Shown piece by piece: positions 1-64,000 of a stretch of 64,000 bases of DNA (the stretch's first letter is position 1; every line of letters begins with the position of its first letter). Under the pieces are notes generated by a model. The model was not told the DNA's origin and did no database searches. It saw only the letters and a list, made by a program, of their open reading frames with translations. The stretch is from an uncultured Shimia sp. (GTDB lineage Bacteria; Pseudomonadota; Alphaproteobacteria; Rhodobacterales; Rhodobacteraceae), in the NCBI RefSeq assembly GCF_947493595.1, contig NZ_CANLRL010000002.1, positions 372,001 to 436,000 on the forward strand, in the 5' to 3' direction. Both the position numbers and the translations under genes were made by a program.

Positions 1-176
1 TCCACCCCGTCGCCAGCCCGTCGCGCGCCCCAAACGATCTGCCATCCGGTCAACAGGTCAGGTGACGCCGCAATGCATGCCTTGAGCAAGCGCCCAAGCT
101 TCCCAGTGCTGCCCAGCACCAACAGGGTTTTCAGTGAGGAAGGGGCCGAAGAGCCCAAATGTGTCGCCGAAGTCAA
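1..176 (-). CDS. NAD(P)-binding Rossmann-fold protein, epimerase/dehydratase-like (3' end outside window)
   Basis: Only the N-terminal 58 or so codons lie in the window, and the gene runs off the left edge. The frame encodes a short polar leader and then the segment KTLLVLGSTGKLGRLLKA. This is the beta-strand, glycine-rich loop (GSTGKLG) and helix that open NAD(P)-dependent sugar epimerases and atypical short-chain dehydrogenases. An in-frame stop at 180-182 limits the start. No ATG is available, so TTG at 174-176 or a later TTG must be used. The catalytic part is not visible, so the substrate cannot be named. It is divergent from the aminotransferase that starts at 327. Confidence 0.5.
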   Translation of the reverse strand, partial: MTSATHLGSSAPSSLKTLLVLGSTGKLGRLLKACIAASPDLLTGWQIVWGARRAGDGV

Positions 177-326
177 AAGTCAAAATTCCAAATCAATTTC
201 CTGTTCTAAAGTGCCGCCACGACACCTGCTGTCAACCGCATGAAACGTATCCAATATGTAAAATTCAGCTTGGAAACCCCGCGGCACAACGATAGCGTCC
301 CGTGACTTTGCCAAAGAGAGCGCTCC

Positions 327-1238
327 ATGACTGACCACGTCACCACCCACCAGGCCGCCGAAGATGCCCGCAACGAAGAGATCAAGATCTGGCTGAATGG
401 CCGCGTTGTGCCCAAGGCCGAGGCGATGGTGTCGGTCTATGACAGCGGCTTTATGCTCGGGGACGGCGTGTGGGAAGGATTGCGCCTCTATGACGGTCAC
501 TGGGCGTTTCTGGACGAGCATATGGACCGCCTGTTTGAGGCCGCCAAAGCCATCGACTTGGACATCGGTATGGACAAAGCGGGCGTGATTGCCGCCTTGG
601 AGGCCACCCGCGCCGCCAACGAGATGACCACCGATGCCCACGCCCGCCTGATGGTCACACGCGGTGTGAAAACCCGCCCGTTTCAGCACCCCTCGCTGAG
701 CCAGCAGGGGCCAACGTTCACCATCATCATGGAACATTCCAAACCGTCGATCCCGCGCCCAATCCGGCTGGCGACCGTGCCGCACATTCGCGGCTTGCCG
801 ATGACGCAGGACCCAAAGCTGAACTCCCACTCCAAACTCAACTGTATTCTCGCCTGCATCGCGGCGGAGAAAGCGGGCGCAGACGAGGCGCTGATGCTCG
901 ACATCAATGGTTTTGTGAACACCACCAACGCCTGCAATTTCTTCATCGTGCGCAAAGGTGCTGTTTGGACCTCGACGGGCGATTACTGCATGAACGGCAT
1001 CACCCGCCAAAAGGTGATCGATGTCTGTCGTGCCGACGGCATTCCAGTTTATGAGCGCAATTACTCGCTGGTTGACGCCTACGGCGCGGATGAGGCGTTC
1101 CTGACGGGCACCTTTGGCGCACAGACCCCGGTTAGTGAAATTGATGGTCGGCCGATTGGCAGCGGTGAGATGGGTGAGATGACCAAGCATATTCGCGGTC
1201 TCTACAAAGACCTGGTTGCGCAAGACGCTCTGCCATAA
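327..1238 (+). CDS. Class IV aminotransferase (branched-chain / D-amino acid aminotransferase family)
   Basis: A PLP-dependent transaminase of fold type IV, 303 aa, the usual length for IlvE and D-alanine aminotransferase relatives. The opening IWLNGRVVP ... VYDSGFMLGDGVWEGLR is the class IV signature. K170 in SHSKLNCILA is the likely PLP lysine, followed by the cofactor region EALMLDINGFVNTTNACNFF. Ribosome site AAAGAGAG precedes the ATG. The substrate (branched-chain amino acid, D-amino acid or an omega-amino compound) cannot be decided from sequence. The next gene, 65 bp downstream, is a sulfotransferase-like protein, and the two probably share a transcript. The gap between them carries three tandem 11-bp repeats. 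Confidence 0.85.
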   Translation: MTDHVTTHQAAEDARNEEIKIWLNGRVVPKAEAMVSVYDSGFMLGDGVWEGLRLYDGHWAFLDEHMDRLFEAAKAIDLDIGMDKAGVIAALEATRAANEMTTDAHARLMVTRGVKTRPFQHPSLSQQGPTFTIIMEHSKPSIPRPIRLATVPHIRGLPMTQDPKLNSHSKLNCILACIAAEKAGADEALMLDINGFVNTTNACNFFIVRKGAVWTSTGDYCMNGITRQKVIDVCRADGIPVYERNYSLVDAYGADEAFLTGTFGAQTPVSEIDGRPIGSGEMGEMTKHIRGLYKDLVAQDALP

Positions 1239-1258
1239 AGCCGAAATTCGCACTGTCG

Positions 1259-1291
1259 CGATACAGCCGCGATACCGACGCAATACCGATA
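1259..1291 (+). repeat. Three tandem 11-bp repeats (iteron-like), copy C
   Basis: Three abutting 11-bp units lie at 1259-1269 (CGATACAGCCG), 1270-1280 (CGATACCGACG) and 1281-1291 (CAATACCGATA). The last base overlaps the Shine-Dalgarno AGGAG of the sulfotransferase-like gene. The middle unit is identical to units at 14446-14456 and, on the minus strand, 42380-42390. The 11-bp period is about one helical turn, as expected of a protein binding side-by-side sites, but the position directly on the ribosome site would also allow action at RNA level. Confidence 0.7.
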
Positions 1292-1303
1292 GGAGTTTGC
1301 CCC

Positions 1304-2017
1304 GTGAAAATTGCCATGTGGAGCGGCCCCCGCAACCTCTCAACCGCGATGATGTATGCCTTTGGCAACCGCGCCGATTGTGCCGTGGTGGACGAGCCTT
1401 TTTACGCTGCTTACCTCGCCATGACCGATCTCGATCACCCTATGGGGGCGGAGATTTTGGCATCACAGGATCAGGATCCCAACAAGGTCGCGGCCAGCCT
1501 TGTGCAAGCCAATCCGGAGAGCAAGCCGCACTTCTACCAGAAGCATATGACGCAACACATGATTGCTGGCGTGCCACGGGATTGGATGCGCAACGTCACC
1601 AATGTCTTCCTGCTGCGTCACCCCGCCCGCGTGATCGCGTCTTACGCCGCCAAACGTGAAAATCCGTCGCTCACCGACATCGGCTTTCCGCAGCAGCTGG
1701 AGCTAATGCAGCTGGTCTCAAGCTGGGGCCAAACGCCAATTGTGATCGACAGCCACGACATCCGCGACAATCCGCGCGAGATGTTGGAAAAACTATGTGA
1801 TGCCATTGGCTTGGGCTTTGATGGGGCCATGCTGTCCTGGCCCAAAGGTGGCCACAAAGATGACGGCGCGTGGGCGCCGCATTGGTATGGTGCTGTCTGG
1901 GACTCTACCGGATTTGCGGGCGCTGAAGGCCCGTTGCCAGAGGTGCCCGACAGTTTGCAGCCGGTCCTGCAAGCGGCGTTGCCTCTTTATGAAGAGATGA
2001 AAACGCACAAATTGTAA
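1304..2017 (+). CDS. Sulfotransferase-like P-loop protein
   Basis: A 237-aa protein starting at GTG with Shine-Dalgarno AGGAG 8 bp upstream. The N-terminal MKIAMWSGPRNLSTAMM matches the phosphosulfate-binding loop (5'-PSB) of bacterial sulfotransferase-family proteins. NVFLLRHPARVIASY near residue 105-119 resembles the 3'-phosphate loop (R-x-P-x-x-x-x-x-S). In this subgroup sulfotransfer has rarely been shown, and relatives are often annotated only by fold. It follows the class IV aminotransferase, suggesting a two-gene unit acting on an amino acid or amine. The 5' leader contains the tandem repeats described separately. Confidence 0.7.
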   Translation: MKIAMWSGPRNLSTAMMYAFGNRADCAVVDEPFYAAYLAMTDLDHPMGAEILASQDQDPNKVAASLVQANPESKPHFYQKHMTQHMIAGVPRDWMRNVTNVFLLRHPARVIASYAAKRENPSLTDIGFPQQLELMQLVSSWGQTPIVIDSHDIRDNPREMLEKLCDAIGLGFDGAMLSWPKGGHKDDGAWAPHWYGAVWDSTGFAGAEGPLPEVPDSLQPVLQAALPLYEEMKTHKL

Positions 2018-2023
2018 GGGGCA

Positions 2024-2082
2024 GGGGGCGTTGCCCCCGTCGCCGCGGGCGACTCCCCCAGGATATTTTTGGCCAAATGAAG
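2024..2082. repeat. Stacked GC hairpins with conserved-looking tail, Rhodobacterales-type intergenic element / terminator
   Basis: Two consecutive hairpins are visible: GGGGGC-GTT-GCCCCC (2024-2038) and GTCGCC-GCG-GGCGAC (2039-2053), followed by a cytosine run and the tail ggatatttttggccaaa (2061-2077). It sits between convergent genes and could end transcription from both sides. From memory, closely similar hairpin-plus-tail sequences recur after genes in many Rhodobacterales genomes. Only one copy is in this window, so repetition cannot be shown here. Confidence 0.5.
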
Positions 2083-2084
2083 CC

Positions 2085-2366
2085 CTAGGTCAGCAACTGG
2101 CCCAGCTTCATCGCCGTGCCCATGTCGCCGGACACCTTGAGTTTGCCCAGCATCAATGCTGTTGTGGGTTTCAGATCACCTGCCAGCAGCTTCACAAGGT
2201 TCTCCTCAGAGATCGACACGGTGCAATCGGTCTCGCGGTCTTCCTGCGTGGCCGTGTTGTCTGCCAGCACCACAACCCCGGCATCACCGCAGTCAAATTT
2301 CAATGTCCCGTCAAATGTCCGGTCTTTTAACCCCTCGGCCATTTGGGCCGCGATTTGTTCCAACAT
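2085..2366 (-). CDS. SCP2 sterol-binding domain protein
   Basis: A 93-aa protein that is a stand-alone SCP2 domain: MLEQIAAQMAEGLKDRTFDG ... VSISEENLVKLLAGDLKPTTALMLGKLKVSGDMGTAMKLGQLL. The end carries the typical 'a-x-x-x-G-K-x-k-v-x-G-d' signature of sterol carrier protein 2 domains, which bind acyl chains or other hydrophobic ligands in a cavity. The start chosen is the ATG at 2366 with GGGAAGA upstream; a longer frame upstream lacks family similarity. It is transcribed toward the sulfotransferase-like gene. The physiological ligand in bacteria is unknown. Confidence 0.8.
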   Translation of the reverse strand: MLEQIAAQMAEGLKDRTFDGTLKFDCGDAGVVVLADNTATQEDRETDCTVSISEENLVKLLAGDLKPTTALMLGKLKVSGDMGTAMKLGQLLT

Positions 2367-2429
2367 GTGATCTTCCCTAAGTAACCAGTTCACCCAAGTG
2401 GTTGCAGCCAACCCTCGGTGGCGCAAGGG

Positions 2430-3827
2430 TTACGTGGGGCCACTTAACGAACCGTTAAAACTCCCGCCAAGCGCGACATTCAGATCTACAAAATCAACTG
2501 CTCTGTTGCGCAAATCCAAGGCAGCCTGATTTTCAGTGTCCAAAAAGGCGCGCTCCGCATCCAAAACCTGAAGGAAAGAGGCTTGCCCGGAGGCATAAGC
2601 CTTGCGCGCCAAACGTAACACCTCTGCCGCTGCTTCTACCGCCTTTTTGGACAGCTCTACCGCCCGCGTGTTTTCACGTAATGCAAACAGCGAATTGCGG
2701 ACCTCCTCCACGGCCAGCACGATTTCTTTTTCCCACGCGGCTTTGCGTTCTGCCACCAGGCCTTTGGCGGTTTCCACTTTGCCGCGCCGCACCGGCAGGT
2801 CGTACCACGGGATGTCCAGATCAATGCGCAGGAAGGCCGCCAGCGGATCAAATCCTGAGCTGCCACCGGACACATTGACGTTCCCGGTCAGCCCGAGGCT
2901 TGGGTACAGGTCGGACTCTGCCACCCCTACCAGAGCCACGGCTTCGGCCAATTTTTTCTCGGCATAGACCACATCCGGCCGATTGCGCAGCAGGTCTGCC
3001 GGCACGCCTGTTGAAACAACGCTGGTTTTTGGGCTTGGCTGTGGCGCCCGCACATCCAGATCGTCCCGTTCAGCCAATTCTGTGCTGCCGACCAAGGCAG
3101 TGACACGGTTGACCATGCGCACGAACAATATCCGCGCGTCTGGCACTGCGGAACTTGTGCGCAGAACCAGCGCGTTGGCCTGCGCCACGTCCAATTCCGT
3201 TGCGCCACCTTCTTCTGCCAGTGACTTGGTGGCTTTGAGAGTCTCTTCGCGGCTGGCCAAGACACGTTGCAAAATTCGGGCCAATTCCTGCGCATAGCGC
3301 ATATCCAGATAGGCGGTCACCACCTCATCAACATACAGAAGCGTCCAAACATCCAAATCGGCATAGCTGGCTTCAAGCCGCGCAAAAGCCGCCTCTTTCT
3401 CCCTTTGCAATTTGCCAAACAGGTCCAATTTCCACTTGGCTTCAGCTCGCACAAAGCCTGTGGTTTCTGGTTCATTGCCTCCGCCCCCGCTGCGCTTCAC
3501 TTCGCTGACGCGGTTGGAGCCGCCAATCGGAAAACCTGCCGAGTCCAAAATGCCCTGAGATTGCTGAATTCGGGCTGCGATGCGTTGAATGTCTTTGTTG
3601 TTTTCAAGCCCGTATCCAACGAGCTTGTTCAGCAGTGAATCATTAAATGAGGTCCACCACTTGGCGTCGTGTTTGCGCACCGCGCCAGAGGGCCCCTTTT
3701 TAAAAAACCTATTGGCAACATCGGTGTCAGGGCGGGCGTAGTCCTCACCAACAGGGGCAATCGCACAGCCTGACAGTAACCCCAGCATCATGCTGCGCCG
3801 TGTCAAACTGCCTGTGACTTTTCTCAT
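2430..3827 (-). CDS. RND-type outer membrane efflux lipoprotein (NodT/OprM family)
   Basis: An outer-membrane channel subunit of a tripartite efflux pump, about 465 aa as expected. The N-terminus MRKVTGSLTRRSMMLGLLSGC carries a lipobox (LLSGC), so the mature protein is probably lipid-anchored. Two OEP repeats follow, with family segments NKDIQRIAARIQQSQGILD, WKLDLFGKLQREKEAAFARL, VPADLLRNRPDVVYAE and a C-terminal coiled region ending YASGQASFLQVLDAER. The ATG at 3827 is preferred to a TTG two codons earlier. No inner-membrane pump or adaptor is next to it. It lies 30 bp downstream of an MscS-type channel on the same strand. Confidence 0.85.
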   Translation of the reverse strand: MRKVTGSLTRRSMMLGLLSGCAIAPVGEDYARPDTDVANRFFKKGPSGAVRKHDAKWWTSFNDSLLNKLVGYGLENNKDIQRIAARIQQSQGILDSAGFPIGGSNRVSEVKRSGGGGNEPETTGFVRAEAKWKLDLFGKLQREKEAAFARLEASYADLDVWTLLYVDEVVTAYLDMRYAQELARILQRVLASREETLKATKSLAEEGGATELDVAQANALVLRTSSAVPDARILFVRMVNRVTALVGSTELAERDDLDVRAPQPSPKTSVVSTGVPADLLRNRPDVVYAEKKLAEAVALVGVAESDLYPSLGLTGNVNVSGGSSGFDPLAAFLRIDLDIPWYDLPVRRGKVETAKGLVAERKAAWEKEIVLAVEEVRNSLFALRENTRAVELSKKAVEAAAEVLRLARKAYASGQASFLQVLDAERAFLDTENQAALDLRNRAVDFVDLNVALGGSFNGSLSGPT

Positions 3828-3857
3828 GCTCAACCTGCGACGCCTTTTACGGGCACC

Positions 3858-5507
3858 TTATGCTTTTGGCGCTGCGGCCTCCGCTGCCGTCTCATGCGCC
3901 AGGGGTTCGTTCCAGTCGACTTCGGAAATCTTCAATTCCGGCGTGTCGGTTTCATAATTTGGTGTCATGATCTGCACGCCGTTTTCATTAAAGACATCGG
4001 TGATGTTCTTGTGCAAATCGCTGAGCAAAAGTGGCAACGAGGACCCACGTGTTGTGAATGCGTTGATCTGATAGTTGGTCGCAAAATCCAAAAGGCCGGT
4101 CACCAGCACAAAGGGCTCTGGTGACTTCTTCAGCCCTTTGGTGCGCCGCGCTGCTTCAATCAGCATGGCCTCAACCTTCTTGCGGGGCTCCTCATACCCA
4201 ATCCCCACAGTGGTGTGCAGCAACAAGCCTTTGCCGTCGATCTTGCTGGAATAGTTGATCACCTCCGAAGACAGCAACGTGGCATTGGGGATGGAGATCA
4301 GCTCGTTTTTCACCGAGCGTAGATAGGTCTCCATCAGCCGGATCTGCATGACATCACCATAGTGGTCGCCGACCCGAATGCGATCCCCCACATTCATCGA
4401 GCGCTTGTACAGCACAAACAAACCCGCCAATACGTTGGAGATCACCGAGTTTGAGCCAAGAGAGACCATCACCCCCACCAGAATGGTCAGCCCTTGGAAG
4501 GCTGCGGAATCTGATCCTGGAATATAGGGGAAACAGATCACCGCGGCGGTCAGGACAATGGCCCCGCGGATAAGATTGTAGGTAGGCCAGACCCAATGAT
4601 CCTCAAAGGTTTTGAGTTCGATCACACCCTGCTCAACGCTCTGGAAAAACAGATACACCCCTTTGATCATCCAGCGTGCAATGGCGGCGATGATCAGGAT
4701 GGTGACCAGGTTGGGCAGGTAGCTCACAAAGCCCAGCATCAGCCCAATGATCGGATCGGTCACATAGCGGATCAACAGCGCCGCAATGGGCCGCGTGTTG
4801 GGAAAGGAATGCAACACAAACGACAGGTAGTAATAGAACCCGGTGAACAGTGTGATGTCGACCAACAGCCGGATCAAAAACTTGGCGATGTTGGACACCG
4901 CTTGGCTTTGCACAATATCGCCCGTGGCTTCCTGAAGCCCTCGGGTGCGGTGTTCCACGACGCCCGCGAGAAAGCGCGGCACCCGTCGGCGCAGCCAAAA
5001 TAGAATGCCACAGTAAAAGGCAAACACTGCAGACCAGGCCAGGGCTGTCAACGTGCTTTGCGAGAACGCTTCATCGGTTCGGTTGGCGCGATAGGTTAAA
5101 ATGGCCGCTTCAATGGCTTCGGCATGCAGAGAGGCCAACACCGGCAGTTCCATTTGTTCAAAATCGGAGTCCGCTTGTGTGGTGACGCTCACCATGACCC
5201 CATCAGCAAATATGGTCTGGCCCAATTCCCCGCGCTCAATGCCCATGACCACGGATGTCGCCTCGCTGCGCTCTGCGACTTCGATGATGCGTTTTGCCAC
5301 CAAAGCAGCGCGTTCTTCGGCGGGCAAAGCGGTGGAGCCACGCACAGCAAACAGCTGCTCTCCGTCCACTTCCACAGCTTGAACAAAGACTTCGTCGTCA
5401 ACTTTGGGTGTGGTGGTGTCTTCGACTTCTTCCTCTTGTGCCCAGACCAAACCGGCGCTGAGCAGCAAGACTCCAAAAATGCGCGCAAAGTTTAAGAGTG
5501 TCCCCAT
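3858..5507 (-). CDS. MscS-family mechanosensitive ion channel with N-terminal periplasmic domain
   Basis: A 549-aa inner-membrane channel, longer than E. coli MscS (286 aa). Residues 1-23 are a signal peptide (LLLSAGLVWA/QEEE), followed by a soluble extracytoplasmic region to about 150 and then five or six hydrophobic segments. The pore helix region LVGVMVSLGSNSVISNVLAG fits the MscS TM3 pattern. The beta domain follows (VGDRIRVGDHYGDVMQIRLMET ... ISIPNATLLSSEVINYS) with a C-terminal alpha/beta part. It probably releases solutes during hypo-osmotic shock. The efflux lipoprotein gene follows on the same strand. Confidence 0.88.
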   Translation of the reverse strand: MGTLLNFARIFGVLLLSAGLVWAQEEEVEDTTTPKVDDEVFVQAVEVDGEQLFAVRGSTALPAEERAALVAKRIIEVAERSEATSVVMGIERGELGQTIFADGVMVSVTTQADSDFEQMELPVLASLHAEAIEAAILTYRANRTDEAFSQSTLTALAWSAVFAFYCGILFWLRRRVPRFLAGVVEHRTRGLQEATGDIVQSQAVSNIAKFLIRLLVDITLFTGFYYYLSFVLHSFPNTRPIAALLIRYVTDPIIGLMLGFVSYLPNLVTILIIAAIARWMIKGVYLFFQSVEQGVIELKTFEDHWVWPTYNLIRGAIVLTAAVICFPYIPGSDSAAFQGLTILVGVMVSLGSNSVISNVLAGLFVLYKRSMNVGDRIRVGDHYGDVMQIRLMETYLRSVKNELISIPNATLLSSEVINYSSKIDGKGLLLHTTVGIGYEEPRKKVEAMLIEAARRTKGLKKSPEPFVLVTGLLDFATNYQINAFTTRGSSLPLLLSDLHKNITDVFNENGVQIMTPNYETDTPELKISEVDWNEPLAHETAAEAAAPKA

Positions 5508-5615
5508 TCAACGCCCTCCCGGCGCAGCTCGATCCCAAGTCACAAGTCTTTTAGGAAACGCTAGCCGCCATCCTGCCTATCTCAAAGGAATTTTTCGGAT
5601 CGACGGTTGGGAGAC

Positions 5616-5645
5616 ACAAAAAAAGCCCGCCTCAAGGGCGGGCTT
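5616..5645 (-). terminator. Intrinsic terminator of argG
   Basis: Read on the minus strand: stem GCCCGCC / GGCGGGC (5625-5631 with 5637-5643), a five-base loop, then a run of seven T residues. It lies about 20 bp after the argG stop codon. Confidence 0.9.
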
Positions 5646-5664
5646 CTGTCGGAATGGTGTTGGC

Positions 5665-6891
5665 TTACTTGCCTGTGCGTTTGTTGCGCATCGCAATCAG
5701 CTTCAAACGCAGCGCTTGCAGCTGAATAAAGCCTGCCGCGTCTTTCTGATCATAGGCACCCGCGTCATCCTCAAAGGTCACGTGCTCTTCAGAGTAGAGC
5801 GAGTGGTCAGACCAGCGGCCCACGGTGGTGGCGCTGCCTTTGTAGAGTTTCACCCGCACGGTGCCGGTGACATGCTCTTGGCTCTTGTCGATTGCCGCTT
5901 GCAGCATTTCACGCTCCGGCGAATACCAGAAACCGTTGTAGATTAGCTCTGCATACTTCGGCATCAGCTCATCTTTCAGGTGCATCTCGCCGCGGTCCAT
6001 GGTGATGGACTCGATACCACGGTGCGCCTCAAGCAGCACGGTGCCGCCTGGGGTTTCGTAGATGCCACGGGATTTCATACCCACAAAACGGCCTTCAACG
6101 AGGTCCAGACGGCCAATGCCGTGCTTGCCGCCATATTCGTTCAGCTTGGTCAGGATGGTCGCCGGGCTCATCGCCTCGCCGTTGATGCTGACCGGGTCAC
6201 CTTTTTCAAAGCCGATTTCGATAAACTCTGGCTCGTTTGGCGCGTCCTCAGGGTGCACGGTGCGCTGGTATACGTAATCCGGTGCCGCAATCGCTGGATC
6301 TTCCAGCACTTTGCCTTCTGAGGAGGTGTGTAGCAGGTTTGCGTCCACCGAGAACGGCGCCTCGCCACGTTTGTCTTTGGCAACCGGGATCTGGTGCTGC
6401 TCGGCAAATTCCAGCAGCTTTGTGCGTGAGGACAGGTCCCATTCCCGCCAAGGGGCTATCACCTTGATGTCGGGGTTCAACGCATAGGCCGCCAGTTCAA
6501 AGCGCACCTGATCGTTGCCCTTACCGGTTGCGCCGTGAGCCACAGCATCTGCACCAGTCGCTTCGGCAATCTCAACCAGACGTTTGGAGATCAGCGGACG
6601 CGCAATCGACGTGCCCAGCAGGTACAGACCTTCATAGACTGCGTTGGCGCGGAACATTGGGAAGACAAAGTCGCGCACAAACTCTTCTCGCACATCTTCG
6701 ATGTAGATGTTTTCAGGCTTGATGCCCAAGAGTTCCGCCTTCGCACGCGCGGGTTCAAGCTCTTCGCCCTGACCCAGGTCCGCGGTGAAGGTCACCACCT
6801 CACAGCCATATTCGGTTTGCAGCCACTTCAGGATGATCGAGGTATCCAGGCCACCGGAATAGGCCAGCACAACTTTCTTCGGAGCCGACAT
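5665..6891 (-). CDS. argG: Argininosuccinate synthase
   Basis: Catalyses ATP-dependent condensation of citrulline and aspartate to argininosuccinate, the penultimate step of arginine synthesis, in the cytoplasm. It is 408 aa, the usual length. The N-terminus [20 protein letters not shown] holds the PP-motif ATP-binding loop [42 protein letters not shown] and [11 protein letters not shown] are conserved substrate-binding regions of the family. The ATG at 6891 with AGGGAAGAAAA upstream is the start; upstream codons in frame lack similarity. It appears monocistronic, with its own terminator. A second arginine gene, argJ, lies far off at 33.9 kb. Confidence 0.97.
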
Positions 6892-7042
6892 TTTTCTTCC
6901 CTTCGTCCATATAACGTTCGCGCGATAGCGGTTTTTGGCCCTGTGGGCAAGGCGAGCAGATCGCCGCACTTGCTTTTATTGCCCGCGATCTGTCACATGC
7001 AGGCGAAATTGGACAAAAACACTATCTTTAAGAGGTACTCAC

Positions 7043-7810
7043 ATGCAGGGGTGGAAATTGTTTTTACATGCGGTGCGCATGGTTGTCGGAAACTGGCGGG
7101 ATGCCATTCGAATTTTCTGGGCGCCTTGTGTTCTGATCGGGTTACTCCTTGTGGGGTTGACCCGAGCCATGTCCAACATTTTCGGAGAGAATTTCTCAGA
7201 AACTGGCACGATTTCCGGGACTCCGTCCGGCGGATCGATTGGTCTCAGTTTTCTGCTCATGTTGTTGGTGTTTTTTGTAATCGGCTGGGGCATCGTAGCG
7301 TGGCATCGCTTTGTTTTGGCGGAGGAGCAGCAATCTGGGCTGATCCCGCCATTTCACTTGGGCCGAATACTTGCCTATTTCGGACGACTCTTCCTGCTCG
7401 GCTTAGCTTGCGCAATCTGCGCTATTCCTCTGATGATGATTGGCACATCTGTTATGGGATCCGGTTCCATTGCCGGAACACTGGCGGTTCTGTTTGTGAT
7501 TTCTGTTCTGACGTCTGTTTTGATGTATCGTTGGGTCGCCATTCTGCCGGCCGCTGCGCTTGGCAAACCATTGACGTTTGGCGAAGCCTGGAGTGCCACC
7601 AGTGGCGCCACAGGCGCAATTCTCGTTCTTATGTTGACGGTATGGGCTGTCAGTTATGGGGGGCAATACTTGGTGCAAGCCATTTATGGGATTTCACCCT
7701 TCGTCGGTACCGCAGTGGACATTGTGTTCACGGCCTTGGTGGGTTTGGTGAATGTTAGCATTCTGACCACGTTTTATGGCCACTACGTCGAAGGCCGTTC
7801 GATCGACTGA
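7043..7810 (+). CDS. Polytopic membrane protein of unknown function
   Basis: A 255-aa protein starting at ATG 7043 with Shine-Dalgarno AAGAGGT 6 bp upstream. I do not recognise a characterised family. About six hydrophobic segments are visible near residues 20-40, 75-95, 115-135, 145-168, 190-215 and 228-252, with a glycine/serine-rich loop around 55-70 (SGTPSGGSIG). The fold resembles YciC-like and glycerophosphoryl diester phosphodiesterase membrane-domain proteins, but only loosely. It is divergent from argG and 50 bp upstream of ilvA on the same strand, so it may be cotranscribed with ilvA. Confidence 0.75.
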   Translation: MQGWKLFLHAVRMVVGNWRDAIRIFWAPCVLIGLLLVGLTRAMSNIFGENFSETGTISGTPSGGSIGLSFLLMLLVFFVIGWGIVAWHRFVLAEEQQSGLIPPFHLGRILAYFGRLFLLGLACAICAIPLMMIGTSVMGSGSIAGTLAVLFVISVLTSVLMYRWVAILPAAALGKPLTFGEAWSATSGATGAILVLMLTVWAVSYGGQYLVQAIYGISPFVGTAVDIVFTALVGLVNVSILTTFYGHYVEGRSID

Positions 7811-7860
7811 TCGACGACCTTCCTCTTGCCAAAACCTTTAGCTTCGGCCACTCAGGGCAC

Positions 7861-9099
7861 ATGAGCGAATTTCGTAAATGTGCCCGCACTGCCGAAGCCG
7901 CCATGCGCAGCGTTTTCCCCGCCACGCCTCTGCAGCTGAATGCCCATCTTTCCGCCCGCTTTGGTGCCGACATCTGGCTCAAGCGCGAAGACCTCACGCC
8001 TGTGCGGTCTTACAAGCTGCGCGGGGCTTTCAATGCCATGCGCAAAGTGCGCGCGAACAATCCAGAACAGCGGATATTTGTCTGTGCCAGTGCTGGCAAC
8101 CACGCCCAAGGTGTTGCCTATATGTGCAAGCATTTTGACGTTCAGGGCGTGATCTTCATGCCGGTCACCACGCCGCAGCAGAAGATCTTCAAGACGCAGG
8201 TGTTTGGCGGAGAAAATGTCGAAATCCGCCTTGTTGGAGATTATTTTGACGACACGCTGGCCGCGGCGCAGACCTATTGCGCTGAAGTTGATGCGGCCTT
8301 TTTGTCTCCGTTTGACGACGAAGATGTGATTGAGGGGCAGGCGTCGGTTGCGGTCGAAATTGAAGACCAACTTGGCCGTGTTCCGGATCACATCATTTTA
8401 CCCGTGGGCGGCGGCGGCTTGTCGTCTGGTGTGCACAGCTACTTTGCCGATGCGTTGACCTATACCCTAGTAGAGCCGGAAGGCGGCATGAGCCTCGCCG
8501 CTGCTCTGGACGCCGGTGCGCCAATCACTCTGGCGCATGTCGATAGCTTTGTGGACGGCGCTGCCGTCGCGCGCATTGGCGACAAAACTTTTGCCCGTCT
8601 GGCGGAGCTAAGACCGGAAGATGTGATTGCCGCTCCCGAAGACCGCATCTGCGCCACCATGCTGGAGATGCTCAATGTCGAGGGCATTGTGCTGGAACCC
8701 GCAGGTGCCTTGGCCGTGGACGCGCTTGTCGATGTGGCGGATCAGATCAAAGGCCAAACCGTTGTTTGTGTGACCTCGGGCGGAAATTTTGACTTTGAGC
8801 GACTGCCTGAAGTCAAAGAACGCGCGCAGCGTTACTCTGGGGTCAAAAAATACTTCATCCTGCGCATACCGCAGCGTCCGGGCGCTCTGCGTGATTTTCT
8901 CGAAACACTGGGCCCGGAAGATGACATCGCGCGGTTTGAGTACCTCAAAAAATCGGCACGCAACTTCGGCTCGGTTCTCATAGGCATCGAGACACGGAAA
9001 CCGGAAAATTTCGATGCCTTGTTTGAGCGCATTGAGGCTGCGGGCATGACCTATACCGACATCACCAATGACGAGACGCTGGGTCAGTTTGTGCTCTAG
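7861..9099 (+). CDS. ilvA: Threonine ammonia-lyase (threonine deaminase)
   Basis: A PLP enzyme converting threonine to 2-oxobutanoate and ammonia, the entry step to isoleucine. It is 412 aa, the shorter form with a single C-terminal ACT-like domain. K52 in the segment RSYKLRGAFNAM is the Schiff-base lysine. ASAGNHAQGVAY is the substrate loop and LPVGGGGLSSG the glycine loop holding the PLP phosphate. The C-terminal FILRIPQRPGALRDFLETL is the regulatory ACT-like part. The ribosome site before ATG 7861 is weak (CAGGG). The 188 bp that follow hold no gene I can support. Confidence 0.93.
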   Translation: MSEFRKCARTAEAAMRSVFPATPLQLNAHLSARFGADIWLKREDLTPVRSYKLRGAFNAMRKVRANNPEQRIFVCASAGNHAQGVAYMCKHFDVQGVIFMPVTTPQQKIFKTQVFGGENVEIRLVGDYFDDTLAAAQTYCAEVDAAFLSPFDDEDVIEGQASVAVEIEDQLGRVPDHIILPVGGGGLSSGVHSYFADALTYTLVEPEGGMSLAAALDAGAPITLAHVDSFVDGAAVARIGDKTFARLAELRPEDVIAAPEDRICATMLEMLNVEGIVLEPAGALAVDALVDVADQIKGQTVVCVTSGGNFDFERLPEVKERAQRYSGVKKYFILRIPQRPGALRDFLETLGPEDDIARFEYLKKSARNFGSVLIGIETRKPENFDALFERIEAAGMTYTDITNDETLGQFVL

Positions 9100-9287
9100 G
9101 TCGCCCAGGCCATTTGCTTAAGACTTATGATACCCGCGCCACAAAAGTCCAAACGCGGGCCGCATGGGTACTGGAAAAGCCTAACGGCGCATCAAAATGC
9201 ACAACGATTCGCCCAGGGCACTCCTTGGGTGATTCAAAAGTCTACTTTTTGACGGCGCCGTTTCCGGCCATATCAGGGGGCCGCTTT

Positions 9288-9611
9288 TCAGGCGGCAGCG
9301 AGCTTTTGCGCAAACACGCCTTTGCTTTCTTCAAACGATGCCAGGATTGCGGGCACGTCTACCGTGTCACCTTTGCCTGCGGCGGCCGCCGCTTCGCCAG
9401 CTTGGCACAGTTGCGAGAAAGTTTGGAAACCAAGGTTTAACGCGCCGCCCTTAAGAAAGTGCAGGTCAGCCTCAAGGGTGGCAATGTCCGGAGTTTCACG
9501 AAGGCGCGCAATCACTTCCTCAACTTCGTCCAGAAAGAGTTCCACCACTTCACCAAAGTCTTCCGCGCCGATTTCGTCGCGCAGTTCCTCTACTCGTTCC
9601 CAGTCAATCAT
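9288..9611 (-). CDS. Histidine phosphotransfer (HPt) domain protein
   Basis: A 107-aa stand-alone HPt module. H51 in DLHFLKGGALNLGF is the predicted phosphorylated histidine, fitting the HPt pattern H-x-L-K-G-x-A-x-x-L-G. The whole protein is a predicted helical bundle. The second of two ATGs (9611) is chosen because Shine-Dalgarno GAGGAA lies 6 bp before it and touches the first ATG (9617). It is divergent from the receiver-phosphatase gene, which suggests the two exchange phosphate in one signalling chain. No histidine kinase is nearby. Confidence 0.85.
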   Translation of the reverse strand: MIDWERVEELRDEIGAEDFGEVVELFLDEVEEVIARLRETPDIATLEADLHFLKGGALNLGFQTFSQLCQAGEAAAAAGKGDTVDVPAILASFEESKGVFAQKLAAA

Positions 9612-9776
9612 GGGCATTTCCTCATTATTCACCCCTAGACAGTGACAGAAAAGTGTTAACAAATCCTACACGATAAAATTTGAACTATCTCATTTTTACT
9701 TTTGACGGCATGTTAAGTAGCAAGACCATAGTTGTGTTACGAAAGAAGTCAAAATTTGTACAAAGGTCAGGGAAGC

Positions 9777-11048
9777 TTGTCGGCCAACACTGTAAAATCC
9801 GCTGAGACGAATGATGCGCCCGATATGGGTGTGATCAAACGCGTGTTGCTGGTTGATGACAGCCGCGTGCAGCGTCGCATTCTGAGCTTGTCGCTCAAAC
9901 GGGACGGTTATGACGTGATCGAGGCGGCCTCCGGTCAGGAGGCCCTTGATATCTGCCGCGAAGAGCTGCCGGATCTGATTTTGTCAGACTGGATGATGCC
10001 AGGCATGTCCGGTCTGGAGTTTTGCCGCGCCTTCCGGGAGTTGAGTGCAGAGACCTACGGGTACTTCATTCTTTTGACCTCTAAGAGTGAAAAAACTGAG
10101 GTTGCTCAAGGGTTTGATGCCGGTGCGGATGATTTCTTGACCAAGCCTGTGAACGGCTACGAACTGCGCGCGCGGATCTCTGCGGCGGAGCGGATCCTGC
10201 GTATGGAGCGCGAGCTCACCGACAAGAACAAAGTGATCTCGGAAACGCTGGATGAACTTCAGCGCCTGTATGACTCGCTGGACAATGACTTGCTTGCCGC
10301 CAAGAAGTTGCAGCAATCGCTTGTACCCGAACGGTTCAAAGATTTTGATCGCGGCGCGGTGTCGCTGCTGCTGCAATCCTCCGGCCATGTGGGCGGCGAT
10401 TTGGTTGGTCACTATAAAATCAGCGACACGCGAATCGGTTTGTATGCCATCGATGTGTCGGGGCATGGAATCAGCTCTGCGTTGATTACTGCCCGTCTTG
10501 CTGGCTACCTTTCCGCGACGTCACCGGAACATAATGTGGCGATGCAGGTGGAAAAGGACGGCACAACGTCTCACCTGCCGCCCGCCGAAGTTGTTGCGCG
10601 CCTTAATGAAATCATCTTGGACGAGATGGAAACCGAGCACTATTTCACGATGTTGCTCGCCGATGTCGATCTTGCCACAGGACACGTTATCCTTGCACAG
10701 GCTGGTCATCCACATCCTGTGATCCAGCGTGCGGATGGGTCAATTGAACAAGAAGGTCCTGGGGGGCTGCCGGTTGGTTTGATCCCAGGTGCCGAGTTCT
10801 CCCAATTCAGCATCGACCTCAAAACAGGCGACCGCCTGTTCTTGCTGTCTGATGGCGTGACTGAATGTCCGGACACGGCCAATGGCTTGCTGGGCGAGGA
10901 AGGTCTTGAGGCGTTGATGGTCGATCTGGCCGGCCACGATCTCGAAGACACATTGCAAGCCATGGTCTGGAAGCTCGATGAGTTCTCCGGTGGCAAAGGC
11001 TTCCCCGACGATGTGTCTGGCATTCTTTTGGAATACCGCGGCACCTAA
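9777..11048 (+). CDS. Response regulator fused to PP2C-type (RsbU/SpoIIE) serine phosphatase
   Basis: About 423 aa. The N-terminal receiver domain (VIKRVLLVDDSRVQRRIL ... LPDLILSDWMMPGMSG) has the acidic pair DD and phosphorylatable aspartate near residue 71, with the lysine in FLTKPVNGYE. A coiled linker (ELTDKNKVISETLDELQRLY) leads into an RsbU-type phosphatase domain: HVGGDLVGHYKI, AIDVSGHGISSALIT, FLLSDGVTECPD, with metal-binding aspartates. This architecture dephosphorylates an anti-sigma-factor antagonist in other bacteria; no such partner is seen here. The start is uncertain: TTG 9777 has AAAGG 10 bp upstream, and TTG 9732 or ATG 9826 are alternatives. It is paired with the divergent HPt gene. 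Confidence 0.88.
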   Translation: MSANTVKSAETNDAPDMGVIKRVLLVDDSRVQRRILSLSLKRDGYDVIEAASGQEALDICREELPDLILSDWMMPGMSGLEFCRAFRELSAETYGYFILLTSKSEKTEVAQGFDAGADDFLTKPVNGYELRARISAAERILRMERELTDKNKVISETLDELQRLYDSLDNDLLAAKKLQQSLVPERFKDFDRGAVSLLLQSSGHVGGDLVGHYKISDTRIGLYAIDVSGHGISSALITARLAGYLSATSPEHNVAMQVEKDGTTSHLPPAEVVARLNEIILDEMETEHYFTMLLADVDLATGHVILAQAGHPHPVIQRADGSIEQEGPGGLPVGLIPGAEFSQFSIDLKTGDRLFLLSDGVTECPDTANGLLGEEGLEALMVDLAGHDLEDTLQAMVWKLDEFSGGKGFPDDVSGILLEYRGT

Positions 11049-11054
11049 CCTAGG

Positions 11055-11492
11055 TTAGCGCAAAAATTGGGCCGTAAAATGCCGGTCTCCGGCATTGCCC
11101 AGCTGCGTGACCGCGTCTTCAATACCCATCCACACCGCCGCATGCCCGGGCTCGCTTGGCAGCCCAATCCGCAGGGTGGGTGTTGCCAGATAGATCGTAC
11201 AGAGTTTCTCGGCCCAGAGGTCATACTCTGGCATAAAGGTAAACCGGCGAAACGCACCCAGCCGTCGCGGTTTGGCAATGCGATACCCGGTTTCCTCAAA
11301 CACCTCCCGCATCAACGCCACCACAGGGCTTTCTCCGGGATCAATCCCGCCGCCTGGCAGTTGGAATTCCGGCGTGGGTTCAGCCTGATGGGTGAGCAGT
11401 ATTTGGTCGCCCTGAAGCAAAACCGCATAGGCCCCGGGGCGCATTGTGTAGCGCACATCTTTGCGCGGCGGTGTTCCAAAACGTGGTATCAT
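11055..11492 (-). CDS. Nudix hydrolase
   Basis: A 145-aa protein with a complete Nudix box, GGGIDPGESPVVALMREV followed by FEETGY, which fits G-x5-E-x7-R-E-U-x-E-E-x-G-U. The glutamates bind the divalent metals used to hydrolyse a nucleoside diphosphate linked to another group. Substrate is not predictable. It is convergent with the receiver-phosphatase gene, with only 6 bp between stop codons, and the two TAA stops form a 14-bp perfect palindrome at 11045-11058. Confidence 0.88.
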   Translation of the reverse strand: MIPRFGTPPRKDVRYTMRPGAYAVLLQGDQILLTHQAEPTPEFQLPGGGIDPGESPVVALMREVFEETGYRIAKPRRLGAFRRFTFMPEYDLWAEKLCTIYLATPTLRIGLPSEPGHAAVWMGIEDAVTQLGNAGDRHFTAQFLR

Positions 11493-11570
11493 GCGTGAAA
11501 CCCCTTTTTCCTGCTCTTGCTGGCCCTATATAGTCGCGGTATGGCAAGGGAAGGCCGATAAGGAAACCCC

Positions 11571-12575
11571 ATGAAAGCTGCAAGCAACATTGCCTGGGAC
11601 GACACAGTGCTGCCGTTCCAGCTGGACAACTCTGATATTCGCGGGCGCGTGGCCCGTCTTGATGGCGTGCTCTCCGGCGTGCTCAAACAACATGCCTATC
11701 CGGAAACGGTAGAAGCGTTGGTGGCTGAAATGGCCCTGCTGACCGCATTGATCGGCCAGACCATCAGTCTGCGCTGGAAGCTGTCGCTTCAGGTGCAAAC
11801 CAATGGCCCTGTGCGTATGATTGCGACCGATTACTACGCGCCAACTGCCGAGGGTGAGCCCGCCCGTATTCGCGCCTATGCCAGCTTTGACGAGGAGCGC
11901 CTGACCGATGGCACCCCGTTTGAACAGCTGGGCAACGGCTACTTTGCGGTTCTGATCGATCAGGGCGACGGGATGAAGCCGTATCAAGGCATCTCCGGTC
12001 TTGTGGGCGGTTCGTTGCAAGCCTCGGCTGAGGCGTATTTTGCGCAATCCGAACAGCTGGCCACCCGCTTCTCGTTGAAGTTCGGCAAATCCGTTGAGCC
12101 CGGCGTGGGCGAGCATTGGCGTGCTGGCGGCATCATGTTGCAGCACATGCCCAAGGCGAGCCCCGAAGTCTCTGGCGAAGGCGGCAGTGGCGAAAGCGGC
12201 TACCTCTTGGCCAAAGATGTGGTCAATGAGGAAGACGCTGAAAACTGGAACCGCGCCAATATCCTGCTCGACAGCGTTGAAGAGCTGGAAATGATCGGCC
12301 CCTCCGTGCCACCAACGGACCTTTTGGTGCGTTTGTTCCACGAGGAAGCGCCACGTGTCTATGACGCACAGATGGTCAAATTTGGCTGTACCTGTTCGGA
12401 GGAGCGCGTGCGCCAGTCTTTGTCGATTTACTCGGCCAAGGACATTGCCACCATGACCAAAGACAACGGGCGCGTGACGGCCGATTGCCAGTTCTGCGGC
12501 GCGCATTACGATCTCGATCCGACCACGGTTGGGTTTGAGGCCAAGACTGCGGGTACAGATGCCAAAGGCGCCTGA
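11571..12575 (+). CDS. hslO: Redox-regulated chaperone Hsp33
   Basis: A cytoplasmic holdase chaperone that is activated when its zinc centre is oxidised. It is 334 aa, typical for alphaproteobacterial Hsp33. The N-terminal domain has DDTVLPFQLDNSDIRGRVAR and ALLTALIGQTISLRWKLSLQ. The C-terminal zinc site uses C273 and C275 (FGCTCSEERV) and C306 and C309 (CQFCGAHY), so the redox switch is intact. It heads an operon with the Nudix/CoA hydrolase and CCA-adding enzyme: the next start lies inside this gene. Confidence 0.95.
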   Translation: MKAASNIAWDDTVLPFQLDNSDIRGRVARLDGVLSGVLKQHAYPETVEALVAEMALLTALIGQTISLRWKLSLQVQTNGPVRMIATDYYAPTAEGEPARIRAYASFDEERLTDGTPFEQLGNGYFAVLIDQGDGMKPYQGISGLVGGSLQASAEAYFAQSEQLATRFSLKFGKSVEPGVGEHWRAGGIMLQHMPKASPEVSGEGGSGESGYLLAKDVVNEEDAENWNRANILLDSVEELEMIGPSVPPTDLLVRLFHEEAPRVYDAQMVKFGCTCSEERVRQSLSIYSAKDIATMTKDNGRVTADCQFCGAHYDLDPTTVGFEAKTAGTDAKGA

Positions 12576-13167
12576 TCTGCTCCAACCCATCAAGGCCGCG
12601 CTGTCCCGCGACAGCGCGGCCTCTTCTGATTTTGATCTCAACCCAGATGTGGTTCTGCCCAAGGGCCGTGAGCTGCGCCCTGCCGGTGTGCTTGTGCCCA
12701 TCGAGATCAGACAAGACATCCCCCACGTTATTCTGACCAAGCGCGCCAGCCATCTGAAACACCATCCGGGTCAGATTTCCTTTCCCGGTGGCAAGCAAGA
12801 CGACGGCGACGCAGATGTGGTTGCCGCCGCCTTGCGGGAAGCACGCGAAGAAATTGGCCTGCCTTCGGATAATGTCGAAGTGCTGGGGACTTTGCCTACT
12901 CATGAAACCGTCACCAGCTTTCTGGTTACACCGGTTTTGGGCCACGTTAGAGACGCTTTTGACGTGATCCCCGAGCCGGGTGAGGTCGAGGAGGTCTTTT
13001 CCGTGCCACTGTCTCACGTGACGGATCCGGCCTTATTCTCGATCCAATCCCGCCGCTGGCAAGGTCAACGCCGTCACTACTTCACCGTGCCCTTTGGCCC
13101 CTATTATATCTGGGGAGCCACTGCCCGCATTCTGCGCGGTTTGGCGGAACAGGTGTCAGGCGCATGA
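12559..13167 (+). CDS. CoA pyrophosphatase-type Nudix hydrolase
   Basis: A 202-aa protein of the NudL/PCD1-type Nudix family, which cleaves CoA and related thioesters to 4'-phosphopantetheine forms. It shows the UPF0035 lead-in RASHLKHHPGQISFPGGKQD followed by the Nudix box (GGKQDDGDADVVAAALREAR then EEIGL). The ATG at 12559 overlaps hslO by 17 bp, and its own stop overlaps the CCA gene by ATGA. This tight order hslO-nudix-cca implies translational coupling. NudL is the closest named relative; actual substrate unverified. Confidence 0.88.
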   Translation: MPKAPDLLQPIKAALSRDSAASSDFDLNPDVVLPKGRELRPAGVLVPIEIRQDIPHVILTKRASHLKHHPGQISFPGGKQDDGDADVVAAALREAREEIGLPSDNVEVLGTLPTHETVTSFLVTPVLGHVRDAFDVIPEPGEVEEVFSVPLSHVTDPALFSIQSRRWQGQRRHYFTVPFGPYYIWGATARILRGLAEQVSGA

Positions 13168-14321
13168 AGGTCTCCGGTGATTGGCTGACGGCCGCCCCGA
13201 CTCAAGCGGTTTGCGCTATGTTAGAGACACATGGACATCAGGCTCTGCTGGTAGGTGGCTGCGTGCGCAACGCGCTTTTGGGCGCGCCGGTGAATGACAT
13301 CGATATCTCCACTGACGCCCGTCCGGAACGGGTAATGGAACTCGCCAAAAATGCGGGTCTCAACGCCATTCCCACTGGCATAGAGCACGGCACCGTCACC
13401 GTGGTGGCGGATGGCATTCCGCACGAGATCACCACCTTCCGCCATGATGTGGAAACCGATGGCCGCCGCGCGGTTGTTGCCTTCTCTGACGATGTCGAAG
13501 ATGACGCCCGCCGCCGTGACTTCACCATGAACGCGCTTTACGCCCGATCTGACGGCACCGTGGTTGACCCACTGGGGGGGCTCAAAGACCTCAAAGCCCG
13601 CCGCCTGCGTTTTATCGACAACGCCGAAGACCGCATCCGCGAAGACTACCTGCGCATCCTGCGATACTTCCGGTTTCACGCATATTACGGTGATCCAGCC
13701 GAAGGCATGGACCCCGAAGCGCTTGCCGCCATCGCGGCCAACATTGACGGGCTGGCTTCTCTGTCGCGCGAACGCGTCGGCAGTGAGACCGTAAAACTCA
13801 TGGGCGCCCCCGATCCGGCCTCTGCCGTGGCGGCCATGCGCCAGACCGGCGCACTCACCGCTATCCTCCCGGGCACGGATGATCGCGCCCTGGCGCCTCT
13901 CGTACATCTGGAAGAATTGCACACGGTGGCCATTGATCCAATCCGCCGTCTGACGGTGTTGGGTGGCGGCAATGTTGCCGAGGCTTTGCGGTTGTCCAAA
14001 AAAGCCGCTCGCCATCGCGACGTGCTGCGCAACGGCCTTGAGTCCTCTGACACCGCCGGTGCGCTGGGCTATCGTTTTGGCGAAGAGGCCGCCACCTCGA
14101 TCCTGCTCCTTCGGGCTGCAATGTTTGAATCGCTGTTGATGCCAGACACACTTGTCACCGCAAGAGCAGGTGCTGAGGCCTCCTTCCCAATCCGTCCTGC
14201 GGACCTCATTGACCGGTTTCAGGGCGCGGCGCTGGGCAAGGCGCTCAAAGAGCTCGAATCACGTTGGATCGCCTCTAACTTCGCGCTGACCAAGGCTGAA
14301 CTATTGGACACGCTTTCCTGA
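13164..14321 (+). CDS. cca: CCA tRNA nucleotidyltransferase / poly(A) polymerase family
   Basis: Adds or repairs the 3' CCA end of tRNA. It is 385 aa, class II nucleotidyltransferase superfamily. The N-terminal motif HQALLVGGCVRNALLG with NDIDIST gives the glycine-rich loop and the DxD metal aspartates. FRHDVETDGRR, RRDFTMNALYA and EDRIREDYLRILRYFRFHA are conserved neck motifs. It could formally be a poly(A) polymerase, but alphaproteobacteria usually have a single such enzyme, annotated as CCA-adding. ATGA overlap with the upstream Nudix gene. Confidence 0.9.
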   Translation: MKVSGDWLTAAPTQAVCAMLETHGHQALLVGGCVRNALLGAPVNDIDISTDARPERVMELAKNAGLNAIPTGIEHGTVTVVADGIPHEITTFRHDVETDGRRAVVAFSDDVEDDARRRDFTMNALYARSDGTVVDPLGGLKDLKARRLRFIDNAEDRIREDYLRILRYFRFHAYYGDPAEGMDPEALAAIAANIDGLASLSRERVGSETVKLMGAPDPASAVAAMRQTGALTAILPGTDDRALAPLVHLEELHTVAIDPIRRLTVLGGGNVAEALRLSKKAARHRDVLRNGLESSDTAGALGYRFGEEAATSILLLRAAMFESLLMPDTLVTARAGAEASFPIRPADLIDRFQGAALGKALKELESRWIASNFALTKAELLDTLS

Positions 14322-14415
14322 CACCGTCGGGCTGATCTGATCGGCGTGTTGCGTCGCCAAACCGCGCAACAGCTTGCGCGCGTTGTGTTTACCCAATCGG
14401 CGCTCCACAAAACCC

Positions 14416-14464
14416 CACCTCCGCAAAACAGTCAAAATACCGACGCGATACCGACGTGCCAAAG
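14416..14464 (+). repeat. 49-bp dispersed repeat with two tandem 11-bp units, copy A
   Basis: Units AAATACCGACG (14435-14445) and CGATACCGACG (14446-14456) abut, preceded by CACCTCCGCAAAACAGTC and followed by TGCCAAAG. The whole block matches the reverse complement of 42361-42409 at 45 of 49 positions. The four differences fall in and next to the tandem units. It reads toward the ABC exporter gene, 184 bp downstream. Confidence 0.75.
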
Positions 14465-14542
14465 GTCGGGTAAATCTTAGGTTGACGCAAACGCAACACT
14501 GCGCCAGCATGCCGACAGCTCAAACATGAGAAGGAGTGCAAG

Positions 14543-14569
14543 ATGTATCGCGGGATCTGGTTTTCATAA
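14543..14569 (+). CDS. Possible 8-residue leader peptide ORF
   Basis: ATG-TAT-CGC-GGG-ATC-TGG-TTT-TCA-TAA encodes MYRGIWFS. It is preceded at the right distance by AGAAGGAG, the strongest ribosome site in this intergenic region. It lies between copy A of the dispersed repeat and the ABC exporter, whose own ribosome site (AGGA) is weaker. It may be a regulatory upstream ORF. Chance cannot be excluded at this length. Confidence 0.3.
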   Translation: MYRGIWFS

Positions 14570-14647
14570 GCCAATCTGACCGCTGTGGCGGCCAGAGATG
14601 GCGAGTCACTTCATTTTGCACAATCCACTGTTTTTCAGGACATTCTC

Positions 14648-16489
14648 ATGTTCAAGTTCTTCGAGACCCTTGTTGACCCTTATTGCGACTACGACGAAGT
14701 AGATGCGCCCCCCACAAAGCTGTGGCCCTTTATGCGCGACTACGCCCGGCCATTCCGCAAAGTCTTTGTTTTTGCTACGATAATGTCGGTCATCGTGGCC
14801 GCTGTGGAGATCGGTCTGATCGCCTACATGGGCCGCATTGTGGACCTGTTGAGCGGCGACCCTGCGCAAGTCTGGGCGGATCACGGCACTGAGTTCATTC
14901 TGGTCATCCTGTTCGTCCTCTTCCTACGCCCTGCATTGCAGGCGTTTGACGTGCTTCTGCTCAACAACACACTGCTGCCAAACTTCGGCACTTTGATCCG
15001 CTGGCGCGCGCATAAACATGTTTTGCGTCAATCGGTTGGCTGGTTTGAGAATGACTTCGCCGGCCGCATTGCCAACCGGATTATGCAGACCCCGCCTGCA
15101 GCGGGTGAGGCGGTGTTTCAGGTGTTTGACGCCATCACCTTCTCCATCGCCTATGTGGTGGGTGCGGCCATCCTTTTGGCCGATGCCGACCCGCGTTTGG
15201 TGCTGCCGATGCTGGGCTGGCTTGTGTTCTATGGTTTCTTGGTAAAATGGACTGTGAAACGGGTTGGTCCAGCCTCGCAAAAAGCCTCTGATGCACGTTC
15301 CAAAGTTACCGGTCGTGTGGTGGATGCCTATACAAACATCCACTCCGTGAAGCTTTTTGCGCACAACAAGCGCGAGCTGGAGTATGCCAAGGAAGCCATT
15401 GAATATTCACGTGAAACCTTTCAGGCGGAAATGCGTATTTTCACGTTGATGGATGTGATGCTCGTGTTGCTCAATGGCGTGTTGATCGTGAGCGTTGTGG
15501 GCTGGGCCATCTGGCTTTGGATGCAAGGATTGGCCAGCGTGGGTGTCGTGGCTGCGGCCACCGCCTTGAGCCTGCGCTTGAACGCCATGACCGGCTGGAT
15601 CATGTGGGCGCTGACCTCCTTCTTCCGTCAATTGGGAGTTGTTGCCGAAGGTATGGAAACCATCGCGCAACCGATTGATTTGGTTGATTCCAAAGACGCC
15701 AAACCGCTGGAGTTTACCTCAGGCAAGATCGAGCTTGATGGCTTGTCACACCACTATGGGCGCGACAGCGGCGGGTTGGACAACATCAGCCTCACCATCG
15801 CGCCGGGTGAAAAGGTCGGGCTGATTGGCCGGTCTGGGGCAGGTAAGTCCACGTTGGTGAAGCTTCTTTTGAGGTTCTACGACACTGAGCAGGGGCGCAT
15901 TCTGATTGACGGTCAGGACATTTCGACGGTCACTCAAGACAGCCTGCGCGACAAAATTGGCATGGTGCAACAGGACAGTTCGCTGCTGCACAGATCTGTT
16001 CGTGACAATTTGCTATACGGGTATCCGAATGCCTCAGAAGCGCAGATGATCGCGGCGGCAAAGAAAGCAGAAGCACATGACTTCATTCTGGACCTCGAAG
16101 ACCCAGAAGGACGTACAGGATATGATGCGCATGTGGGGGAGCGCGGTGTAAAACTCTCCGGTGGACAGCGGCAGCGTATCACTCTTGCGCGCGTGATCCT
16201 GAAAGACGCACCGATTCTGCTGCTTGATGAGGCGACCAGCGCTTTGGACAGCGAAGTTGAAGCCGCCATTCAGCGTACGCTTTATGGCATGATGGCGGGG
16301 AAATCCGTGATTGCGATTGCGCACCGCTTGTCCACGATTGCCGAAATGGACCGCATACTGGTTCTGGATCAGGGGCGTATTGTGGAGCAGGGCAGTCACG
16401 GAGAGCTCTTGGCGCAGAACGGCCTCTATGCCGGTTTCTGGGCGCGTCAGTCCGGCGGTTTTTTGAATGCGGATGACGCGGCCGAGTAA
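14648..16489 (+). CDS. ABC exporter, fused membrane and ATPase domains
   Basis: A 613-aa half-transporter. The N-terminal six-helix membrane domain spans about residues 35-320 (for example VFVFATIMSVIVAAVEIGLI and ILVILFVLFLRPALQAFDVL). The ATPase domain has Walker A GRSGAGKST (about 394-402), the Q-loop MVQQDSSLLH, signature LSGGQRQRI (about 501) and Walker B ILLLDEATSALD (about 522). All catalytic motifs are intact. It is of the MsbA/lipid or multidrug exporter type and probably works as a homodimer. ATG 14648 is chosen over an upstream in-frame start. Substrate unknown; the upstream region carries copy A of the repeat. Confidence 0.92.
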   Translation: MFKFFETLVDPYCDYDEVDAPPTKLWPFMRDYARPFRKVFVFATIMSVIVAAVEIGLIAYMGRIVDLLSGDPAQVWADHGTEFILVILFVLFLRPALQAFDVLLLNNTLLPNFGTLIRWRAHKHVLRQSVGWFENDFAGRIANRIMQTPPAAGEAVFQVFDAITFSIAYVVGAAILLADADPRLVLPMLGWLVFYGFLVKWTVKRVGPASQKASDARSKVTGRVVDAYTNIHSVKLFAHNKRELEYAKEAIEYSRETFQAEMRIFTLMDVMLVLLNGVLIVSVVGWAIWLWMQGLASVGVVAAATALSLRLNAMTGWIMWALTSFFRQLGVVAEGMETIAQPIDLVDSKDAKPLEFTSGKIELDGLSHHYGRDSGGLDNISLTIAPGEKVGLIGRSGAGKSTLVKLLLRFYDTEQGRILIDGQDISTVTQDSLRDKIGMVQQDSSLLHRSVRDNLLYGYPNASEAQMIAAAKKAEAHDFILDLEDPEGRTGYDAHVGERGVKLSGGQRQRITLARVILKDAPILLLDEATSALDSEVEAAIQRTLYGMMAGKSVIAIAHRLSTIAEMDRILVLDQGRIVEQGSHGELLAQNGLYAGFWARQSGGFLNADDAAE

Positions 16490-16527
16490 AATTTGACCTT
16501 GTGCCCGTCCCCCACTAAGGGACGGGC

Positions 16528-17742
16528 ATGAGCCAGATAGATATCCAGCGTTTGGGCCTGCACGGTGATGGAATTGCCGACGGACCGATTTATGCCCCTT
16601 TGACCCTGCCCGGTGAAACTGTGGAAGGTGAAATTGACGGAACGCGCCTGACAAATATGCGGGTTGTGACACCGTCTGAGCACCGCGTGAAAGCCCCGTG
16701 TCGCCACTTTAAGTCCTGTGGAGGCTGCCAGTTGCAGCACGCGTCTGATGCGTTCTTGGCAGACTGGAAGGTCGAAGTTGTGCGGCAAGCGCTAGCCGCG
16801 CAGGGTTTGGAAACTGACTTGCGCCAGATCTTGACCTCACCGCCGAAATCCCGCCGCCGGGCGGTGTTCTCGGCGCGGCGCACCAAAAAGGCGGCTTTGG
16901 TGGGGTTTCATGCCCGGGCCTCTGATGTGATTGTTGAGATCCCGGATTGCCAGCTGTTGCACCCAGACTTGCTGCCCGCCCGCGAGGTCATCTTGCAGCT
17001 CTGTCAAATAGCCTCCTCTCGCAAAGGCGAAATCAGCGCGACGGTCACGCTGTCGGACGCTGGCTTGGACATGGCGGTTGTTGGTGGCAAGCCTTTGGAT
17101 GGACCGCTGTTGGCCCGTCTGGCCCAAGAAGTGGAGCGTTTCAAGCTGGCGCGTCTGACGTGGGATGGCGAAGTGGTGGCGACACGGGCGGTGCCAGCGC
17201 AGAGCTTTGGCGCTGCGTCTGTGGTACCCCCGCCTGGTGCCTTTCTGCAAGCAACCCAACAGGGCGAAGCAGCCCTTTTGCACGCGGTCAAAGAAGCCAT
17301 CACGCAGGGAGATTCTGGTATCGACCTATTTGCAGGCTGCGGGACATTTACGCTACCTCTGGCCTCCCAATACCGGATGCACGGTGTCGAAGGCGAGGAG
17401 GCCATGATCCAGGCTCTGGATATAGGGTGGCGCAAGTCTATGGGTCTTAAACAAGTGTCTTCGGAAACACGGGATCTGTTCAGAAATCCAATTGTGACAG
17501 AAGATCTTTGCTATGACTTTGCGGTGATCGACCCGCCACGTGCCGGGGCCGAAGCGCAAGTCTTGGAATTGGCTAAGTCCGCTTTGCAAGAGATCGCTTA
17601 TGTGTCTTGTAATCCGGTGACATTTGCCAGGGATGCTGTGGTTTTGGTCCAGGCCGGATACCACCTTGATTGGGTGCAAACCGTCGACCAATTCCGTTGG
17701 TCGTCGCATGTAGAACTTGCTTCAAGGTTTGTTCGGAAATAG
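16528..17742 (+). CDS. Class I SAM-dependent RNA methyltransferase (TrmA/RlmD family)
   Basis: A 404-aa RNA (uracil-5-)methyltransferase relative. The N-terminal TRAM-like part (RLGLHGDGIADGPIYAPLTL) is followed by an iron-sulfur cluster motif CRHFKSCGGCQLQH. The SAM site is GIDLFAGCGTFTLPLASQ, and the C-terminal FAVIDPPRAGAEAQ and AYVSCNPVTFARD contain the catalytic cysteine region. The likely product is 5-methyluridine in rRNA or tRNA; the exact position is not decidable from sequence. Only 38 bp separate it from the ABC exporter upstream. Confidence 0.9.
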   Translation: MSQIDIQRLGLHGDGIADGPIYAPLTLPGETVEGEIDGTRLTNMRVVTPSEHRVKAPCRHFKSCGGCQLQHASDAFLADWKVEVVRQALAAQGLETDLRQILTSPPKSRRRAVFSARRTKKAALVGFHARASDVIVEIPDCQLLHPDLLPAREVILQLCQIASSRKGEISATVTLSDAGLDMAVVGGKPLDGPLLARLAQEVERFKLARLTWDGEVVATRAVPAQSFGAASVVPPPGAFLQATQQGEAALLHAVKEAITQGDSGIDLFAGCGTFTLPLASQYRMHGVEGEEAMIQALDIGWRKSMGLKQVSSETRDLFRNPIVTEDLCYDFAVIDPPRAGAEAQVLELAKSALQEIAYVSCNPVTFARDAVVLVQAGYHLDWVQTVDQFRWSSHVELASRFVRK

Positions 17743-17831
17743 CTGCTATCACGCAGCCGTGAGAGGCCAAATTGGCCGCAATCTGTTATGAGCCTTTCAA
17801 AAGAGGCAGTGGTACAAAAAGGACCAAAATA

Positions 17832-18326
17832 ATGCGTTTGTTCTCCGCTTTGGTGTTTGCGGTTTTGGCGTTTGGCTTGGCGAGCTGTTCCAGCAAGTTT
17901 ATGTCGTACAATGGTCCGGAAGTGACGCGCGTTGCTGTCTTTAAGGAGCAGCGTAAAATATATCTCATGCACCATAATAAGGTGCTGAAATCTTACGACA
18001 TGCACCTTGGTTTTCAGCCAGTTGGGCATAAACAAGTCGAAGGTGACGGAAAGACCCCGGAAGGCGACTACTTCATTGATCGCCGCAATCCCAACAGTCA
18101 GTTTTATCTTTCAATAGGCGTGTCTTATCCAAATAATGCCGATCGCGCGCACGCCGCTTCGTTGGGAAAATCCCCTGGTGGCGACATTTTTATTCATGGC
18201 CGCCCTAAGAAATATCGCGATGGCAAAGATGATTGGACCGCAGGCTGTATCGCGGTTACTGATCGGGAAATGCGTGAAATCTATGCCATGGTCAACAATG
18301 GCACAGTTATCTCGATTTATCCCTGA
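17832..18326 (+). CDS. L,D-transpeptidase family lipoprotein
   Basis: A 164-aa envelope protein with a lipoprotein signal (LVFAVLAFGLASC) and one YkuD-type L,D-transpeptidase domain. Active-site motif: FIHGRP, then WTAGCIAV, with catalytic cysteine and histidine both present. VFKEQRKIYLMHHNKVLKSY and EGDGKTPEGDYFIDRRNPNS are conserved in ErfK/YbiS-type enzymes, which crosslink peptidoglycan or attach proteins to it. The ATG at 17832 is used; the frame upstream lacks a signal peptide. Its end overlaps the convergent CAP-domain gene by 10 bp. Confidence 0.88.
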   Translation: MRLFSALVFAVLAFGLASCSSKFMSYNGPEVTRVAVFKEQRKIYLMHHNKVLKSYDMHLGFQPVGHKQVEGDGKTPEGDYFIDRRNPNSQFYLSIGVSYPNNADRAHAASLGKSPGGDIFIHGRPKKYRDGKDDWTAGCIAVTDREMREIYAMVNNGTVISIYP

Positions 18327-18838
18327 AAATCAGCCAGCTGTATCGGGTTTGCTTCGCGCGAGCCCATCACCAGCGTCCACCAAATCTTGCCGCTGTCTTC
18401 CTGGAACCAGGCAAAGCCCATGTCTTGGGCCTTGGGGTCTAGGATAACGGCCCGCGTGTCATCTTGTTGCATCCAGGCCGCAAGAGTTTCGACCTCTGAT
18501 TCGTATGTTTCACTGATAGTTTCGCCTGCCAATGTGCCGGAATATCCAACCCGTGCGACGCGATCCAGCGGGGACGATCCGTCAGAGCCGAAGTGCCAAG
18601 GACGGTTTTGCAGCGACATGTCGCGCGAGTGTGTTGCTGCTGCCGCATTGAGCTGGGCATTTAGTTCCACTGCCGGGGCGCCGGATGCTGCACGCAGCGC
18701 GTTGATGGAGTCCAGTACCTGAAACTGTACTTTTGACGTGCTGCTGCCGGAAATCTTGTATTGCTTCGTGCTGGACCCGCCGGCACCGCAGCTTACCAAA
18801 CCAAGAGCTGCTACCAGCAAAAGAGCAATTGCGCGCAT
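18317..18838 (-). CDS. CAP-domain (SCP-like) lipoprotein
   Basis: A 173-aa protein with lipoprotein signal MRAIALLLVAALGLVSC. The CAP/SCP-like domain begins VLDSINALRAASGAPAVELN and continues LNAAAATHSRDMSLQNRPWH, with the histidine/acidic residues typical of the family. The ATG at 18838 follows GGGAA. Function of bacterial CAP proteins is mostly unknown; some act near the cell wall. It lies between two L,D-transpeptidase genes and overlaps the first one tail-to-tail, which hints at a cell-envelope role but does not prove it. Confidence 0.83.
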   Translation of the reverse strand: MRAIALLLVAALGLVSCGAGGSSTKQYKISGSSTSKVQFQVLDSINALRAASGAPAVELNAQLNAAAATHSRDMSLQNRPWHFGSDGSSPLDRVARVGYSGTLAGETISETYESEVETLAAWMQQDDTRAVILDPKAQDMGFAWFQEDSGKIWWTLVMGSREANPIQLADFQG

Positions 18839-19005
18839 TGTGTTCCCGTCCCAAAAAAGTGATTGGAAGAGTCCTACCCGTCCGAAGTTGCCATGAAAAC
18901 CCACATCGGCGTGACATTGCTCTTTTCGTGCCGGATTGATTTGCGACTGCGGCATTCCGGCCATATGATTGCCCGATCCACGTTACGAGTGTTCTGGAGG
19001 AACAA

Positions 19006-19602
19006 ATGTCTGTTGATCGGTCTGCAAAAATTGGGCGCCGCGCTTTTTTGGCGAGTGGCGCCGCATTTCTGAGTGCGCCGGCAATCGCACAAACTGAAAC
19101 GGGTACAACCGAGGTTGAACGGGACCTGGACGAGATTGTGGTGCGCAACATTTCGAGCTTCCGTTCTCTGGATTGGGCACCATACTTTGACAACCTGAAG
19201 AACGGCGCGGTGCTCGTGGACGTTACATCACGTGCGTTGCATTACTGGTCCGAAGACGAGTCCGTCTACAAGCTGTACCCGACGTCGGTGCCGCTGACGG
19301 AGGATCTTACACGCCGCGGTCGCACCAAGGTCGTTCGCAAGGTCGACGGGCCAAGCTGGCGCCCAACGCCGTCTATGAAGAAGCGCAATCCGGAATGGCC
19401 TGACTATGTTGGCCCTGGCCCTGATAACCCCTTGGGAACCCACGCGCTTTATCTGAGTTGGACCTACTATCGGATTCACGGAACACACGACACGCGCAAA
19501 ATTGGACGTCGGTCCTCCAATGGGTGCATCGGTCTGTACAATGAACACATCTCCGAATTGTTTTCGTTGACAAAAGTCGGCACACAAGTGTTGCTAATTT
19601 GA
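19006..19602 (+). CDS. L,D-transpeptidase with Tat signal
   Basis: A 198-aa protein with a twin-arginine signal (GRRAFLASGAAFLSAPAIA) and a YkuD domain. The catalytic region is YYRIHGTHDTRKIGRRSSNG then CIGL, so the active-site cysteine and histidine are in place. NAVLVDVTSRALHYW-like lead-in and PDNPLGTHALYL are typical of the ErfK/YbiS group. ATG follows GGAGG at about 8 bp. It is the second L,D-transpeptidase within 1.2 kb and the two are only distantly alike, so they are probably not a recent duplication. Confidence 0.9.
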   Translation: MSVDRSAKIGRRAFLASGAAFLSAPAIAQTETGTTEVERDLDEIVVRNISSFRSLDWAPYFDNLKNGAVLVDVTSRALHYWSEDESVYKLYPTSVPLTEDLTRRGRTKVVRKVDGPSWRPTPSMKKRNPEWPDYVGPGPDNPLGTHALYLSWTYYRIHGTHDTRKIGRRSSNGCIGLYNEHISELFSLTKVGTQVLLI

Positions 19603-19747
19603 CGACATTTCGACCTTGGTAGGGGGCTATCGGCAATCTTGGGTTTGCAAAACCGACATTTTGCTGTTTAGACATTTCACGAGGTAAGTCTTGGGTGCTT
19701 GTCATCGCCCTCATTGTTATGGTGGCAAGCGAATTCTGGAGGATACT

Positions 19748-19930
19748 ATGAAGAAACTCGTTCTCGCTGCTGCTCTGACTGCTGCTGCTTCCACCGCATT
19801 CGCGGGCTCCATGGCCGATCCGGTTGTTGAACCTGTTGTGATCGAAGAAGCTGCTGGTAGCTCTGGCAATGACGTTTGGGTTCCGCTTCTGCTGCTGGTC
19901 ATCGTGGCCGCGGCTGCAGCGTCTGCCTAA
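19748..19930 (+). CDS. Small exported/membrane protein next to ferrochelatase
   Basis: A 60-aa protein starting at ATG 19748 after TGGAGGAT. It has a cleavable-looking signal (LVLAAALTAAASTAFA/GS), an acidic middle (VVEPVVIEEAAG) and a C-terminal hydrophobic segment (VWVPLLLLVIVAAAAA). From memory, similar tiny proteins lie beside hemH in many roseobacters and are sometimes mislabelled ferrochelatase. It carries no ferrochelatase motif. Function unknown; probably inserted in the inner membrane. A strong terminator follows. Confidence 0.8.
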   Translation: MKKLVLAAALTAAASTAFAGSMADPVVEPVVIEEAAGSSGNDVWVPLLLLVIVAAAAASA

Positions 19931-19956
19931 GTCGCAACAAAGCGATCTGACATGCG

Positions 19957-19985
19957 AAAAGGCGGGGTTTTGCCCCGCCTTTTTG
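19957..19985. terminator. Bidirectional intrinsic terminator
   Basis: AAGGCGGGG / CCCCGCCTT stem around loop TTTTG (19959-19981), with A residues on one side and T residues on the other. It lies between convergent genes (the small membrane protein and hemH) and can serve both. Confidence 0.9.
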
Positions 19986-20034
19986 TTATTCTGGGTTCCT
20001 TCTGAACTGTGGCGAAGGCGGGAATTCGGTTGGG

Positions 20035-21087
20035 TTAAGTCACCCAACCGCCTAGGTTCTCATCAATAATCTGGCACAGTGCAGTGATATGTGACGCGTC
20101 AGAGTTCAAGCAAGGAATGTAGAGAAAATCTTTGCCGCCAGCTTCTTCGAAGCTTTCCTTGATTTCCTCGTTGATCTCTTCCAGCGTTTCAATGCAATCC
20201 GCCGAAAAGGCAGGCGCAACAACTGCAATGTTGGTTTTGCCTTCTTCTTTGGCAAGGCGGGCAACTTCTTCAACCGTATAGGGGCGCAGCCAGTCTTCCG
20301 GGCCAAATTGCGACTGGAACGTAGTGCACAGATCAGTGTCTTCCCAACCCAGTCGCTCTTTCAATAGGCGCGTGGTTTTCTGACATTGGCAGTGATAGGG
20401 ATCGCCTTCTTGCAGGTATCTCTTTGGCATCCCGTGGTAAGACACCACCAGCAGATCAGGGCGCTTCTCAGCAGAGTCATAAGCCTCTTCTACAGATTTC
20501 GCCAAGGCGTCGATATAGCTTGGATGATCGAAGTACGCTGGCACTGTGCGCGCCGCCGGTTGCCATTTTTCTTCCATTAGTGCGCGGAAGAATTGGTCGT
20601 TGGCGGTTGCAGATGTGGCCCCAGCATATTGCGGATAGAGTGGGAAAAACAGGATCCGCTCGCAGCCTGCTGCCACCATGTTCCTTACTTTCGAATTGGT
20701 AGACGGGTTGCCATAGCGCATACAAAAATCCACCATGACTTGGTCCCCATGTTTGGCCTCCATGGCGGCTTTGATCTTGGCTGTCTGATCCTTGGTGATC
20801 ACCATCAACGGGCTTTCATCGCGTTCCTTGTCCCAAATGGACTCGTAGGCTTCGCCGCTTGAGAATGGGCGCTTCGTCAGGATGATAAGCTGCAGAAGTG
20901 GCTGCCATTTCCAGGACGGATAGTCGATCACGCGTTTGTCAGACAAAAACTCGTTCAAATACCGACGCATCGGCCAGTAGGTGTAATCATCCGGGGTGCC
21001 AAGATTGGCAAGGAGAATGCCGGTTTTGCCACGAGCCACTTTTGGATGGTCTTTGGGGGCGTGGGCCGGGCATGTAGCTTTGGTCAT
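20035..21087 (-). CDS. hemH: Ferrochelatase
   Basis: Inserts ferrous iron into protoporphyrin IX, the last step of haem synthesis, at the inner face of the membrane. It is 350 aa. KTGILLANLGTPDDYTYWPM opens the fold, and LLVVSYHGMPKRYLQEGDPY contains the catalytic histidine (SYHGMP). AFSADCIETLEEINEE near the end holds the conserved glutamate metal path. ATG 21087 after GGACC is preferred; a GTG at 21114 overlapping the upstream stop (GTGA) is possible. Probably cotranscribed with the upstream methyltransferase. Confidence 0.95.
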   Translation of the reverse strand: MTKATCPAHAPKDHPKVARGKTGILLANLGTPDDYTYWPMRRYLNEFLSDKRVIDYPSWKWQPLLQLIILTKRPFSSGEAYESIWDKERDESPLMVITKDQTAKIKAAMEAKHGDQVMVDFCMRYGNPSTNSKVRNMVAAGCERILFFPLYPQYAGATSATANDQFFRALMEEKWQPAARTVPAYFDHPSYIDALAKSVEEAYDSAEKRPDLLVVSYHGMPKRYLQEGDPYHCQCQKTTRLLKERLGWEDTDLCTTFQSQFGPEDWLRPYTVEEVARLAKEEGKTNIAVVAPAFSADCIETLEEINEEIKESFEEAGGKDFLYIPCLNSDASHITALCQIIDENLGGWVT

Positions 21088-21110
21088 GTGCTGGGGTCCG
21101 TATAGGTGAG

Positions 21111-21929
21111 TCACTTGGGCAGTTTGATTTCAGACGTGCTGAGCGCGTCTGCGAGACGGGTCTTGGCTGAGCCGGGGCGCAGCGGCTGTGGTTGGTTGGC
21201 ATCCGGTGCCCAGCCAGTGAGAAAGATCAATTCAAAGGTCGCCGGAATACGCCCGTTTTCCATAAACGTATCTACGTAGATTTCGTTTGCTCGGGCCAAA
21301 ATGGAACGGCGTGTCGGTTTGCGAAGGCGATCCTGCAATGCGTTGCTTTCGCCCATGGCGCGTAGGTCTTTCATCAACGCCCAGGGGCTTTCATAGGTCA
21401 CTTTCAGCGGCACCGTATCAGCGACCGGCAGTGCGAAGCCGGCGCGCTGCAGAAGTGCGCCTAGGTCACGAATTTCACCCATTGGGGTCACGCGCGGCGA
21501 CAATCCTCCGGTGATTTCGACTTCCGCCTGTGCCAGGGATGCCCGCAGTTCATGCAGTGTCTTGCCGCCAAAAGTCACCGCAAGAAAAAAACCATCATCT
21601 TTCAAAGCGCGGCGACATTGAATGAGTTGCCCAACTGGGTCATCCGCCCAATGTAGGCTCAGTCCATGGATCACAAGGTCATGGTGTTGCGGCTGTAGAT
21701 CTAAGACATCGCTGTCGGGAACCAAATTTGCTTCTGGAAGGCAAGTGTCCCAAACGTCAGGAAACCCGGTCACAATGGCAGGCGCTGTAAACTCCCTGTT
21801 AACCATGCTGAGGCGATCCTGAACTTCGGCGATGGCTGCACTCTGCAGAAACATCCCGGTGGTTCGGTTGGCACGCGTGCGGTTGCGGCGCAGAGCATTT
21901 GTATCAGTGAGGCGAGGGTTATTTTGCAT
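21111..21929 (-). CDS. SAM-dependent methyltransferase-like protein (BioC/NDUFAF5-like)
   Basis: A 272-aa protein with a methyltransferase fold. HHDLVIHGLSLHWADDPVGQ is the region after strand 4 found in BioC and in the mitochondrial complex I assembly factor NDUFAF5 group. SLVDSDVLDLQ-like SAM-binding residues are less clear than in typical enzymes, and no perfect GxGxG loop is visible, so catalytic activity is uncertain. It is divergent from comF with only 18 bp between starts, so the ATG at 21929 is tentative. It ends 23 bp before hemH. Confidence 0.75.
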   Translation of the reverse strand: MQNNPRLTDTNALRRNRTRANRTTGMFLQSAAIAEVQDRLSMVNREFTAPAIVTGFPDVWDTCLPEANLVPDSDVLDLQPQHHDLVIHGLSLHWADDPVGQLIQCRRALKDDGFFLAVTFGGKTLHELRASLAQAEVEITGGLSPRVTPMGEIRDLGALLQRAGFALPVADTVPLKVTYESPWALMKDLRAMGESNALQDRLRKPTRRSILARANEIYVDTFMENGRIPATFELIFLTGWAPDANQPQPLRPGSAKTRLADALSTSEIKLPK

Positions 21930-21947
21930 GGTGCGGACAATAGGCAG

Positions 21948-22676
21948 GTGAAGACAAAGATTCAAACTGCCATACACCTTTTGTTCCCGCCACGCTGTGT
22001 GGCTTGTGGACACATGGTTGAAAGCGACTTTGGACTATGTGCAGAGTGTTGGGGGCAAACAGCGTTCATTGGAGGCGCAGTGTGCGACTGTTGTGGTCGT
22101 CCGGTTACTGCTGCGCCAACTGAGTTGCGCGTTGTGTGTGATGATTGCCTTGCGGATCCGCCGCCCTGGAAGCAAGGGCGTGCTGCGCTGTTGTATCGTG
22201 GGGCGGGTCGCAAACTAATCTTAGGGTTTAAACATGGGGACCGGACCGATATTGCCCGGCCGGCGGCAAAGTGGCTTTGGCAAGCTGCACGGCCGCTGTT
22301 GCATGATGTGGATATCATTGCGCCGGTGCCGCTTCACCGCGCTCGTTTCTTGAAGCGGCGGTACAATCAGGCGGCTATGTTGGCGGAGAAATTGGCAACT
22401 TTGTCAGAGATCACCTTCTGTCCAGACCTTTTGGTGCGTGTAAAAGGCCTGGGTGGGTTAGAAGGGCTTGGTGCGGATGAACGCGCCAAAAAAATGCGTG
22501 GCGCGATTGAGCCAAATCGGAAAAAACGGCACCTCATACAAGATGCAAAGATTTTGCTTGTTGATGATGTTTTGACCAGTGGTGCCACTTTGCGTGCCGC
22601 AACGCAGGGCTGTCTCACCGCCAATGCCAAAGAAGTGTGTGTTGCCACACTGGCGCGCGTTGCAAAGGATGCCTAA
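21948..22676 (+). CDS. comF: ComF-family phosphoribosyltransferase-like protein
   Basis: A 242-aa ComF/GntX-type protein. The N-terminal zinc ribbon pairs are CVACGHMVESDFGLCAEC and CDCCGRPV ... CDDC. The C-terminal PRTase domain ends with the PRPP-binding signature KILLVDDVLTSGATLRAAT. In naturally competent bacteria ComF helps take up single-stranded DNA; elsewhere its job is unclear. GTG 21948 (then KTKIQTAIHLLFPPRC) is preferred to TTG 21924, which would overlap the divergent methyltransferase start. Confidence 0.87.
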   Translation: MKTKIQTAIHLLFPPRCVACGHMVESDFGLCAECWGQTAFIGGAVCDCCGRPVTAAPTELRVVCDDCLADPPPWKQGRAALLYRGAGRKLILGFKHGDRTDIARPAAKWLWQAARPLLHDVDIIAPVPLHRARFLKRRYNQAAMLAEKLATLSEITFCPDLLVRVKGLGGLEGLGADERAKKMRGAIEPNRKKRHLIQDAKILLVDDVLTSGATLRAATQGCLTANAKEVCVATLARVAKDA

Positions 22677-22716
22677 ATGCCGGACAACGGAACACAGGAA
22701 GACATAAGGACACGCC

Positions 22717-22974
22717 ATGCAGCCGGTCGAGATTTACACCAGCCCACTTTGTGGTTTTTGCCACGCCGCCAAACGGCTTTTGACCCAGAAAAACGTCACG
22801 TTTGTTGAAATTGATGTTCTGCAAGACCCGGACCGCAAGCCGGAAATGATCACCCGGGCCAACGGTGGGCGCACCGTGCCGCAGATTTTCATTGGCGACA
22901 AACATGTTGGCGGCTGTGATGATCTCTATGCACTTGAGCGTGCGGGTGAGCTTGATCCCCTGTTGGCGGCGTAA
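22717..22974 (+). CDS. grxC: Glutaredoxin 3
   Basis: An 85-aa dithiol glutaredoxin that reduces disulfides with glutathione. The active site is C12-G-F-C15 (SPLCGFCHAAKRL) instead of the classical CPYC; the glutathione-binding TVPQIF and GGCDDL segments are present. The proline-to-glycine change at the second position may alter redox potential. It sits 40 bp after comF and immediately before the nitrilase-fold gene (6 bp), suggesting one operon comF-grxC-amidase-marR. Confidence 0.93.
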   Translation: MQPVEIYTSPLCGFCHAAKRLLTQKNVTFVEIDVLQDPDRKPEMITRANGGRTVPQIFIGDKHVGGCDDLYALERAGELDPLLAA

Positions 22975-22980
22975 TTGATC

Positions 22981-23811
22981 ATGCGCGCAGCGTTGCTTCA
23001 AATGACGTCTTCGGATTTGCCTGAAGAGAATCTGGCAACAGCGAGTGCCATGCTGCGCGAAGCCAAGGTGCAAGGGGCTGAAATTGCCTTTTTACCGGAG
23101 GTGATGAATTGCCTCTCAACCAGTCGCAGCCATCAGGAATCTGTGCTTCGCCATGAGGCGGATGACGCGACACTTGCAGGCCTTCAGGCTTTGTGTGCGG
23201 AGCTGTGTATTTGGCTGTTGGTCGGAAGTCTCGGTTTAAAAACCAAAGATACGGACGGGCGTTTTGCCAATCGATCCTTTGTGATCTCCGCAACCGGGGA
23301 CATCGTGGCGCGCTACGACAAAATCCACATGTTTGATGTGGATGTGACGCCGGAAGAAACCTATCGGGAATCCGATGGCTATCGTCCCGGTGAGCAAGCT
23401 GTTGTTGCACAAACGCCGTTTGGTAACTTGGGCCTGTCGATTTGCTATGATGTGCGCTTTGGTCATCTTCATCGGACGCTGGCCCAGGCCGGTGCAGACA
23501 TCCTGACGGTTCCCGCAGCCTTTTCGCACATCACCGGTAAGGCGCATTGGGAAACCTTGTTGCGCGCACGCGCCATCGAAACCGGTTGTTTTGTCATTGC
23601 TCCTGCGCAAACGGGGAAGCATCCAGTGTCCAAAGGTCTATCGCGTCAAACACATGGGCATTCCATGGTTGTGGCCCCTTGGGGAGAAGTTTTGGCAGAC
23701 GCAGGTACGGAGCCGGGAGTCACGCTTGTTGATCTTGATCTGACATTGGTTCAGAAGGCCCGTAGGCAAGTGCCGTCCTTACAACATGACCGAGACTTCA
23801 GCGGGCCCTAA
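22981..23811 (+). CDS. Carbon-nitrogen hydrolase (nitrilase superfamily)
   Basis: A 276-aa omega-amidase/Nit-type hydrolase. The catalytic triad is visible: E40 in IAFLPEVMN, the lysine in RYDKIHMFDVD, and C155 in GLSICYDVRFGHLHR. Nit1-like enzymes repair deaminated glutathione, which fits its place directly behind a glutaredoxin gene, but this is inference. The ATG at 22981 is preferred to a TTG two codons earlier. Its stop TAA abuts the ATG of the MarR regulator. Confidence 0.88.
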   Translation: MRAALLQMTSSDLPEENLATASAMLREAKVQGAEIAFLPEVMNCLSTSRSHQESVLRHEADDATLAGLQALCAELCIWLLVGSLGLKTKDTDGRFANRSFVISATGDIVARYDKIHMFDVDVTPEETYRESDGYRPGEQAVVAQTPFGNLGLSICYDVRFGHLHRTLAQAGADILTVPAAFSHITGKAHWETLLRARAIETGCFVIAPAQTGKHPVSKGLSRQTHGHSMVVAPWGEVLADAGTEPGVTLVDLDLTLVQKARRQVPSLQHDRDFSGP

Positions 23812-24246
23812 ATGAACGACAAAAGCGGATTGGCGATTACGCTGTTTGGCGAGATTCTGATGGTGGATCAGCTTGCGCGCTCCCGTTTGTCCAAAGTTCT
23901 GCCCAAAGGCATGGAGCTGTCGCATTTCTCTGTGTTAAATCACTTGGATCGCTCAAACGCCGAGCGCAGTCCGGCGCAACTTGCCAAGACGTTCCATCTC
24001 ACCCGTGGCGCGATGACCAACACGCTGCACAAGCTGGAAACCGCAGGGTACGTGCACATCCGTCCGGATTGGGACGATGCACGCCGCAAAATGGTAGCGA
24101 TAAGCCCCGCAGGCCGACAGGCCCGCGATGCCGCGCTGGCCAGCATGGAGCCGATCATCAACGACATGGTCAGCCGTTTGGGAGATGACCGGGTGCGCGC
24201 AGCGCTCCCGATCTTGCGCGAGTTGCGTCTAAAGCTTGAAGAGTAG
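23812..24246 (+). CDS. MarR-family transcriptional regulator
   Basis: A 144-aa winged-helix regulator. The recognition region SPAQLAKTFHLTRGAMTNTL and wing HIRPDWDDARRKMVAISPAG match MarR proteins, which usually bind palindromes as dimers and respond to small ligands or oxidation. No cysteine is present, so thiol-based sensing is unlikely. It starts directly at the stop of the nitrilase-fold gene and may control this operon. Ends 4 bp from the convergent ubiG stop. Confidence 0.9.
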   Translation: MNDKSGLAITLFGEILMVDQLARSRLSKVLPKGMELSHFSVLNHLDRSNAERSPAQLAKTFHLTRGAMTNTLHKLETAGYVHIRPDWDDARRKMVAISPAGRQARDAALASMEPIINDMVSRLGDDRVRAALPILRELRLKLEE

Positions 24247-24250
24247 ATGG

Positions 24251-24994
24251 TCAGGGTTTGGTGCTGGCCGTAACGTAATTGACGCTCAGATCTTTGTCCG
24301 AAATGGACCATTGCCAGCTGATCGGGTTGAAAATAAAACCCTTGCGATCCACCGGTGTCAGGCCGGATTGCTCAATCAATCCAAAAAGCTCGTCGGGAGT
24401 GATGAACTTGTTCCATTCGTGCGTGCCTTTTGGAAGCCAGCGCATGACGTACTCCGCGCCCACAATCGCCATCGCAAAGCTCTTGGGATTCCGATTGATT
24501 GTTGAACAGATGTGCAAGCCGCCGGATTTGAGCAGTTGTTGACAAGCAGTCATGTAGCTCAATGGATCTGCGACATGTTCAACAACTTCCATATTCAAGA
24601 CGACGTCAAATTGCTCTCCGGCTTCAGCCATCGCTTCTGCGGTTGTGTGGCGATAGTCGATGTCGAGACCAGATTGTTCAGCGTGGATGCGCGCCACTGG
24701 CAGGTTGCCACCCGCAGCATCTGCGCCCACAACGTCCGCTCCGAGACGCGCCATCGGTTCTGACAGCAAACCACCGCCACAGCCGATATCGAGCAAGCGC
24801 AACCCTTTAAAAGGTTGGGCTTCGGTCAAGTCGCGATTGAACTCCGCGGCAATCTGCGTCGTAATGTAGTCAAGACGACATGGGTTGAGCATGTGTAACG
24901 GCTTAAACTTACCGGTGGGATCCCACCATTCGGCGGCCATGGCTTCGAATTTGGCCACTTCGGCAGGATCTACCGTGGTATTGGTGGCTTGCAT
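24251..24994 (-). CDS. ubiG: Ubiquinone biosynthesis O-methyltransferase
   Basis: A SAM-dependent enzyme performing both O-methylations of ubiquinone synthesis. It is 247 aa. [20 protein letters not shown] is the UbiG-specific N-terminus; [20 protein letters not shown] is SAM motif [17 protein letters not shown] is motif II. The ATG at 24994 with GGAGAG upstream is used. It is divergent from the proline iminopeptidase gene, with 49 bp between starts. Confidence 0.95.
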
Positions 24995-25043
24995 TTTGAA
25001 CTCTCCATGCTCATTTGGGCGTCGCAACCATTATAGGTAGGAC

Positions 25044-26018
25044 ATGGACAAAAACTCGGGCCAAAAGCGCGCAGTGCACTACCTTTACCCTCCGGTCGAG
25101 CCGTTTGACCAGAGGATGCTGGACGTGGGCGATGGGCACAGCATCTATGTCGAACAGTCGGGCAATCCAAGCGGTTTGCCGGTTGTTGTGGTGCATGGCG
25201 GCCCAGGCGGTGGGTCAAGCCCAGCCATGCGGCGCTATTTTGATCCCAATGTGTATCGCGTGATCCTTTTTGATCAGCGAGGCTGTGGACATTCCAGACC
25301 GCATGCCGAGGTGGAAAACAACACCAGCTGGCATCTTGTGGCGGACATGGAACGTATTCGGGATACGCTGGAGATTGACGAATGGATCGTCTTTGGTGGC
25401 AGCTGGGGGGCCACTTTGTCGCTTCTGTATGCGCAATCCCATCCAACGCAGACAGTTTGTCTTGTATTGCGTGGTGTATTCCTGATGACCCAATCGGAGC
25501 TGGATTGGTTTTATGGTGGTGGGGCCGGTCATTTCTGGCCTGAACCTTGGGCGCGGTTCTCTGACCTTGTGCCGGAAGAAGAGCGGAGTGACCTGATTGA
25601 GGCCTATCATCACCGCCTGTTCTGTGGTGACCGTGCCACTGAGATCAAATTTGCACGCGCTTGGGCGAGTTGGGAAAATGCTTTAGCCTCGGTGTATTCC
25701 AATGGCCATGGGGGGGAAGCGCCAGCAGAGTATGCGCGCGCGTTCTCTCGGTTGGAGAATCACTACTTCCGCAATCGAGGTTTCCTTGGGGAAGACGGTC
25801 ATATTCTCGCAAATATGGCGGTTCTCAAAGAAATTCCCGGATACATCGTGCAAGGTCGGTACGACATGATTTGCCCGCCAAAAGCAGCGTACAATCTGGC
25901 GTCGGCCTGGGGTAACATGGCTGACTTGCGGGTTATTCGCAACGCGGGCCATGCTCTGTCAGAGCCAGGGATCAGCGCAGAACTTGTGCGCATCATGGAT
26001 GATTTGGCGCGGATCTAG
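25044..26018 (+). CDS. pip: Proline iminopeptidase
   Basis: An alpha/beta hydrolase of peptidase family S33 that releases N-terminal proline from peptides. It is 324 aa. The oxyanion motif VVVHGGPGGGSSP and FDQRGCGHSRPH are diagnostic of Pip. The nucleophile is S120 in FGGSWGATLSLLYA, the acid D in GRYDMICP and the base H in NAGHALSEPG. Cytoplasmic, no signal peptide. It lies 65 bp before a peptide-type solute-binding protein, a possible functional link in peptide use. Confidence 0.93.
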   Translation: MDKNSGQKRAVHYLYPPVEPFDQRMLDVGDGHSIYVEQSGNPSGLPVVVVHGGPGGGSSPAMRRYFDPNVYRVILFDQRGCGHSRPHAEVENNTSWHLVADMERIRDTLEIDEWIVFGGSWGATLSLLYAQSHPTQTVCLVLRGVFLMTQSELDWFYGGGAGHFWPEPWARFSDLVPEEERSDLIEAYHHRLFCGDRATEIKFARAWASWENALASVYSNGHGGEAPAEYARAFSRLENHYFRNRGFLGEDGHILANMAVLKEIPGYIVQGRYDMICPPKAAYNLASAWGNMADLRVIRNAGHALSEPGISAELVRIMDDLARI

Positions 26019-26083
26019 CAAAACGGCTGGACATTGGGGCCAGATGGCTTTCTCATCTACCCCCGATCTACCGGAGTTTGACT

Positions 26084-27589
26084 TTGTCACGCATTAGCAG
26101 ACGTAGCCTTTTGACCACCGGTGCCGCAGCAGGTGTGCTGGCGGCGTCAGGTTTGGGCTTGGCCGCGGCCAAGCCAAAAAATGGCGGCACTCTGCGGGCA
26201 GTATTGCCTGGCGGGCGATCAAGCGACACATGGGATACGCGATCCCACGACAGCCTCTTTATGATGGCAGCTTGCCACGGTGCAATTTTTGATTGTCTGA
26301 CCGAAGTTGGGCCAGATGGCGCGTTGCGCGGCGAATTGGCGGAAAGCTGGACGGCCAGTGCCGACGCGCGAATCTGGACGTTTGATTTGCGCGAAGGTGT
26401 GCAGTTTCACAACGGTAAGGCGTTTGTGGCGCAAGATGTGATTGAGAGCTTTGCTTTGCACATGGGGCAAAGTTTATCACCGGTTGAGCCGCTTCTGCGG
26501 GACGTTTCCGAGCTGAAGGCACTCGGGCCACATCAAGTGCAATTCACGTTGAATGCGCCCAATGCAGATTTCCCGTACCTGTTATCGGACTATCATCTGG
26601 TGATCTATCCGGCCGGTTACGTTGAGCTTGCGATGCAAAACGGAATTGGCACGGGACTGTATAAGGTGGAAGAGTTCTTGCCAGGGCAGGGGCTGCGTGC
26701 GCGCCGTGCACAGAACCATTACAAAGGAACGAAGGCGGGTTTCTTTGAGGCGCTTCACCTTCTCGGTGACACAGACCCCTCCGCGCGCCTCAATGCGCTA
26801 CTTGAAGGGTCCGTTGATGTCGCGGCGCAGATCGCACCAGCTCATGCGCATCAGATTACGGCCCAGTCTGGAATGTCTCTTCAGAACCTGAGTGGAAATC
26901 AGCACTACAGTTTTGCTGTTGGCGGCAACCTTGATCCGCAACGGGCAGCGGCTGTTCGGCGCGCGGTGAAATACGCCCTGGATCGGCCTGCCATTGTACA
27001 ACATAGCCTGCTGGGTTTTGGTCAGATTGGTGCAGATACGCCAATTGGGCCAGCGAACCCATATTTTTCTGATGTGCAGGCGTCGCTGGTGCATGACCCG
27101 GAGCAGGCAAGGTCGCTCCTGCAAAGCGTTGGTGCAGATCGGTTGTCCGTTGGGGTGTCGCCGCAGTCGATGCGAGATTTTGCCCCTGTGTTGGGATCCT
27201 TTGTCGCGCAGATGGCGCACGTCGGGCTGCAAGTAGATGTCACAAACAGCTACTCGAAAGCGTCGCTGCATTTTTCCGCAGGCAGGGCCACAGAGGATTG
27301 GGCGATGTCGACATATCTAGCGCCGGGAGGGCGTTGGAACTACGCTGGCTGGCAGGATAGCAGGGTGGGGCGGCTTTTGTTTGATGCGCGATCTGAAATG
27401 GATGCGCAAAAGCGGCAAGGTCTCTATGGCGAGCTTCAACACCTAGTTCAGCAAGACGGCAGTCTTGTTGTGCCGGCGTTTGCCAATCATTTGCAAGCAA
27501 CCTCAAAAGCCATCACCCCCCCTAGAACCATCGGTGCCCAATACGCGCTCGACAACGCGCGTTTCGCCGAGCGGTGGTGGCAAGCTTAG
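26084..27589 (+). CDS. Periplasmic peptide-type ABC solute-binding protein (SBP family 5)
   Basis: A 501-aa protein with a Tat signal (SRRSLLTTGAAAGVLAASG). The SBP_bac_5 fold is shown by NGGTLRAVLPGG, GELAESWTASADARIWTFDL and LREGVQFHNGKAFVAQDVIE-like segments. It should bind di- or oligopeptides or other cationic/peptidic solutes in the periplasm. TTG 26084 is chosen because GGAG lies 7 bp upstream; TTG 26078 is too close to it. No permease or ATPase gene is adjacent, so it is an orphan or delivers to a transporter encoded elsewhere. Confidence 0.88.
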   Translation: MSRISRRSLLTTGAAAGVLAASGLGLAAAKPKNGGTLRAVLPGGRSSDTWDTRSHDSLFMMAACHGAIFDCLTEVGPDGALRGELAESWTASADARIWTFDLREGVQFHNGKAFVAQDVIESFALHMGQSLSPVEPLLRDVSELKALGPHQVQFTLNAPNADFPYLLSDYHLVIYPAGYVELAMQNGIGTGLYKVEEFLPGQGLRARRAQNHYKGTKAGFFEALHLLGDTDPSARLNALLEGSVDVAAQIAPAHAHQITAQSGMSLQNLSGNQHYSFAVGGNLDPQRAAAVRRAVKYALDRPAIVQHSLLGFGQIGADTPIGPANPYFSDVQASLVHDPEQARSLLQSVGADRLSVGVSPQSMRDFAPVLGSFVAQMAHVGLQVDVTNSYSKASLHFSAGRATEDWAMSTYLAPGGRWNYAGWQDSRVGRLLFDARSEMDAQKRQGLYGELQHLVQQDGSLVVPAFANHLQATSKAITPPRTIGAQYALDNARFAERWWQA

Positions 27590-27691
27590 GCATATTTTCC
27601 AAGAGGGCTTGCAGACTCGCCTCTGTCGACGTATATCCCTCTCAACAGCGGCGCGGTCGGGTTAGCCTGAACGCTCCACCGGGAAAGATCG

Positions 27692-27714
27692 ACGGGCCGC
27701 GGGCCCGTTTTTTT
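27692..27714 (+). terminator. Intrinsic terminator in the rimP-nusA-infB leader
   Basis: Stem ACGGGCC / GGCCCGT (27692-27698 with 27702-27708), GCG loop, then seven T residues (27708-27714). It lies only 17 bp upstream of the rimP start in the reading direction. It is either the end of transcription from the solute-binding gene or an attenuator of the nusA operon. Confidence 0.8.
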
Positions 27715-27731
27715 GTGCTTGGAATATGCCT

Positions 27732-28325
27732 ATGAGTGACCTCATTGCCAAAGCGGCGATCGACCGCAAGCTGGCAGATATTGTTGCCCCAGTCGTTGAA
27801 GACATGGGGTTCGAGTTGGTGCGTTTGCGCCTCATGGGCGGAAAATCCCACACCTTGCAGATCATGGCGGAGCGCCCTGGCGGTGGGATCGAAGTGGATG
27901 AATGCGCCCAGATCTCCAATGCGGTCAGCGCGGTGTTGGACGTTGAGGATCCGTTGTCGGATTCCTACACACTTGAAGTCGGAAGCCCCGGTGTGGACCG
28001 TCCTTTGACCCGCTTGAAGGATTTTGACGCATACGAGGGCTATGAAGCCAAAATTGAAACGGCGGAACTCATTGATGGTCGCAAACGCTTTCGCGGTGTT
28101 TTGGCGGGAATCGAAGGCGAAGACGTTTTGATCAATATCGAAGATCAGGGTGAGACCGTCACGGTGGGCCTGAACTTTGACTGGTTGGCGGATGCCAAGC
28201 TGATGCTGACGGATGACCTGATTAAGGAAATGCTGAAAGCGCGCAAAGAAGCGGGCATTCTGAACGAAGACGATTTTGACGACATTGAGACCGGCGAACA
28301 AGCGCCCGGCGAGTCTGAGGAGTAA
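27732..28325 (+). CDS. rimP: Ribosome maturation factor RimP
   Basis: Needed for maturation of the 30S subunit. It is 197 aa, with N-terminal domain [20 protein letters not shown] and [20 protein letters not shown], then [16 protein letters not shown], the family signature. A C-terminal SH3-like domain and an acidic tail ([18 protein letters not shown]) follow. The second ATG (27732) is chosen because GGA lies 8 bp upstream. First gene of rimP-nusA-ylxR-infB, the standard bacterial order. Confidence 0.95.
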
Positions 28326-28329
28326 TACC

Positions 28330-29946
28330 ATGGCAATCACCTCTGCAAACCAGCTGGAGCTGCTGCAAACCGCCGAAGCCGTTGCTCGGGAGAAAATGAT
28401 CGACCCGGGTCTCGTGGTTGAAGCGATGGAAGAATCGCTCGCCCGTGCCGCTAAAAGCCGTTACGGCGCCGAAATGGACATTCGTGTGTCTATTGACCGC
28501 AAAACCGGTAAGGCGACTTTCACGCGTGTGCGTACGGTTGTTGAAGACGATCTTCTGGAAAACTACCAGGCTGAGTTCACCGTCGAGCAGGCCAAGCAGT
28601 ATATGGCAAACCCGGAAATCGGCCAGCAGTTCATCGAAGAAGTGCCGCCGGTTGAAATGGGCCGCATTGCCGCGCAATCCGCTAAGCAGGTGATCCTGCA
28701 GAAGGTGCGCGAAGCTGAGCGTGATCGTCAGTATGAAGACTTCAAAGACCGCGCCGGTACCATCATCAACGGCGCCGTGAAGCGCGAAGAGTTTGGCAAT
28801 GTGATTGTCGACGTAGGTGGTGCCGAAGCTGTGCTGCGTCGCAACGACAAAATCGGCCGAGAGAGCTACCGGTCCGGCGACCGCGTGCGTGCCTTCATCA
28901 AAGAAGTGCGTCGTGAGCCCCGTGGCCACCAGATTTTCTTGAGCCGGACCGCGCCAGAATTCATGGCCGAGCTGTTCAAGATGGAAGTGCCTGAAATTTA
29001 TGATGGCATCATCGACATCAAAGCGGTGGCGCGTGACCCAGGTTCTCGCGCCAAGATAGCTGTAATCTCACACGATGGTTCTATCGATCCGGTTGGTGCT
29101 TGTGTTGGTATGCGTGGATCCCGCGTTCAGGCCGTTGTGAACGAGCTGCAAGGCGAGAAAATTGACATCATCCCATGGAACGAAGATCAGCCGACGTTCC
29201 TTGTGAATGCGCTTCAACCTGCCGAAGTATCCAAAGTTGTTCTGGACGAAGAAGCCGGCAAAATCGAAGTTGTTGTACCAGACGAGCAGCTGTCTTTGGC
29301 GATTGGTCGCCGTGGCCAGAACGTGCGTCTCGCCAGCCAGCTGACCGCGCTGGACATTGACATCATGACCGAAGCGGAAGAATCCGAGCGCCGTCAGAAA
29401 GAGTTCGAAGAGCGTACCAAACTGTTTATGGAAACTCTGGATCTGGACGAGTTCTTTGCTCAGCTTTTGGTGTCCGAAGGCTTCACCAACCTCGAAGAGG
29501 TTGCTTATGTTGAGATTGATGAACTGCTGGTCATTGATGGTGTAGACGAAGGCACCGCAGGTGAGCTTCAGGCGCGTGCGCGTGATTTCATCGACGCGAA
29601 AAACAAAGCGGCTCTGGATGCTGCCCGTGAGCTGGGTGTTCAGGATAGCTTGGTTGCCTTTGAGGGCCTGACACCCCAGATGATTGAAGCGTTGGCCAAA
29701 GACGGTGTGTTGAACCTCGAAGATTTTGCAACTTGCGCCGACTGGGAGCTTGCTGGTGGTTGGACCACCGATGGCGGCGAACGGATCAAAGATGACGGTG
29801 TGCTTGAGCCCTTTGGCGTGACGTTGGAAGAGGCGCAGGACATGGTCATGACCGCCCGCATCGTTTTGGGATGGGTTGATCCTGCCGAGTTGGAAGCGGA
29901 AGCCGCGGAAGATGACGAAAACACATCTGAGGAGGCTGAGGCCTGA
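28330..29946 (+). CDS. nusA: Transcription termination/antitermination factor NusA
   Basis: An RNA polymerase-binding factor controlling pausing, termination and antitermination. It is 538 aa. The N-terminal domain (about 1-130) is followed by an S1 domain (GNVIVDVGGAEAVLRRNDKI), KH1 (VGACVGMRGSRVQAVVNELQ) and KH2 (LSLAIGRRGQNVRLASQLTA). Two C-terminal helix-hairpin-helix-type acidic repeats follow. ATG 28330 comes 2 bp after the rimP stop, with GAGGAGT overlapping the rimP end as ribosome site. It may bind its own leader, where a terminator is seen. Confidence 0.97.
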   Translation: MAITSANQLELLQTAEAVAREKMIDPGLVVEAMEESLARAAKSRYGAEMDIRVSIDRKTGKATFTRVRTVVEDDLLENYQAEFTVEQAKQYMANPEIGQQFIEEVPPVEMGRIAAQSAKQVILQKVREAERDRQYEDFKDRAGTIINGAVKREEFGNVIVDVGGAEAVLRRNDKIGRESYRSGDRVRAFIKEVRREPRGHQIFLSRTAPEFMAELFKMEVPEIYDGIIDIKAVARDPGSRAKIAVISHDGSIDPVGACVGMRGSRVQAVVNELQGEKIDIIPWNEDQPTFLVNALQPAEVSKVVLDEEAGKIEVVVPDEQLSLAIGRRGQNVRLASQLTALDIDIMTEAEESERRQKEFEERTKLFMETLDLDEFFAQLLVSEGFTNLEEVAYVEIDELLVIDGVDEGTAGELQARARDFIDAKNKAALDAARELGVQDSLVAFEGLTPQMIEALAKDGVLNLEDFATCADWELAGGWTTDGGERIKDDGVLEPFGVTLEEAQDMVMTARIVLGWVDPAELEAEAAEDDENTSEEAEA

Positions 29947-29969
29947 TCTCAGGCCTCAGTGGGCGTGAG

Positions 29970-30602
29970 ATGAGTCGCGGTGGCCGTCCCGGCAAAAAGG
30001 GTGAAACGCCAGAGCGTAAGTGCATTGTCACTGGCGCTGTGGCGCCAAAAGAAGGGCTATTGCGGTTCGTCGTTGGGCCGGATGCGCAGGTTGTGCCGGA
30101 TGTCACTGGCAAGTTGCCCGGACGGGGCATGTGGGTGACGGCGTCGGCGGAGATTTTGGCAAAGGCTTCCAAAAAGGGTGTCTTTGCCCGTTCTGCCAAA
30201 CAGCAGGTGATTGTGCCTGATGACTTGGTGGAGGAAGTGACCCGTCAGTTGGGGCGCCGGACGGTTGAGTTGATCAGCTTGGCACGCAAATCCGGCTCGG
30301 CGGTGACAGGGTACGAAAAAGTAAAGGACTGGTTAGTCAAAGGCGAAGCCAAAGTCCTGCTGCAGGCCAGCGATGGTTCAGAGCGCGGCAAATCGAAACT
30401 AAGGCCTCCAAATGGAGGTCACCACATAGATTGGCTCTCATCTGCTGAATTGGGTTTGGCATTTGGGCGACAAACTGTGATACATGGAGCGCTTGCGTCT
30501 GGCGGACTCACAAAACGTGTTGTAGAGGAAGCCCTAAGATTAAAAGGCGTACGCGAAGAAACGGTGGCAGCGGCCTCCGGGAAGGACAAGACAGCCAGAT
30601 GA
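29970..30602 (+). CDS. YlxR (DUF448) RNA-binding protein with C-terminal extension
   Basis: A 210-aa protein, longer than Gram-positive YlxR (about 90 aa). Residues 1-95 hold the YlxR domain ([20 protein letters not shown] and [12 protein letters not shown]). Residues 100-185 resemble an L7Ae-type ribosomal fold ([20 protein letters not shown] ... [17 protein letters not shown]), a fusion usual in alphaproteobacteria. It is probably an RNA-binding partner of transcription or ribosome assembly. Its TGA overlaps the infB ATG (ATGA). Confidence 0.9.
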
Positions 30603-33091
30603 GCGATAACGACGGTAAAAAAACCTTGGGTCTGCGCGGCGGCAACCGCCCCGGCAATGTAACGCAGAGCTTCAGCCATGGACGTAAGAAAAATGTCGTG
30701 GTGGAAACCAAGCGTAAGCGCGTTGTGGTGCCTAAGCCCGGCGCGGCCAAAACTGGTGGCGGATCTCCAAGAGCTGGTGGCGACCCCTCTCGGCGTCCGT
30801 CTGGAATTTCCGACGCGGAAATGGAACGCCGCCTGAAGGCGCTTCAGGCCGCCAAAGCGCGCGAAGCCGAGGATGCAGCGAAGCGTGAGGCTGAAGAAAA
30901 AGCCCGCGCTGAAGCCCGCGAACGCCGCCGGTTGGAGGCTGAGGCCAAAGAACGCGAGCAGCGTGAAGCGGAAGAACGCGCCCGCAAAAAGGCAGAGGAC
31001 GAAGAGCGTAAGAAGAAAGAAGCTGCTGATGCTGCTGCCAAGCGTGCCGCGGCGGAAGCTGCTGCGCCTGCGCCTTCTTCTGCGCCACAAGGTCGTGGGG
31101 CGCCAACTGGCAAACCTGCGCCAGCGCAAACACCGCGCAAGGCTGACCGTGAGCGCGACCAGCGTGGTCGTGGCAAAGGCCGTGATGACGGACGTCGATC
31201 CGGCAAGCTGACATTGGGCCAGGCAACTGGTGGTGAGAACAACCGTCACCGTTCCATGGCGGCGATGAAGCGTAAGCAAGAGCGTGCGCGTCAAAAAGCC
31301 ATGGGTGGCCAGGTTGAACGTGAAAAGGTTATTCGTGACGTTCAGCTGCCAGAAGCCATCGTGGTTTCCGAGCTGGCGAACCGTATGGCAGAACGTGTTG
31401 CTGACGTTGTGAAAGCGTTGATGAACATGGGCATGATGGTGACGCAAAACCAAACGCTTGATGCAGATACTGCGGAACTCATCATTCAGGAATTTGGCCA
31501 TAACGTTGTACGTGTTTCCGATGCCGACGTTGAAGACGTGATTTCCGATGTGGAAGACGATGACGGCGCAATGCAGCCGCGTCCTCCTGTTATCACCATC
31601 ATGGGCCACGTTGATCACGGTAAAACCTCTCTGCTGGATGCCATCCGGGATGCCAAAGTGGTGTCCGGTGAAGCCGGCGGAATCACACAGCACATCGGTG
31701 CGTATCAGGTACAAACCGACGAAGATGTGACGCTATCGTTCCTCGATACACCGGGTCACGCGGCGTTTACGTCGATGCGATCTCGCGGTGCTCAGGTAAC
31801 AGACATTGTGGTTTTGGTTGTTGCAGCAGACGACTCTGTCATGCCGCAAACTGTCGAAGCGATTGCACACGCAAAAGCCGCCGAAGTGCCAATGATCGTG
31901 GCAATCAACAAGATCGACCGCCCTGCGGCTGATCCGAACAAGGTTCGCGCAGAGCTGTTGCAACACGAAGTGATTGTGGAAGCGATGTCCGGTGAAGTGC
32001 AAGACGTGGAAGTTTCCGCGCACACTGGGCAGGGTCTGGATCAGTTGCTGGAAGCGATCGCGCTGCAGGCGGAGATTCTGGAACTCAAAGCCAACCCGGA
32101 TCGCGCTGCACAGGGTGCGGTGATTGAAGCTCAACTTGATGTTGGCCGTGGTCCAGTTGCTACTGTTCTGGTTCAGAAAGGCACATTGCGTCAGGGCGAT
32201 ATCTTTGTTGTCGGTGAGCAGTACGGTAAAGTACGTGCGCTGATTAACGACAAAGGTGAGCGCGTCAAAGAAGCTGGTCCATCGGTGCCAGTAGAGGTGC
32301 TTGGTCTGAATGGTACACCGGAAGCGGGCGACGTTCTGAACGTCACAGAGACCGAAGCGCAAGCGCGTGAAATTGCTGAATACCGTGAGCAAGCTGCGAA
32401 GGACAAACGTGCGGCGGCTGGTGCAGCCACAACGCTTGAGCAGCTGATGCAGAAGGCCAAAGAAGATGAGAATGTGGCAGAGCTGCCAATTCTCGTTAAG
32501 GCTGACGTGCAAGGTTCCGCTGAAGCGATCGTTCAGGCGATGGAGAAAATCGGCAACAACGAAGTTCGTGTGCGGGTACTGCACTCCGGAGTTGGCGCGA
32601 TTACAGAAACCGATGTTGGGTTGGCCGAAGCGTCCGGTGCTCCGATCATGGGCTTCAATGTTCGGGCAAACACGTCCGCACGTAACACAGCCAACCAAAA
32701 GGGCGTTGAGATCCGCTACTATTCGGTGATCTATGACCTGGTGGATGATGTGAAAGCGGCGGCTTCTGGCTTGCTGTCTGCAGAAATTCGCGAAAACTTC
32801 ATTGGCTATGCAGCGATCAAAGAAGTCTTCAAGGTGACCGGAGTTGGCAAAGTGGCTGGCTGTATTGTCACCGAAGGCGTGGCACGCCGTTCGGCGGGTG
32901 TACGACTGCTGCGTGACAACGTGGTTATCCACGAAGGCACGCTCAAGACGCTGAAGCGCTTCAAAGATGAAGTCGCGGAAGTTCAGTCTGGTCAAGAATG
33001 CGGTATGGCATTTGAGAACTATGACGATGTGCGCGCTGGTGACGTCATCGAAATCTTCGAACGTGAAGAAGTGACAAGGACGCTGGATTAA
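30599..33091 (+). CDS. infB: Translation initiation factor IF-2
   Basis: A GTPase placing initiator tRNA on the 30S subunit. It is 830 aa. The N-terminal third is a highly charged, low-complexity region rich in Ala, Glu, Lys and Arg, followed by the IF2-N domain. The G domain begins with [17 protein letters not shown] (about residue 335), then [15 protein letters not shown] and NKIDRP. Domains II-IV follow to the end. The alternating charge of the N-terminal region explains the long shadow frames seen on both strands. Confidence 0.98.
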
Positions 33092-33116
33092 TCCAGCGTC
33101 TGCGCGACAAGCCAAG

Positions 33117-33151
33117 AAAAAGGCCGCCTTCGAGAGAGGCGGCCTTTTTCT
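33117..33151 (+). terminator. Intrinsic terminator of the nusA-infB operon
   Basis: AAAGGCCGCC / GGCGGCCTTT stem with a short CTTCGAGAGA-type loop and a T5 tract (33119-33149), 25 bp after the infB stop. The reverse strand also has a T run, so it can serve the minus-strand small ORF as well. Confidence 0.9.
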
Positions 33152-33168
33152 TTAGATTGTCTTGGCTC

Positions 33169-33294
33169 TTAGGAGATCGGCTTCCCAGAGTACACCGTGT
33201 CTCCTACGCGGATCGAAACCCGGCCATCAGGTAGGTTTTTGATCACCTGACCCTGAATAGAAACACAACTTCCAACTGTGATCGTCTTAAGCAT
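33169..33294 (-). CDS. Small conserved-looking protein of 41 residues, function unknown
   Basis: Minus-strand ORF of 41 codons plus stop: MLKTITVGSCVSIQGQVIKN, then LPDGRVSIRVGDTVYSGKPIS. The ATG (33294) has GGGGA 8 bp upstream, a credible ribosome site, and the terminator at 33117-33151 lies just beyond its stop. The alternating hydrophobic pattern (VSIQGQVIKN, GRVSIRVGD) suggests a small beta-barrel. It lies between convergent infB and the mutT gene on its own strand. I do not recognise the family. Confidence 0.55.
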   Translation of the reverse strand: MLKTITVGSCVSIQGQVIKNLPDGRVSIRVGDTVYSGKPIS

Positions 33295-33471
33295 GTCAAA
33301 AATCCCCATTTGATTGACATCGAAGAAACAGTAAATTGGTTAACATTTCGTGCACATGGCCCGTTACATAGGTTTCATATTAGGACACAATCTTTCCTTA
33401 AGAAAGGTTTCGGTTTCCCAAACTGCCACAAAATGTCGCCCAAAAGACGGCCAGATGCACATCTTGTACCC

Positions 33472-33870
33472 TTAGAGCCAATCCCTGAGGATCGGAATCA
33501 GCGGAATATCTGCAGGTGGCATTTCGTAGTTGCGCAGATCTTTGGCCTTTACCCAAGCTAAGGTCTGCCCCTCTTGTGCAGATGGGATGCCGTTCCATTT
33601 GCGGCACGCAAAGAGCGGCATGAGTAGGTGGAAGTCGTCGTAACTGTGCGATGCAAAGGTCAGAGGCGCTAGGCAACTTTCCCACGTGTCGATGCCCAAC
33701 TCTTCCTTGAGTTCACGTACCAAAGCCACCTCGGGGGTCTCACCGGCTTCGATCTTCCCCCCAGGAAACTCCCACAGTCCAGCCATGGATTTGCCTTCGG
33801 GTCTTTGAGCGAGCAAGATGCGCCCATCGACGTCGATAAGTGCGACAGCGGCCACCAAAACAGTTTTCAC
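33472..33870 (-). CDS. mutT: 8-oxo-dGTP diphosphatase (MutT-type Nudix)
   Basis: Removes oxidised dGTP from the nucleotide pool. It is 132 aa. MKTVLVAAVALIDVDGRILL is the MutT-type opening, with LLAQRPEGKSMAGLWEFPGG and Nudix box GGKIEAGETPEVALVRELKE followed by ELG. The GTG start (33870) overlaps the argJ stop as GTGA, so the two are translationally coupled. The same argJ-mutT pairing is, as I recall, common in roseobacters. Confidence 0.93.
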   Translation of the reverse strand: MKTVLVAAVALIDVDGRILLAQRPEGKSMAGLWEFPGGKIEAGETPEVALVRELKEELGIDTWESCLAPLTFASHSYDDFHLLMPLFACRKWNGIPSAQEGQTLAWVKAKDLRNYEMPPADIPLIPILRDWL

Positions 33871-35096
33871 GAGCGATAATCCGCATTGATGGTGATGTAG
33901 CCGTGGGTCAAGTCACAGGTCCACATGGTGTCTTCAGCGTCCCCCAGGCCCAAATCGACGTGCACAACAATGTTCTGTTGTTTCATGTAGTCGGAGCCAT
34001 CTTCCTCTTTATAAGTAGGAGACACCCACCCGTTTTCGGCCACCAAGAGGTCGCCAAATCGAATGCTCAAGAGATCGCGATCCGCGGCTGCACCTGACTT
34101 GCCAATGGCCATTATCACGCGTCCCCAGTTTGGGTCTTCGCCTGCGATTGCGGTTTTGACGAGCGGGGAATTCGCAATGGCGGAGGCGTGGATGCGTGCG
34201 TCGGTTGAGGTCTGGGCACCTGTTACTTTGACTTCGACAAACTTTGTTGCGCCCTCGCCATCACGCACAACTTGATGGGCCAAATCGCGCATCACTTCGT
34301 GAAGCGCATGTTTGAACTCTACAGAGTAGCTGGACAACTCCACTTCTGAGGCACCTGTCGCCGCCACAAGAAGTGTGTCGGACGTAGAGGTATCGCTATC
34401 AACGGTGATGGCATTGAAAGTGACTTCATTGAGCTCGGAAACCAGAGTTTGAAGCTCCGCCCGGCTGATCTTGGCGTCGGTGAAAATATAGACCAGCATT
34501 GTTGCCATGTCAGGCGCGATCATGCCGGAACCCTTGGCGATTCCGGCAATGTTGACCGATTTATCCCCGACCTTGATGGACTTACACGCCCCTTTGGCAA
34601 AAGTATCAGTGGTTCGAATGGCCTCTGCAGCATCTTCGATATTGTCTTCCGACAATGCGCCGCGCAACTCTTCCAATTTGGTGGTGATCCGGCTGTGAGG
34701 AAGAGGCTCCCCAATCACACCTGTTGAGGAGGTGAAAACCCGGCTCTCGGGTAAACCGGTGCTAGCGGAAACAGCCTGCGTGACGGCGCGAACCGAGCTT
34801 TCGCCGTTACTTCCAGTAAAGGCATTTGCATTGCCGGCATTGACCAGAATGGCCGCTCCTGAGGGCTCATCTGAACCAATCTTGGCCTGACAATCCAGCA
34901 CCGCGGCAGATCGCGTTGCAGACTTGGTAAACACGCCTGCGATGGTGCTACCAGGTTGCAAAACGGCCAGCATGACGTCTTTGCGTCCACTGTATTTAAT
35001 GCCTGCCTCTAGGGCGGAGAAGGAGGCACCCTTGATGACCGGAAGGTCAGGAAAGTGCTCGGGCGCAAGCGGCGAAATATGTTCGATCTTTGCCAT
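33867..35096 (-). CDS. argJ: Bifunctional glutamate N-acetyltransferase / amino-acid acetyltransferase
   Basis: Transfers the acetyl group from N-acetylornithine to glutamate, recycling it in arginine synthesis; the bifunctional form also uses acetyl-CoA. It is 409 aa. Autoproteolysis into two chains is predicted before the threonine in APDMATMLVYIFTDA (nucleophile Thr). VFTSSTGVIGEPLPH and GEDPNWGRVIMAIGKSG are family signatures. It starts immediately after the stop of the parvulin gene (TAA-ATG on the minus strand) and overlaps mutT. Confidence 0.96.
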   Translation of the reverse strand: MAKIEHISPLAPEHFPDLPVIKGASFSALEAGIKYSGRKDVMLAVLQPGSTIAGVFTKSATRSAAVLDCQAKIGSDEPSGAAILVNAGNANAFTGSNGESSVRAVTQAVSASTGLPESRVFTSSTGVIGEPLPHSRITTKLEELRGALSEDNIEDAAEAIRTTDTFAKGACKSIKVGDKSVNIAGIAKGSGMIAPDMATMLVYIFTDAKISRAELQTLVSELNEVTFNAITVDSDTSTSDTLLVAATGASEVELSSYSVEFKHALHEVMRDLAHQVVRDGEGATKFVEVKVTGAQTSTDARIHASAIANSPLVKTAIAGEDPNWGRVIMAIGKSGAAADRDLLSIRFGDLLVAENGWVSPTYKEEDGSDYMKQQNIVVHVDLGLGDAEDTMWTCDLTHGYITINADYRS

Positions 35097-35969
35097 TTAC
35101 TGATCCTGCCCTGAATTTGGGCTCAGCAACTGGATTTGCCCCAACACGTTGGGATCGACGGCGTCGGCGCCTGAGCGGTCAACATCTGCCTCTGTGGCTG
35201 TGGTTGCGATAAAGGCTTCCACCGCGCGTCGCTGTGCGTCATTTTCGATCTCCGAGCGAGCATCTTCAAACGATGGTGCGAGAGATTTGCGAGCGTCATT
35301 CAGAAGGATCAGGTGCCAGCCAAATTGTGTTTGCACGGGTTGAGAAATTTCTCCTACTGCAAGGCCCATCACAGATTCCTCAAACGGCTTAACCATTTGC
35401 CCGGTGCCAAACCACCCTAGACTACCGCCTGACGCACCGGACGGGCCGGTGGATTTGGCCATTGCTGTTTCGGCGAAATCGGCGCCGTCGGTTAGCTCCT
35501 TGCGGATCGCCTGCGCTTCTTCCTCTGTCGCAACGAGAATGTGGCTCGCGTTGTATTCGTCTTCTCCAACAAAACCTTGGTATTTGTCATCATAAGCAGC
35601 GCGCAATTCGTCTTCGCTCAATTCGTTTTGCAACACAAAGGCTTCGAGTGCCTCAGCGGCTAGCAGCGTGCGACGTTCGTTGCTCAAAGCGATCTCGACC
35701 CGTTGGGGTATGGCATCGCCCAAACTTTGCGCCAGCGCAGTTTGTTGTACCAGTTGGTCTAGGATACTGCCAAATAGCACGTCACTTGGAATTGATTGAT
35801 ATTGCTCAGGCAAACCTGCGCGGACCGAGATCATTTCGCCAAGCGTGATGACTTCTCCGTTTACAGATGCCACGACGGTGTCAAGCGATGGCGTTTCCTG
35901 AGCAACGGCAGGCAAAGCGCCACAGAATGCGATCACGCCGGCATGCAAGAAGTTGAGGTGTTTTGACAT
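35097..35969 (-). CDS. Periplasmic peptidyl-prolyl isomerase (parvulin/PrsA-like)
   Basis: A 290-aa foldase with a signal peptide (LHAGVIAFCGALPAVA/QE). An N-terminal chaperone-like part (VVASVNGEVITLGEMISVRA) precedes a parvulin domain: YNASHILVATEEEAQAIRKE, GGSLGWFGTGQMVKPFEESV and TQFGWHLILLND. It helps fold exported proteins in the periplasm. ATG 35969 with AAGGAC upstream is used. It is divergent from secA, a functionally related arrangement: secretion motor on one side, periplasmic foldase on the other. Confidence 0.92.
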   Translation of the reverse strand: MSKHLNFLHAGVIAFCGALPAVAQETPSLDTVVASVNGEVITLGEMISVRAGLPEQYQSIPSDVLFGSILDQLVQQTALAQSLGDAIPQRVEIALSNERRTLLAAEALEAFVLQNELSEDELRAAYDDKYQGFVGEDEYNASHILVATEEEAQAIRKELTDGADFAETAMAKSTGPSGASGGSLGWFGTGQMVKPFEESVMGLAVGEISQPVQTQFGWHLILLNDARKSLAPSFEDARSEIENDAQRRAVEAFIATTATEADVDRSGADAVDPNVLGQIQLLSPNSGQDQ

Positions 35970-36139
35970 CGTTTTGTCCTTGGCTTGTGCCGCGCGGGTT
36001 GGCGGCGTTGACACTGTTCCTGACGCCCCTTACATCGCTTTATGGTCAAGGCAAACAGGCTGTTTCCCCGTTTCTAGGAGCACAGAGCCGGGACAGCAAG
36101 AAGTAGCCACGCAACAAGCGTCAACGAAGGACAAGTTAT

Positions 36140-38851
36140 ATGCTCGGTTTCGGAAAAATCGCCAAAAAAGTTTTTGGCACGCCTAATGATCGTAAGGTCA
36201 AGGCGACACGTCCGATCGTTGAAAAGATCAATGCGTTGGAAGCTGAGTTCGAGAAGCTGACCGACGAAGGCATCAAGGACAAAACCAAAGAGTTGTCCGA
36301 TCGTGCAAAAGGTGGTGAGCTCCTGGATACTCTTTTGCCGGAAGCCTTTGCCAACTGTCGCGAAGCCGCCAAGCGAGCATTGGGGCTACGGGCTTTTGAT
36401 GTTCAGTTGATGGGGGGCATTTTTCTCCATCAGGGCAATATCTCAGAGATGAAGACTGGCGAGGGTAAAACCCTTGTGGCAACTTTCCCAGCGTATCTGA
36501 ACGCCTTGACCGGCAAGGGCGTTCATGTTGTGACCGTGAACGACTACCTGGCCAAGCGTGACGCTGAGTGGATGAGCAATGTATTTGGCGCTTTGGGCAT
36601 GACCACCGGTGTTGTGTATCCTCAGCAGCCAGAGGACGAAAAGCGCGCGGCTTACGCCTGCGACGTGACTTATGCTACCAACAACGAATTGGGCTTTGAC
36701 TACTTGCGCGACAACATGAAAGGCGAGTTGGCCGACATGTCGCAGCGTAAACATCACTACGCAATTGTGGATGAGGTCGACAGCATTCTGATCGATGAAG
36801 CCCGGACACCTCTGATTATCTCCGGGCCGTCTCAGGACCGCTCGGACATGTACAACGCGATTGACAAGCTGATCCCGGAATTGCGGGATGATCACTATAC
36901 GCTTGACGAAAAATCCAAGAACGTGACCTTCACTGACGATGGCAACGAATTCCTCGAAGAACATCTTCACGCACGCGGTTTGCTGCCGGAAGGTCAGAGC
37001 CTTTATGACCCGGAGAGCACGTCCATCGTGCATCACGTGAACCAGGGTCTGCGCGCTCATAAGCTTTTTATCAAAGACAAAGACTATATTGTTCGAGACG
37101 GACAAGTTGTTCTGATTGATGAGTTTACGGGCCGTATGATGGCTGGTCGTCGTCTGTCCGAAGGTCTGCATCAGGCAATTGAAGCCAAAGAGGCGTGTGA
37201 CATTCAGCCTGAAAACGTGACGCTGGCGCAGGTGACTTTCCAAAACTACTTCCGTCTTTACGACAAACTTGGTGGCATGACCGGTACGGCGGCCACTGAA
37301 GCAGAAGAGTTCCAAGAGATTTATGGTTTGGGTGTCGTTGAGGTTCCAACCAACCGTGGTGTGGCGCGCTTGGATGAAGATGACGCCGTGTACCGAACTG
37401 CGCGTGAGAAGTTTGATGCAATTGTTGATACGATCAAAGTGGCCAACGAAAAGGGCCAGCCGATCCTTGTCGGTACGACTTCAATTGAAAAATCCGAGTT
37501 CCTGTCGGGCATGCTTGAAAAAGCGGGTGTTAAACACAGCGTTTTGAACGCACGGCAGCACGAGCAGGAGGCACAGATTGTTGCGGATGCCGGTAAGTTG
37601 GGCGCCGTAACCATTGCTACCAACATGGCTGGCCGTGGGACTGACATTAAACTTGGTGGCAACGTCGAATTCAAAGTGTTGGAAGCCATCGCCGCCAACC
37701 CCGATGGCGACCACGAGAAAATTCGTGCGGAGATTGAGGCGGCGCATGAAGACGATGAGCAAGCTGTCAAAGATGCTGGTGGCCTGTTTGTCTTGGCAAC
37801 CGAACGCCATGAAAGCCGCCGAATCGACAACCAACTTCGCGGCCGTTCTGGTCGTCAGGGCGATCCTGGCCGGTCTTCCTTCTTCCTGAGCTTGGAAGAT
37901 GACCTGATGCGGATTTTCGGCTCTGATCGTCTGGATAAAGTTCTGTCTTCTCTTGGTATGAAAGAAGGCGAAGCAATTGTGCACCCGTGGGTGAACAAAT
38001 CACTTGAGCGTGCTCAGGCCAAAGTTGAAGGTCGAAACTTTGATATTCGCAAGCAGCTATTGAAGTTTGACGACGTGATGAATGACCAGCGTAAAGTGGT
38101 CTTCTCTCAGCGCCGTGAGATTATGGAAGCAGCGGATCTGTCTGAGATTGTTCAGGATATGCGCCACGAAGTGATTGACGACTTGGTTGAACAACACTTG
38201 CCACCCAAGACTTACGCGGATCAGTGGGATACCGAAGGTCTGTACGCAGCTTCTATTGAACATCTTGGTGTGGATGTGCCTGTAATTGAATGGGCGGCAG
38301 AAGAAGGTGTGGATGATGATAGCATTCGCGAACGCCTGGAGGACGCCGCAGACGAGATGATGGCGGCTAAAGCGACCAACTTTGGTCCGGAAGCTATGCG
38401 CATGGTTGAAAAGCAAATCCTGCTGCAAACCATCGACACAAAGTGGCGCGAGCACCTTTTGACACTGGAACACCTGCGTTCGGTGGTGGGGTTCCGTGGC
38501 TATGCACAGCGTGATCCACTGAACGAATACAAAAACGAAGCGTTCCAACTGTTTGAAAGCATGTTGGACAGTTTGCGCGAAGACGTGACAACAACTTTGT
38601 CTCGGGTGCGCCCAATCTCCGAGGAAGAGCAGCAACAGTTGCAGCAGGAAATGGTGATGCGCCAGCAAGCCCTAATCGCGCAAGCACAGGCGGGTTCCGC
38701 GCCGGCGCAACCGTCTTCAGAGCCAAATGGAGAGGCGTTGGCGGGGTTTGATGAGAGCGATCCATCGACCTGGGGTAATCCTGGTAGAAATGCCGACTGT
38801 CCATGTGGCTCTGGTAAAAAGTTTAAGCATTGCCACGGACGCTTGGCCTAA
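36140..38851 (+). CDS. secA: Preprotein translocase ATPase SecA
   Basis: The motor of Sec protein export. It is 903 aa. Nucleotide-binding fold 1 has Walker [13 protein letters not shown] (about residue 105) and DEAD-type [15 protein letters not shown]. The second fold includes [16 protein letters not shown] and [18 protein letters not shown]. The C-terminal tail holds a zinc-binding SEC-C motif, [17 protein letters not shown], which binds SecB and phospholipid. Complete, with no sign of damage. A terminator follows. Confidence 0.98.
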
Positions 38852-38880
38852 TCAGCGCCAAAATCCGACAGACAAAGATC

Positions 38881-38909
38881 AAAAGGGTGCCTTATGGGCG
38901 CCCTTTTTC
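38881..38909 (+). terminator. Intrinsic terminator of secA
   Basis: AAAGGGTGCC / GGCGCCCTTT stem (one G-T pair) with TTAT loop region and five T residues, about 30 bp after the secA stop. Confidence 0.85.
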
Positions 38910-38954
38910 TTTGTGAAATTGCCCCGGAAGCAGGATCCAGACACGGGAGCAATC

Positions 38955-39959
38955 ATGCCCACCTTTAAACATGTCTATCGACGGTATGCGATGTCCTTTG
39001 CCACTGTGGCGGTGGCAATGTGCATTGGTTTTGCAATGCAGACGTCCGAAGCTGCCATTTTGGCTACCGATGAGAATGCTCAGGGTCATTTTGAAAGGGC
39101 CCCTGGTCCAGTTCCTCACAACTTTGTAGGTCCGCAGAGGATTGACCGTATGGCATTGCCATCGCTGCCAAATGACTACGGGCACGGCGTGGCGCTTTTG
39201 CAGGAGCCAGTGTTGATCGCTGTTGCGGATGATATTCCCGTCGCCATTTTGCCAACAGAAGAGACCGCACCTCGTTTGGGGTGTGGGCTTGCCATGTCTG
39301 CCGAGCCTGCGGCAGGAGCGCTTATCGATTTGCGGCTCTCGGCGCCGTGCCATGCCAATGAAGTGGTTATGTTCAAGCACGCGAATTTGATTTTTCACAT
39401 GCTGATGCCAGATGAAGGTGCGATGGCGGTTTTGATCCCCGCACTAGAAGAAGAGGCAAATGTGAGTGTGGCTTTTGCAAACGGCGATACTGCTCAAACG
39501 AAAACGGTTGTGGATAGTCTTTCTTTTTACGACCGGGTGGTGATTGCTTGGGGTGGCCACAAAGGCGCGGAACTTCACGCACGGGAGTTTGGGGCGCAAT
39601 ACGGAGAGGCTGGTCATGTGTGGCGAGAGCAACCGCGTGATGTTGGCTCTCTGGCTGGTGGCAAGGGGGGCTTTTTGGTTTCGCTCGGAAATTCGGAGCT
39701 GCCAGTTTCCGGCCAGGCTGAAATATATACGTTTCCAACAGGCCTCTCGACCCAAGTTGGTGATGTTAAGGTTAGCGTTGAAGCTGAAGTGACCAAAAAC
39801 AATTGCGGTAAACGTCTAATAGCTCAAAGCTGGACCTTGCGGCAGGGACGCGTAGAGGGGCAGCATGATCTAGAGTTACAAATGCCGGACTGCTCGGCAA
39901 TTGGCGAATTTCTGGTGTTGAAAAACCTCGTCGAAGACCTGACAATTGCGCAAAATTAA
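38955..39959 (+). CDS. Exported protein of unknown function
   Basis: A 334-aa protein starting at ATG 38955 after GGGAG. Residues 12-34 form a signal sequence (MSFATVAVAMCIGFAMQTSEA/A). No known domain is recognised. Five cysteines or fewer are present; LGCGLAMSAEPAAGALIDLR, APCHANEVVMFKHANLIFHM and SLSFYDRVVIAWGGHKGAEL suggest a mixed alpha/beta or beta-rich extracytoplasmic protein. It lies 21 bp before the PstS-OmpA chimera, so both are probably cotranscribed and act together outside the inner membrane. Confidence 0.75.
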   Translation: MPTFKHVYRRYAMSFATVAVAMCIGFAMQTSEAAILATDENAQGHFERAPGPVPHNFVGPQRIDRMALPSLPNDYGHGVALLQEPVLIAVADDIPVAILPTEETAPRLGCGLAMSAEPAAGALIDLRLSAPCHANEVVMFKHANLIFHMLMPDEGAMAVLIPALEEEANVSVAFANGDTAQTKTVVDSLSFYDRVVIAWGGHKGAELHAREFGAQYGEAGHVWREQPRDVGSLAGGKGGFLVSLGNSELPVSGQAEIYTFPTGLSTQVGDVKVSVEAEVTKNNCGKRLIAQSWTLRQGRVEGQHDLELQMPDCSAIGEFLVLKNLVEDLTIAQN

Positions 39960-39980
39960 GCTGGCGGTCAGGACATCATC

Positions 39981-41540
39981 ATGATGCAGTTTCGTGCGGC
40001 GGTTTGCGCCGCACTTTTTGTTTTGGTTGGAGTGTCCTCTGGCCATGCACAGGACGTGTTTTTGAAATCGCACGATGGCGAAGTCGAAATCTCAGGGACG
40101 TTGCTTGGGTTTGACGGCGAGTTTTATCGTGTCGAAACCATCTATGGCGAGCTAACTGTTGACGGCTCCGGTGTGTGGTGTGAGGGGCCAGGATGTCCCA
40201 ATCTTATCAACTATGTAGCCGAAGTTTCGATCTCTGGATCTTCGACCATGGCGGAAGTGCTGATGCCGGCATTGCTGGAGGCTTTTGCCTTGAGTGAAGG
40301 CTATCTGGTGACACGCGAGAGTGAGTCTGTGCACCGTTTCACATACCACCTGAGTGAACCGGAGACGAAGCAACGGCTGGCGACTTTTGATTTTCATGCC
40401 AGCAATGCAGATGAGGGGTTTGCGGATCTTTTGGCCGATGAAGCGGACATTGCGATGTCTTTGCGTGAGATTCGACCAAGAGAGGCTCAGCTGGGATATG
40501 AGGCTGGCTTGGGTGATATGGGGGATGCGAACCGCAGCCGGGTGTTGGCCTTGGATGGTATGGTGCCAGTGGTGTCTGCGGGGAACCCCGTTTCCTCGGT
40601 GTCCCTTAATCAGTTGGCTTATGTTTTTGCAGGAAAAATTTCGAACTGGAGCGAATTGGGTGGGCCAGACGCACCGATTACGTTGCACTTGATGGCGCCG
40701 CAATCTGGTTTCGCGCAGGCTGCCGAGGATCAGTTGATGAAGCCCACGAAAATGCCCCTGGCCGAAGCGGTTGTGCGTCACGAGCGGAACTTAGCGATGG
40801 TGAGTGCTGTTGAGCGCGATCCGTTTGCGATTGGCATTGCGTCTTATGCAGAGACGGGTAATGCCAAACACCTGACGTTGACTGGCCAATGCGGCTACTC
40901 TTTGGCAGCGTCGCAGCGGACGATCAAAACCGAGGACTATCCCCTTAACGCCCCGATGTTTCTATATTTTCCGGCGCGGCGGCTTCCCAAGCTGGCGCGG
41001 GACTTCCTGACCTACACGCGGAGTCCTTCGGCGCAGCTTGTCATTCGGCGCGCGGGGTTTGTCGATCAGACGGCGGAAGAGATTTCGATAAATCACCAAG
41101 GAGATCGGTTTGCCAACGCGATTGCGTCTTCTGGCAAAGAGGTGTCGCTGGAGGCGATCCAGGGGATGGTGGGCACTCTGTCTGGCATGAAACGGCTGTC
41201 GACTTCTTTCCGGTTTCAAACCGGATCCACCAAGCTGGACGCACAGTCACGTTCAAACGTGCAGCAACTGGCGCGGGCACTGGAAGCGGGGATGTATGAT
41301 GCGAGAAGCCTTTATTTTGTTGGGTTTTCGGACGGTGAGGGGCCTGCAACAGGGAACCTGCAAATTGCCGAAAAACGCGCCAAGGTGGTGAAGGAGGCTG
41401 TGCTGTCGGCGGCGGAAACCGCGAACCCGGAGCGGATTGATTTGCAGGTGCATGCGTTTGGCGAGGCGATGCCGATGGCGTGTGATGACAGCGCCTGGGG
41501 GCGGCAGGTGAACCGGCGGGTGGAGGTGTGGGTCAAGTGA
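39981..41540 (+). CDS. Chimera of PstS-like phosphate-binding domain and OmpA C-terminal domain
   Basis: A 519-aa exported protein. Residues 1-24 are a signal peptide (LFVLVGVSSGHA/QD), followed by a short segment (VEISGTLLGFDGEFYRVETI). Residues about 75-370 form a PstS-type type-II binding fold: VSISGSSTMAEVLMPALLEA, ADIAMSLREIRPREAQ, LNQLAYVFAGKISNWSELGG. The last 120 residues are an OmpA-like peptidoglycan-binding domain (FQTGSTKLDAQSRSNVQQLA ... RVEVWVK). It would tie a ligand-binding module to the cell wall. It is not next to pst transport genes. Ends 1 bp from the convergent radC stop. Confidence 0.87.
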   Translation: MMQFRAAVCAALFVLVGVSSGHAQDVFLKSHDGEVEISGTLLGFDGEFYRVETIYGELTVDGSGVWCEGPGCPNLINYVAEVSISGSSTMAEVLMPALLEAFALSEGYLVTRESESVHRFTYHLSEPETKQRLATFDFHASNADEGFADLLADEADIAMSLREIRPREAQLGYEAGLGDMGDANRSRVLALDGMVPVVSAGNPVSSVSLNQLAYVFAGKISNWSELGGPDAPITLHLMAPQSGFAQAAEDQLMKPTKMPLAEAVVRHERNLAMVSAVERDPFAIGIASYAETGNAKHLTLTGQCGYSLAASQRTIKTEDYPLNAPMFLYFPARRLPKLARDFLTYTRSPSAQLVIRRAGFVDQTAEEISINHQGDRFANAIASSGKEVSLEAIQGMVGTLSGMKRLSTSFRFQTGSTKLDAQSRSNVQQLARALEAGMYDARSLYFVGFSDGEGPATGNLQIAEKRAKVVKEAVLSAAETANPERIDLQVHAFGEAMPMACDDSAWGRQVNRRVEVWVK

Positions 41541-41541
41541 C

Positions 41542-42303
41542 CTACAACAAACCCTGGCTGCGAAAGCTGAGTTCCTGAGATTTTCCAATGATAATATGGT
41601 CATGCAGGGTCAGACATAGGGCCTGGCAGGCCAGGTTGATCTGCTGAGTCATGGTGATGTCGGCCTCTGATGGCGTTGGGTCACCGGATGGGTGATTGTG
41701 CACCAAAATCAAGGCACTGGCGTTGAGTTCCAGAGCGCGTTTGGCGACTTCGCGAGGATATACAGGCACGTGATTCACGGTGCCCTGGGCCTGAGCTTCA
41801 TCCGCAATCAACGTGTTTTTTGTGTCCAAAAACAACACTCTAAACTGTTCCGTGTCGCGATGTGCCATGGTGGTGTGGCAATAGTCCAGCAAGGCCTGCC
41901 AATCCGAAAGCACCCGACGGTGCATAACGCGGGTACGGGCGAGGCGGTGGGCAGCGGCTTCAACCACTTTTAATTCACAGATCACCGCGTCGCCGACCCC
42001 TTTGACCTCAGCCAATCGTGCTGTAGGAGCGCTCACGACGCCGTTGAAATCTCCAAACATTTCAAGAAGTTCGTGCGCCAGAGGTTTCACATCCTGTCGG
42101 GGGATGGCGCGGAAGAGAAGCAATTCCAGTAGCTCATAATCCGGCAAGGCTTGCGCCCCGCCAGAAAGAAAACGGCTGCGCAGACGCTTGCGGTGATCGG
42201 CGACATAAGAGGGCAATTTGCCGGATGGCAGTGGCAAAATGGGAGCTTCATCCGCTTCAAAAAGCGGGAGCGGCCTTTCGACAAAGTCACGTGCCTTGGA
42301 CAT
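41542..42303 (-). CDS. radC: RadC family JAB/MPN-type protein
   Basis: A 253-aa protein. The N-terminal helix-hairpin-helix part (LPDYELLELLLFRAIPRQDV, LAEVKGVGDAVICELKVVEA) precedes a JAB1/MPN-like metal-binding domain with HNHPSGDPTPSEADITMT. RadC was once linked to DNA repair; its enzymatic role is not settled. In Rhodobacter capsulatus I recall radC among genes used to take up gene-transfer-agent DNA. The upstream leader contains copy B of the dispersed repeat, reading toward this gene, ending 65 bp before its start. Confidence 0.9.
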   Translation of the reverse strand: MSKARDFVERPLPLFEADEAPILPLPSGKLPSYVADHRKRLRSRFLSGGAQALPDYELLELLLFRAIPRQDVKPLAHELLEMFGDFNGVVSAPTARLAEVKGVGDAVICELKVVEAAAHRLARTRVMHRRVLSDWQALLDYCHTTMAHRDTEQFRVLFLDTKNTLIADEAQAQGTVNHVPVYPREVAKRALELNASALILVHNHPSGDPTPSEADITMTQQINLACQALCLTLHDHIIIGKSQELSFRSQGLL

Positions 42304-42360
42304 GTCTTAACACTGTCCTAACAAGGTAAATCAAAGGTTAATCTCAGTCGCAATTAGGGG

Positions 42361-42409
42361 CTTTGGCACGTCGGTATCACGTCGGTATCGCGACTGTTTT
42401 GCGGAGGTG
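42361..42409 (-). repeat. 49-bp dispersed repeat with two tandem 11-bp units, copy B
   Basis: On the minus strand, units CGATACCGACG (42380-42390) and TGATACCGACG (42369-42379) abut. The block matches 14416-14464 in reverse complement at 45 of 49 positions, including the flank CACCTCCGCAAAACAGTC and the end TGCCAAAG. The outer GGCAC and GTGCC form an inverted pair in this copy. It reads toward radC. Confidence 0.75.
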
Positions 42410-42431
42410 CCAATTTCGTTAACCTTTGCAG

Positions 42432-42449
42432 CCACAAACGCGGTTGTGG
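42432..42449. promoter_or_regulatory. 18-bp inverted repeat, candidate operator of the solute-binding gene
   Basis: CCACAA-A-CGCG-G-TTGTGG: 8 of 9 base pairs across the dyad match. It lies 57 bp upstream of the solute-binding gene start. A direct repeat TGTGATTGTG (42450-42459 and 42464-42473) follows at once. Confidence 0.4.
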
Positions 42450-42505
42450 TGTGATTGTGAACCTGTGATTGTGCTCCCAACAAAAATGAATGTTTGGCAG
42501 GATAG

Positions 42506-43348
42506 ATGATGAAACGATTTTTGATGCCCCTACTGGCCGGTGTGTTGCTGGCCGGTGCCGCGCAGGCGCAGACCATCGACCGGATCAAAGAAACCGGAAC
42601 TTTGAAATTTGGCTACCGGTTGGACGCGGCACCGCTGTCGTTTCAGACCGAAGACGGCAGCCCTGCTGGCTACACGCCGATGGTCTGTGCAGAGCTGGCG
42701 CAGGGTATCCTGACCGCCCTCCAAATTCCCAACCTTGATGTTGAGTTTGTGCCGGTGGGCATGCAGGACCAGTTTGAGAAAGTGGCCGCTGGAGAAATTG
42801 ACCTGTTGTGTGGCGCGTCGTCCATCACGCTGGGCCGCCGTGCGATTGTGGATTTTTCGATCCCGACCTTTGCCGATGGCACCACGGTGATGTTGCCAGC
42901 CACTGGATCAGAAAATTTTGCCGATCTGGCGGGAAAGAAACTTGGGGTGCGCCGCGAGAGCACTACGGAGACCGCGCTGAACAATACGTTGGCCTCAACC
43001 GCAACCTTTGCCGAGGTGGTGCGGTTTAACGACCACGCCGCGGCCATGACCGCGATGGAAAACGGCGAGATCGATGCGTATTTTGGCGATCAGTCCATTC
43101 TGGCAACCTTGTGGCTCAACAGTCCGAAGCGCGACGCTATCAAGGTGAGCAACAATCTTCTGACGGTGGAGAAGCACGGGCTGGCGATGGCGCGCGGCGA
43201 TACGGACTTCCGCCTTTTGATCGACCGGCTGCTGTCGGCCATGTATGCGGTTGGCGCGATGCAGGGGATTTTCCAGCAAACGCTGCCAGGTGTGCAACCG
43301 GGGGATATTCACATCGCGGTATTCACAATGGCGCCGATTGTTGAGTGA
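42506..43348 (+). CDS. Amino-acid-type ABC solute-binding protein (SBP family 3)
   Basis: A 280-aa periplasmic protein with a signal peptide (MPLLAGVLLAGAAQA/QT). The family 3 fold is shown by IDRIKETGTLKFGYRLDAAP, DLLCGASSITLGRRAIVDFS and DLAGKKLGVRRESTTE. It should bind an amino acid or similar small solute. Ribosome site CAGGATAG is 6 bp before the ATG. No membrane or ATPase subunit is adjacent, so it is an orphan or acts as a sensor subunit. A hairpin without a U-tract follows the gene. Confidence 0.88.
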   Translation: MMKRFLMPLLAGVLLAGAAQAQTIDRIKETGTLKFGYRLDAAPLSFQTEDGSPAGYTPMVCAELAQGILTALQIPNLDVEFVPVGMQDQFEKVAAGEIDLLCGASSITLGRRAIVDFSIPTFADGTTVMLPATGSENFADLAGKKLGVRRESTTETALNNTLASTATFAEVVRFNDHAAAMTAMENGEIDAYFGDQSILATLWLNSPKRDAIKVSNNLLTVEKHGLAMARGDTDFRLLIDRLLSAMYAVGAMQGIFQQTLPGVQPGDIHIAVFTMAPIVE

Positions 43349-43363
43349 TTGATCGAACTCTCT

Positions 43364-43396
43364 GTGCCGCCCGTTCACTTGATTGATGGGCGGTAC
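43364..43396 (+). terminator. Stem-loop after the solute-binding gene, no clear U-tract
   Basis: GTGCCGCCC / GGGCGGTAC 9-bp stem (one G-T pair) with a 15-nt loop, 15 bp after the stop codon. The absence of a T run makes it a weak or Rho-assisted terminator at best. Confidence 0.4.
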
Positions 43397-43467
43397 ACGA
43401 ACGTTAGGTTGGTGCTGGGGGCTGGTTGAAGCGGCCCCTTTGTTCCCGGGTTTGAGTGGGTTTTGGT

Positions 43468-44143
43468 ATGAAGTGGCCAGTTGTTTTTGTTGTCGGATCT
43501 TGCGTCATTTTTTTTTGCGTGTTGGTTTGCCTACCGCATCGCCTATCCCAGTTTTGAGTGGAGCCGCCGTTTGACTTTGGTGGTGGAAACACCGCAGGGC
43601 GACAGGCAAGGCAGTTCGGTAGTGTGGATACGGCACTGGTTCTACCCCCAGATACTGCCCGACGCGGGACACCAAGACCGGAAGTGGGGTGGAGAAGCGG
43701 CGGTTGTCGATCTTGGGGAAGGCAAATTTCTCTTTGCGTTGCCGATAAATGGCGATCCGATCTACGGCGCTTTTGGAGACTTACTGTCGCAAAAAACGAC
43801 TGGCGGAAAAGAGTATTACCGCGTGATTGAAGGCTTGGTCGGGCTTGAAGCCAGGCAGGTACCATTGGGAGATTTGCCAACGCTGGTGACGTTTACTGAC
43901 GTCAACGATCCAACCAGTATTGCGCTTGTAGACCCGCATGACATCGCAAAGTCCTTCGGAGATGGCTACACGCTGAAGAGTGCATTCGTGGAAGTGACAA
44001 GAGATCCGGTCACCAGCGGCCAGGTCGGGCAGGTTCTGGATTGGATGGATGGCTACTCAAATTGGATGCCTGTCCAAGGGCTAGACGGGCGCACGAAAAA
44101 CCTAAGCAGCCGATACTTCATTAGAAAGCCAGATTATAATTGA
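43468..44143 (+). pseudogene. Membrane-anchored hypothetical protein, frame broken at a T9 run
   Basis: ATG 43468 opens MKWPVVFVVGSCVIFF, a good membrane anchor, with GAGTGG upstream. A run of nine T residues (43508-43516) then shifts the frame, and the ATG frame stops after 29 codons. With eight T residues the reading would continue into ACWFAYRIAYPSFEWSRRLT and on to the stop at 44143, giving about 225 aa. The body (LTLVVETPQGDRQGSSVVW) resembles roseobacter proteins with a single N-terminal helix and YPS-x-RLTL segment. Possible causes are a sequencing error, a true frameshift, or slippage that restores the frame. A TTG start at 43481 in the second frame is the only intact alternative. Confidence 0.6.
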
Positions 44144-44233
44144 AGCTCGCTCAGAGCTGTAGCAGGGCCGTTTTGGATAGGAAGAAGTGAGTCTTCTTGT
44201 GACAAAGCGACCAACATAGAAGATGCGACAAAC

Positions 44234-44260
44234 AAAAAGAGCGCCTCGCTTGAGGCGCTC
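44234..44260 (-). terminator. Intrinsic terminator of dnaJ
   Basis: GAGCGCCTC / GAGGCGCTC perfect 9-bp stem (44239-44247 with 44252-44260), GCTT loop, followed on the minus strand by TTTTTG. About 27 bp after the dnaJ stop. Confidence 0.88.
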
Positions 44261-44287
44261 GATTTTGTTTTAGAGGTAATGGGCAAT

Positions 44288-45439
44288 TTAGCCCTTCATG
44301 CTGTCCCAGAAGCCTTTCACGGAACTGAAGAAGCTGCTGCTTTCCGGGTTGTTGTCGGACGACAGTTCTTCGAACTCGCGCAGAAGCTCTTTCTGGCGGC
44401 TTGTCAGGTTCACTGGAGTTTCCACCGCCAGTTCGATCATCATGTCACCGGAGCCACCGCCACGCAGGGCAGGCATGCCTTTGGAGCGCAGGCGCATCTG
44501 ACGGCCGGATTGCGAGCCTGCCGGGATTTTCACACGCGAGCGGCCACCGTCGATGGTGGGCACTTCGATGTCGCCACCCAGCGCGGCGCTGGACATGGAT
44601 ACCGGCACGCGGCAGTAGAGGTTCACACCGTCGCGCTCAAAGATCTTGTGCGGGCTGACCTCGATGAAGATGTAGAGGTCGCCAGAGGGGCCGCCACGCA
44701 TGCCCGCTTCGCCTTCGCCTGCAAGACGAATGCGGGTGCCGGTTTCAACACCTGCAGGAATGTTCACAGACAGGGCGCGGTCTTTTTCGACACGGCCCTG
44801 GCCGCCGCACGACTTACAAGGGTTCTTGATGATCTGCCCCAGACCCGAACAGGTCGGGCAGGTGCGCTCCACCGTGAAGAAACCTTGTTGAGCGCGCACC
44901 TTACCCATGCCGGAGCATGTTGGGCAGGTGGCCGGTTCCGCGCCGCCTTCGGCGCCGGAGCCCGAGCAGCTGTCACAGCCAACGGAGGTGGGCACGTTGA
45001 TGGTCTTTTGCAGGCCGCTAAAAGCCTCTTCGAGTGTCACACGCAGGTTGTAGCGCAGGTCGGCACCACGAGAGGCACGTTGGCGTCCGCCACCGCGTTG
45101 ACCGCCGCCGCCCATGAAGTCGCCAAAAAGGTCGTCAAACACGTCTGAGAAGGCAGAGGAGAAGTCACCACCGGGATGACCGCCGCGTTGACCGCCGCCG
45201 CCGCCCATGCTGCCGTCAAAGGCGGCGTGGCCAAAGCGGTCATAGGCCGCTTTTTTCTCTGCGTCCTTGAGGATTTCGTGGGCCTCATTGGCCTCTTTGA
45301 ACTGTGCTTCGGCGTCCGGATTGTCCTTGTTACGGTCCGGATGTAGTTCTTTGGCTTTCTTGCGATAGCCTTTTTTGATTTCGTCTGCCGAGGCCCCTTT
45401 GCTGACGCCAAGCACCTCGTAGAAGTCACGTTTTGCCAT
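44288..45439 (-). CDS. dnaJ: Chaperone DnaJ (Hsp40)
   Basis: Stimulates DnaK ATPase and delivers clients. It is 383 aa. The J domain ([20 protein letters not shown] ... HPDRNKDN) holds the HPD motif. A glycine-rich linker ([14 protein letters not shown]) follows, then four CxxCxGxG zinc motifs ([32 protein letters not shown]) and the client-binding C-terminal domains. ATG 45439 has AAAGGAG upstream. It is downstream of dnaK, separated by 80 bp that contain a hairpin. Confidence 0.98.
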
Positions 45440-45467
45440 GGGGGTACTCCTTTGGCCGGATTGAAAA

Positions 45468-45494
45468 GGGCCGATCCGGAAGTCGGACCGGCCC
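45468..45494 (-). terminator. Attenuator-like hairpin between dnaK and dnaJ
   Basis: GGGCCG-n-TCCG / CGGA-n-CGGCCC stem with a GAAGT loop, followed on the minus strand by TTTT. It lies after dnaK and 29 bp before the dnaJ start, so partial termination or mRNA protection could make DnaJ less abundant than DnaK. Confidence 0.6.
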
Positions 45495-45519
45495 GATTTT
45501 CAGGTCCGTTACGCTGTGA

Positions 45520-47436
45520 TTAGCGCTTGTTGTCGTCCAGGTCTTCGAAGTCAGCGTCAACGATGTCATCGTCGGCCGCAGGACCGGCGTCCATGTCTGG
45601 CGCTTCTTCACCGGCTTCTTCCTGAGCGTTCTTGTAGATCGCTTCACCCAGACGCATCGCCACTTCCATGACGTTCTGAATGCCGGACTTCAGCTTCTCA
45701 GCGGTGACGTCTTCGTTTTCCAGCTCGTCTTTCAGTGCGGCCACGGCCAGCTCGATGGCTTCGACAGTGGATGGGTCCACTTTGTCGCCATGCTCCGCCA
45801 CCTGCTTTTCGGTGTCGTGCACGAGGCTTTCAGCCTGGTTGCGGGCTTCGATCATCTCGCGACGCTCTTTGTCCGCCTCGGCGTTGTCTTCCGCATCCTG
45901 AACCATCTTTTCGATGTCCGCGTCAGACAGGCCACCAGATGCCTGGATGGTGATCTTCTGCTCTTTGCCGGTGCCTTTGTCAGCTGCGCCCACGGACACG
46001 ATGCCGTTGGCGTCGATGTCAAAGGTCACTTCGATCTGAGGCATGCCGCGTGGGGCAGGCGGGATGTCTTCGAGGTTGAACTGGCCGAGGATCTTGTTGT
46101 CCGCAGCCATTTCGCGCTCACCCTGGAACACGCGGATGGTCACGGCGTTCTGGTTGTCTTCGGCGGTGGAGAACACCTGAGACTTTTTGGTTGGGATCGT
46201 GGTGTTGCGGTCGATCAGACGGGTGAATACGCCGCCGAGGGTTTCGATACCCAGGGACAGTGGGGTCACGTCCAGCAGAACCACGTCTTTCACGTCACCC
46301 TGCAGAACACCGGCCTGAATGGCGGCGCCCATGGCAACCACTTCGTCAGGGTTCACACCTTTGTGTGGCTCCTTGCCGAAGAATTTGGTCACTTCCGAGA
46401 TGACTTTTGGCATGCGGGTCATACCACCCACGAGCACAACTTCGTCGATCTCGTTGGCAGACAGACCGGCGTCTTTCAGAGCGGCCTGACAAGGCTTCAG
46501 AGAGGCTTTGATCAGGTCGTTCACCAGGCTTTCCAGCTTTGCACGGGTCAGTTTGATGACCATGTGCAGCGGGGTGCCTGTGGCTGGGTCCATGGAGATA
46601 AACGGCTGGTTGATCTCGGTCTGGGAAGAGGAGGACAGCTCGATCTTGGCTTTCTCTGCGGCCTCTTTCAGACGCTGCAGAGCCATCTTGTCTTTGGTCA
46701 GATCGACGTTGTGCTCTTTTTTGAACTGCTCTGCGAGGTAGTTCACGATGCGCATGTCGAAGTCTTCACCACCGAGGAAGGTGTCACCGTTGGTGGACTT
46801 CACTTCAAACAGGCCGTCGTCGATTTCCAGGATGGTTACGTCGAAGGTACCGCCGCCGAGGTCATAAACCGCGATGGTTTGGGTGTCTTCTTTGTCCAGA
46901 CCATAGGCCAGTGCGGCTGCGGTTGGCTCGTTGATGATACGCAGCACTTCGAGGCCAGCGATTTTACCGGCGTCTTTGGTCGCCTGGCGCTGCGCGTCGT
47001 TGAAGTAGGCTGGTACGGTGATGACCGCCTGGGTCACGTCTTCGCCGAGGTAGGACTCTGCGGTTTCTTTCATCTTACCAAGAATGAAAGCGGACAGTTG
47101 CGATGGGGAGTATTTCTCACCCTTGGCTTCGACCCATGCGTCGCCGTTGCCGCCGTTGACCACGGAGAACGGCATGTTCTTCAGATCTTTGGCCAGGGCA
47201 GCGTCGTCGCGACGACGGCCGATCAGGCGTTTCACACCAAAAACGGTGTTTTCCGGGTTGGTGACAGCCTGGCGCTTGGCCGGCTGGCCGACGAGACGTT
47301 CGTCGTCGGTGAAAGCGACGATGGACGGCGTGGTGCGCGCGCCTTCGGCGTTTTCAATCACTTTTGGCTGGGAACCATCCATGATGGCTACGCAGGAGTT
47401 TGTTGTACCGAGATCGATACCAATAACTTTGCTCAT
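45520..47436 (-). CDS. dnaK: Chaperone DnaK (Hsp70)
   Basis: ATP-driven protein-folding chaperone. It is 638 aa. Nucleotide-binding signatures are [35 protein letters not shown] and [17 protein letters not shown]; the substrate domain starts near [16 protein letters not shown]. The C-terminal lid ends in an acidic tail ([17 protein letters not shown]). A sigma-32 promoter lies upstream at 47544-47572. The 550-residue open frame opposite this gene is a codon-bias shadow. Confidence 0.99.
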
Positions 47437-47543
47437 ATTTGATCCCTTTCACGTAAGGCGATTTTCGAGGTCGGACCCGTTGTGGCATCCAAGCCTCGAT
47501 CCAGTTGCATTCCGACGGTGTGCCGGTATGCGCTTCGGAGCGT

Positions 47544-47572
47544 ATATAGGGAGCATGAATTTGTGCTGCAAG
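47544..47572 (-). promoter_or_regulatory. Heat-shock (RpoH, sigma-32) promoter of dnaK
   Basis: On the minus strand CTTG (47569-47572), an 18-bp spacer and CCTATAT (47544-47550) match the alphaproteobacterial RpoH consensus (CTTG, about 17-18 bp, CCTATAT). It lies 108 bp upstream of the dnaK start, leaving a 5' leader of about 100 nt. Confidence 0.85.
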
Positions 47573-47642
47573 CGTCTCGATTGGGGGATTGTGGCGGATT
47601 CGCTACAAATTATGCTGCATTTTAGATATGAGGCGGTGAAAA

Positions 47643-48257
47643 GTGACCGAACCCTTAAAAATTGCCGGTTTTGAGATCTTCAAAGCGCAGTTGAATGTCA
47701 AAGAGCAGGCGGCGATGGTCGCGGATCTGAGGGCTGTGGTGCGGACCGCCCCTATGCGTCACCCGGTGACTCGCAGCGGCAAGCAGATGAGTGTGAAGAT
47801 GACCAGCGCGGGGCGGTTGGGGTGGATCAGCGACAGGCGTGGGTATCGCTATGAGGCGCAACATCCAGACGGTATGGATTGGCCTGCAATCCCTGAGAGC
47901 TTGCTCCGCCTGTGGCAAAACATAACCAATTTGGAGCGTCAGCCGGATTGTTGTCTGATCAATTTCTACGGCGAGGGTGCGCGGATGGGGTTGCATCAGG
48001 ACAATGACGAGGGGGACTTTTCGTTTCCGGTGCTGTCGGTGAGCCTCGGGGATGAAGGTTTGTTTCGCATGGGAGGCACAGAGCGGGGCGGTAAGACGCA
48101 GTCGGTCTGGCTCAGCTCGGGAGATGTGGTGGTGATGGGCGGGGCGGCACGGCTGGCCTATCACGGGGTGGACCGCATCCGATTTGGCAGTTCATCACTT
48201 TTGCCGGATGGCGGACGGATCAACATCACACTGCGCGTGGTTTCAGAGGCGGTGTGA
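47643..48257 (+). CDS. alkB: AlkB-type Fe(II)/2-oxoglutarate DNA dealkylase
   Basis: Oxidatively removes methyl groups from 1-methyladenine and 3-methylcytosine in DNA. It is 204 aa. The iron ligands are H and D in GLHQDNDEG and the distal H in LAYHGVDRI; the 2-oxoglutarate arginines lie in GRINITLRVV. DCCLINFYGEGARMG is the family lead-in. GTG start (47643) after AGGCGG. Divergent from dnaK; no ada gene is adjacent. Confidence 0.92.
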   Translation: MTEPLKIAGFEIFKAQLNVKEQAAMVADLRAVVRTAPMRHPVTRSGKQMSVKMTSAGRLGWISDRRGYRYEAQHPDGMDWPAIPESLLRLWQNITNLERQPDCCLINFYGEGARMGLHQDNDEGDFSFPVLSVSLGDEGLFRMGGTERGGKTQSVWLSSGDVVVMGGAARLAYHGVDRIRFGSSSLLPDGGRINITLRVVSEAV

Positions 48258-48280
48258 AGGGGGAGGCGTTGGGCGCCTTA

Positions 48281-48877
48281 TTAGTGCATGGTGATGGAGC
48301 AGCAGCCAGAATAAAAGGTTTGGCTTTGATCGTGGCGCAGGAACAGGCCGACACGCAATGCAAACGACCGATCGGACATGCCGTCGCTGCACTCTGATCG
48401 TGTCACTTGTGCTGAAGACTCGCCAAAACCGATGGCGTAGTGGCCTGGTGTTCCATTGGCCTGCACAAACAATCCAGCGCCGGGAAAATCTGTAGAGGTT
48501 TCTGGCGTCTTGATTGTCACCCCTTGACCTTGGGTGATGTCGGCGCGCCAAAATGGCTCCGTGCCATAACAGGTCAAAGCATGGGCCAAAGCAAAATCGG
48601 GGTTGTCTTCGTGGCGTGTCATATAGCGCATGGAAACCCAGCCAGGCACTTCGCCCAAGTTGATGCGGCCCCAAGTCTTGGCAGCGTTTATGGCAGTGAC
48701 TTCGATGGCTTTGTCATTCGGAAGCAACTCCCCCAGCTTTTCGGCACTACCAGTGGGGGCGGCACGCACGTTGAGAACATCGTCAGCAGCAACCCCCGCA
48801 ACATCGTAGAGAGCCGGCAGGGGTTCGGCCAAAACGGACATTGGCCACAACAGGGCAACGATGAACAGACGGATCAT
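48281..48877 (-). CDS. Exported SH3-domain protein
   Basis: A 198-aa protein with a signal peptide (MIRLFIVALLWPMSVLA/EP). The middle is a bacterial SH3 domain (LYDVAGVAADDVLNVRAAPT ... GRINLGEVPGWVSMRYM), and the C-terminal half (YGTEPFWRADIT ... GMSDRSFALRVGLFL) resembles COG3650-type heme/lipocalin-like extracellular domains. It probably binds peptides or cell-wall material in the periplasm. Its ATG overlaps the stop of the upstream ABC-2 permease (ATGA), a coupling that is hard to explain by function. Confidence 0.8.
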   Translation of the reverse strand: MIRLFIVALLWPMSVLAEPLPALYDVAGVAADDVLNVRAAPTGSAEKLGELLPNDKAIEVTAINAAKTWGRINLGEVPGWVSMRYMTRHEDNPDFALAHALTCYGTEPFWRADITQGQGVTIKTPETSTDFPGAGLFVQANGTPGHYAIGFGESSAQVTRSECSDGMSDRSFALRVGLFLRHDQSQTFYSGCCSITMH

Positions 48878-49695
48878 CGGCGGGCACTCCAAGACAGGGA
48901 CGCGTGTTTGCGTGTGTAGAATTCGCCCATCAGACCCACCATCAACAGCACCACGCCAACAATGATCGGATACTCGATGGAAGAGTTGCGTGGGAAATAG
49001 TTGATGAACGCAAAGCCTCGGGCTTGGTCGATGCAGTGGAACAGCGGATTCCAGTCAAACATCGCCAGCATGAAAGGCGGCAGGGTGTTTGCGACAAACA
49101 TTTTGCCTGAGGCAATCATATTGGCGCGAGCGTAGATGGTGTTGGCAATGCCCACAAAAGTCGGAAACCAGGGTTTTAGTGCAAGAAATACGGTACCAAT
49201 GGCCAGACCGGTGAACCAAGCCACCAGCAACATGCCAAAGGTCGGAACAGGTTGGTCGATATCAAATGGCGTGAAGGCCACGTGATAGACAAACAGGATC
49301 GCGGCCAAAGACAGAACCTGAATATAGAGTGTGCCAAGCGCGGCAGACAGAATGGCAATGATGGTATTCATTGGCGCGTGTTTCATCATCGGCGAGGATG
49401 GGCCTTCGGAGTTGACCACAGACCCCATGGTTTTGGTGTGGGTCATAAACAGGAAGACGCCGGACATGATGTAGATGAGGAAGTCTCCGCGCAGGGCGGC
49501 ACCGCGCAGGCCAAGCACGGAGAACATGACAAAAAACGCCATCACAAAAATCACGGTTTGCAGCATGTTCATGACAATCGACATCAGCGCGTTGCCATGG
49601 CTTTTGCGCACACTGCGGACAATGGCGTGGTAAATCAGTTCGGCGATGTTGAGCGCCGACGCGAAGGTCGTTTTGGGTGCGGATTGCTGAAACAT
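48874..49695 (-). CDS. ABC-2 type transporter permease (polysaccharide export-like)
   Basis: A 273-aa inner-membrane protein with six hydrophobic segments (for example SIVMNMLQTVIFVMAFFVMF and YPIIVGVVLLMVGLMGEFYT). It resembles KpsM/Wzm permeases that export capsule or O-antigen chains. The start ATG 49695 is chosen; the longer upstream frame is not hydrophobic. No ATPase (KpsT/Wzt) gene is next to it, so it must find its partner elsewhere. It is divergent from the cysQ-kdsB operon, in keeping with a polysaccharide role. Confidence 0.85.
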   Translation of the reverse strand: MFQQSAPKTTFASALNIAELIYHAIVRSVRKSHGNALMSIVMNMLQTVIFVMAFFVMFSVLGLRGAALRGDFLIYIMSGVFLFMTHTKTMGSVVNSEGPSSPMMKHAPMNTIIAILSAALGTLYIQVLSLAAILFVYHVAFTPFDIDQPVPTFGMLLVAWFTGLAIGTVFLALKPWFPTFVGIANTIYARANMIASGKMFVANTLPPFMLAMFDWNPLFHCIDQARGFAFINYFPRNSSIEYPIIVGVVLLMVGLMGEFYTRKHASLSWSARR

Positions 49696-49813
49696 TGCCT
49701 GTGCCGGTTGCGGAGGGCCCTTAGGATGACAGGGAAATCTTGCCGTTCTGTTACGCAAAGAGCATAAGGGGCGCGACGAAAATAAACAACAAATGCCTTT
49801 TAGGAGCAGATCA

Positions 49814-50611
49814 TTGAATTACGACACTTTGATTCCGGTTATTCGTAAACTGGCCATTGAGGCCGGTGCCGAAATTATGAAGATTTATCAGGCGGATGAC
49901 TTTGACGTGAAAGTCAAGAGCGACGACAGCCCGGTGACGGCGGCGGATGAGGCGGCAGATGCGCTGATTTCGGCTGGTTTGCGGGCTGCTTTTCCGGACG
50001 TGATGTTGGTGACGGAAGAGCAGGCGGAGAGCCACACAGCGAAAGGCGAAACATTTCTGATCGTTGATCCGCTGGATGGCACCAAGGAGTTCATCCACCG
50101 TCGCGGTGATTTCACCGTGAATATCGCCTACGTGGAAAACGGCGTGCCGCAGCGCGGCGTGGTCTATGCACCAGCGCGGGAGCGGATGTTCTTCACGCAA
50201 GCCGATGGTCAGGCGGTGGAAGAGACCGGGGCATTTGATCCGGACACTGTGGGCGATGTGAAAGCCATCAATGTGGCAGACAGCGACAACAGTGCGCTTT
50301 ACGTAGTGGCGTCCAAGTCGCACCGCGATCAGGCAACCGATGATTACATCAACAAATACAACGTCAAAGACCTGAAGAGCGCGGGCTCTTCGCTGAAGTT
50401 CTGCCTGGTGGCCACTGGCGAGGCGGATGTCTATCCGCGTGTGGGTCGAACCATGGAGTGGGACACGGCAGCGGGCCACGCGGTGCTGTTGGGCGCTGGT
50501 GGGGACGTTGTGCGCTTTGATGACCACACGCCGCTAAAGTACGGCAAAGAGGATTTTGCCAACCCGTTCTTCATTGCCTACGCCCCAAAAGTGGAGCTGA
50601 AAGAAGCCTGA
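49814..50611 (+). CDS. cysQ: 3'(2'),5'-bisphosphate nucleotidase (CysQ-like)
   Basis: A 265-aa inositol-monophosphatase-fold enzyme that hydrolyses PAP to AMP. It has metal-binding motif EEQAESH ... VDPLDGTKEFIHRRG and the C-terminal MEWDTAAGHAVL. TTG 49814 is used, with AGGAG 7 bp upstream; earlier in-frame starts overlap this site. PAP is the by-product of PAPS-dependent sulfotransfer, so its place in a polysaccharide locus that ends with a sulfotransferase is suggestive. Its stop overlaps kdsB (TGATG). Confidence 0.92.
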   Translation: MNYDTLIPVIRKLAIEAGAEIMKIYQADDFDVKVKSDDSPVTAADEAADALISAGLRAAFPDVMLVTEEQAESHTAKGETFLIVDPLDGTKEFIHRRGDFTVNIAYVENGVPQRGVVYAPARERMFFTQADGQAVEETGAFDPDTVGDVKAINVADSDNSALYVVASKSHRDQATDDYINKYNVKDLKSAGSSLKFCLVATGEADVYPRVGRTMEWDTAAGHAVLLGAGGDVVRFDDHTPLKYGKEDFANPFFIAYAPKVELKEA

Positions 50612-51411
50612 TGTCTGTCTTGATCGTCATTCCGGCGCGATATGCGTCCACACGTTATCCCGGCAAGCCGCTGGCGGAACTCAAAGGCGCAACGGGAGAG
50701 GCCAAAAGCCTGATCCGGCGCAGCTGGGAAGCGGCCATTTCGGTGAAAGGCGTGGATCGTGTGGTTGTGGCGACGGATGACGATCGCATCAAGGCAGCAA
50801 GCGAAGCCTTTGGCGCAGAGGTGGTGATGACTTCGCCCACCTGCGCCAATGGCACCGAACGCTGTGCCGAGGCGTTTGACGTTTTGGGCGGCGGCTATGA
50901 GATTGTGGTGAACCTGCAAGGCGATGCGCCGCTGACACCGGCCTGGTTTGTCGAAGATCTGGTCGACGGTCTGCGCGGCGATCCGGTGGCGGAGGTGGCG
51001 ACGCCGGTGTTGCGCTGTGACGGGCGGGCGCTTAACGGGTTTTTGGAAGATCGTAAGGCCGGGCGCGTTGGCGGCACCACAGCGGTGTTTTCCAAAGATC
51101 GCCACGCGCTCTATTTCTCCAAGGAAGTGGTGCCGTTTACCGATGCCACCTTTGCAGATGAGGACGAAACGCCGGTGTTCCACCACGTTGGGGTTTATGC
51201 CTACCGGCCATCGGCGCTGGGTGCGTATCCGCGTTGGGATGCCGGGCCGCTGGAGCAGCTGGAAGGGTTGGAGCAGTTGCGGTTCATGGAACAAGGGCGG
51301 CAGGTGCTCTGCGTCGAGGTAGAGGCACGAGGGCGGCAGTTCTGGGAGCTGAACAACCCTGAAGACGTGCCCCGTATCGAAGCGATGATGGCGCAGATGG
51401 GCACCGCATGA
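50611..51411 (+). CDS. kdsB: 3-deoxy-manno-octulosonate cytidylyltransferase
   Basis: Makes CMP-Kdo, the donor for lipid A-core or capsule Kdo. It is 266 aa. The N-terminal VLIVIPARYASTRYPGKPLA is the nucleotide-binding signature of the CMP-sugar synthetases; VVVATDDDRIKAASEAFGAE and VNLQGDAPLTP follow. A gene for lipid A synthesis may be its normal partner, but here it sits with capsule-type genes (as KpsU does). TGATG overlap with cysQ and ATGA overlap with the next gene. Confidence 0.93.
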   Translation: MSVLIVIPARYASTRYPGKPLAELKGATGEAKSLIRRSWEAAISVKGVDRVVVATDDDRIKAASEAFGAEVVMTSPTCANGTERCAEAFDVLGGGYEIVVNLQGDAPLTPAWFVEDLVDGLRGDPVAEVATPVLRCDGRALNGFLEDRKAGRVGGTTAVFSKDRHALYFSKEVVPFTDATFADEDETPVFHHVGVYAYRPSALGAYPRWDAGPLEQLEGLEQLRFMEQGRQVLCVEVEARGRQFWELNNPEDVPRIEAMMAQMGTA

Positions 51412-52709
51412 TGCCGTCCGCCGGACAACCTACCATCAGTGTGGTGGTGGTGAGCCGGCGGCGCCCGGAGGCGCTGAAGCGTGCTTTGGTGGGCATTTCA
51501 CAGCTGCGCTACCCGGCATTTGAAGTTGTGGTGGTGGCGGATGCGGCGGGATTGGCGGCGGCCAAGGATTTGCCATTTGGCGATCAGCTCAAAACGGTGG
51601 AATACGAGACGCCCAATATCTCGGCGGCGCGCAACCGTGGCATTGCCCATGCCGCGGGCGAAGTTGTGGCGTTTATCGATGATGATGCGGTACCGGAAAC
51701 CGGTTGGCTGCACCATTTGGCGGCGCCGTTTGCCAAGCCTGAGGTGGCGGCCGCAGGGGGCTTCGTGCGGGGGCGCAACGGGATCAGTTTTCAATGGCAG
51801 GCGCAGAGCGTGGATGGCACGGGCGCGGGCTTGCCGCTTGAGGTCACAGGTGATGATCCGGTGGTACTGACCCCCAATGCGGAGCGGGCGATCAAGACCG
51901 AAGGCACCAATATGGCGTTTCGGCGTGAGGTGTTGGCAGAACTGGGCGGATTTGATCCGGCGTTTCATTACTATCTGGATGAAACCGATCTGAATCTACG
52001 GCTGGCGGCGGCGGGGTATAAGACCGCGATTGTGCCGCGTGCCGAGGTGCATCACGGTTTTGCGGAGAACCGTCAGCGCACAGCGGCGCGGGTGCCGCGG
52101 GATCTGAGCGAGATTGGCGCGAGCAAGGCGATGTTCCTGCGCAAGCACTGTCCGGAAGGCCAGCGGGATACGGTGTGGACGTCATTCTGTCAGGGGCAGC
52201 GGCGGCGATTGTTGCGCCATATGGTGGCGGGTCACATCATGCCGGGCGATGTGCGGCGATTGATGCGCGGCCTGCATCAAGGCTACGCGGACGGGCAGAC
52301 GCGAGCGCTGGGCCAGACACCGGAACTGACGCGGGCGGCGGATGGCTTTGCGCCGTTGGAGATAAAGACCGGCACGCAGGTGGTGATTTTTGGCCGTTAT
52401 TGGCGGCGCAAGGCAATTTTGCGCGAGGCCAAGCAGGCGGCTCAGGACGGGAAATCCCCTTCAGTGTTCATCTTTTCACGTACGGGCGTGTTCCATTCGG
52501 TGCGGTTTGATCCAGCCGGGTTTTGGCTGCAACGCGGTGGGCTGTTTGGTCGGTCCGAGCGGCGACAGTCATTGTTCCGCATTGGCGGGTACGGCGCGCG
52601 CCTGAGGCAAGAATTTCAACGGGTTGCAGCCCAGCGGCTTTTGTCGGAGACACTGCTTCCCAAACGATTGCAATCAAAACAACAGGCTCAGAAACGGAGC
52701 AGATCATGA
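51408..52709 (+). CDS. Family 2 glycosyltransferase with C-terminal extension
   Basis: A 433-aa enzyme. The GT-A domain starts [20 protein letters not shown]; the metal DxD is in [40 protein letters not shown] and [20 protein letters not shown] are acceptor-side motifs. About 120 C-terminal residues rich in arginine are unlike common family members. Donor and acceptor sugars are not predictable. ATGA overlaps on both sides place it in one operon kdsB-GT2-epimerase. Confidence 0.9.
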
Positions 52710-53734
52710 CGCAGGATCAACAACGTACCGCGCTGGTGACAGGCACCGCCGGGTTCATTGGCTTTCACACCGCGGAGCGGTTGTTGCAGGAGGGCTGGAA
52801 GGTTGTCGGGTTGGACGCGATGACCGACTATTACGATGTGACCTTAAAGGAGCGGCGTCATGCGATCCTGAAGCAGAGCGGACAGTTCACCGCTGTGGAA
52901 GATCGGCTGGAAGGTGACGGCGTGTTGATGGGGTTGTTTGCGGCGCACAAGCCGGATGTGGTGATCCACCTCGCAGCGCAGGCCGGGGTGCGCTACTCGA
53001 TTGATGCGCCGCGCTCCTACGTGGAGGCCAATCTTGTAGGCACGTTTGAGTTGCTGGAGGCCGCGCGGGCCTATCCGCCGCAGCATATGTTGTTGGCGTC
53101 CACCAGTTCGGCTTACGGCGCGAACACCGAGATGCCTTATGCAGAGACCCATAAGACAGACAATCAGATGTCGTTTTATGCAGCCACAAAGAAAGCCAAT
53201 GAGGTCATGGCGCATTCCTATGCGCATCTCTATCACCTGCCGACGACGATGTTCCGGTTCTTCACGGTTTATGGCCCTTGGGGGCGGCCGGATATGGCGC
53301 TGTTCAAATTCACCAAGGCGATTTTGGAAGGCAGCGCGATCGACATTTATAACCACGGTGATATGAGCCGGGACTTCACCTACATCGATGATCTGGTGAC
53401 CGGGATTGTGAACCTGATTGAGGCTGTGCCAGAGGCGGCGGAGGCACGCGACGTGGCGCGCACAGGTGATAGCCTAAGCCCGGTGGCACCATGGCGGGTG
53501 GTCAATATTGGCAATGGTCAGCCGGTTCAGTTGATGAAGTATGTGGCGGCCATTGAGGCCGCACTTGGCCAAGAGGCAAAGAAAAACTTCATGGACATGC
53601 AGCCGGGTGATGTTCCGGCAACCTGGGCGGATGCAAGTTTGCTGGAGCAGTTGACGGGCACCATTCCGCAAACGCCCGTGGAAGAGGGCGTTGCGAAATT
53701 TGTGGCGTGGTATCGCGAGTATTACAGCGTTTAA
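52706..53734 (+). CDS. UDP-glucuronate 4-epimerase-like NAD-dependent epimerase
   Basis: A 342-aa short-chain dehydrogenase. [20 protein letters not shown] is the NAD-binding loop; the catalytic Y-x3-K is in [20 protein letters not shown], and [15 protein letters not shown] supplies the catalytic serine/threonine. The [17 protein letters not shown] segment is characteristic of UDP-glucuronate 4-epimerases of capsule clusters (which give UDP-galacturonate). Its ATG overlaps the glycosyltransferase stop. Its stop is 6 bp from the convergent dehydratase gene. Confidence 0.9.
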
Positions 53735-53740
53735 AGGCGC

Positions 53741-55636
53741 TTAGGATTCACCCACAACAGAGAGGGCCGGAGTTTTGGGCGAAGTCAGTGCCGCAACTTC
53801 GGTTTCTTCGTTTTCCACGTAGCGTTGCAGGGTCGCGGTCAGCAGGGGGAGGTCGCGGGCCTCGATGGCGCGTCGGAGATCTTGCAGCGCGCTAGCAACT
53901 TGCAGCTCAGAAAGCATTTTTTCCTGCGCCCGCATGATCTTGGGGTGTGGCGTGGTCAACATGTCGCTGCCGATGAGCAGCTCTTCGTGCATTTTCTCGC
54001 CGGTTTGCAGCCCCGTGAAGCTGATTGCGATGTCGCCGCCGGGGTTGTCTTCATCGCGAATGGAATGGCCTGCGGCCTCAATCATCTTGCGGGCCATTTC
54101 ATAGATCGACACCGGCTCACCCATGTCCAAGACAAACACATCGCCGCCGCGGGAGAAGCTGCCCGCCAGCAGAACCAATCGCACGGCTTCGTCGATGGTC
54201 ATGAAGTAACGGGTGACCTCTGGATGGGTCACTGTCACTGGTCCGAGATCGCGGATTTGTTGCTGGAACAACGGGATCACCGAGCCGGAAGAGCCCAGAA
54301 CATTGCCAAAGCGCACCATGGAAAATTTGGTGTGCTCAGACCGTTTGGCGAGATCCTGGATGACAAGTTCCGCCATGCGTTTGGTGCTGCCCATCATCGA
54401 CGACGGGCGCACAGCTTTGTCAGTGGAGACCAAGATGAAACGATCCACGCGTGCCAGACGCGCCTCTTCGGCCAACACACGGGTGCCAATCACGTTGTTG
54501 CGCACGCCTTCAAAGGCGTTGGCTTCGACCAGGTTCACGTGCTTGTAAGCCGCGGCGTGGAACACCACCTCGATCTGATGCTTGATTAAGATTTCACGCA
54601 TCAGTTCCGGGTGTTCGATGCTGCCCAAAACGGCAGTCATGCGAAGACCTGGGTTTTCCTGTTTCAGCTCACTGGCAACTTTATAAAGCGCAAACTCGCT
54701 GTGATCGACCAGGACCAATTCTTTGGGGCGGCATCGGGCAATTTGCCGACAGAGTTCGCCGCCAATGGACCCACCGGCGCCTGTCACGAGGATCCGATGG
54801 TCGCGATAAGTGCCTTCGGTCTGGGGCAGCTCATTTTCCACAGCATCACGCCCAAGCAGGCTGTCGAGCTTAATAGGCGCCGCAGCGGTGACTTCTTCGC
54901 CGCGCAAAACAATGTCGGCAAAGGAGGGCAGGGCCAGCACTTCGCAGTTCAACCCAGACAGGCGTTTGCCAATCCGTAGCCGTACAGCTTGGTTGGCGGA
55001 GGGCATGGCGAGCACAACACGGTCAATTCGGTTGCGCCGCACGATAGAGGCGATGCGCTTTGGTGAGTGCACTTTCAGGCCTAAAATGGTGAGCTTTAAG
55101 AGGCCTGGATCGTCGTCAACAAATCCAAAGGCTTTGAACTCGTCATCGGTTTGCAGGGCGGCGGCCATTTGCTGACCGGTTTGCCCCGCGCCATAGATGA
55201 GCACCTGTTTGCGCGGCATTTGGGAGGCGTAGATCCGCTCGACGATGCGCAGCATGAGAAAGCGGCTGCCAACCGAGAGAAAGGCAAACAATGCGCCAAA
55301 TTCTACCATAGTTTCGACAGTGAAATACGACGGGCCAAAGACTTTGGTCACACCGTATCCAATGCCGGATACAACGACGGCAACCACCACCACCTTGGCA
55401 ACTTCGTCCATGCCAAAAGTGTTTAATTTTACACGGTTTAGGCCAAGGCCGTGCAAGGTAATGGCGCTAAGAGCGAGCACAATCGGAAGGTACCAGGCAA
55501 CGGTGGTCCAGGAAGTCGATTCGGTGGTGTTGGAAAAGGCCAAACAGAGCGCGAGCGCAGCGGCTGACAAGTCGACGAGCAAAAGCACGCACGCTTTCTG
55601 AAAATGCGTCAGATTGGATAGGACTTTGAAAAGCAT
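53741..55636 (-). CDS. CapD/FlaA1-type membrane-bound NDP-sugar 4,6-dehydratase/epimerase
   Basis: A 631-aa enzyme with four N-terminal transmembrane helices (about residues 15-130), a CoA-binding-like Rossmann domain (QVLIYGAGQTGQQMAAALQ) and a dehydratase domain starting HRILVTGAGGSIGGELCRQI (about 285). The SDR catalytic motif is SxM-K in DKAVRPSSMMGSTKRMAELV, where methionine replaces tyrosine, as is normal for PglF/WbpM-type enzymes. It makes a 4-keto-6-deoxy UDP-sugar for surface glycans. It is divergent from the Wza-type lipoprotein. Confidence 0.93.
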   Translation of the reverse strand: MLFKVLSNLTHFQKACVLLLVDLSAAALALCLAFSNTTESTSWTTVAWYLPIVLALSAITLHGLGLNRVKLNTFGMDEVAKVVVVAVVVSGIGYGVTKVFGPSYFTVETMVEFGALFAFLSVGSRFLMLRIVERIYASQMPRKQVLIYGAGQTGQQMAAALQTDDEFKAFGFVDDDPGLLKLTILGLKVHSPKRIASIVRRNRIDRVVLAMPSANQAVRLRIGKRLSGLNCEVLALPSFADIVLRGEEVTAAAPIKLDSLLGRDAVENELPQTEGTYRDHRILVTGAGGSIGGELCRQIARCRPKELVLVDHSEFALYKVASELKQENPGLRMTAVLGSIEHPELMREILIKHQIEVVFHAAAYKHVNLVEANAFEGVRNNVIGTRVLAEEARLARVDRFILVSTDKAVRPSSMMGSTKRMAELVIQDLAKRSEHTKFSMVRFGNVLGSSGSVIPLFQQQIRDLGPVTVTHPEVTRYFMTIDEAVRLVLLAGSFSRGGDVFVLDMGEPVSIYEMARKMIEAAGHSIRDEDNPGGDIAISFTGLQTGEKMHEELLIGSDMLTTPHPKIMRAQEKMLSELQVASALQDLRRAIEARDLPLLTATLQRYVENEETEVAALTSPKTPALSVVGES

Positions 55637-56007
55637 AATGTTTGCTCACAAATCGGGTCAAATAAGATCGTCTAAAAATACGTCTTGAGACTTCGCTCAA
55701 AAATGTGGGAGTTCTTCCCGGAGAGTATTTGTCGTGGGTCGTCTGGTTGCGCTGCTTTGGGGCAAACACAGATTGCTTATATTACAGGTTTTGAAAAATT
55801 TGAATTGGTTTCTAGTGCTTTTGTTAATAACTGCCGATCCTTTGATGAGCGTGCCCAAATTGGAGGCATATTGGCCTCTTGCACAAGAGGAAGCGTTGGT
55901 ACCTTCACCGACACGTCACGGAGTCAGACGGGACACAGTCTTGGTAAAAGTTAACAATCGGTGCTTGTTTTTGTGCGGAAACCGGTTCTAAAAGAGTGGA
56001 AAATTTT
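55637..56007. other. 371-bp AT-rich intergenic region between the dehydratase and the Wza-type gene
   Basis: Contains divergent promoter space for the two flanking genes and one weak ORF (55734-55991, listed separately). The base composition is lower in GC than flanking genes. No tRNA, repeat or clear terminator is seen. Confidence 0.5.
55734..55991 (+). CDS. Doubtful 85-residue ORF with a hydrophobic segment
   Basis: GTG 55734 has GGAGAG 8 bp upstream. The product starts MGRLVALLWGKHRLLILQVL, continues with a hydrophobic stretch (NWFLVLLLITADPLMSV) and then a basic tail. The stop lies 16 bp before the Wza-type ATG. The ribosome site and signal-like start favour a small membrane protein, but codon usage looks unlike its neighbours and the region is AT-rich, so it could be chance. 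Confidence 0.28.
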   Translation: MGRLVALLWGKHRLLILQVLKNLNWFLVLLLITADPLMSVPKLEAYWPLAQEEALVPSPTRHGVRRDTVLVKVNNRCLFLCGNRF

Positions 56008-57123
56008 ATGAGGCAAGTTATGGGGCACTTGAGTTTGAAGGCAGTATTGGCGCTGGCCATGCTTTCCATTGCTGCGTGCTCGCTACCGCGTGGTGGCCCT
56101 ATCGCGTCTGAACTCGTCGGCGAGTCTGCGGTGCCCGAAGATATCCAGGTCACAGAAGTTTCCCGAAAAAATGTCACCCAGATCGGTAAGTGGCCTGAGA
56201 CCGGCTGGCACGGCCATTACCATTGGTTTGCCCGCGCGCCGGGGCCGAAAAGCCGGGTCATCCAGACCGGCGATCGGGTCACGCTGACGGTTTGGGACAA
56301 TCAGGAAAACTCGCTGTTGCTTGGTCCGGCGGACCGGTCCGTGCCACTACGGCCAGTGGAGGTCACGGAAGCAGGCACGATTTTTGTGCCATACGTGAAT
56401 GATATTATGGTGGCCGGGCTAACGCCGTATCAGGCACGTGAAAAAATTCAGGGGCAGATGACACCGATTGCACCGTCCGCTCAGGTTCAGATTGATGTTA
56501 CGCCCGGACCGGCCAATTCGGTGGATGTCGTCACTGGTGTGGCGTCGCCCAGCCGGTTGCCGCTTTCGGATCGCAATGTTTCTATCCTGTCGGTAGTTGC
56601 GCAGTCCGGTGGAGTGAGTGAAAGCATAAAAAATCCGCTGGTGCGGTTGCAGCGTCAAGGAAAGTCTTACGAAATCCCACTGGATAGCCTGCTGAAAGAT
56701 CCAGCCAAGAACGTTATTATGCGCGGTGGCGATCAACTGATTGTTGAGGAAGAAGAGCGCTATTTTATAGCGGTAGGTTCTACCACCAAGGAAGAGCTGG
56801 TCTATTTCCACCAGGAGCACATTACCGCGCTTGAGGCGGTGTCTTTGTTGGGGGGCTTGAATGACGCCCGCGCCAACCCGCAGGGGCTATTTGTGTTGCG
56901 TCAGTATCCGGAGTCCGCCGTCCGTCAAGATGGGACAGGTCCATCGTCGCAGCACGTGATTTTCCGGTTTGATCTGACCAAGGCAGACGAGTTGTTTGGT
57001 GCCAAGAACTTTCATGTGCAGCCGGCAGATATCGTGGTTGCCAGTGAGTCGGCGGTGAAGCCAGCCCAGGCGGTGATTGCTTTGTTGGGTTCGATGTTTG
57101 CGATATCGAACGCATTTAACTAA
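56008..57123 (+). CDS. Polysaccharide export outer-membrane lipoprotein (Wza-type)
   Basis: A 371-aa lipoprotein (lipobox ALAMLSIAAC). It has a Poly_export domain (VIQTGDRVTLTVWDNQENSL, VEVTEAGTIFVPYVNDIMVA, GLTPYQAREKIQGQM) followed by SLBB-like segments (VDVVTGVASPSRLPLSDRNV, LSVVAQSGGVSES). It should form the outer-membrane exit channel for a surface polymer. ATG 56008 is preferred to the in-frame GTG 55996. No Wzc-type kinase is adjacent. A hairpin follows at 57124-57142. Confidence 0.9.
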   Translation: MRQVMGHLSLKAVLALAMLSIAACSLPRGGPIASELVGESAVPEDIQVTEVSRKNVTQIGKWPETGWHGHYHWFARAPGPKSRVIQTGDRVTLTVWDNQENSLLLGPADRSVPLRPVEVTEAGTIFVPYVNDIMVAGLTPYQAREKIQGQMTPIAPSAQVQIDVTPGPANSVDVVTGVASPSRLPLSDRNVSILSVVAQSGGVSESIKNPLVRLQRQGKSYEIPLDSLLKDPAKNVIMRGGDQLIVEEEERYFIAVGSTTKEELVYFHQEHITALEAVSLLGGLNDARANPQGLFVLRQYPESAVRQDGTGPSSQHVIFRFDLTKADELFGAKNFHVQPADIVVASESAVKPAQAVIALLGSMFAISNAFN

Positions 57124-57142
57124 TGCGGTTGTAAAAACCGCA
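57124..57142 (+). terminator. Stem-loop directly after the Wza-type gene, no U-tract
   Basis: TGCGGTT / AACCGCA 7-bp perfect stem with a GTAAA loop starting at the base after the stop codon. Without a T run it may be a 3' mRNA stabiliser or a weak terminator. Confidence 0.4.
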
Positions 57143-57321
57143 CGTTAGAAAGGCGACGTTGGCAAGACACGAACGGCTTGCTTTGTTTGTGTAGAAATGG
57201 ACGCAAAATCGTGTTATCGCCAAAAGTAATTTGAAACAGAATTTTCATCACTTAATCGATAGTTTGTAGGTTGGTGTCCAACTATGTGACGCCACAGCAC
57301 AGTGACCAGAGAGAGCGACTA

Positions 57322-58215
57322 ATGCAGCGTAAAGTTACCAAGGCCATTTTTCCTGTAGCGGGCATGGGGACCCGGTTTTTGCCGGCGACAAAATCAGTAC
57401 CCAAGGAAATCATGACATTGGTGGATCGTCCGCTGATCCAATATGCGATTGACGAAGCGCGTGAGGCGGGAATCACGGAATTCATCTTTGTAACCTCGCG
57501 CGGCAAAGGTGCGCTTGAGGACTATTTCGACTGTGCGCCCCAATTGGAGCAAACCCTACGCGAAAAAGGCAAGACCGAGCTGTTGGAGGCTGTGGAAGCC
57601 ACCAATATGGAAAGTGGTGCAATTGCTTATATTCGTCAGCACAAAGCCATGGGGCTTGGACATGCGGTGGCCTGTGCCAGCCGTTTGGTGGCGGATGAGC
57701 CATTTGCTGTGATCCTGCCGGATGATGTGATTGCCGGTGAAACTTCCTGTCTCAAGCAGATGGTGGATGCTTATCAGGAAACCGGTGGCTGCATGGTTGC
57801 GGCGATGGAAGTGCCGCCGGCAAAAGCCTCCTCCTATGGCGTGCTGGATGTGAAAGAAGACATGGGGGCGATGGTTTCTGTTAAGGGCATGGTGGAGAAA
57901 CCTGCACCAGGGACCGAGCCGTCCAATCTGGCGGTGATTGGCCGTTATATTTTGACGCCGGACATCTTCACCAACCTCAAAGGACAGGGTGAAGGCGCGG
58001 GCGGTGAGATCCAGCTGACCGATGCGATTGCCACCGAGATTGCCAAAGGTGAAAATGTGTTTGGCTATCGCTTCCAGGGACGCCGTTACGACTGTGGTTC
58101 CAAAGCGGGCTTCTTGCAGGCGACTGTGGCCTTTGCACTAGAGCGAGACGATCTGCGTGATGAGTTGTCCCAGTATCTTGAAGAGCTGGTGGTGGCGCGT
58201 CGCGCGGCGGAATAA
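57322..58215 (+). CDS. galU: UTP-glucose-1-phosphate uridylyltransferase
   Basis: Makes UDP-glucose from UTP and glucose-1-phosphate. It is 297 aa. KAIFPVAGMGTRFLPATKSV is the nucleotidyltransferase signature; ILPDDVIAGE and GRYILTPDIFTNL follow. ATG 57322 with GAGAGAGCG upstream is used; the upstream frame is shadow. It forms an operon with galE (23 bp gap) and supplies UDP-glucose for the glycosyltransferases downstream. Confidence 0.96.
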   Translation: MQRKVTKAIFPVAGMGTRFLPATKSVPKEIMTLVDRPLIQYAIDEAREAGITEFIFVTSRGKGALEDYFDCAPQLEQTLREKGKTELLEAVEATNMESGAIAYIRQHKAMGLGHAVACASRLVADEPFAVILPDDVIAGETSCLKQMVDAYQETGGCMVAAMEVPPAKASSYGVLDVKEDMGAMVSVKGMVEKPAPGTEPSNLAVIGRYILTPDIFTNLKGQGEGAGGEIQLTDAIATEIAKGENVFGYRFQGRRYDCGSKAGFLQATVAFALERDDLRDELSQYLEELVVARRAAE

Positions 58216-58238
58216 GACTCCCTGAAAGGACTACGATT

Positions 58239-59222
58239 GTGAACCACATAATCGTCACTGGCGGCGCGGGCTATATTGGCTCGCACGCCTGTAAAGCATT
58301 GGCCAATGCAGGTTTTATTCCTGTTACTTTCGACAACCTCGTGACCGGATGGGAAGATGCGGTGAAGTTTGGCCCGTTTGAGCAAGGGGACTTGCTTGAC
58401 CGTGGGCAACTGGATGCGATGTTTGCCAAATATGAACCGGTTGCGGTGATGCATTTTGCAGCATTGTCCCAGGTTGGCGAAAGCATGAAGGAGCCGGGCA
58501 AGTACTGGCGCAACAATGTGCAGGGCTCGCTGAATCTGATTGAAGCGACGGTGGATGCCGGCGTGCGCAACTTTGTGTTTTCCTCCACCTGTGCGACCTA
58601 TGGTGACCACGACAACGTGACCTTGGACGAGAGTGTCGAGCAATTGCCGATCAATGCTTATGGCGCGTCCAAGCGGGCCATTGAGGACATGTTGCGTGAC
58701 TTTGATGCGGCGTATGGGCTGCATTCCGTGATCTTCCGGTACTTCAATGTGGCGGGGGCGGATCCGGATGCCGAGGTTGGCGAGTTCCACCAGCCGGAAA
58801 CCCATTTGATCCCGCTTATGTTGGATGCGATTGACGGAAAACGCGATGCGCTGACCATTTTTGGCACCGATTACGACACGCCCGATGGCACCTGCATTCG
58901 TGACTACGTGCATGTCTGCGATCTTGTGGATGCCCATGTGCTTGGGTTGAAGCGTCTTTTGGATGGGCATGGCAGTCGCGTGTTCAATCTGGGCACCGGC
59001 ACCGGATTTTCCGTGCGTGAGGTGATTGACCAGTCGCGTGCGGTGACCAATCGCGAAGTGCCATACAATGAGGGTCCACGCCGTGCAGGGGATTGCACAA
59101 AGCTGGTCTCCGGCTCGACACGGGCCGAGAAAGAGCTAGGGTGGGAGCCGAAACGCTCCAAAATGGACCTGATGATTGCCGATGCATGGAGATGGCATCA
59201 GACCGGGTATTACGACAAGTAA
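58239..59222 (+). CDS. galE: UDP-glucose 4-epimerase
   Basis: Interconverts UDP-glucose and UDP-galactose. It is 327 aa. IIVTGGAGYIGSHACKALAN is the NAD loop; the catalytic serine is in FSSTCATYGD and the Y-x3-K in NAYGASKRAIEDM. GTG start at 58239 after AAAGGA. Direct product use is expected by the adjacent transferases. The next gene starts inside its 3' end or shortly after it. Confidence 0.95.
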   Translation: MNHIIVTGGAGYIGSHACKALANAGFIPVTFDNLVTGWEDAVKFGPFEQGDLLDRGQLDAMFAKYEPVAVMHFAALSQVGESMKEPGKYWRNNVQGSLNLIEATVDAGVRNFVFSSTCATYGDHDNVTLDESVEQLPINAYGASKRAIEDMLRDFDAAYGLHSVIFRYFNVAGADPDAEVGEFHQPETHLIPLMLDAIDGKRDALTIFGTDYDTPDGTCIRDYVHVCDLVDAHVLGLKRLLDGHGSRVFNLGTGTGFSVREVIDQSRAVTNREVPYNEGPRRAGDCTKLVSGSTRAEKELGWEPKRSKMDLMIADAWRWHQTGYYDK

Positions 59223-60453
59223 TCCTCCCGCTCGACTTCTGGAAATGACACGGGTGCTGGCCCTTTCGGGGCGGCGGCCGTCTGGCGTGGACCGAGTGTG
59301 TCTGGCGTATTTGCGTGCGCTTTTGGCGGATGGTGTACCGTGCTTTGGTTTGGTGCGCACCGGGCTGGGGTATGTGCTGCTGGATCGGGATGGCATGCAG
59401 GTTTGTCTGGACGCCATTGAGGGGCGGCGGGGGTGGCCGGCACCGGATTTTGTGTCCCGGATGCGGCACCGTGCAGACAGTCCGCGGCGGGTGCCGGACA
59501 CGCTGGCGCGACAGGTGGCGATAGCGCGGGCGCGCCCGAGGGTGTTGGCGCGCATTCTACGGCGGCATTTGCCCGAGGGCTGCGTTTACATCAATGTCGA
59601 TCAGACCACATTTACAACCCGTGTGGCACAGGCGGTGAAGAGCATTAAGGGCGGCAAGATCACCGTTTTTTTGCATGACACCATCCCGCTGGACCACCCG
59701 CAGTATCAGACGCCGCAATCTGTCCAAAAGCTGGCGGCCATTTTGAAGCGCTGTGCCAGTTATGCGGATTTGATCCTGACCAATTCACATGTGTCGGGCA
59801 GTGACATTGCTCGCCATATGTCGCCCTTGGGGTCCGTGCCTCCCGTTGAGGTTGCGCACCTTGGGGTGGAGCTCGATTTTTTCGAAAACGAGAACAATGA
59901 CGCCGATCCAAAGATTGAAGCGCCCTATTTCTTGCATGTGGGCACAATCGAGCCGCGCAAAAATATCGGCTTCTTGTTGGATCTTTGGGAAGGCCTTGCT
60001 GAGCGGTGGCCCGCATCGGATATCCCGCGTCTGGTGATTGCAGGGCGTCGTGGATGGGAAAGTCGGGACGTTCTGGAGCGTCTCGAATCAACACCGTTGA
60101 GAGACAGGTTTCTGTTGGAATTTAACGATTTAGATGACGCTGCGTTGCGTGATCTTGTTACCGGAGCGGCAGGGGTTCTGTTTCCAAGTTTTGCGGAGGG
60201 GTTTGGCCTACCACCGGTGGAAGCAGCGGCGATGGGGCGGCCAGTGGTGGCAAATACCCTCCCCGTTTTACGGGAAATTCTTGGGGATTATCCCATTTAC
60301 GCAAGCGTTTCAGATGTTTATCTATGGGAAACAATAATCAGGTCTCTGGCGACAGCACAGGCGGTGGCACAGGAGTCCGGATCGGGACCAGAAGCGTGCT
60401 TTTCTCCCCCTACCTGGGAGGGGCATTTCAACACGGTCTTAAGGGTCACGTGA
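59176..60453 (+). CDS. Family 1 (GT-B) glycosyltransferase
   Basis: Up to 425 aa. The conserved roseobacter-type N-terminus ARLLEMTRVLALSGRRPSG is encoded upstream of ATG 59245, so ATG 59176 (overlapping galE by 47 bp) or 59182 is more probable than 59245. The C-terminal Rossmann domain has YFLHVGTIEPRKNIGFLLDL, the donor loop and FPSFAEGFGLPPVEAAAMGR, the EX7E-type signature. It uses an NDP-sugar; the donor is unknown. Confidence 0.85.
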   Translation: MPMHGDGIRPGITTSNPPARLLEMTRVLALSGRRPSGVDRVCLAYLRALLADGVPCFGLVRTGLGYVLLDRDGMQVCLDAIEGRRGWPAPDFVSRMRHRADSPRRVPDTLARQVAIARARPRVLARILRRHLPEGCVYINVDQTTFTTRVAQAVKSIKGGKITVFLHDTIPLDHPQYQTPQSVQKLAAILKRCASYADLILTNSHVSGSDIARHMSPLGSVPPVEVAHLGVELDFFENENNDADPKIEAPYFLHVGTIEPRKNIGFLLDLWEGLAERWPASDIPRLVIAGRRGWESRDVLERLESTPLRDRFLLEFNDLDDAALRDLVTGAAGVLFPSFAEGFGLPPVEAAAMGRPVVANTLPVLREILGDYPIYASVSDVYLWETIIRSLATAQAVAQESGSGPEACFSPPTWEGHFNTVLRVT

Positions 60454-60501
60454 TAGATCCTGTGGTCGGACCTTCAGAGAATAGGAAAGGTTGAGACAGG
60501 G

Positions 60502-61512
60502 GTGAGCGCGCTGCAATCATATCGGCTTCGGATCAGACGCCGGCATCGCCTTGCGCGCGCCATCCGTAAGCGGCGTGAATTGCGCAGCATGGTGGACCGC
60601 ACGGCGCAGATCAAGTCGTCGGACTTGTTGGCATTTTCCACTCTGCGCAACGAGCATGTCCGGCTGCCGTATTTTCTCGATTACTACCGTAATAAGGGTA
60701 TCAACCACTTTCTCATTGTGGACAACGACAGCGATGACGGTTCGCTGGAGTATCTGATGGAGCAGCCGGATGTGTCTGTCTGGCACACCCGCAAGAGCTA
60801 TAAGAAATCCAAATTTGGCGTGGATTGGCTCAACTGGTTGCAGTTTCGCTATGGGCACAATCATTGGTGCCTGACCGTGGACCCCGATGAGTTCTTTATC
60901 TACCCGTTCTGTGACACGCGTCCGATTCGGGCGTTGACCGATTGGCTGGATGCGAGTTCGATCAAGTCGTTCAGCGCGATGTTGCTGGATATGTATCCGC
61001 GTGGACCAATCACCGAGCAGCCGTATCAGGCGGGGCAAGACCCTATGGAGATTGCCTGCTGGTTTGATGCGGGCAATTACACAATGACCAAGAACCCGCA
61101 GTACGGGAACCTTTGGATTCAAGGTGGGCCCCGGTCGCGGGTGTTCTTTCCAAATGAACCGGAATTGGCGCCTGCGCTAAACAAAATTCCGTTGGTGAAA
61201 TGGAACCGGCGCTATTGTTATGCCAGCTCGACCCATATGCTGCTGCCGCGTGGTTTGAACCAGGTTTATGACGAATGGGGCGGGGAGAAGGCTTCCGGCC
61301 TTCTGCTTCATGCGAAGTTCCTTGATACGTTTACCGCCAAGGCGGAAGAGGAGCTGGAGCGCAATCAGCACTACTCCGCCAGTGTGGAATACAAGGCATA
61401 TGCCGAGCGGCTGCGGGATGCGCCGGAGTTGTGGTGTAAATGGAGCGAGAAATACATCAATTGGCGCCAGCTTGAGATTCTGGGGCTCATGTCCAAGGGG
61501 AACTGGGCATGA
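60502..61512 (+). CDS. Family 2-like glycosyltransferase (Glyco_tranf_2_4 type)
   Basis: A 336-aa enzyme. LLAFSTLRNEHVRLPYFLDY and HFLIVDNDSDDGSLEYL open the fold, and LTVDPDEFFIYPF holds the metal-binding DxD-like acidic pair. Such proteins are common in marine roseobacter polysaccharide loci and lack a defined donor. GTG start at 60502 has a weak ribosome site. Its TGA overlaps the next ATG (ATGA). Confidence 0.85.
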   Translation: MSALQSYRLRIRRRHRLARAIRKRRELRSMVDRTAQIKSSDLLAFSTLRNEHVRLPYFLDYYRNKGINHFLIVDNDSDDGSLEYLMEQPDVSVWHTRKSYKKSKFGVDWLNWLQFRYGHNHWCLTVDPDEFFIYPFCDTRPIRALTDWLDASSIKSFSAMLLDMYPRGPITEQPYQAGQDPMEIACWFDAGNYTMTKNPQYGNLWIQGGPRSRVFFPNEPELAPALNKIPLVKWNRRYCYASSTHMLLPRGLNQVYDEWGGEKASGLLLHAKFLDTFTAKAEEELERNQHYSASVEYKAYAERLRDAPELWCKWSEKYINWRQLEILGLMSKGNWA

Positions 61513-63206
61513 GTGTGGGCATTCTCATGTTGGTGCACACCGCGTTTGACCGGGCGGAGCAAGTGGCGCGGCATTGGACCAAATATGGCTGTCCGGTGGT
61601 GATCCATGTGGATGCCTCAGTGAAGCCGAAGGTCCACAAGAAGTTTGTCAAAGCGTTGGAAGACGTGCCGGATGTGCGGTTTTGCAAGCGGCACAAATGT
61701 GAGTGGGGCAATTGGGGGTTGGTCGCGGCCAGCCAAGCCGCAGGGGAGACCATGCTGGCAGAGTTCCCGGAGGTGCGCCACATCTACCTGTCGTCTGGAT
61801 CCTGCTTGCCATTGCGGCCGGTGCAGGAGCTCAAAGACTATTTGGCGGCGCGGCCACGTACGGATTTTATCGAGAGTGCGACCACGGCGGATGTGCCCTG
61901 GACCGTGGGCGGCTTGGATGCGGAACGGTTTACGCTGCACTTCCCGTTTTCCTGGAAGAAGCACCGCTTCCTGTTTGACAAATGGGTGGATATTCAGCGG
62001 TTTTTGCGGGTGAAGCGCAAGATTCCAAACGGGGTTGTGCCACATATGGGCAGCCAGTGGTGGTGTCTGACACGCCAGACGTTATCTGCGATTTTGCAGG
62101 ATCCGGATCGCGACACGTTTGACAAGTATTTCAAGCGGGTGTGGATCCCGGATGAGAGCTATTTCCAAACCCTGTCACGGCTGTATTCGAGCAATATCGA
62201 AAGCCGGTCTCTGACGCTTTCGAAATTCGATTTCCAAGGTAAGCCGCATATTTTTTACGACGATCATTTGCAGCTCTTGCGGCGCTCAGATTGTTTTGTG
62301 GCCCGTAAGATCTGGCCACGTGCCAACAAGCTTTACAACGGATTTTTGCGCAGCCCCGAGGGGGCGATCAAGATGAGCGAGCCCAATCCGGCCAAGATCG
62401 ACCGGATTTTTGCCAAAGCGGTGGAGCGCCGGACCAAAGGGCGCACGGGCCTCTATATGCAAAGCCGGTTTCCAAATGAAGGTTGGGAAAACGGCATGAC
62501 CTTTGGGCGATATTCCGTTTTTCAGGGGTTCACGCAGCTTTTTGAGGACTTTGAGCCGTGGTTGGCGCGCGCGACAGGTGCACGGGTGCATGGGCATTTG
62601 TTTGCGCCAGAAGGTGCTGAGTTTGATGGGGGGCAGAAAGTGATCAATGGGGCGTTGAGTGACGCGCCAAAAAACCGCGATTACAACTCGATTGCCTTTT
62701 TGACCAGCTTGATCTGGAACACACGTGGTGAGCGCCAGTGTTTTCAGGTGGGGCCGCGTGACGAAGGGGCACCGGTGTGGTTCTTTGCCAAAGACCCCAA
62801 CGCGCAGGTGTCGGTGATCAGCGGTGCGTGGGCGATCCCGTTGTTCAAGTCGAACCTGAACTTTGCGGATATTCGCAAAGAGGCCGCGCGGCTTCAGAAA
62901 CTGGAAAATGACCAGTTGTTTGCGTTGCGCAGCCCCTATGCCAAGGCGCGGGTGCGTATTTGGACTTTGGCAGAGTTCATCGAAGCCCCCATGGAGCCGT
63001 TGCAGACCATTATTGACGAGATTGGCCCGGAAAAGGCCCGCCGCTTAGCTGAGGCGCCGACAATGACGGATTTGACCGGTTTTGGTCAGTTCCTGCAAAA
63101 CCTGAAAAACCAAGGCATGCACCCTTACCTGATGGGAGATTTCCCAGTATCTCAAGGTGAGGCGGATCAGAAGAAGCCGCCACGGAAACCCTATTTGGTG
63201 CAGTAA
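61509..63206 (+). CDS. GT14-like (core-2/I-branching type) glycosyltransferase
   Basis: A 565-aa protein. Residues 1-230 match bacterial beta-1,6-N-acetylglucosaminyltransferase-like enzymes (SVGILMLVHTAFDRAEQVAR, HIYLSSGSCLPLRPVQELKD, VPHMGSQWWCLTRQT, WIPDESYFQTLSRL). The remaining 300 residues form an extension found in roseobacters (DUF5928-type from memory) of unknown function. It lies between a GT2-like enzyme and a sulfotransferase, consistent with assembly of a branched or decorated glycan. Confidence 0.87.
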   Translation: MSVGILMLVHTAFDRAEQVARHWTKYGCPVVIHVDASVKPKVHKKFVKALEDVPDVRFCKRHKCEWGNWGLVAASQAAGETMLAEFPEVRHIYLSSGSCLPLRPVQELKDYLAARPRTDFIESATTADVPWTVGGLDAERFTLHFPFSWKKHRFLFDKWVDIQRFLRVKRKIPNGVVPHMGSQWWCLTRQTLSAILQDPDRDTFDKYFKRVWIPDESYFQTLSRLYSSNIESRSLTLSKFDFQGKPHIFYDDHLQLLRRSDCFVARKIWPRANKLYNGFLRSPEGAIKMSEPNPAKIDRIFAKAVERRTKGRTGLYMQSRFPNEGWENGMTFGRYSVFQGFTQLFEDFEPWLARATGARVHGHLFAPEGAEFDGGQKVINGALSDAPKNRDYNSIAFLTSLIWNTRGERQCFQVGPRDEGAPVWFFAKDPNAQVSVISGAWAIPLFKSNLNFADIRKEAARLQKLENDQLFALRSPYAKARVRIWTLAEFIEAPMEPLQTIIDEIGPEKARRLAEAPTMTDLTGFGQFLQNLKNQGMHPYLMGDFPVSQGEADQKKPPRKPYLVQ

Positions 63207-63211
63207 ATATT

Positions 63212-64000
63212 ATGACCAGCCCCTTTGATTACTTTGTGGTCTTTGCCGAAATGCGGACCGGATCCAACTTTCTTGAAGCCAATATCAATGAGTTTGAGGG
63301 GCTGAGTTGTTTGGGCGAAGTGTTCAATCCTCACTTTATTGGGTACCCCAACAAGGATGACAGCCTTGGGGTGACGCTTGAGCAACGGACCGATGATCCG
63401 CAGGTCATGATTGATGCTGTGAAATCGAATGAGGTGTTGTCTGGGTTTCGATATTTCCACGATCATGAACCCCGTGTCCTCAATACGATGTTGGAGGATC
63501 CGCGCTGTGCCAAGATTGTGCTGACGCGCAACCCTTTGGACAGCTACGTGAGTTGGAAAATTGCCCAGGAAACCGGCCAGTGGAAATTGACCGACGTGCG
63601 TCGCCGGCGTGACAGCACAGTCAAATTTGACGGGCTTGAATTCCGACGCCATGTGGAAGAGCTGCAGGACTTTCAGGTGTCGTTGATGCGGGCGCTGCAA
63701 TTGAGCGGACAGACGGCGTTTTATGTGGCCTATGAGGACTTACAGGACATTCAGGTGATGAATGGTCTGGCGCGCTTCCTAGGGCATGAGGAAGAGCTTG
63801 AAGCGCTCAATCAGAAGCTCAAGCGGCAGAACCCAAGCCCATTGTCGGAAAAAGTGTCCAATTTTGGCGAAGTGACGCTGGCGCTGGCTGATTTGGACAG
63901 GTTCAACCTCAATCGCACGCCGAACTTTGAACCGCGACGCGGGGCGACGGTGCCAAGCTATGTGGCCTGTGCAGCGGCGCCATTGTTGTACCTGCCGATG
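63212..64000 (+). CDS. Sulfotransferase, Stf0/NodH-like (3' end outside window)
   Basis: An open frame of 263 codons that runs off the right edge. The start is ATG 63212, 5 bp after the GT14-like stop. FDYFVVFAEMRTGSNFLEAN is the phosphosulfate loop, and KIVLTRNPLDSYVSWKIAQE is the 3'-phosphate-binding motif (R-N-P-x-x-x-x-S) of PAPS sulfotransferases. It should transfer sulfate from PAPS to a carbohydrate hydroxyl. The final part of the protein is missing. Confidence 0.88.
   Translation, partial: MTSPFDYFVVFAEMRTGSNFLEANINEFEGLSCLGEVFNPHFIGYPNKDDSLGVTLEQRTDDPQVMIDAVKSNEVLSGFRYFHDHEPRVLNTMLEDPRCAKIVLTRNPLDSYVSWKIAQETGQWKLTDVRRRRDSTVKFDGLEFRRHVEELQDFQVSLMRALQLSGQTAFYVAYEDLQDIQVMNGLARFLGHEEELEALNQKLKRQNPSPLSEKVSNFGEVTLALADLDRFNLNRTPNFEPRRGATVPSYVACAAAPLLYLPM

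What the first reader, a model, noticed from the sequence alone, without database searches (positions are those of the whole stretch)
1259..42409. Family of tandem 11-bp repeats at three loci, always oriented toward a gene
Abutting units of consensus NRATACCGACG occur as three copies at 1259-1291, two at 14435-14456 and two (minus strand) at 42369-42390. In each case the repeat reads toward the gene that starts next: the sulfotransferase-like gene, the ABC exporter and radC. I found no other tandem pair in the window, and single ATACCGACG matches (for example inside hemH near 20959) lack the tandem form. An 11-bp period is about one helical turn, as in side-by-side protein binding. The unusual feature is the wide separation and unrelated neighbours, which suggests a regulon or an RNA element rather than a local duplication.
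Basis: partly seen in the sequence, partly recalled or inferred. Interest (0 to 1): 0.72.

Follow-up and report, generated by a model that had tools for sequence, protein, structure and literature searches.

The report
Oriented chromosome markers in Shimia bacteria
About ninety copies of a 44-base signal, most made of four 11-base repeats, sit like one-way signs between genes around the chromosome of Shimia bacteria, and the base composition of tens of thousands of bases beside the signs follows their direction, which points to an undescribed chromosome-wide process rather than ordinary gene control.

Summary
The tandem 11-bp repeats are real but only part of a larger element, usually four 11-bp units (71 of 84 copies). 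The host genome has 84 profile matches at E<=0.001; 22 of 25 genomes of its genus (Shimia) have 19-94. It is not a regulon: 83 of 84 copies are intergenic, enriched between convergent genes (31 of 78; background 41 of 281), depleted between divergent ones (3 of 78; 74 of 281), without preferred direction between co-directional genes (24/20). Sites are old: 68 of 80 copies examined in other records share a host junction and orientation. Strand follows local GC skew, not gene direction. Third-codon skew forms a sawtooth, strongest just 5' of elements, fading over roughly 40 kb, dropping on the 3' side. GC3 steps at the element (0.699/0.656, p=6e-9; control 0.695/0.692). Gaps depend on direction: facing about 18 kb, same strand about 44, back-to-back about 81-92. 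A relative without elements has weak skew. Best reading: a polar DNA-processing landmark, recombination- or transfer-like. Protein, process and causation are unproven.

The parts
1249..1292 (+). Element copy 1: four 11-bp units (cgcactgtcgc-gatacagccgc-gataccgacgc-aataccgatag), degenerate; between an aminotransferase (ilvE/dat-like) gene and the sulfotransferase-like gene
   Evidence: Sequence; two pattern hits with 2 mismatches each; profile match at G000:C2:373244-373289, 47.2 bits; upstream gene
14414..14457 (+). Element copy 2: cccacctccgc-aaaacagtcaa-aataccgacgc-gataccgacgt; between a CCA-tRNA-nucleotidyltransferase-like gene and an ABC exporter gene
   Evidence: exact pattern; profile match 55.8 bits; genes
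42368..42411 (-). Element copy 3: ggcacctccgc-aaaacagtcgc-gataccgacgt-gataccgacgt; between radC and an amino-acid ABC transporter binding-protein gene; one of only 3 copies between divergent genes
   Evidence: exact pattern; profile match 63.1 bits; array upstream of radC in 21 of 24 genus genomes with a radC hit
1..10000 (.). Stretch of negative to near-zero GC skew that holds the first '+' copy
16000..64000 (.). Stretch of positive GC skew that holds the '-' copy

Best explanation
The element is a DNA-level, polar landmark of the chromosome: a 44-bp array of (usually) four head-to-tail 11-bp sites for an unidentified protein. It marks where a strand-specific process starts or is released and runs to the element's 5' side for roughly 40 kb, fading with distance. 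The process leaves an excess of C over G on the element strand and a higher GC3 on that side. I think the process is most likely recombination- or transfer-related (Chi-like or oriT-like in logic), because composition rises as expected for GC-biased conversion, genes are not co-oriented with it, and no fixed switch point lies between facing elements. Shown: the family, its architecture, conservation, gene context, strand rule, sawtooth, GC3 step, direction-dependent spacing, and weak skew in an element-free relative. Inferred: that a protein binds; that the element causes the asymmetry; that the process is recombination or transfer.
For: Strand agrees with the sign of local GC skew in 72 of 84 host copies (means +0.122 for 52 '-' and -0.055 for 32 '+', p=8e-13), and the rule holds in 80 copies of other records (p=3e-13) and 29 of G017 (p=1.2e-4); these sets share many orthologous sites, so they are not fully independent. 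Third-codon skew of genes on both strands agrees; gene direction does not matter (r=0.02). Mean profile of 37 elements from three genomes, cut at neighbours: -0.03 at -44 to -40 kb (n=14), -0.17 at -4 to 0 kb and -0.045 at +4 to +8 kb (n=37 each), then rising again toward the next same-strand element; in 8 of 8 same-strand intervals over 20 kb the last quarter exceeds the first (p=0.008; 5 shorter intervals left out). GC3 5'/3': 0.699/0.656 (79 of 84 sites, p=6e-9), 0.696/0.651 (71 of 80, p=2e-9), 0.699/0.658 (29, p=5e-5); 102 element-free convergent gaps 0.695/0.692 (p=0.4). Facing versus back-to-back gaps with every listed copy: p=0.0014 (G000), 1.8e-4 (G010), 0.0029 (G017). Spacing more even than random: CV 0.62, 0.69, 0.72 against 0.91, 0.91, 0.97. 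Element-free G009: mean size of third-codon skew 0.06 and lag-1 autocorrelation 0.42, -0.18, -0.23 in three stretches, against 0.11-0.14 and 0.71-0.80 in four stretches with elements. Genes on the local G-rich strand: 325 of 673.
Against: No protein or enzyme identified and no causal test: elements could be placed by a pre-existing asymmetry. 10 of 32 '+' and 2 of 52 '-' copies disagree with the skew sign; 4 of these 12 are contig-end copies. Element-free genomes show weaker skew of the same sign at the thioesterase locus (-0.12; carriers with the site -0.29, carriers without it -0.20) and nearly the same on the 5' side at radC (-0.16 against -0.21). One G009 stretch has some structure and a sign change in raw skew near C4:174 kb. 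Within 2.5 kb skew is equal on both sides (p=0.19). Genes show small local direction biases on the 5' side (137 of 326 opposite at 0-10 kb, 150 of 266 at 10-20 kb). AddB is in all 25 genomes, so it does not separate carriers from non-carriers. Contiguous data are 1.36 Mb of three carriers, and the stretches were chosen because they hold strand changes. G023 gaps (10) were not significant (p=0.1).
Confidence: 0.42

Rival explanations
1. Replication starts: forks start near many elements and move to the 5' side, so the chromosome has many minor or stress-used origins; the array is an iteron-like initiator site.
For: Skew sign fits a leading strand leaving the element 5'-ward; upward jumps between facing pairs and slow decline between back-to-back pairs have the form recalled for discrete initiation with dispersed termination.
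Against: No gene co-orientation (325 of 673); the switch point between 11 facing pairs is not fixed (fractions 0.12-0.97 of the gap); within each of three genomes GC3 is lower between facing pairs (0.62, 0.62, 0.72) than between back-to-back pairs (0.67, 0.68, 0.76; few intervals), opposite to the usual ori-ter trend (recalled).
Confidence: 0.2
2. Segregation pointer: a KOPS-like motif that tells an FtsK/SpoIIIE-type translocase or an SMC complex the direction; skew arose independently and the motif follows it.
For: Strand polarity; even spacing; intergenic; long single-strand runs (all listed G017:C1 copies from 748 to 1876 kb are '-').
Against: Polarity flips many times within contigs; the GC3 step and sawtooth at the element itself are not expected; few and long copies for a KOPS-like motif (recalled).
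Confidence: 0.13
3. Biased-uptake signal: a DNA uptake or packaging signal that spread because fragments carrying it are taken up or transferred; spacing reflects fragment length.
For: 3'-end placement, even spacing and lineage consensus with site turnover resemble uptake sequences (recalled); mean spacing about 45 kb; patchy presence in other genera.
Against: About 90 long copies rather than a thousand or more short ones; strand polarity and a one-sided tail are not features of known uptake signals (recalled).
Confidence: 0.12
4. Fossil mini-element inserted in a replication-coupled orientation (REP/IS200-like or similar).
For: Dispersed, oriented, intergenic; few close neighbours (1 of 70, 1 of 69 and 3 of 64 gaps under 10 kb), which target immunity could give.
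Against: 68 of 80 sites shared; array conserved better than flanks outside the search pattern; no Y1 transposase in the host, and a match in only 8 of 25 genomes; no shared hairpin.
Confidence: 0.06
5. Transcription-factor regulon.
For: 11-bp head-to-tail spacing is that of OmpR/PhoB-type regulators (recalled).
Against: Convergent enrichment, divergent depletion, no direction relative to co-directional genes; strand follows skew.
Confidence: 0.03

Closest known systems
Chi sites (RecBCD/AddAB regulatory sequences; recalled)
   Same: Polar; act on one side of the site with distance decay; oriented relative to replication
   Different: Chi is 5-8 bp with one copy per few kb; here 44 bp, about 90 copies, intergenic, reach about 40 kb
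KOPS / SRS (FtsK/SpoIIIE pointers; recalled)
   Same: Strand-polarised chromosomal motif
   Different: KOPS is 8 bp and uniform per replichore; here polarity flips repeatedly and composition steps at the copies
DUS/USS uptake sequences (recalled)
   Same: Lineage-specific, 3'-end placement, even spacing, turnover of sites
   Different: Short and in high number, no one-sided compositional domain known
REP/BIME elements with RAYT transposases (recalled)
   Same: Dispersed, extragenic, favour 3' ends
   Different: Palindromic hairpins tied to Y1 transposases; here no shared hairpin and no such gene in the host
ArcA/PhoB-type direct-repeat binding sites
   Same: Head-to-tail units at 11-bp spacing (recalled; a paper on ArcA site architecture, PMC3798270, was seen only in the listing)
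   Different: Those regulate promoters; these avoid divergent promoter gaps

Membership tests
Chi-like recombination site | Polar effect on one side that decays with distance | tested here: inconclusive
   Skew and GC3 profiles fit, but they are a compositional proxy, not recombination
Chi-like recombination site | Switches a RecBCD/AddAB nuclease | not testable with these tools
   AddB present in 25 of 25 genomes incl. 3 without elements: not discriminating
Chi-like recombination site | Short and very frequent | tested here: not met
   44 bp, 84 copies in 4.28 Mb
KOPS/SRS | Uniform polarity from ori to ter on each replichore | tested here: not met
   Repeated strand flips within contigs, also on the dnaA contig C2
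KOPS/SRS | Read by the FtsK gamma domain | not testable with these tools
   No binding data
DUS/USS | Even spacing, intergenic, lineage-specific consensus | tested here: met
DUS/USS | High copy number of a ~10-bp word | tested here: not met
REP/RAYT | Y1 transposase in the genome | tested here: not met
   None in G000; match in 8 of 25 genomes, 7 over cut-off, one of them element-free
REP/RAYT | Hairpin-forming palindrome | tested here: not met
   Five copies folded, z +0.34 to -2.59, no shared structure
Replication origin (oriC/iteron type) | Upward skew jump at a fixed point with co-oriented genes | tested here: inconclusive
   Jumps between facing pairs but at no fixed point; no gene co-orientation
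Transcription-factor regulon (OmpR/PhoB type) | Sites in promoter regions in a consistent direction | tested here: not met
Structured RNA element | Conserved fold | tested here: not met

The most novel reading that the evidence does not exclude
Shimia chromosomes are tiled into about ninety directed units of roughly 45 kb, each started by a 44-bp four-site array, by a chromosome-wide DNA process (start of replication, recombination or strand transfer) not described in bacteria; this process, more than ordinary ori-to-ter replication, shapes strand composition there.
Probability: 0.35. Interest if true: 0.93.

Novelty: categorically new. Interest (0 to 1): 0.8.

Why it matters
Bacterial chromosomes are taught as two replication arms whose strand composition is set by one origin. 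Here strand composition follows about ninety short oriented signals with a reach and a spacing rule. If the signals cause it, they reveal a new way in which a bacterial chromosome is copied, repaired or exchanged; if not, they still give a set of polar sites whose binding protein can be fished out, with natural controls (three genomes of the genus without them, nine other genera with eight or more hits).

Tried and rejected
Regulon and RNA element: rejected. RAYT/IS200 mobility: rejected. Plasmid and phage collections: no match to a 60-base consensus at E<=0.01; 5 viral contigs match a short pattern exactly, one (L385) with a four-unit array. AddB as a discriminating factor: in all 25 genomes. 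Window as chromosome origin: skew changes sign in it, but dnaA lies at G000:C2:42057, outside. rRNA at contig ends: Rfam found none in the four G000 contig-end loci, but 16S starts about 690 bp beyond the element in G010:C12; that the G000 copies are rRNA-linked is inferred. Gain or loss: a two-gene tree groups the three element-free genomes (support 0.95), but its base is weak and unrooted. Papers: (listings with starts of abstracts; passages of PMC6739100) showed no description of this element; one search listed 20 of 108 papers holding a 9-mer. Only these searches support the claim that it is not in print.

Rows dropped or biased: one search found 103 stretches, 80 were given as loci; all share one strict pattern, so they favour copies like the host's, and the 68 shared ones fall on about 36 distinct host sites. 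The conservation claim uses bases outside that pattern. One search left out 1 of 30 sites (L013). One search used 29 of 30 G017 loci (one double). One search kept 79 of 84 and 71 of 80; one search kept 48 of 80. Searches left out contig-end copies and some small contigs; one search repeats the gap test with all 84 and 80 copies: the rule holds, G000 weaker (p=0.0014 instead of 2.6e-5), and one gap under 10 kb appears in each of G000 and G010. The G017 list lacks 3-mismatch places that one search did not print. Background gaps come from held G000 stretches, some chosen around elements. Gene calls in my statistics come from a simple codon-usage caller written here.
Full report
OBSERVATION. The three loci exist. 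Exact tandem pairs stand at 14436-14456 (+) and 42369-42389 (-); the run at 1259-1291 is degenerate. Shuffled sequence gives none. Aligning copies showed a longer element, GCACCTCCGC-AAAACAGTCGC-GATACCGACGC-AATACCGACGT in most host copies, with A-rich 5' and T-rich 3' borders. In the host genome 71 of 84 copies have four units in exact 11-bp register, 11 three, 1 two, 1 five.

DISTRIBUTION. The host genome G000 (4.28 Mb, 23 contigs) has 117 pattern hits at up to 3 mismatches, reversed control 0. A sequence profile built from 29 copies finds 88 places at E<=1 and 84 at E<=0.001. Of 25 genomes of the genus, 22 have 19-94 profile matches and three (G005, G009, G012) none. Records with the element are titled Shimia, unclassified Rhodobacteraceae and one Pseudopelagicola; genus member G017 has the contig length of Shimia sp. 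Alg240-R146, so the genus is Shimia. In a family-wide sample of 248 genomes 23 had at least one hit at up to 2 mismatches; besides the two Shimia genomes, nine genera had 8-91 (one, G190, only in a GATGCCGACG variant). So the element is abundant in Shimia and patchy beyond.

POSITION RELATIVE TO GENES. 83 of 84 copies are intergenic; the other lies in a weak 46-codon call. Where both neighbours are known (78), 31 are between convergent, 44 between co-directional and 3 between divergent genes; background gaps of 45 bp or more in held stretches of the same genome are 41, 166 and 74 of 281 (chi-square p=5e-8). In co-directional gaps 24 copies run with and 20 against the genes. This is not a promoter element.

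AGE AND CONSTRAINT. Of 80 copies examined on contigs of other records (80 of 103 stretches found), 68 match a host copy on both flanks in the same orientation, 5 on one flank, 7 not; the 68 fall on about 36 host sites. In 17 groups of orthologous sites, array bases outside the search pattern are about 0.90 identical on average, against 0.71-0.82 in intergenic bases within about 45 bp. Upstream of radC, 21 of 24 genus genomes with a radC hit carry an array in the same orientation although the surroundings have changed; the three without are the element-free genomes. Within 200 bp of a thioesterase gene's end 15 of 22 carrier genomes have it. Sites therefore last long but turn over.

STRAND RULE. 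'-' copies lie in positive skew (mean +0.122, n=52), '+' copies in negative skew (-0.055, n=32; p=8e-13); the sign agrees in 72 of 84. It holds in 80 copies of other records (p=3e-13) and in 29 of G017 (p=1.2e-4); many of these sites are orthologous to host sites. Third-codon skew of genes on both strands agrees, and gene direction is unrelated to skew around the sites (r=0.02), so transcription does not explain it.

SAWTOOTH. Contiguous stretches of G000, G017 and G023, chosen because they hold strand changes, show third-codon skew growing toward elements from the 5' side and dropping after them; skew tends to jump upward between facing elements and to fall slowly between back-to-back ones. 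Over 37 elements the mean on the element strand, cut at neighbours, goes from -0.03 (-44 to -40 kb) to -0.17 (-4 to 0 kb) and to -0.045 (+4 to +8 kb), then grows again toward the next same-strand element. In 8 of 8 same-strand intervals over 20 kb the last quarter exceeds the first (p=0.008). GC3 steps from about 0.70 on the 5' side to about 0.66 on the 3' side in three data sets, while 102 element-free convergent gaps show no step. Within 2.5 kb the skew itself does not differ between the sides.

SPACING. Neighbouring copies are more evenly spaced than random in three genomes. Gaps depend on direction. With every listed copy the medians in G000, G010 and G017 are: facing 18, 19, 18 kb; same strand 44, 38, 53 kb; back-to-back 81, 92, 84 kb (facing against back-to-back p=0.0014, 1.8e-4, 0.0029). 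Gaps under 10 kb number 1 of 70, 1 of 69 and 3 of 64; in G000 and G010 that one gap involves a contig-end copy, probably beside rRNA genes. A small G023 sample (10 gaps) was not significant (p=0.1). Read simply, each element owns about 42 kb on its 5' side.

CONTROL SPECIES. In 626 kb of G009, which lacks elements, third-codon skew is small (mean size 0.06) and mostly unstructured, although one of three stretches has lag-1 autocorrelation 0.42 and a sign change in raw skew. Single 20-kb stretches of G005 and G012 are nearly flat. At two gene loci the element-free genomes still show weaker skew of the same sign in part, so some asymmetry is older than or independent of the element.

MECHANISM. 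These facts point to a one-sided, strand-specific process tied to the element. Replication starts would give the same sign of skew, but genes are not co-oriented (325 of 673), the switch point between facing pairs is not fixed, and GC3 is lower there than between back-to-back pairs in each of three genomes. GC rise plus strand bias plus decay fits recombination or strand-transfer processing better; 5' flanks are also slightly less alignable between species (0.92 against 0.99, p=0.015 over 28 host sites). Eleven-bp head-to-tail units suggest a protein binding along one face of the helix (inference). Which protein is unknown.

LIMITS. Draft genomes, my own gene caller, partial maps, correlation only. 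dnaA positions were found in seven genomes, but chromosome arms could not be ordered.

Noticed in passing
window 48985-49130 (+): Rfam RF02645 Cis2_sRNA (Ruegeria cis2 sRNA), 73.1 bits, above gathering score.
   Followed up: no
L380 (G010:C12) 8664 and 9354: An element sits about 690 bp upstream of 16S rRNA and reads into it; contig-end copies of G000 (C2:213, C9:216735, C11:84349, C14:48188) are exceptions to the skew rule.
   Followed up: partly
L007, L024, L026, L028 and others, within about 60 bp of elements: GTTAAC or GGTTAA words are common beside the elements; enrichment against other intergenic DNA was not tested.
   Followed up: no
L385, near 7480: A four-unit array on an IMG/VR viral contig, perhaps prophage or host flank.
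   Followed up: no
G000:C2 292-356 kb (L230, L229, L228, L227): Lower-GC stretch (0.50-0.56) with near-zero or slightly positive skew, island-like, holding one '+' element.
   Followed up: no
G190 (another genus): Eight hits of a GATGCCGACG variant of the tandem pair, suggesting motif drift or an unrelated repeat.
   Followed up: no
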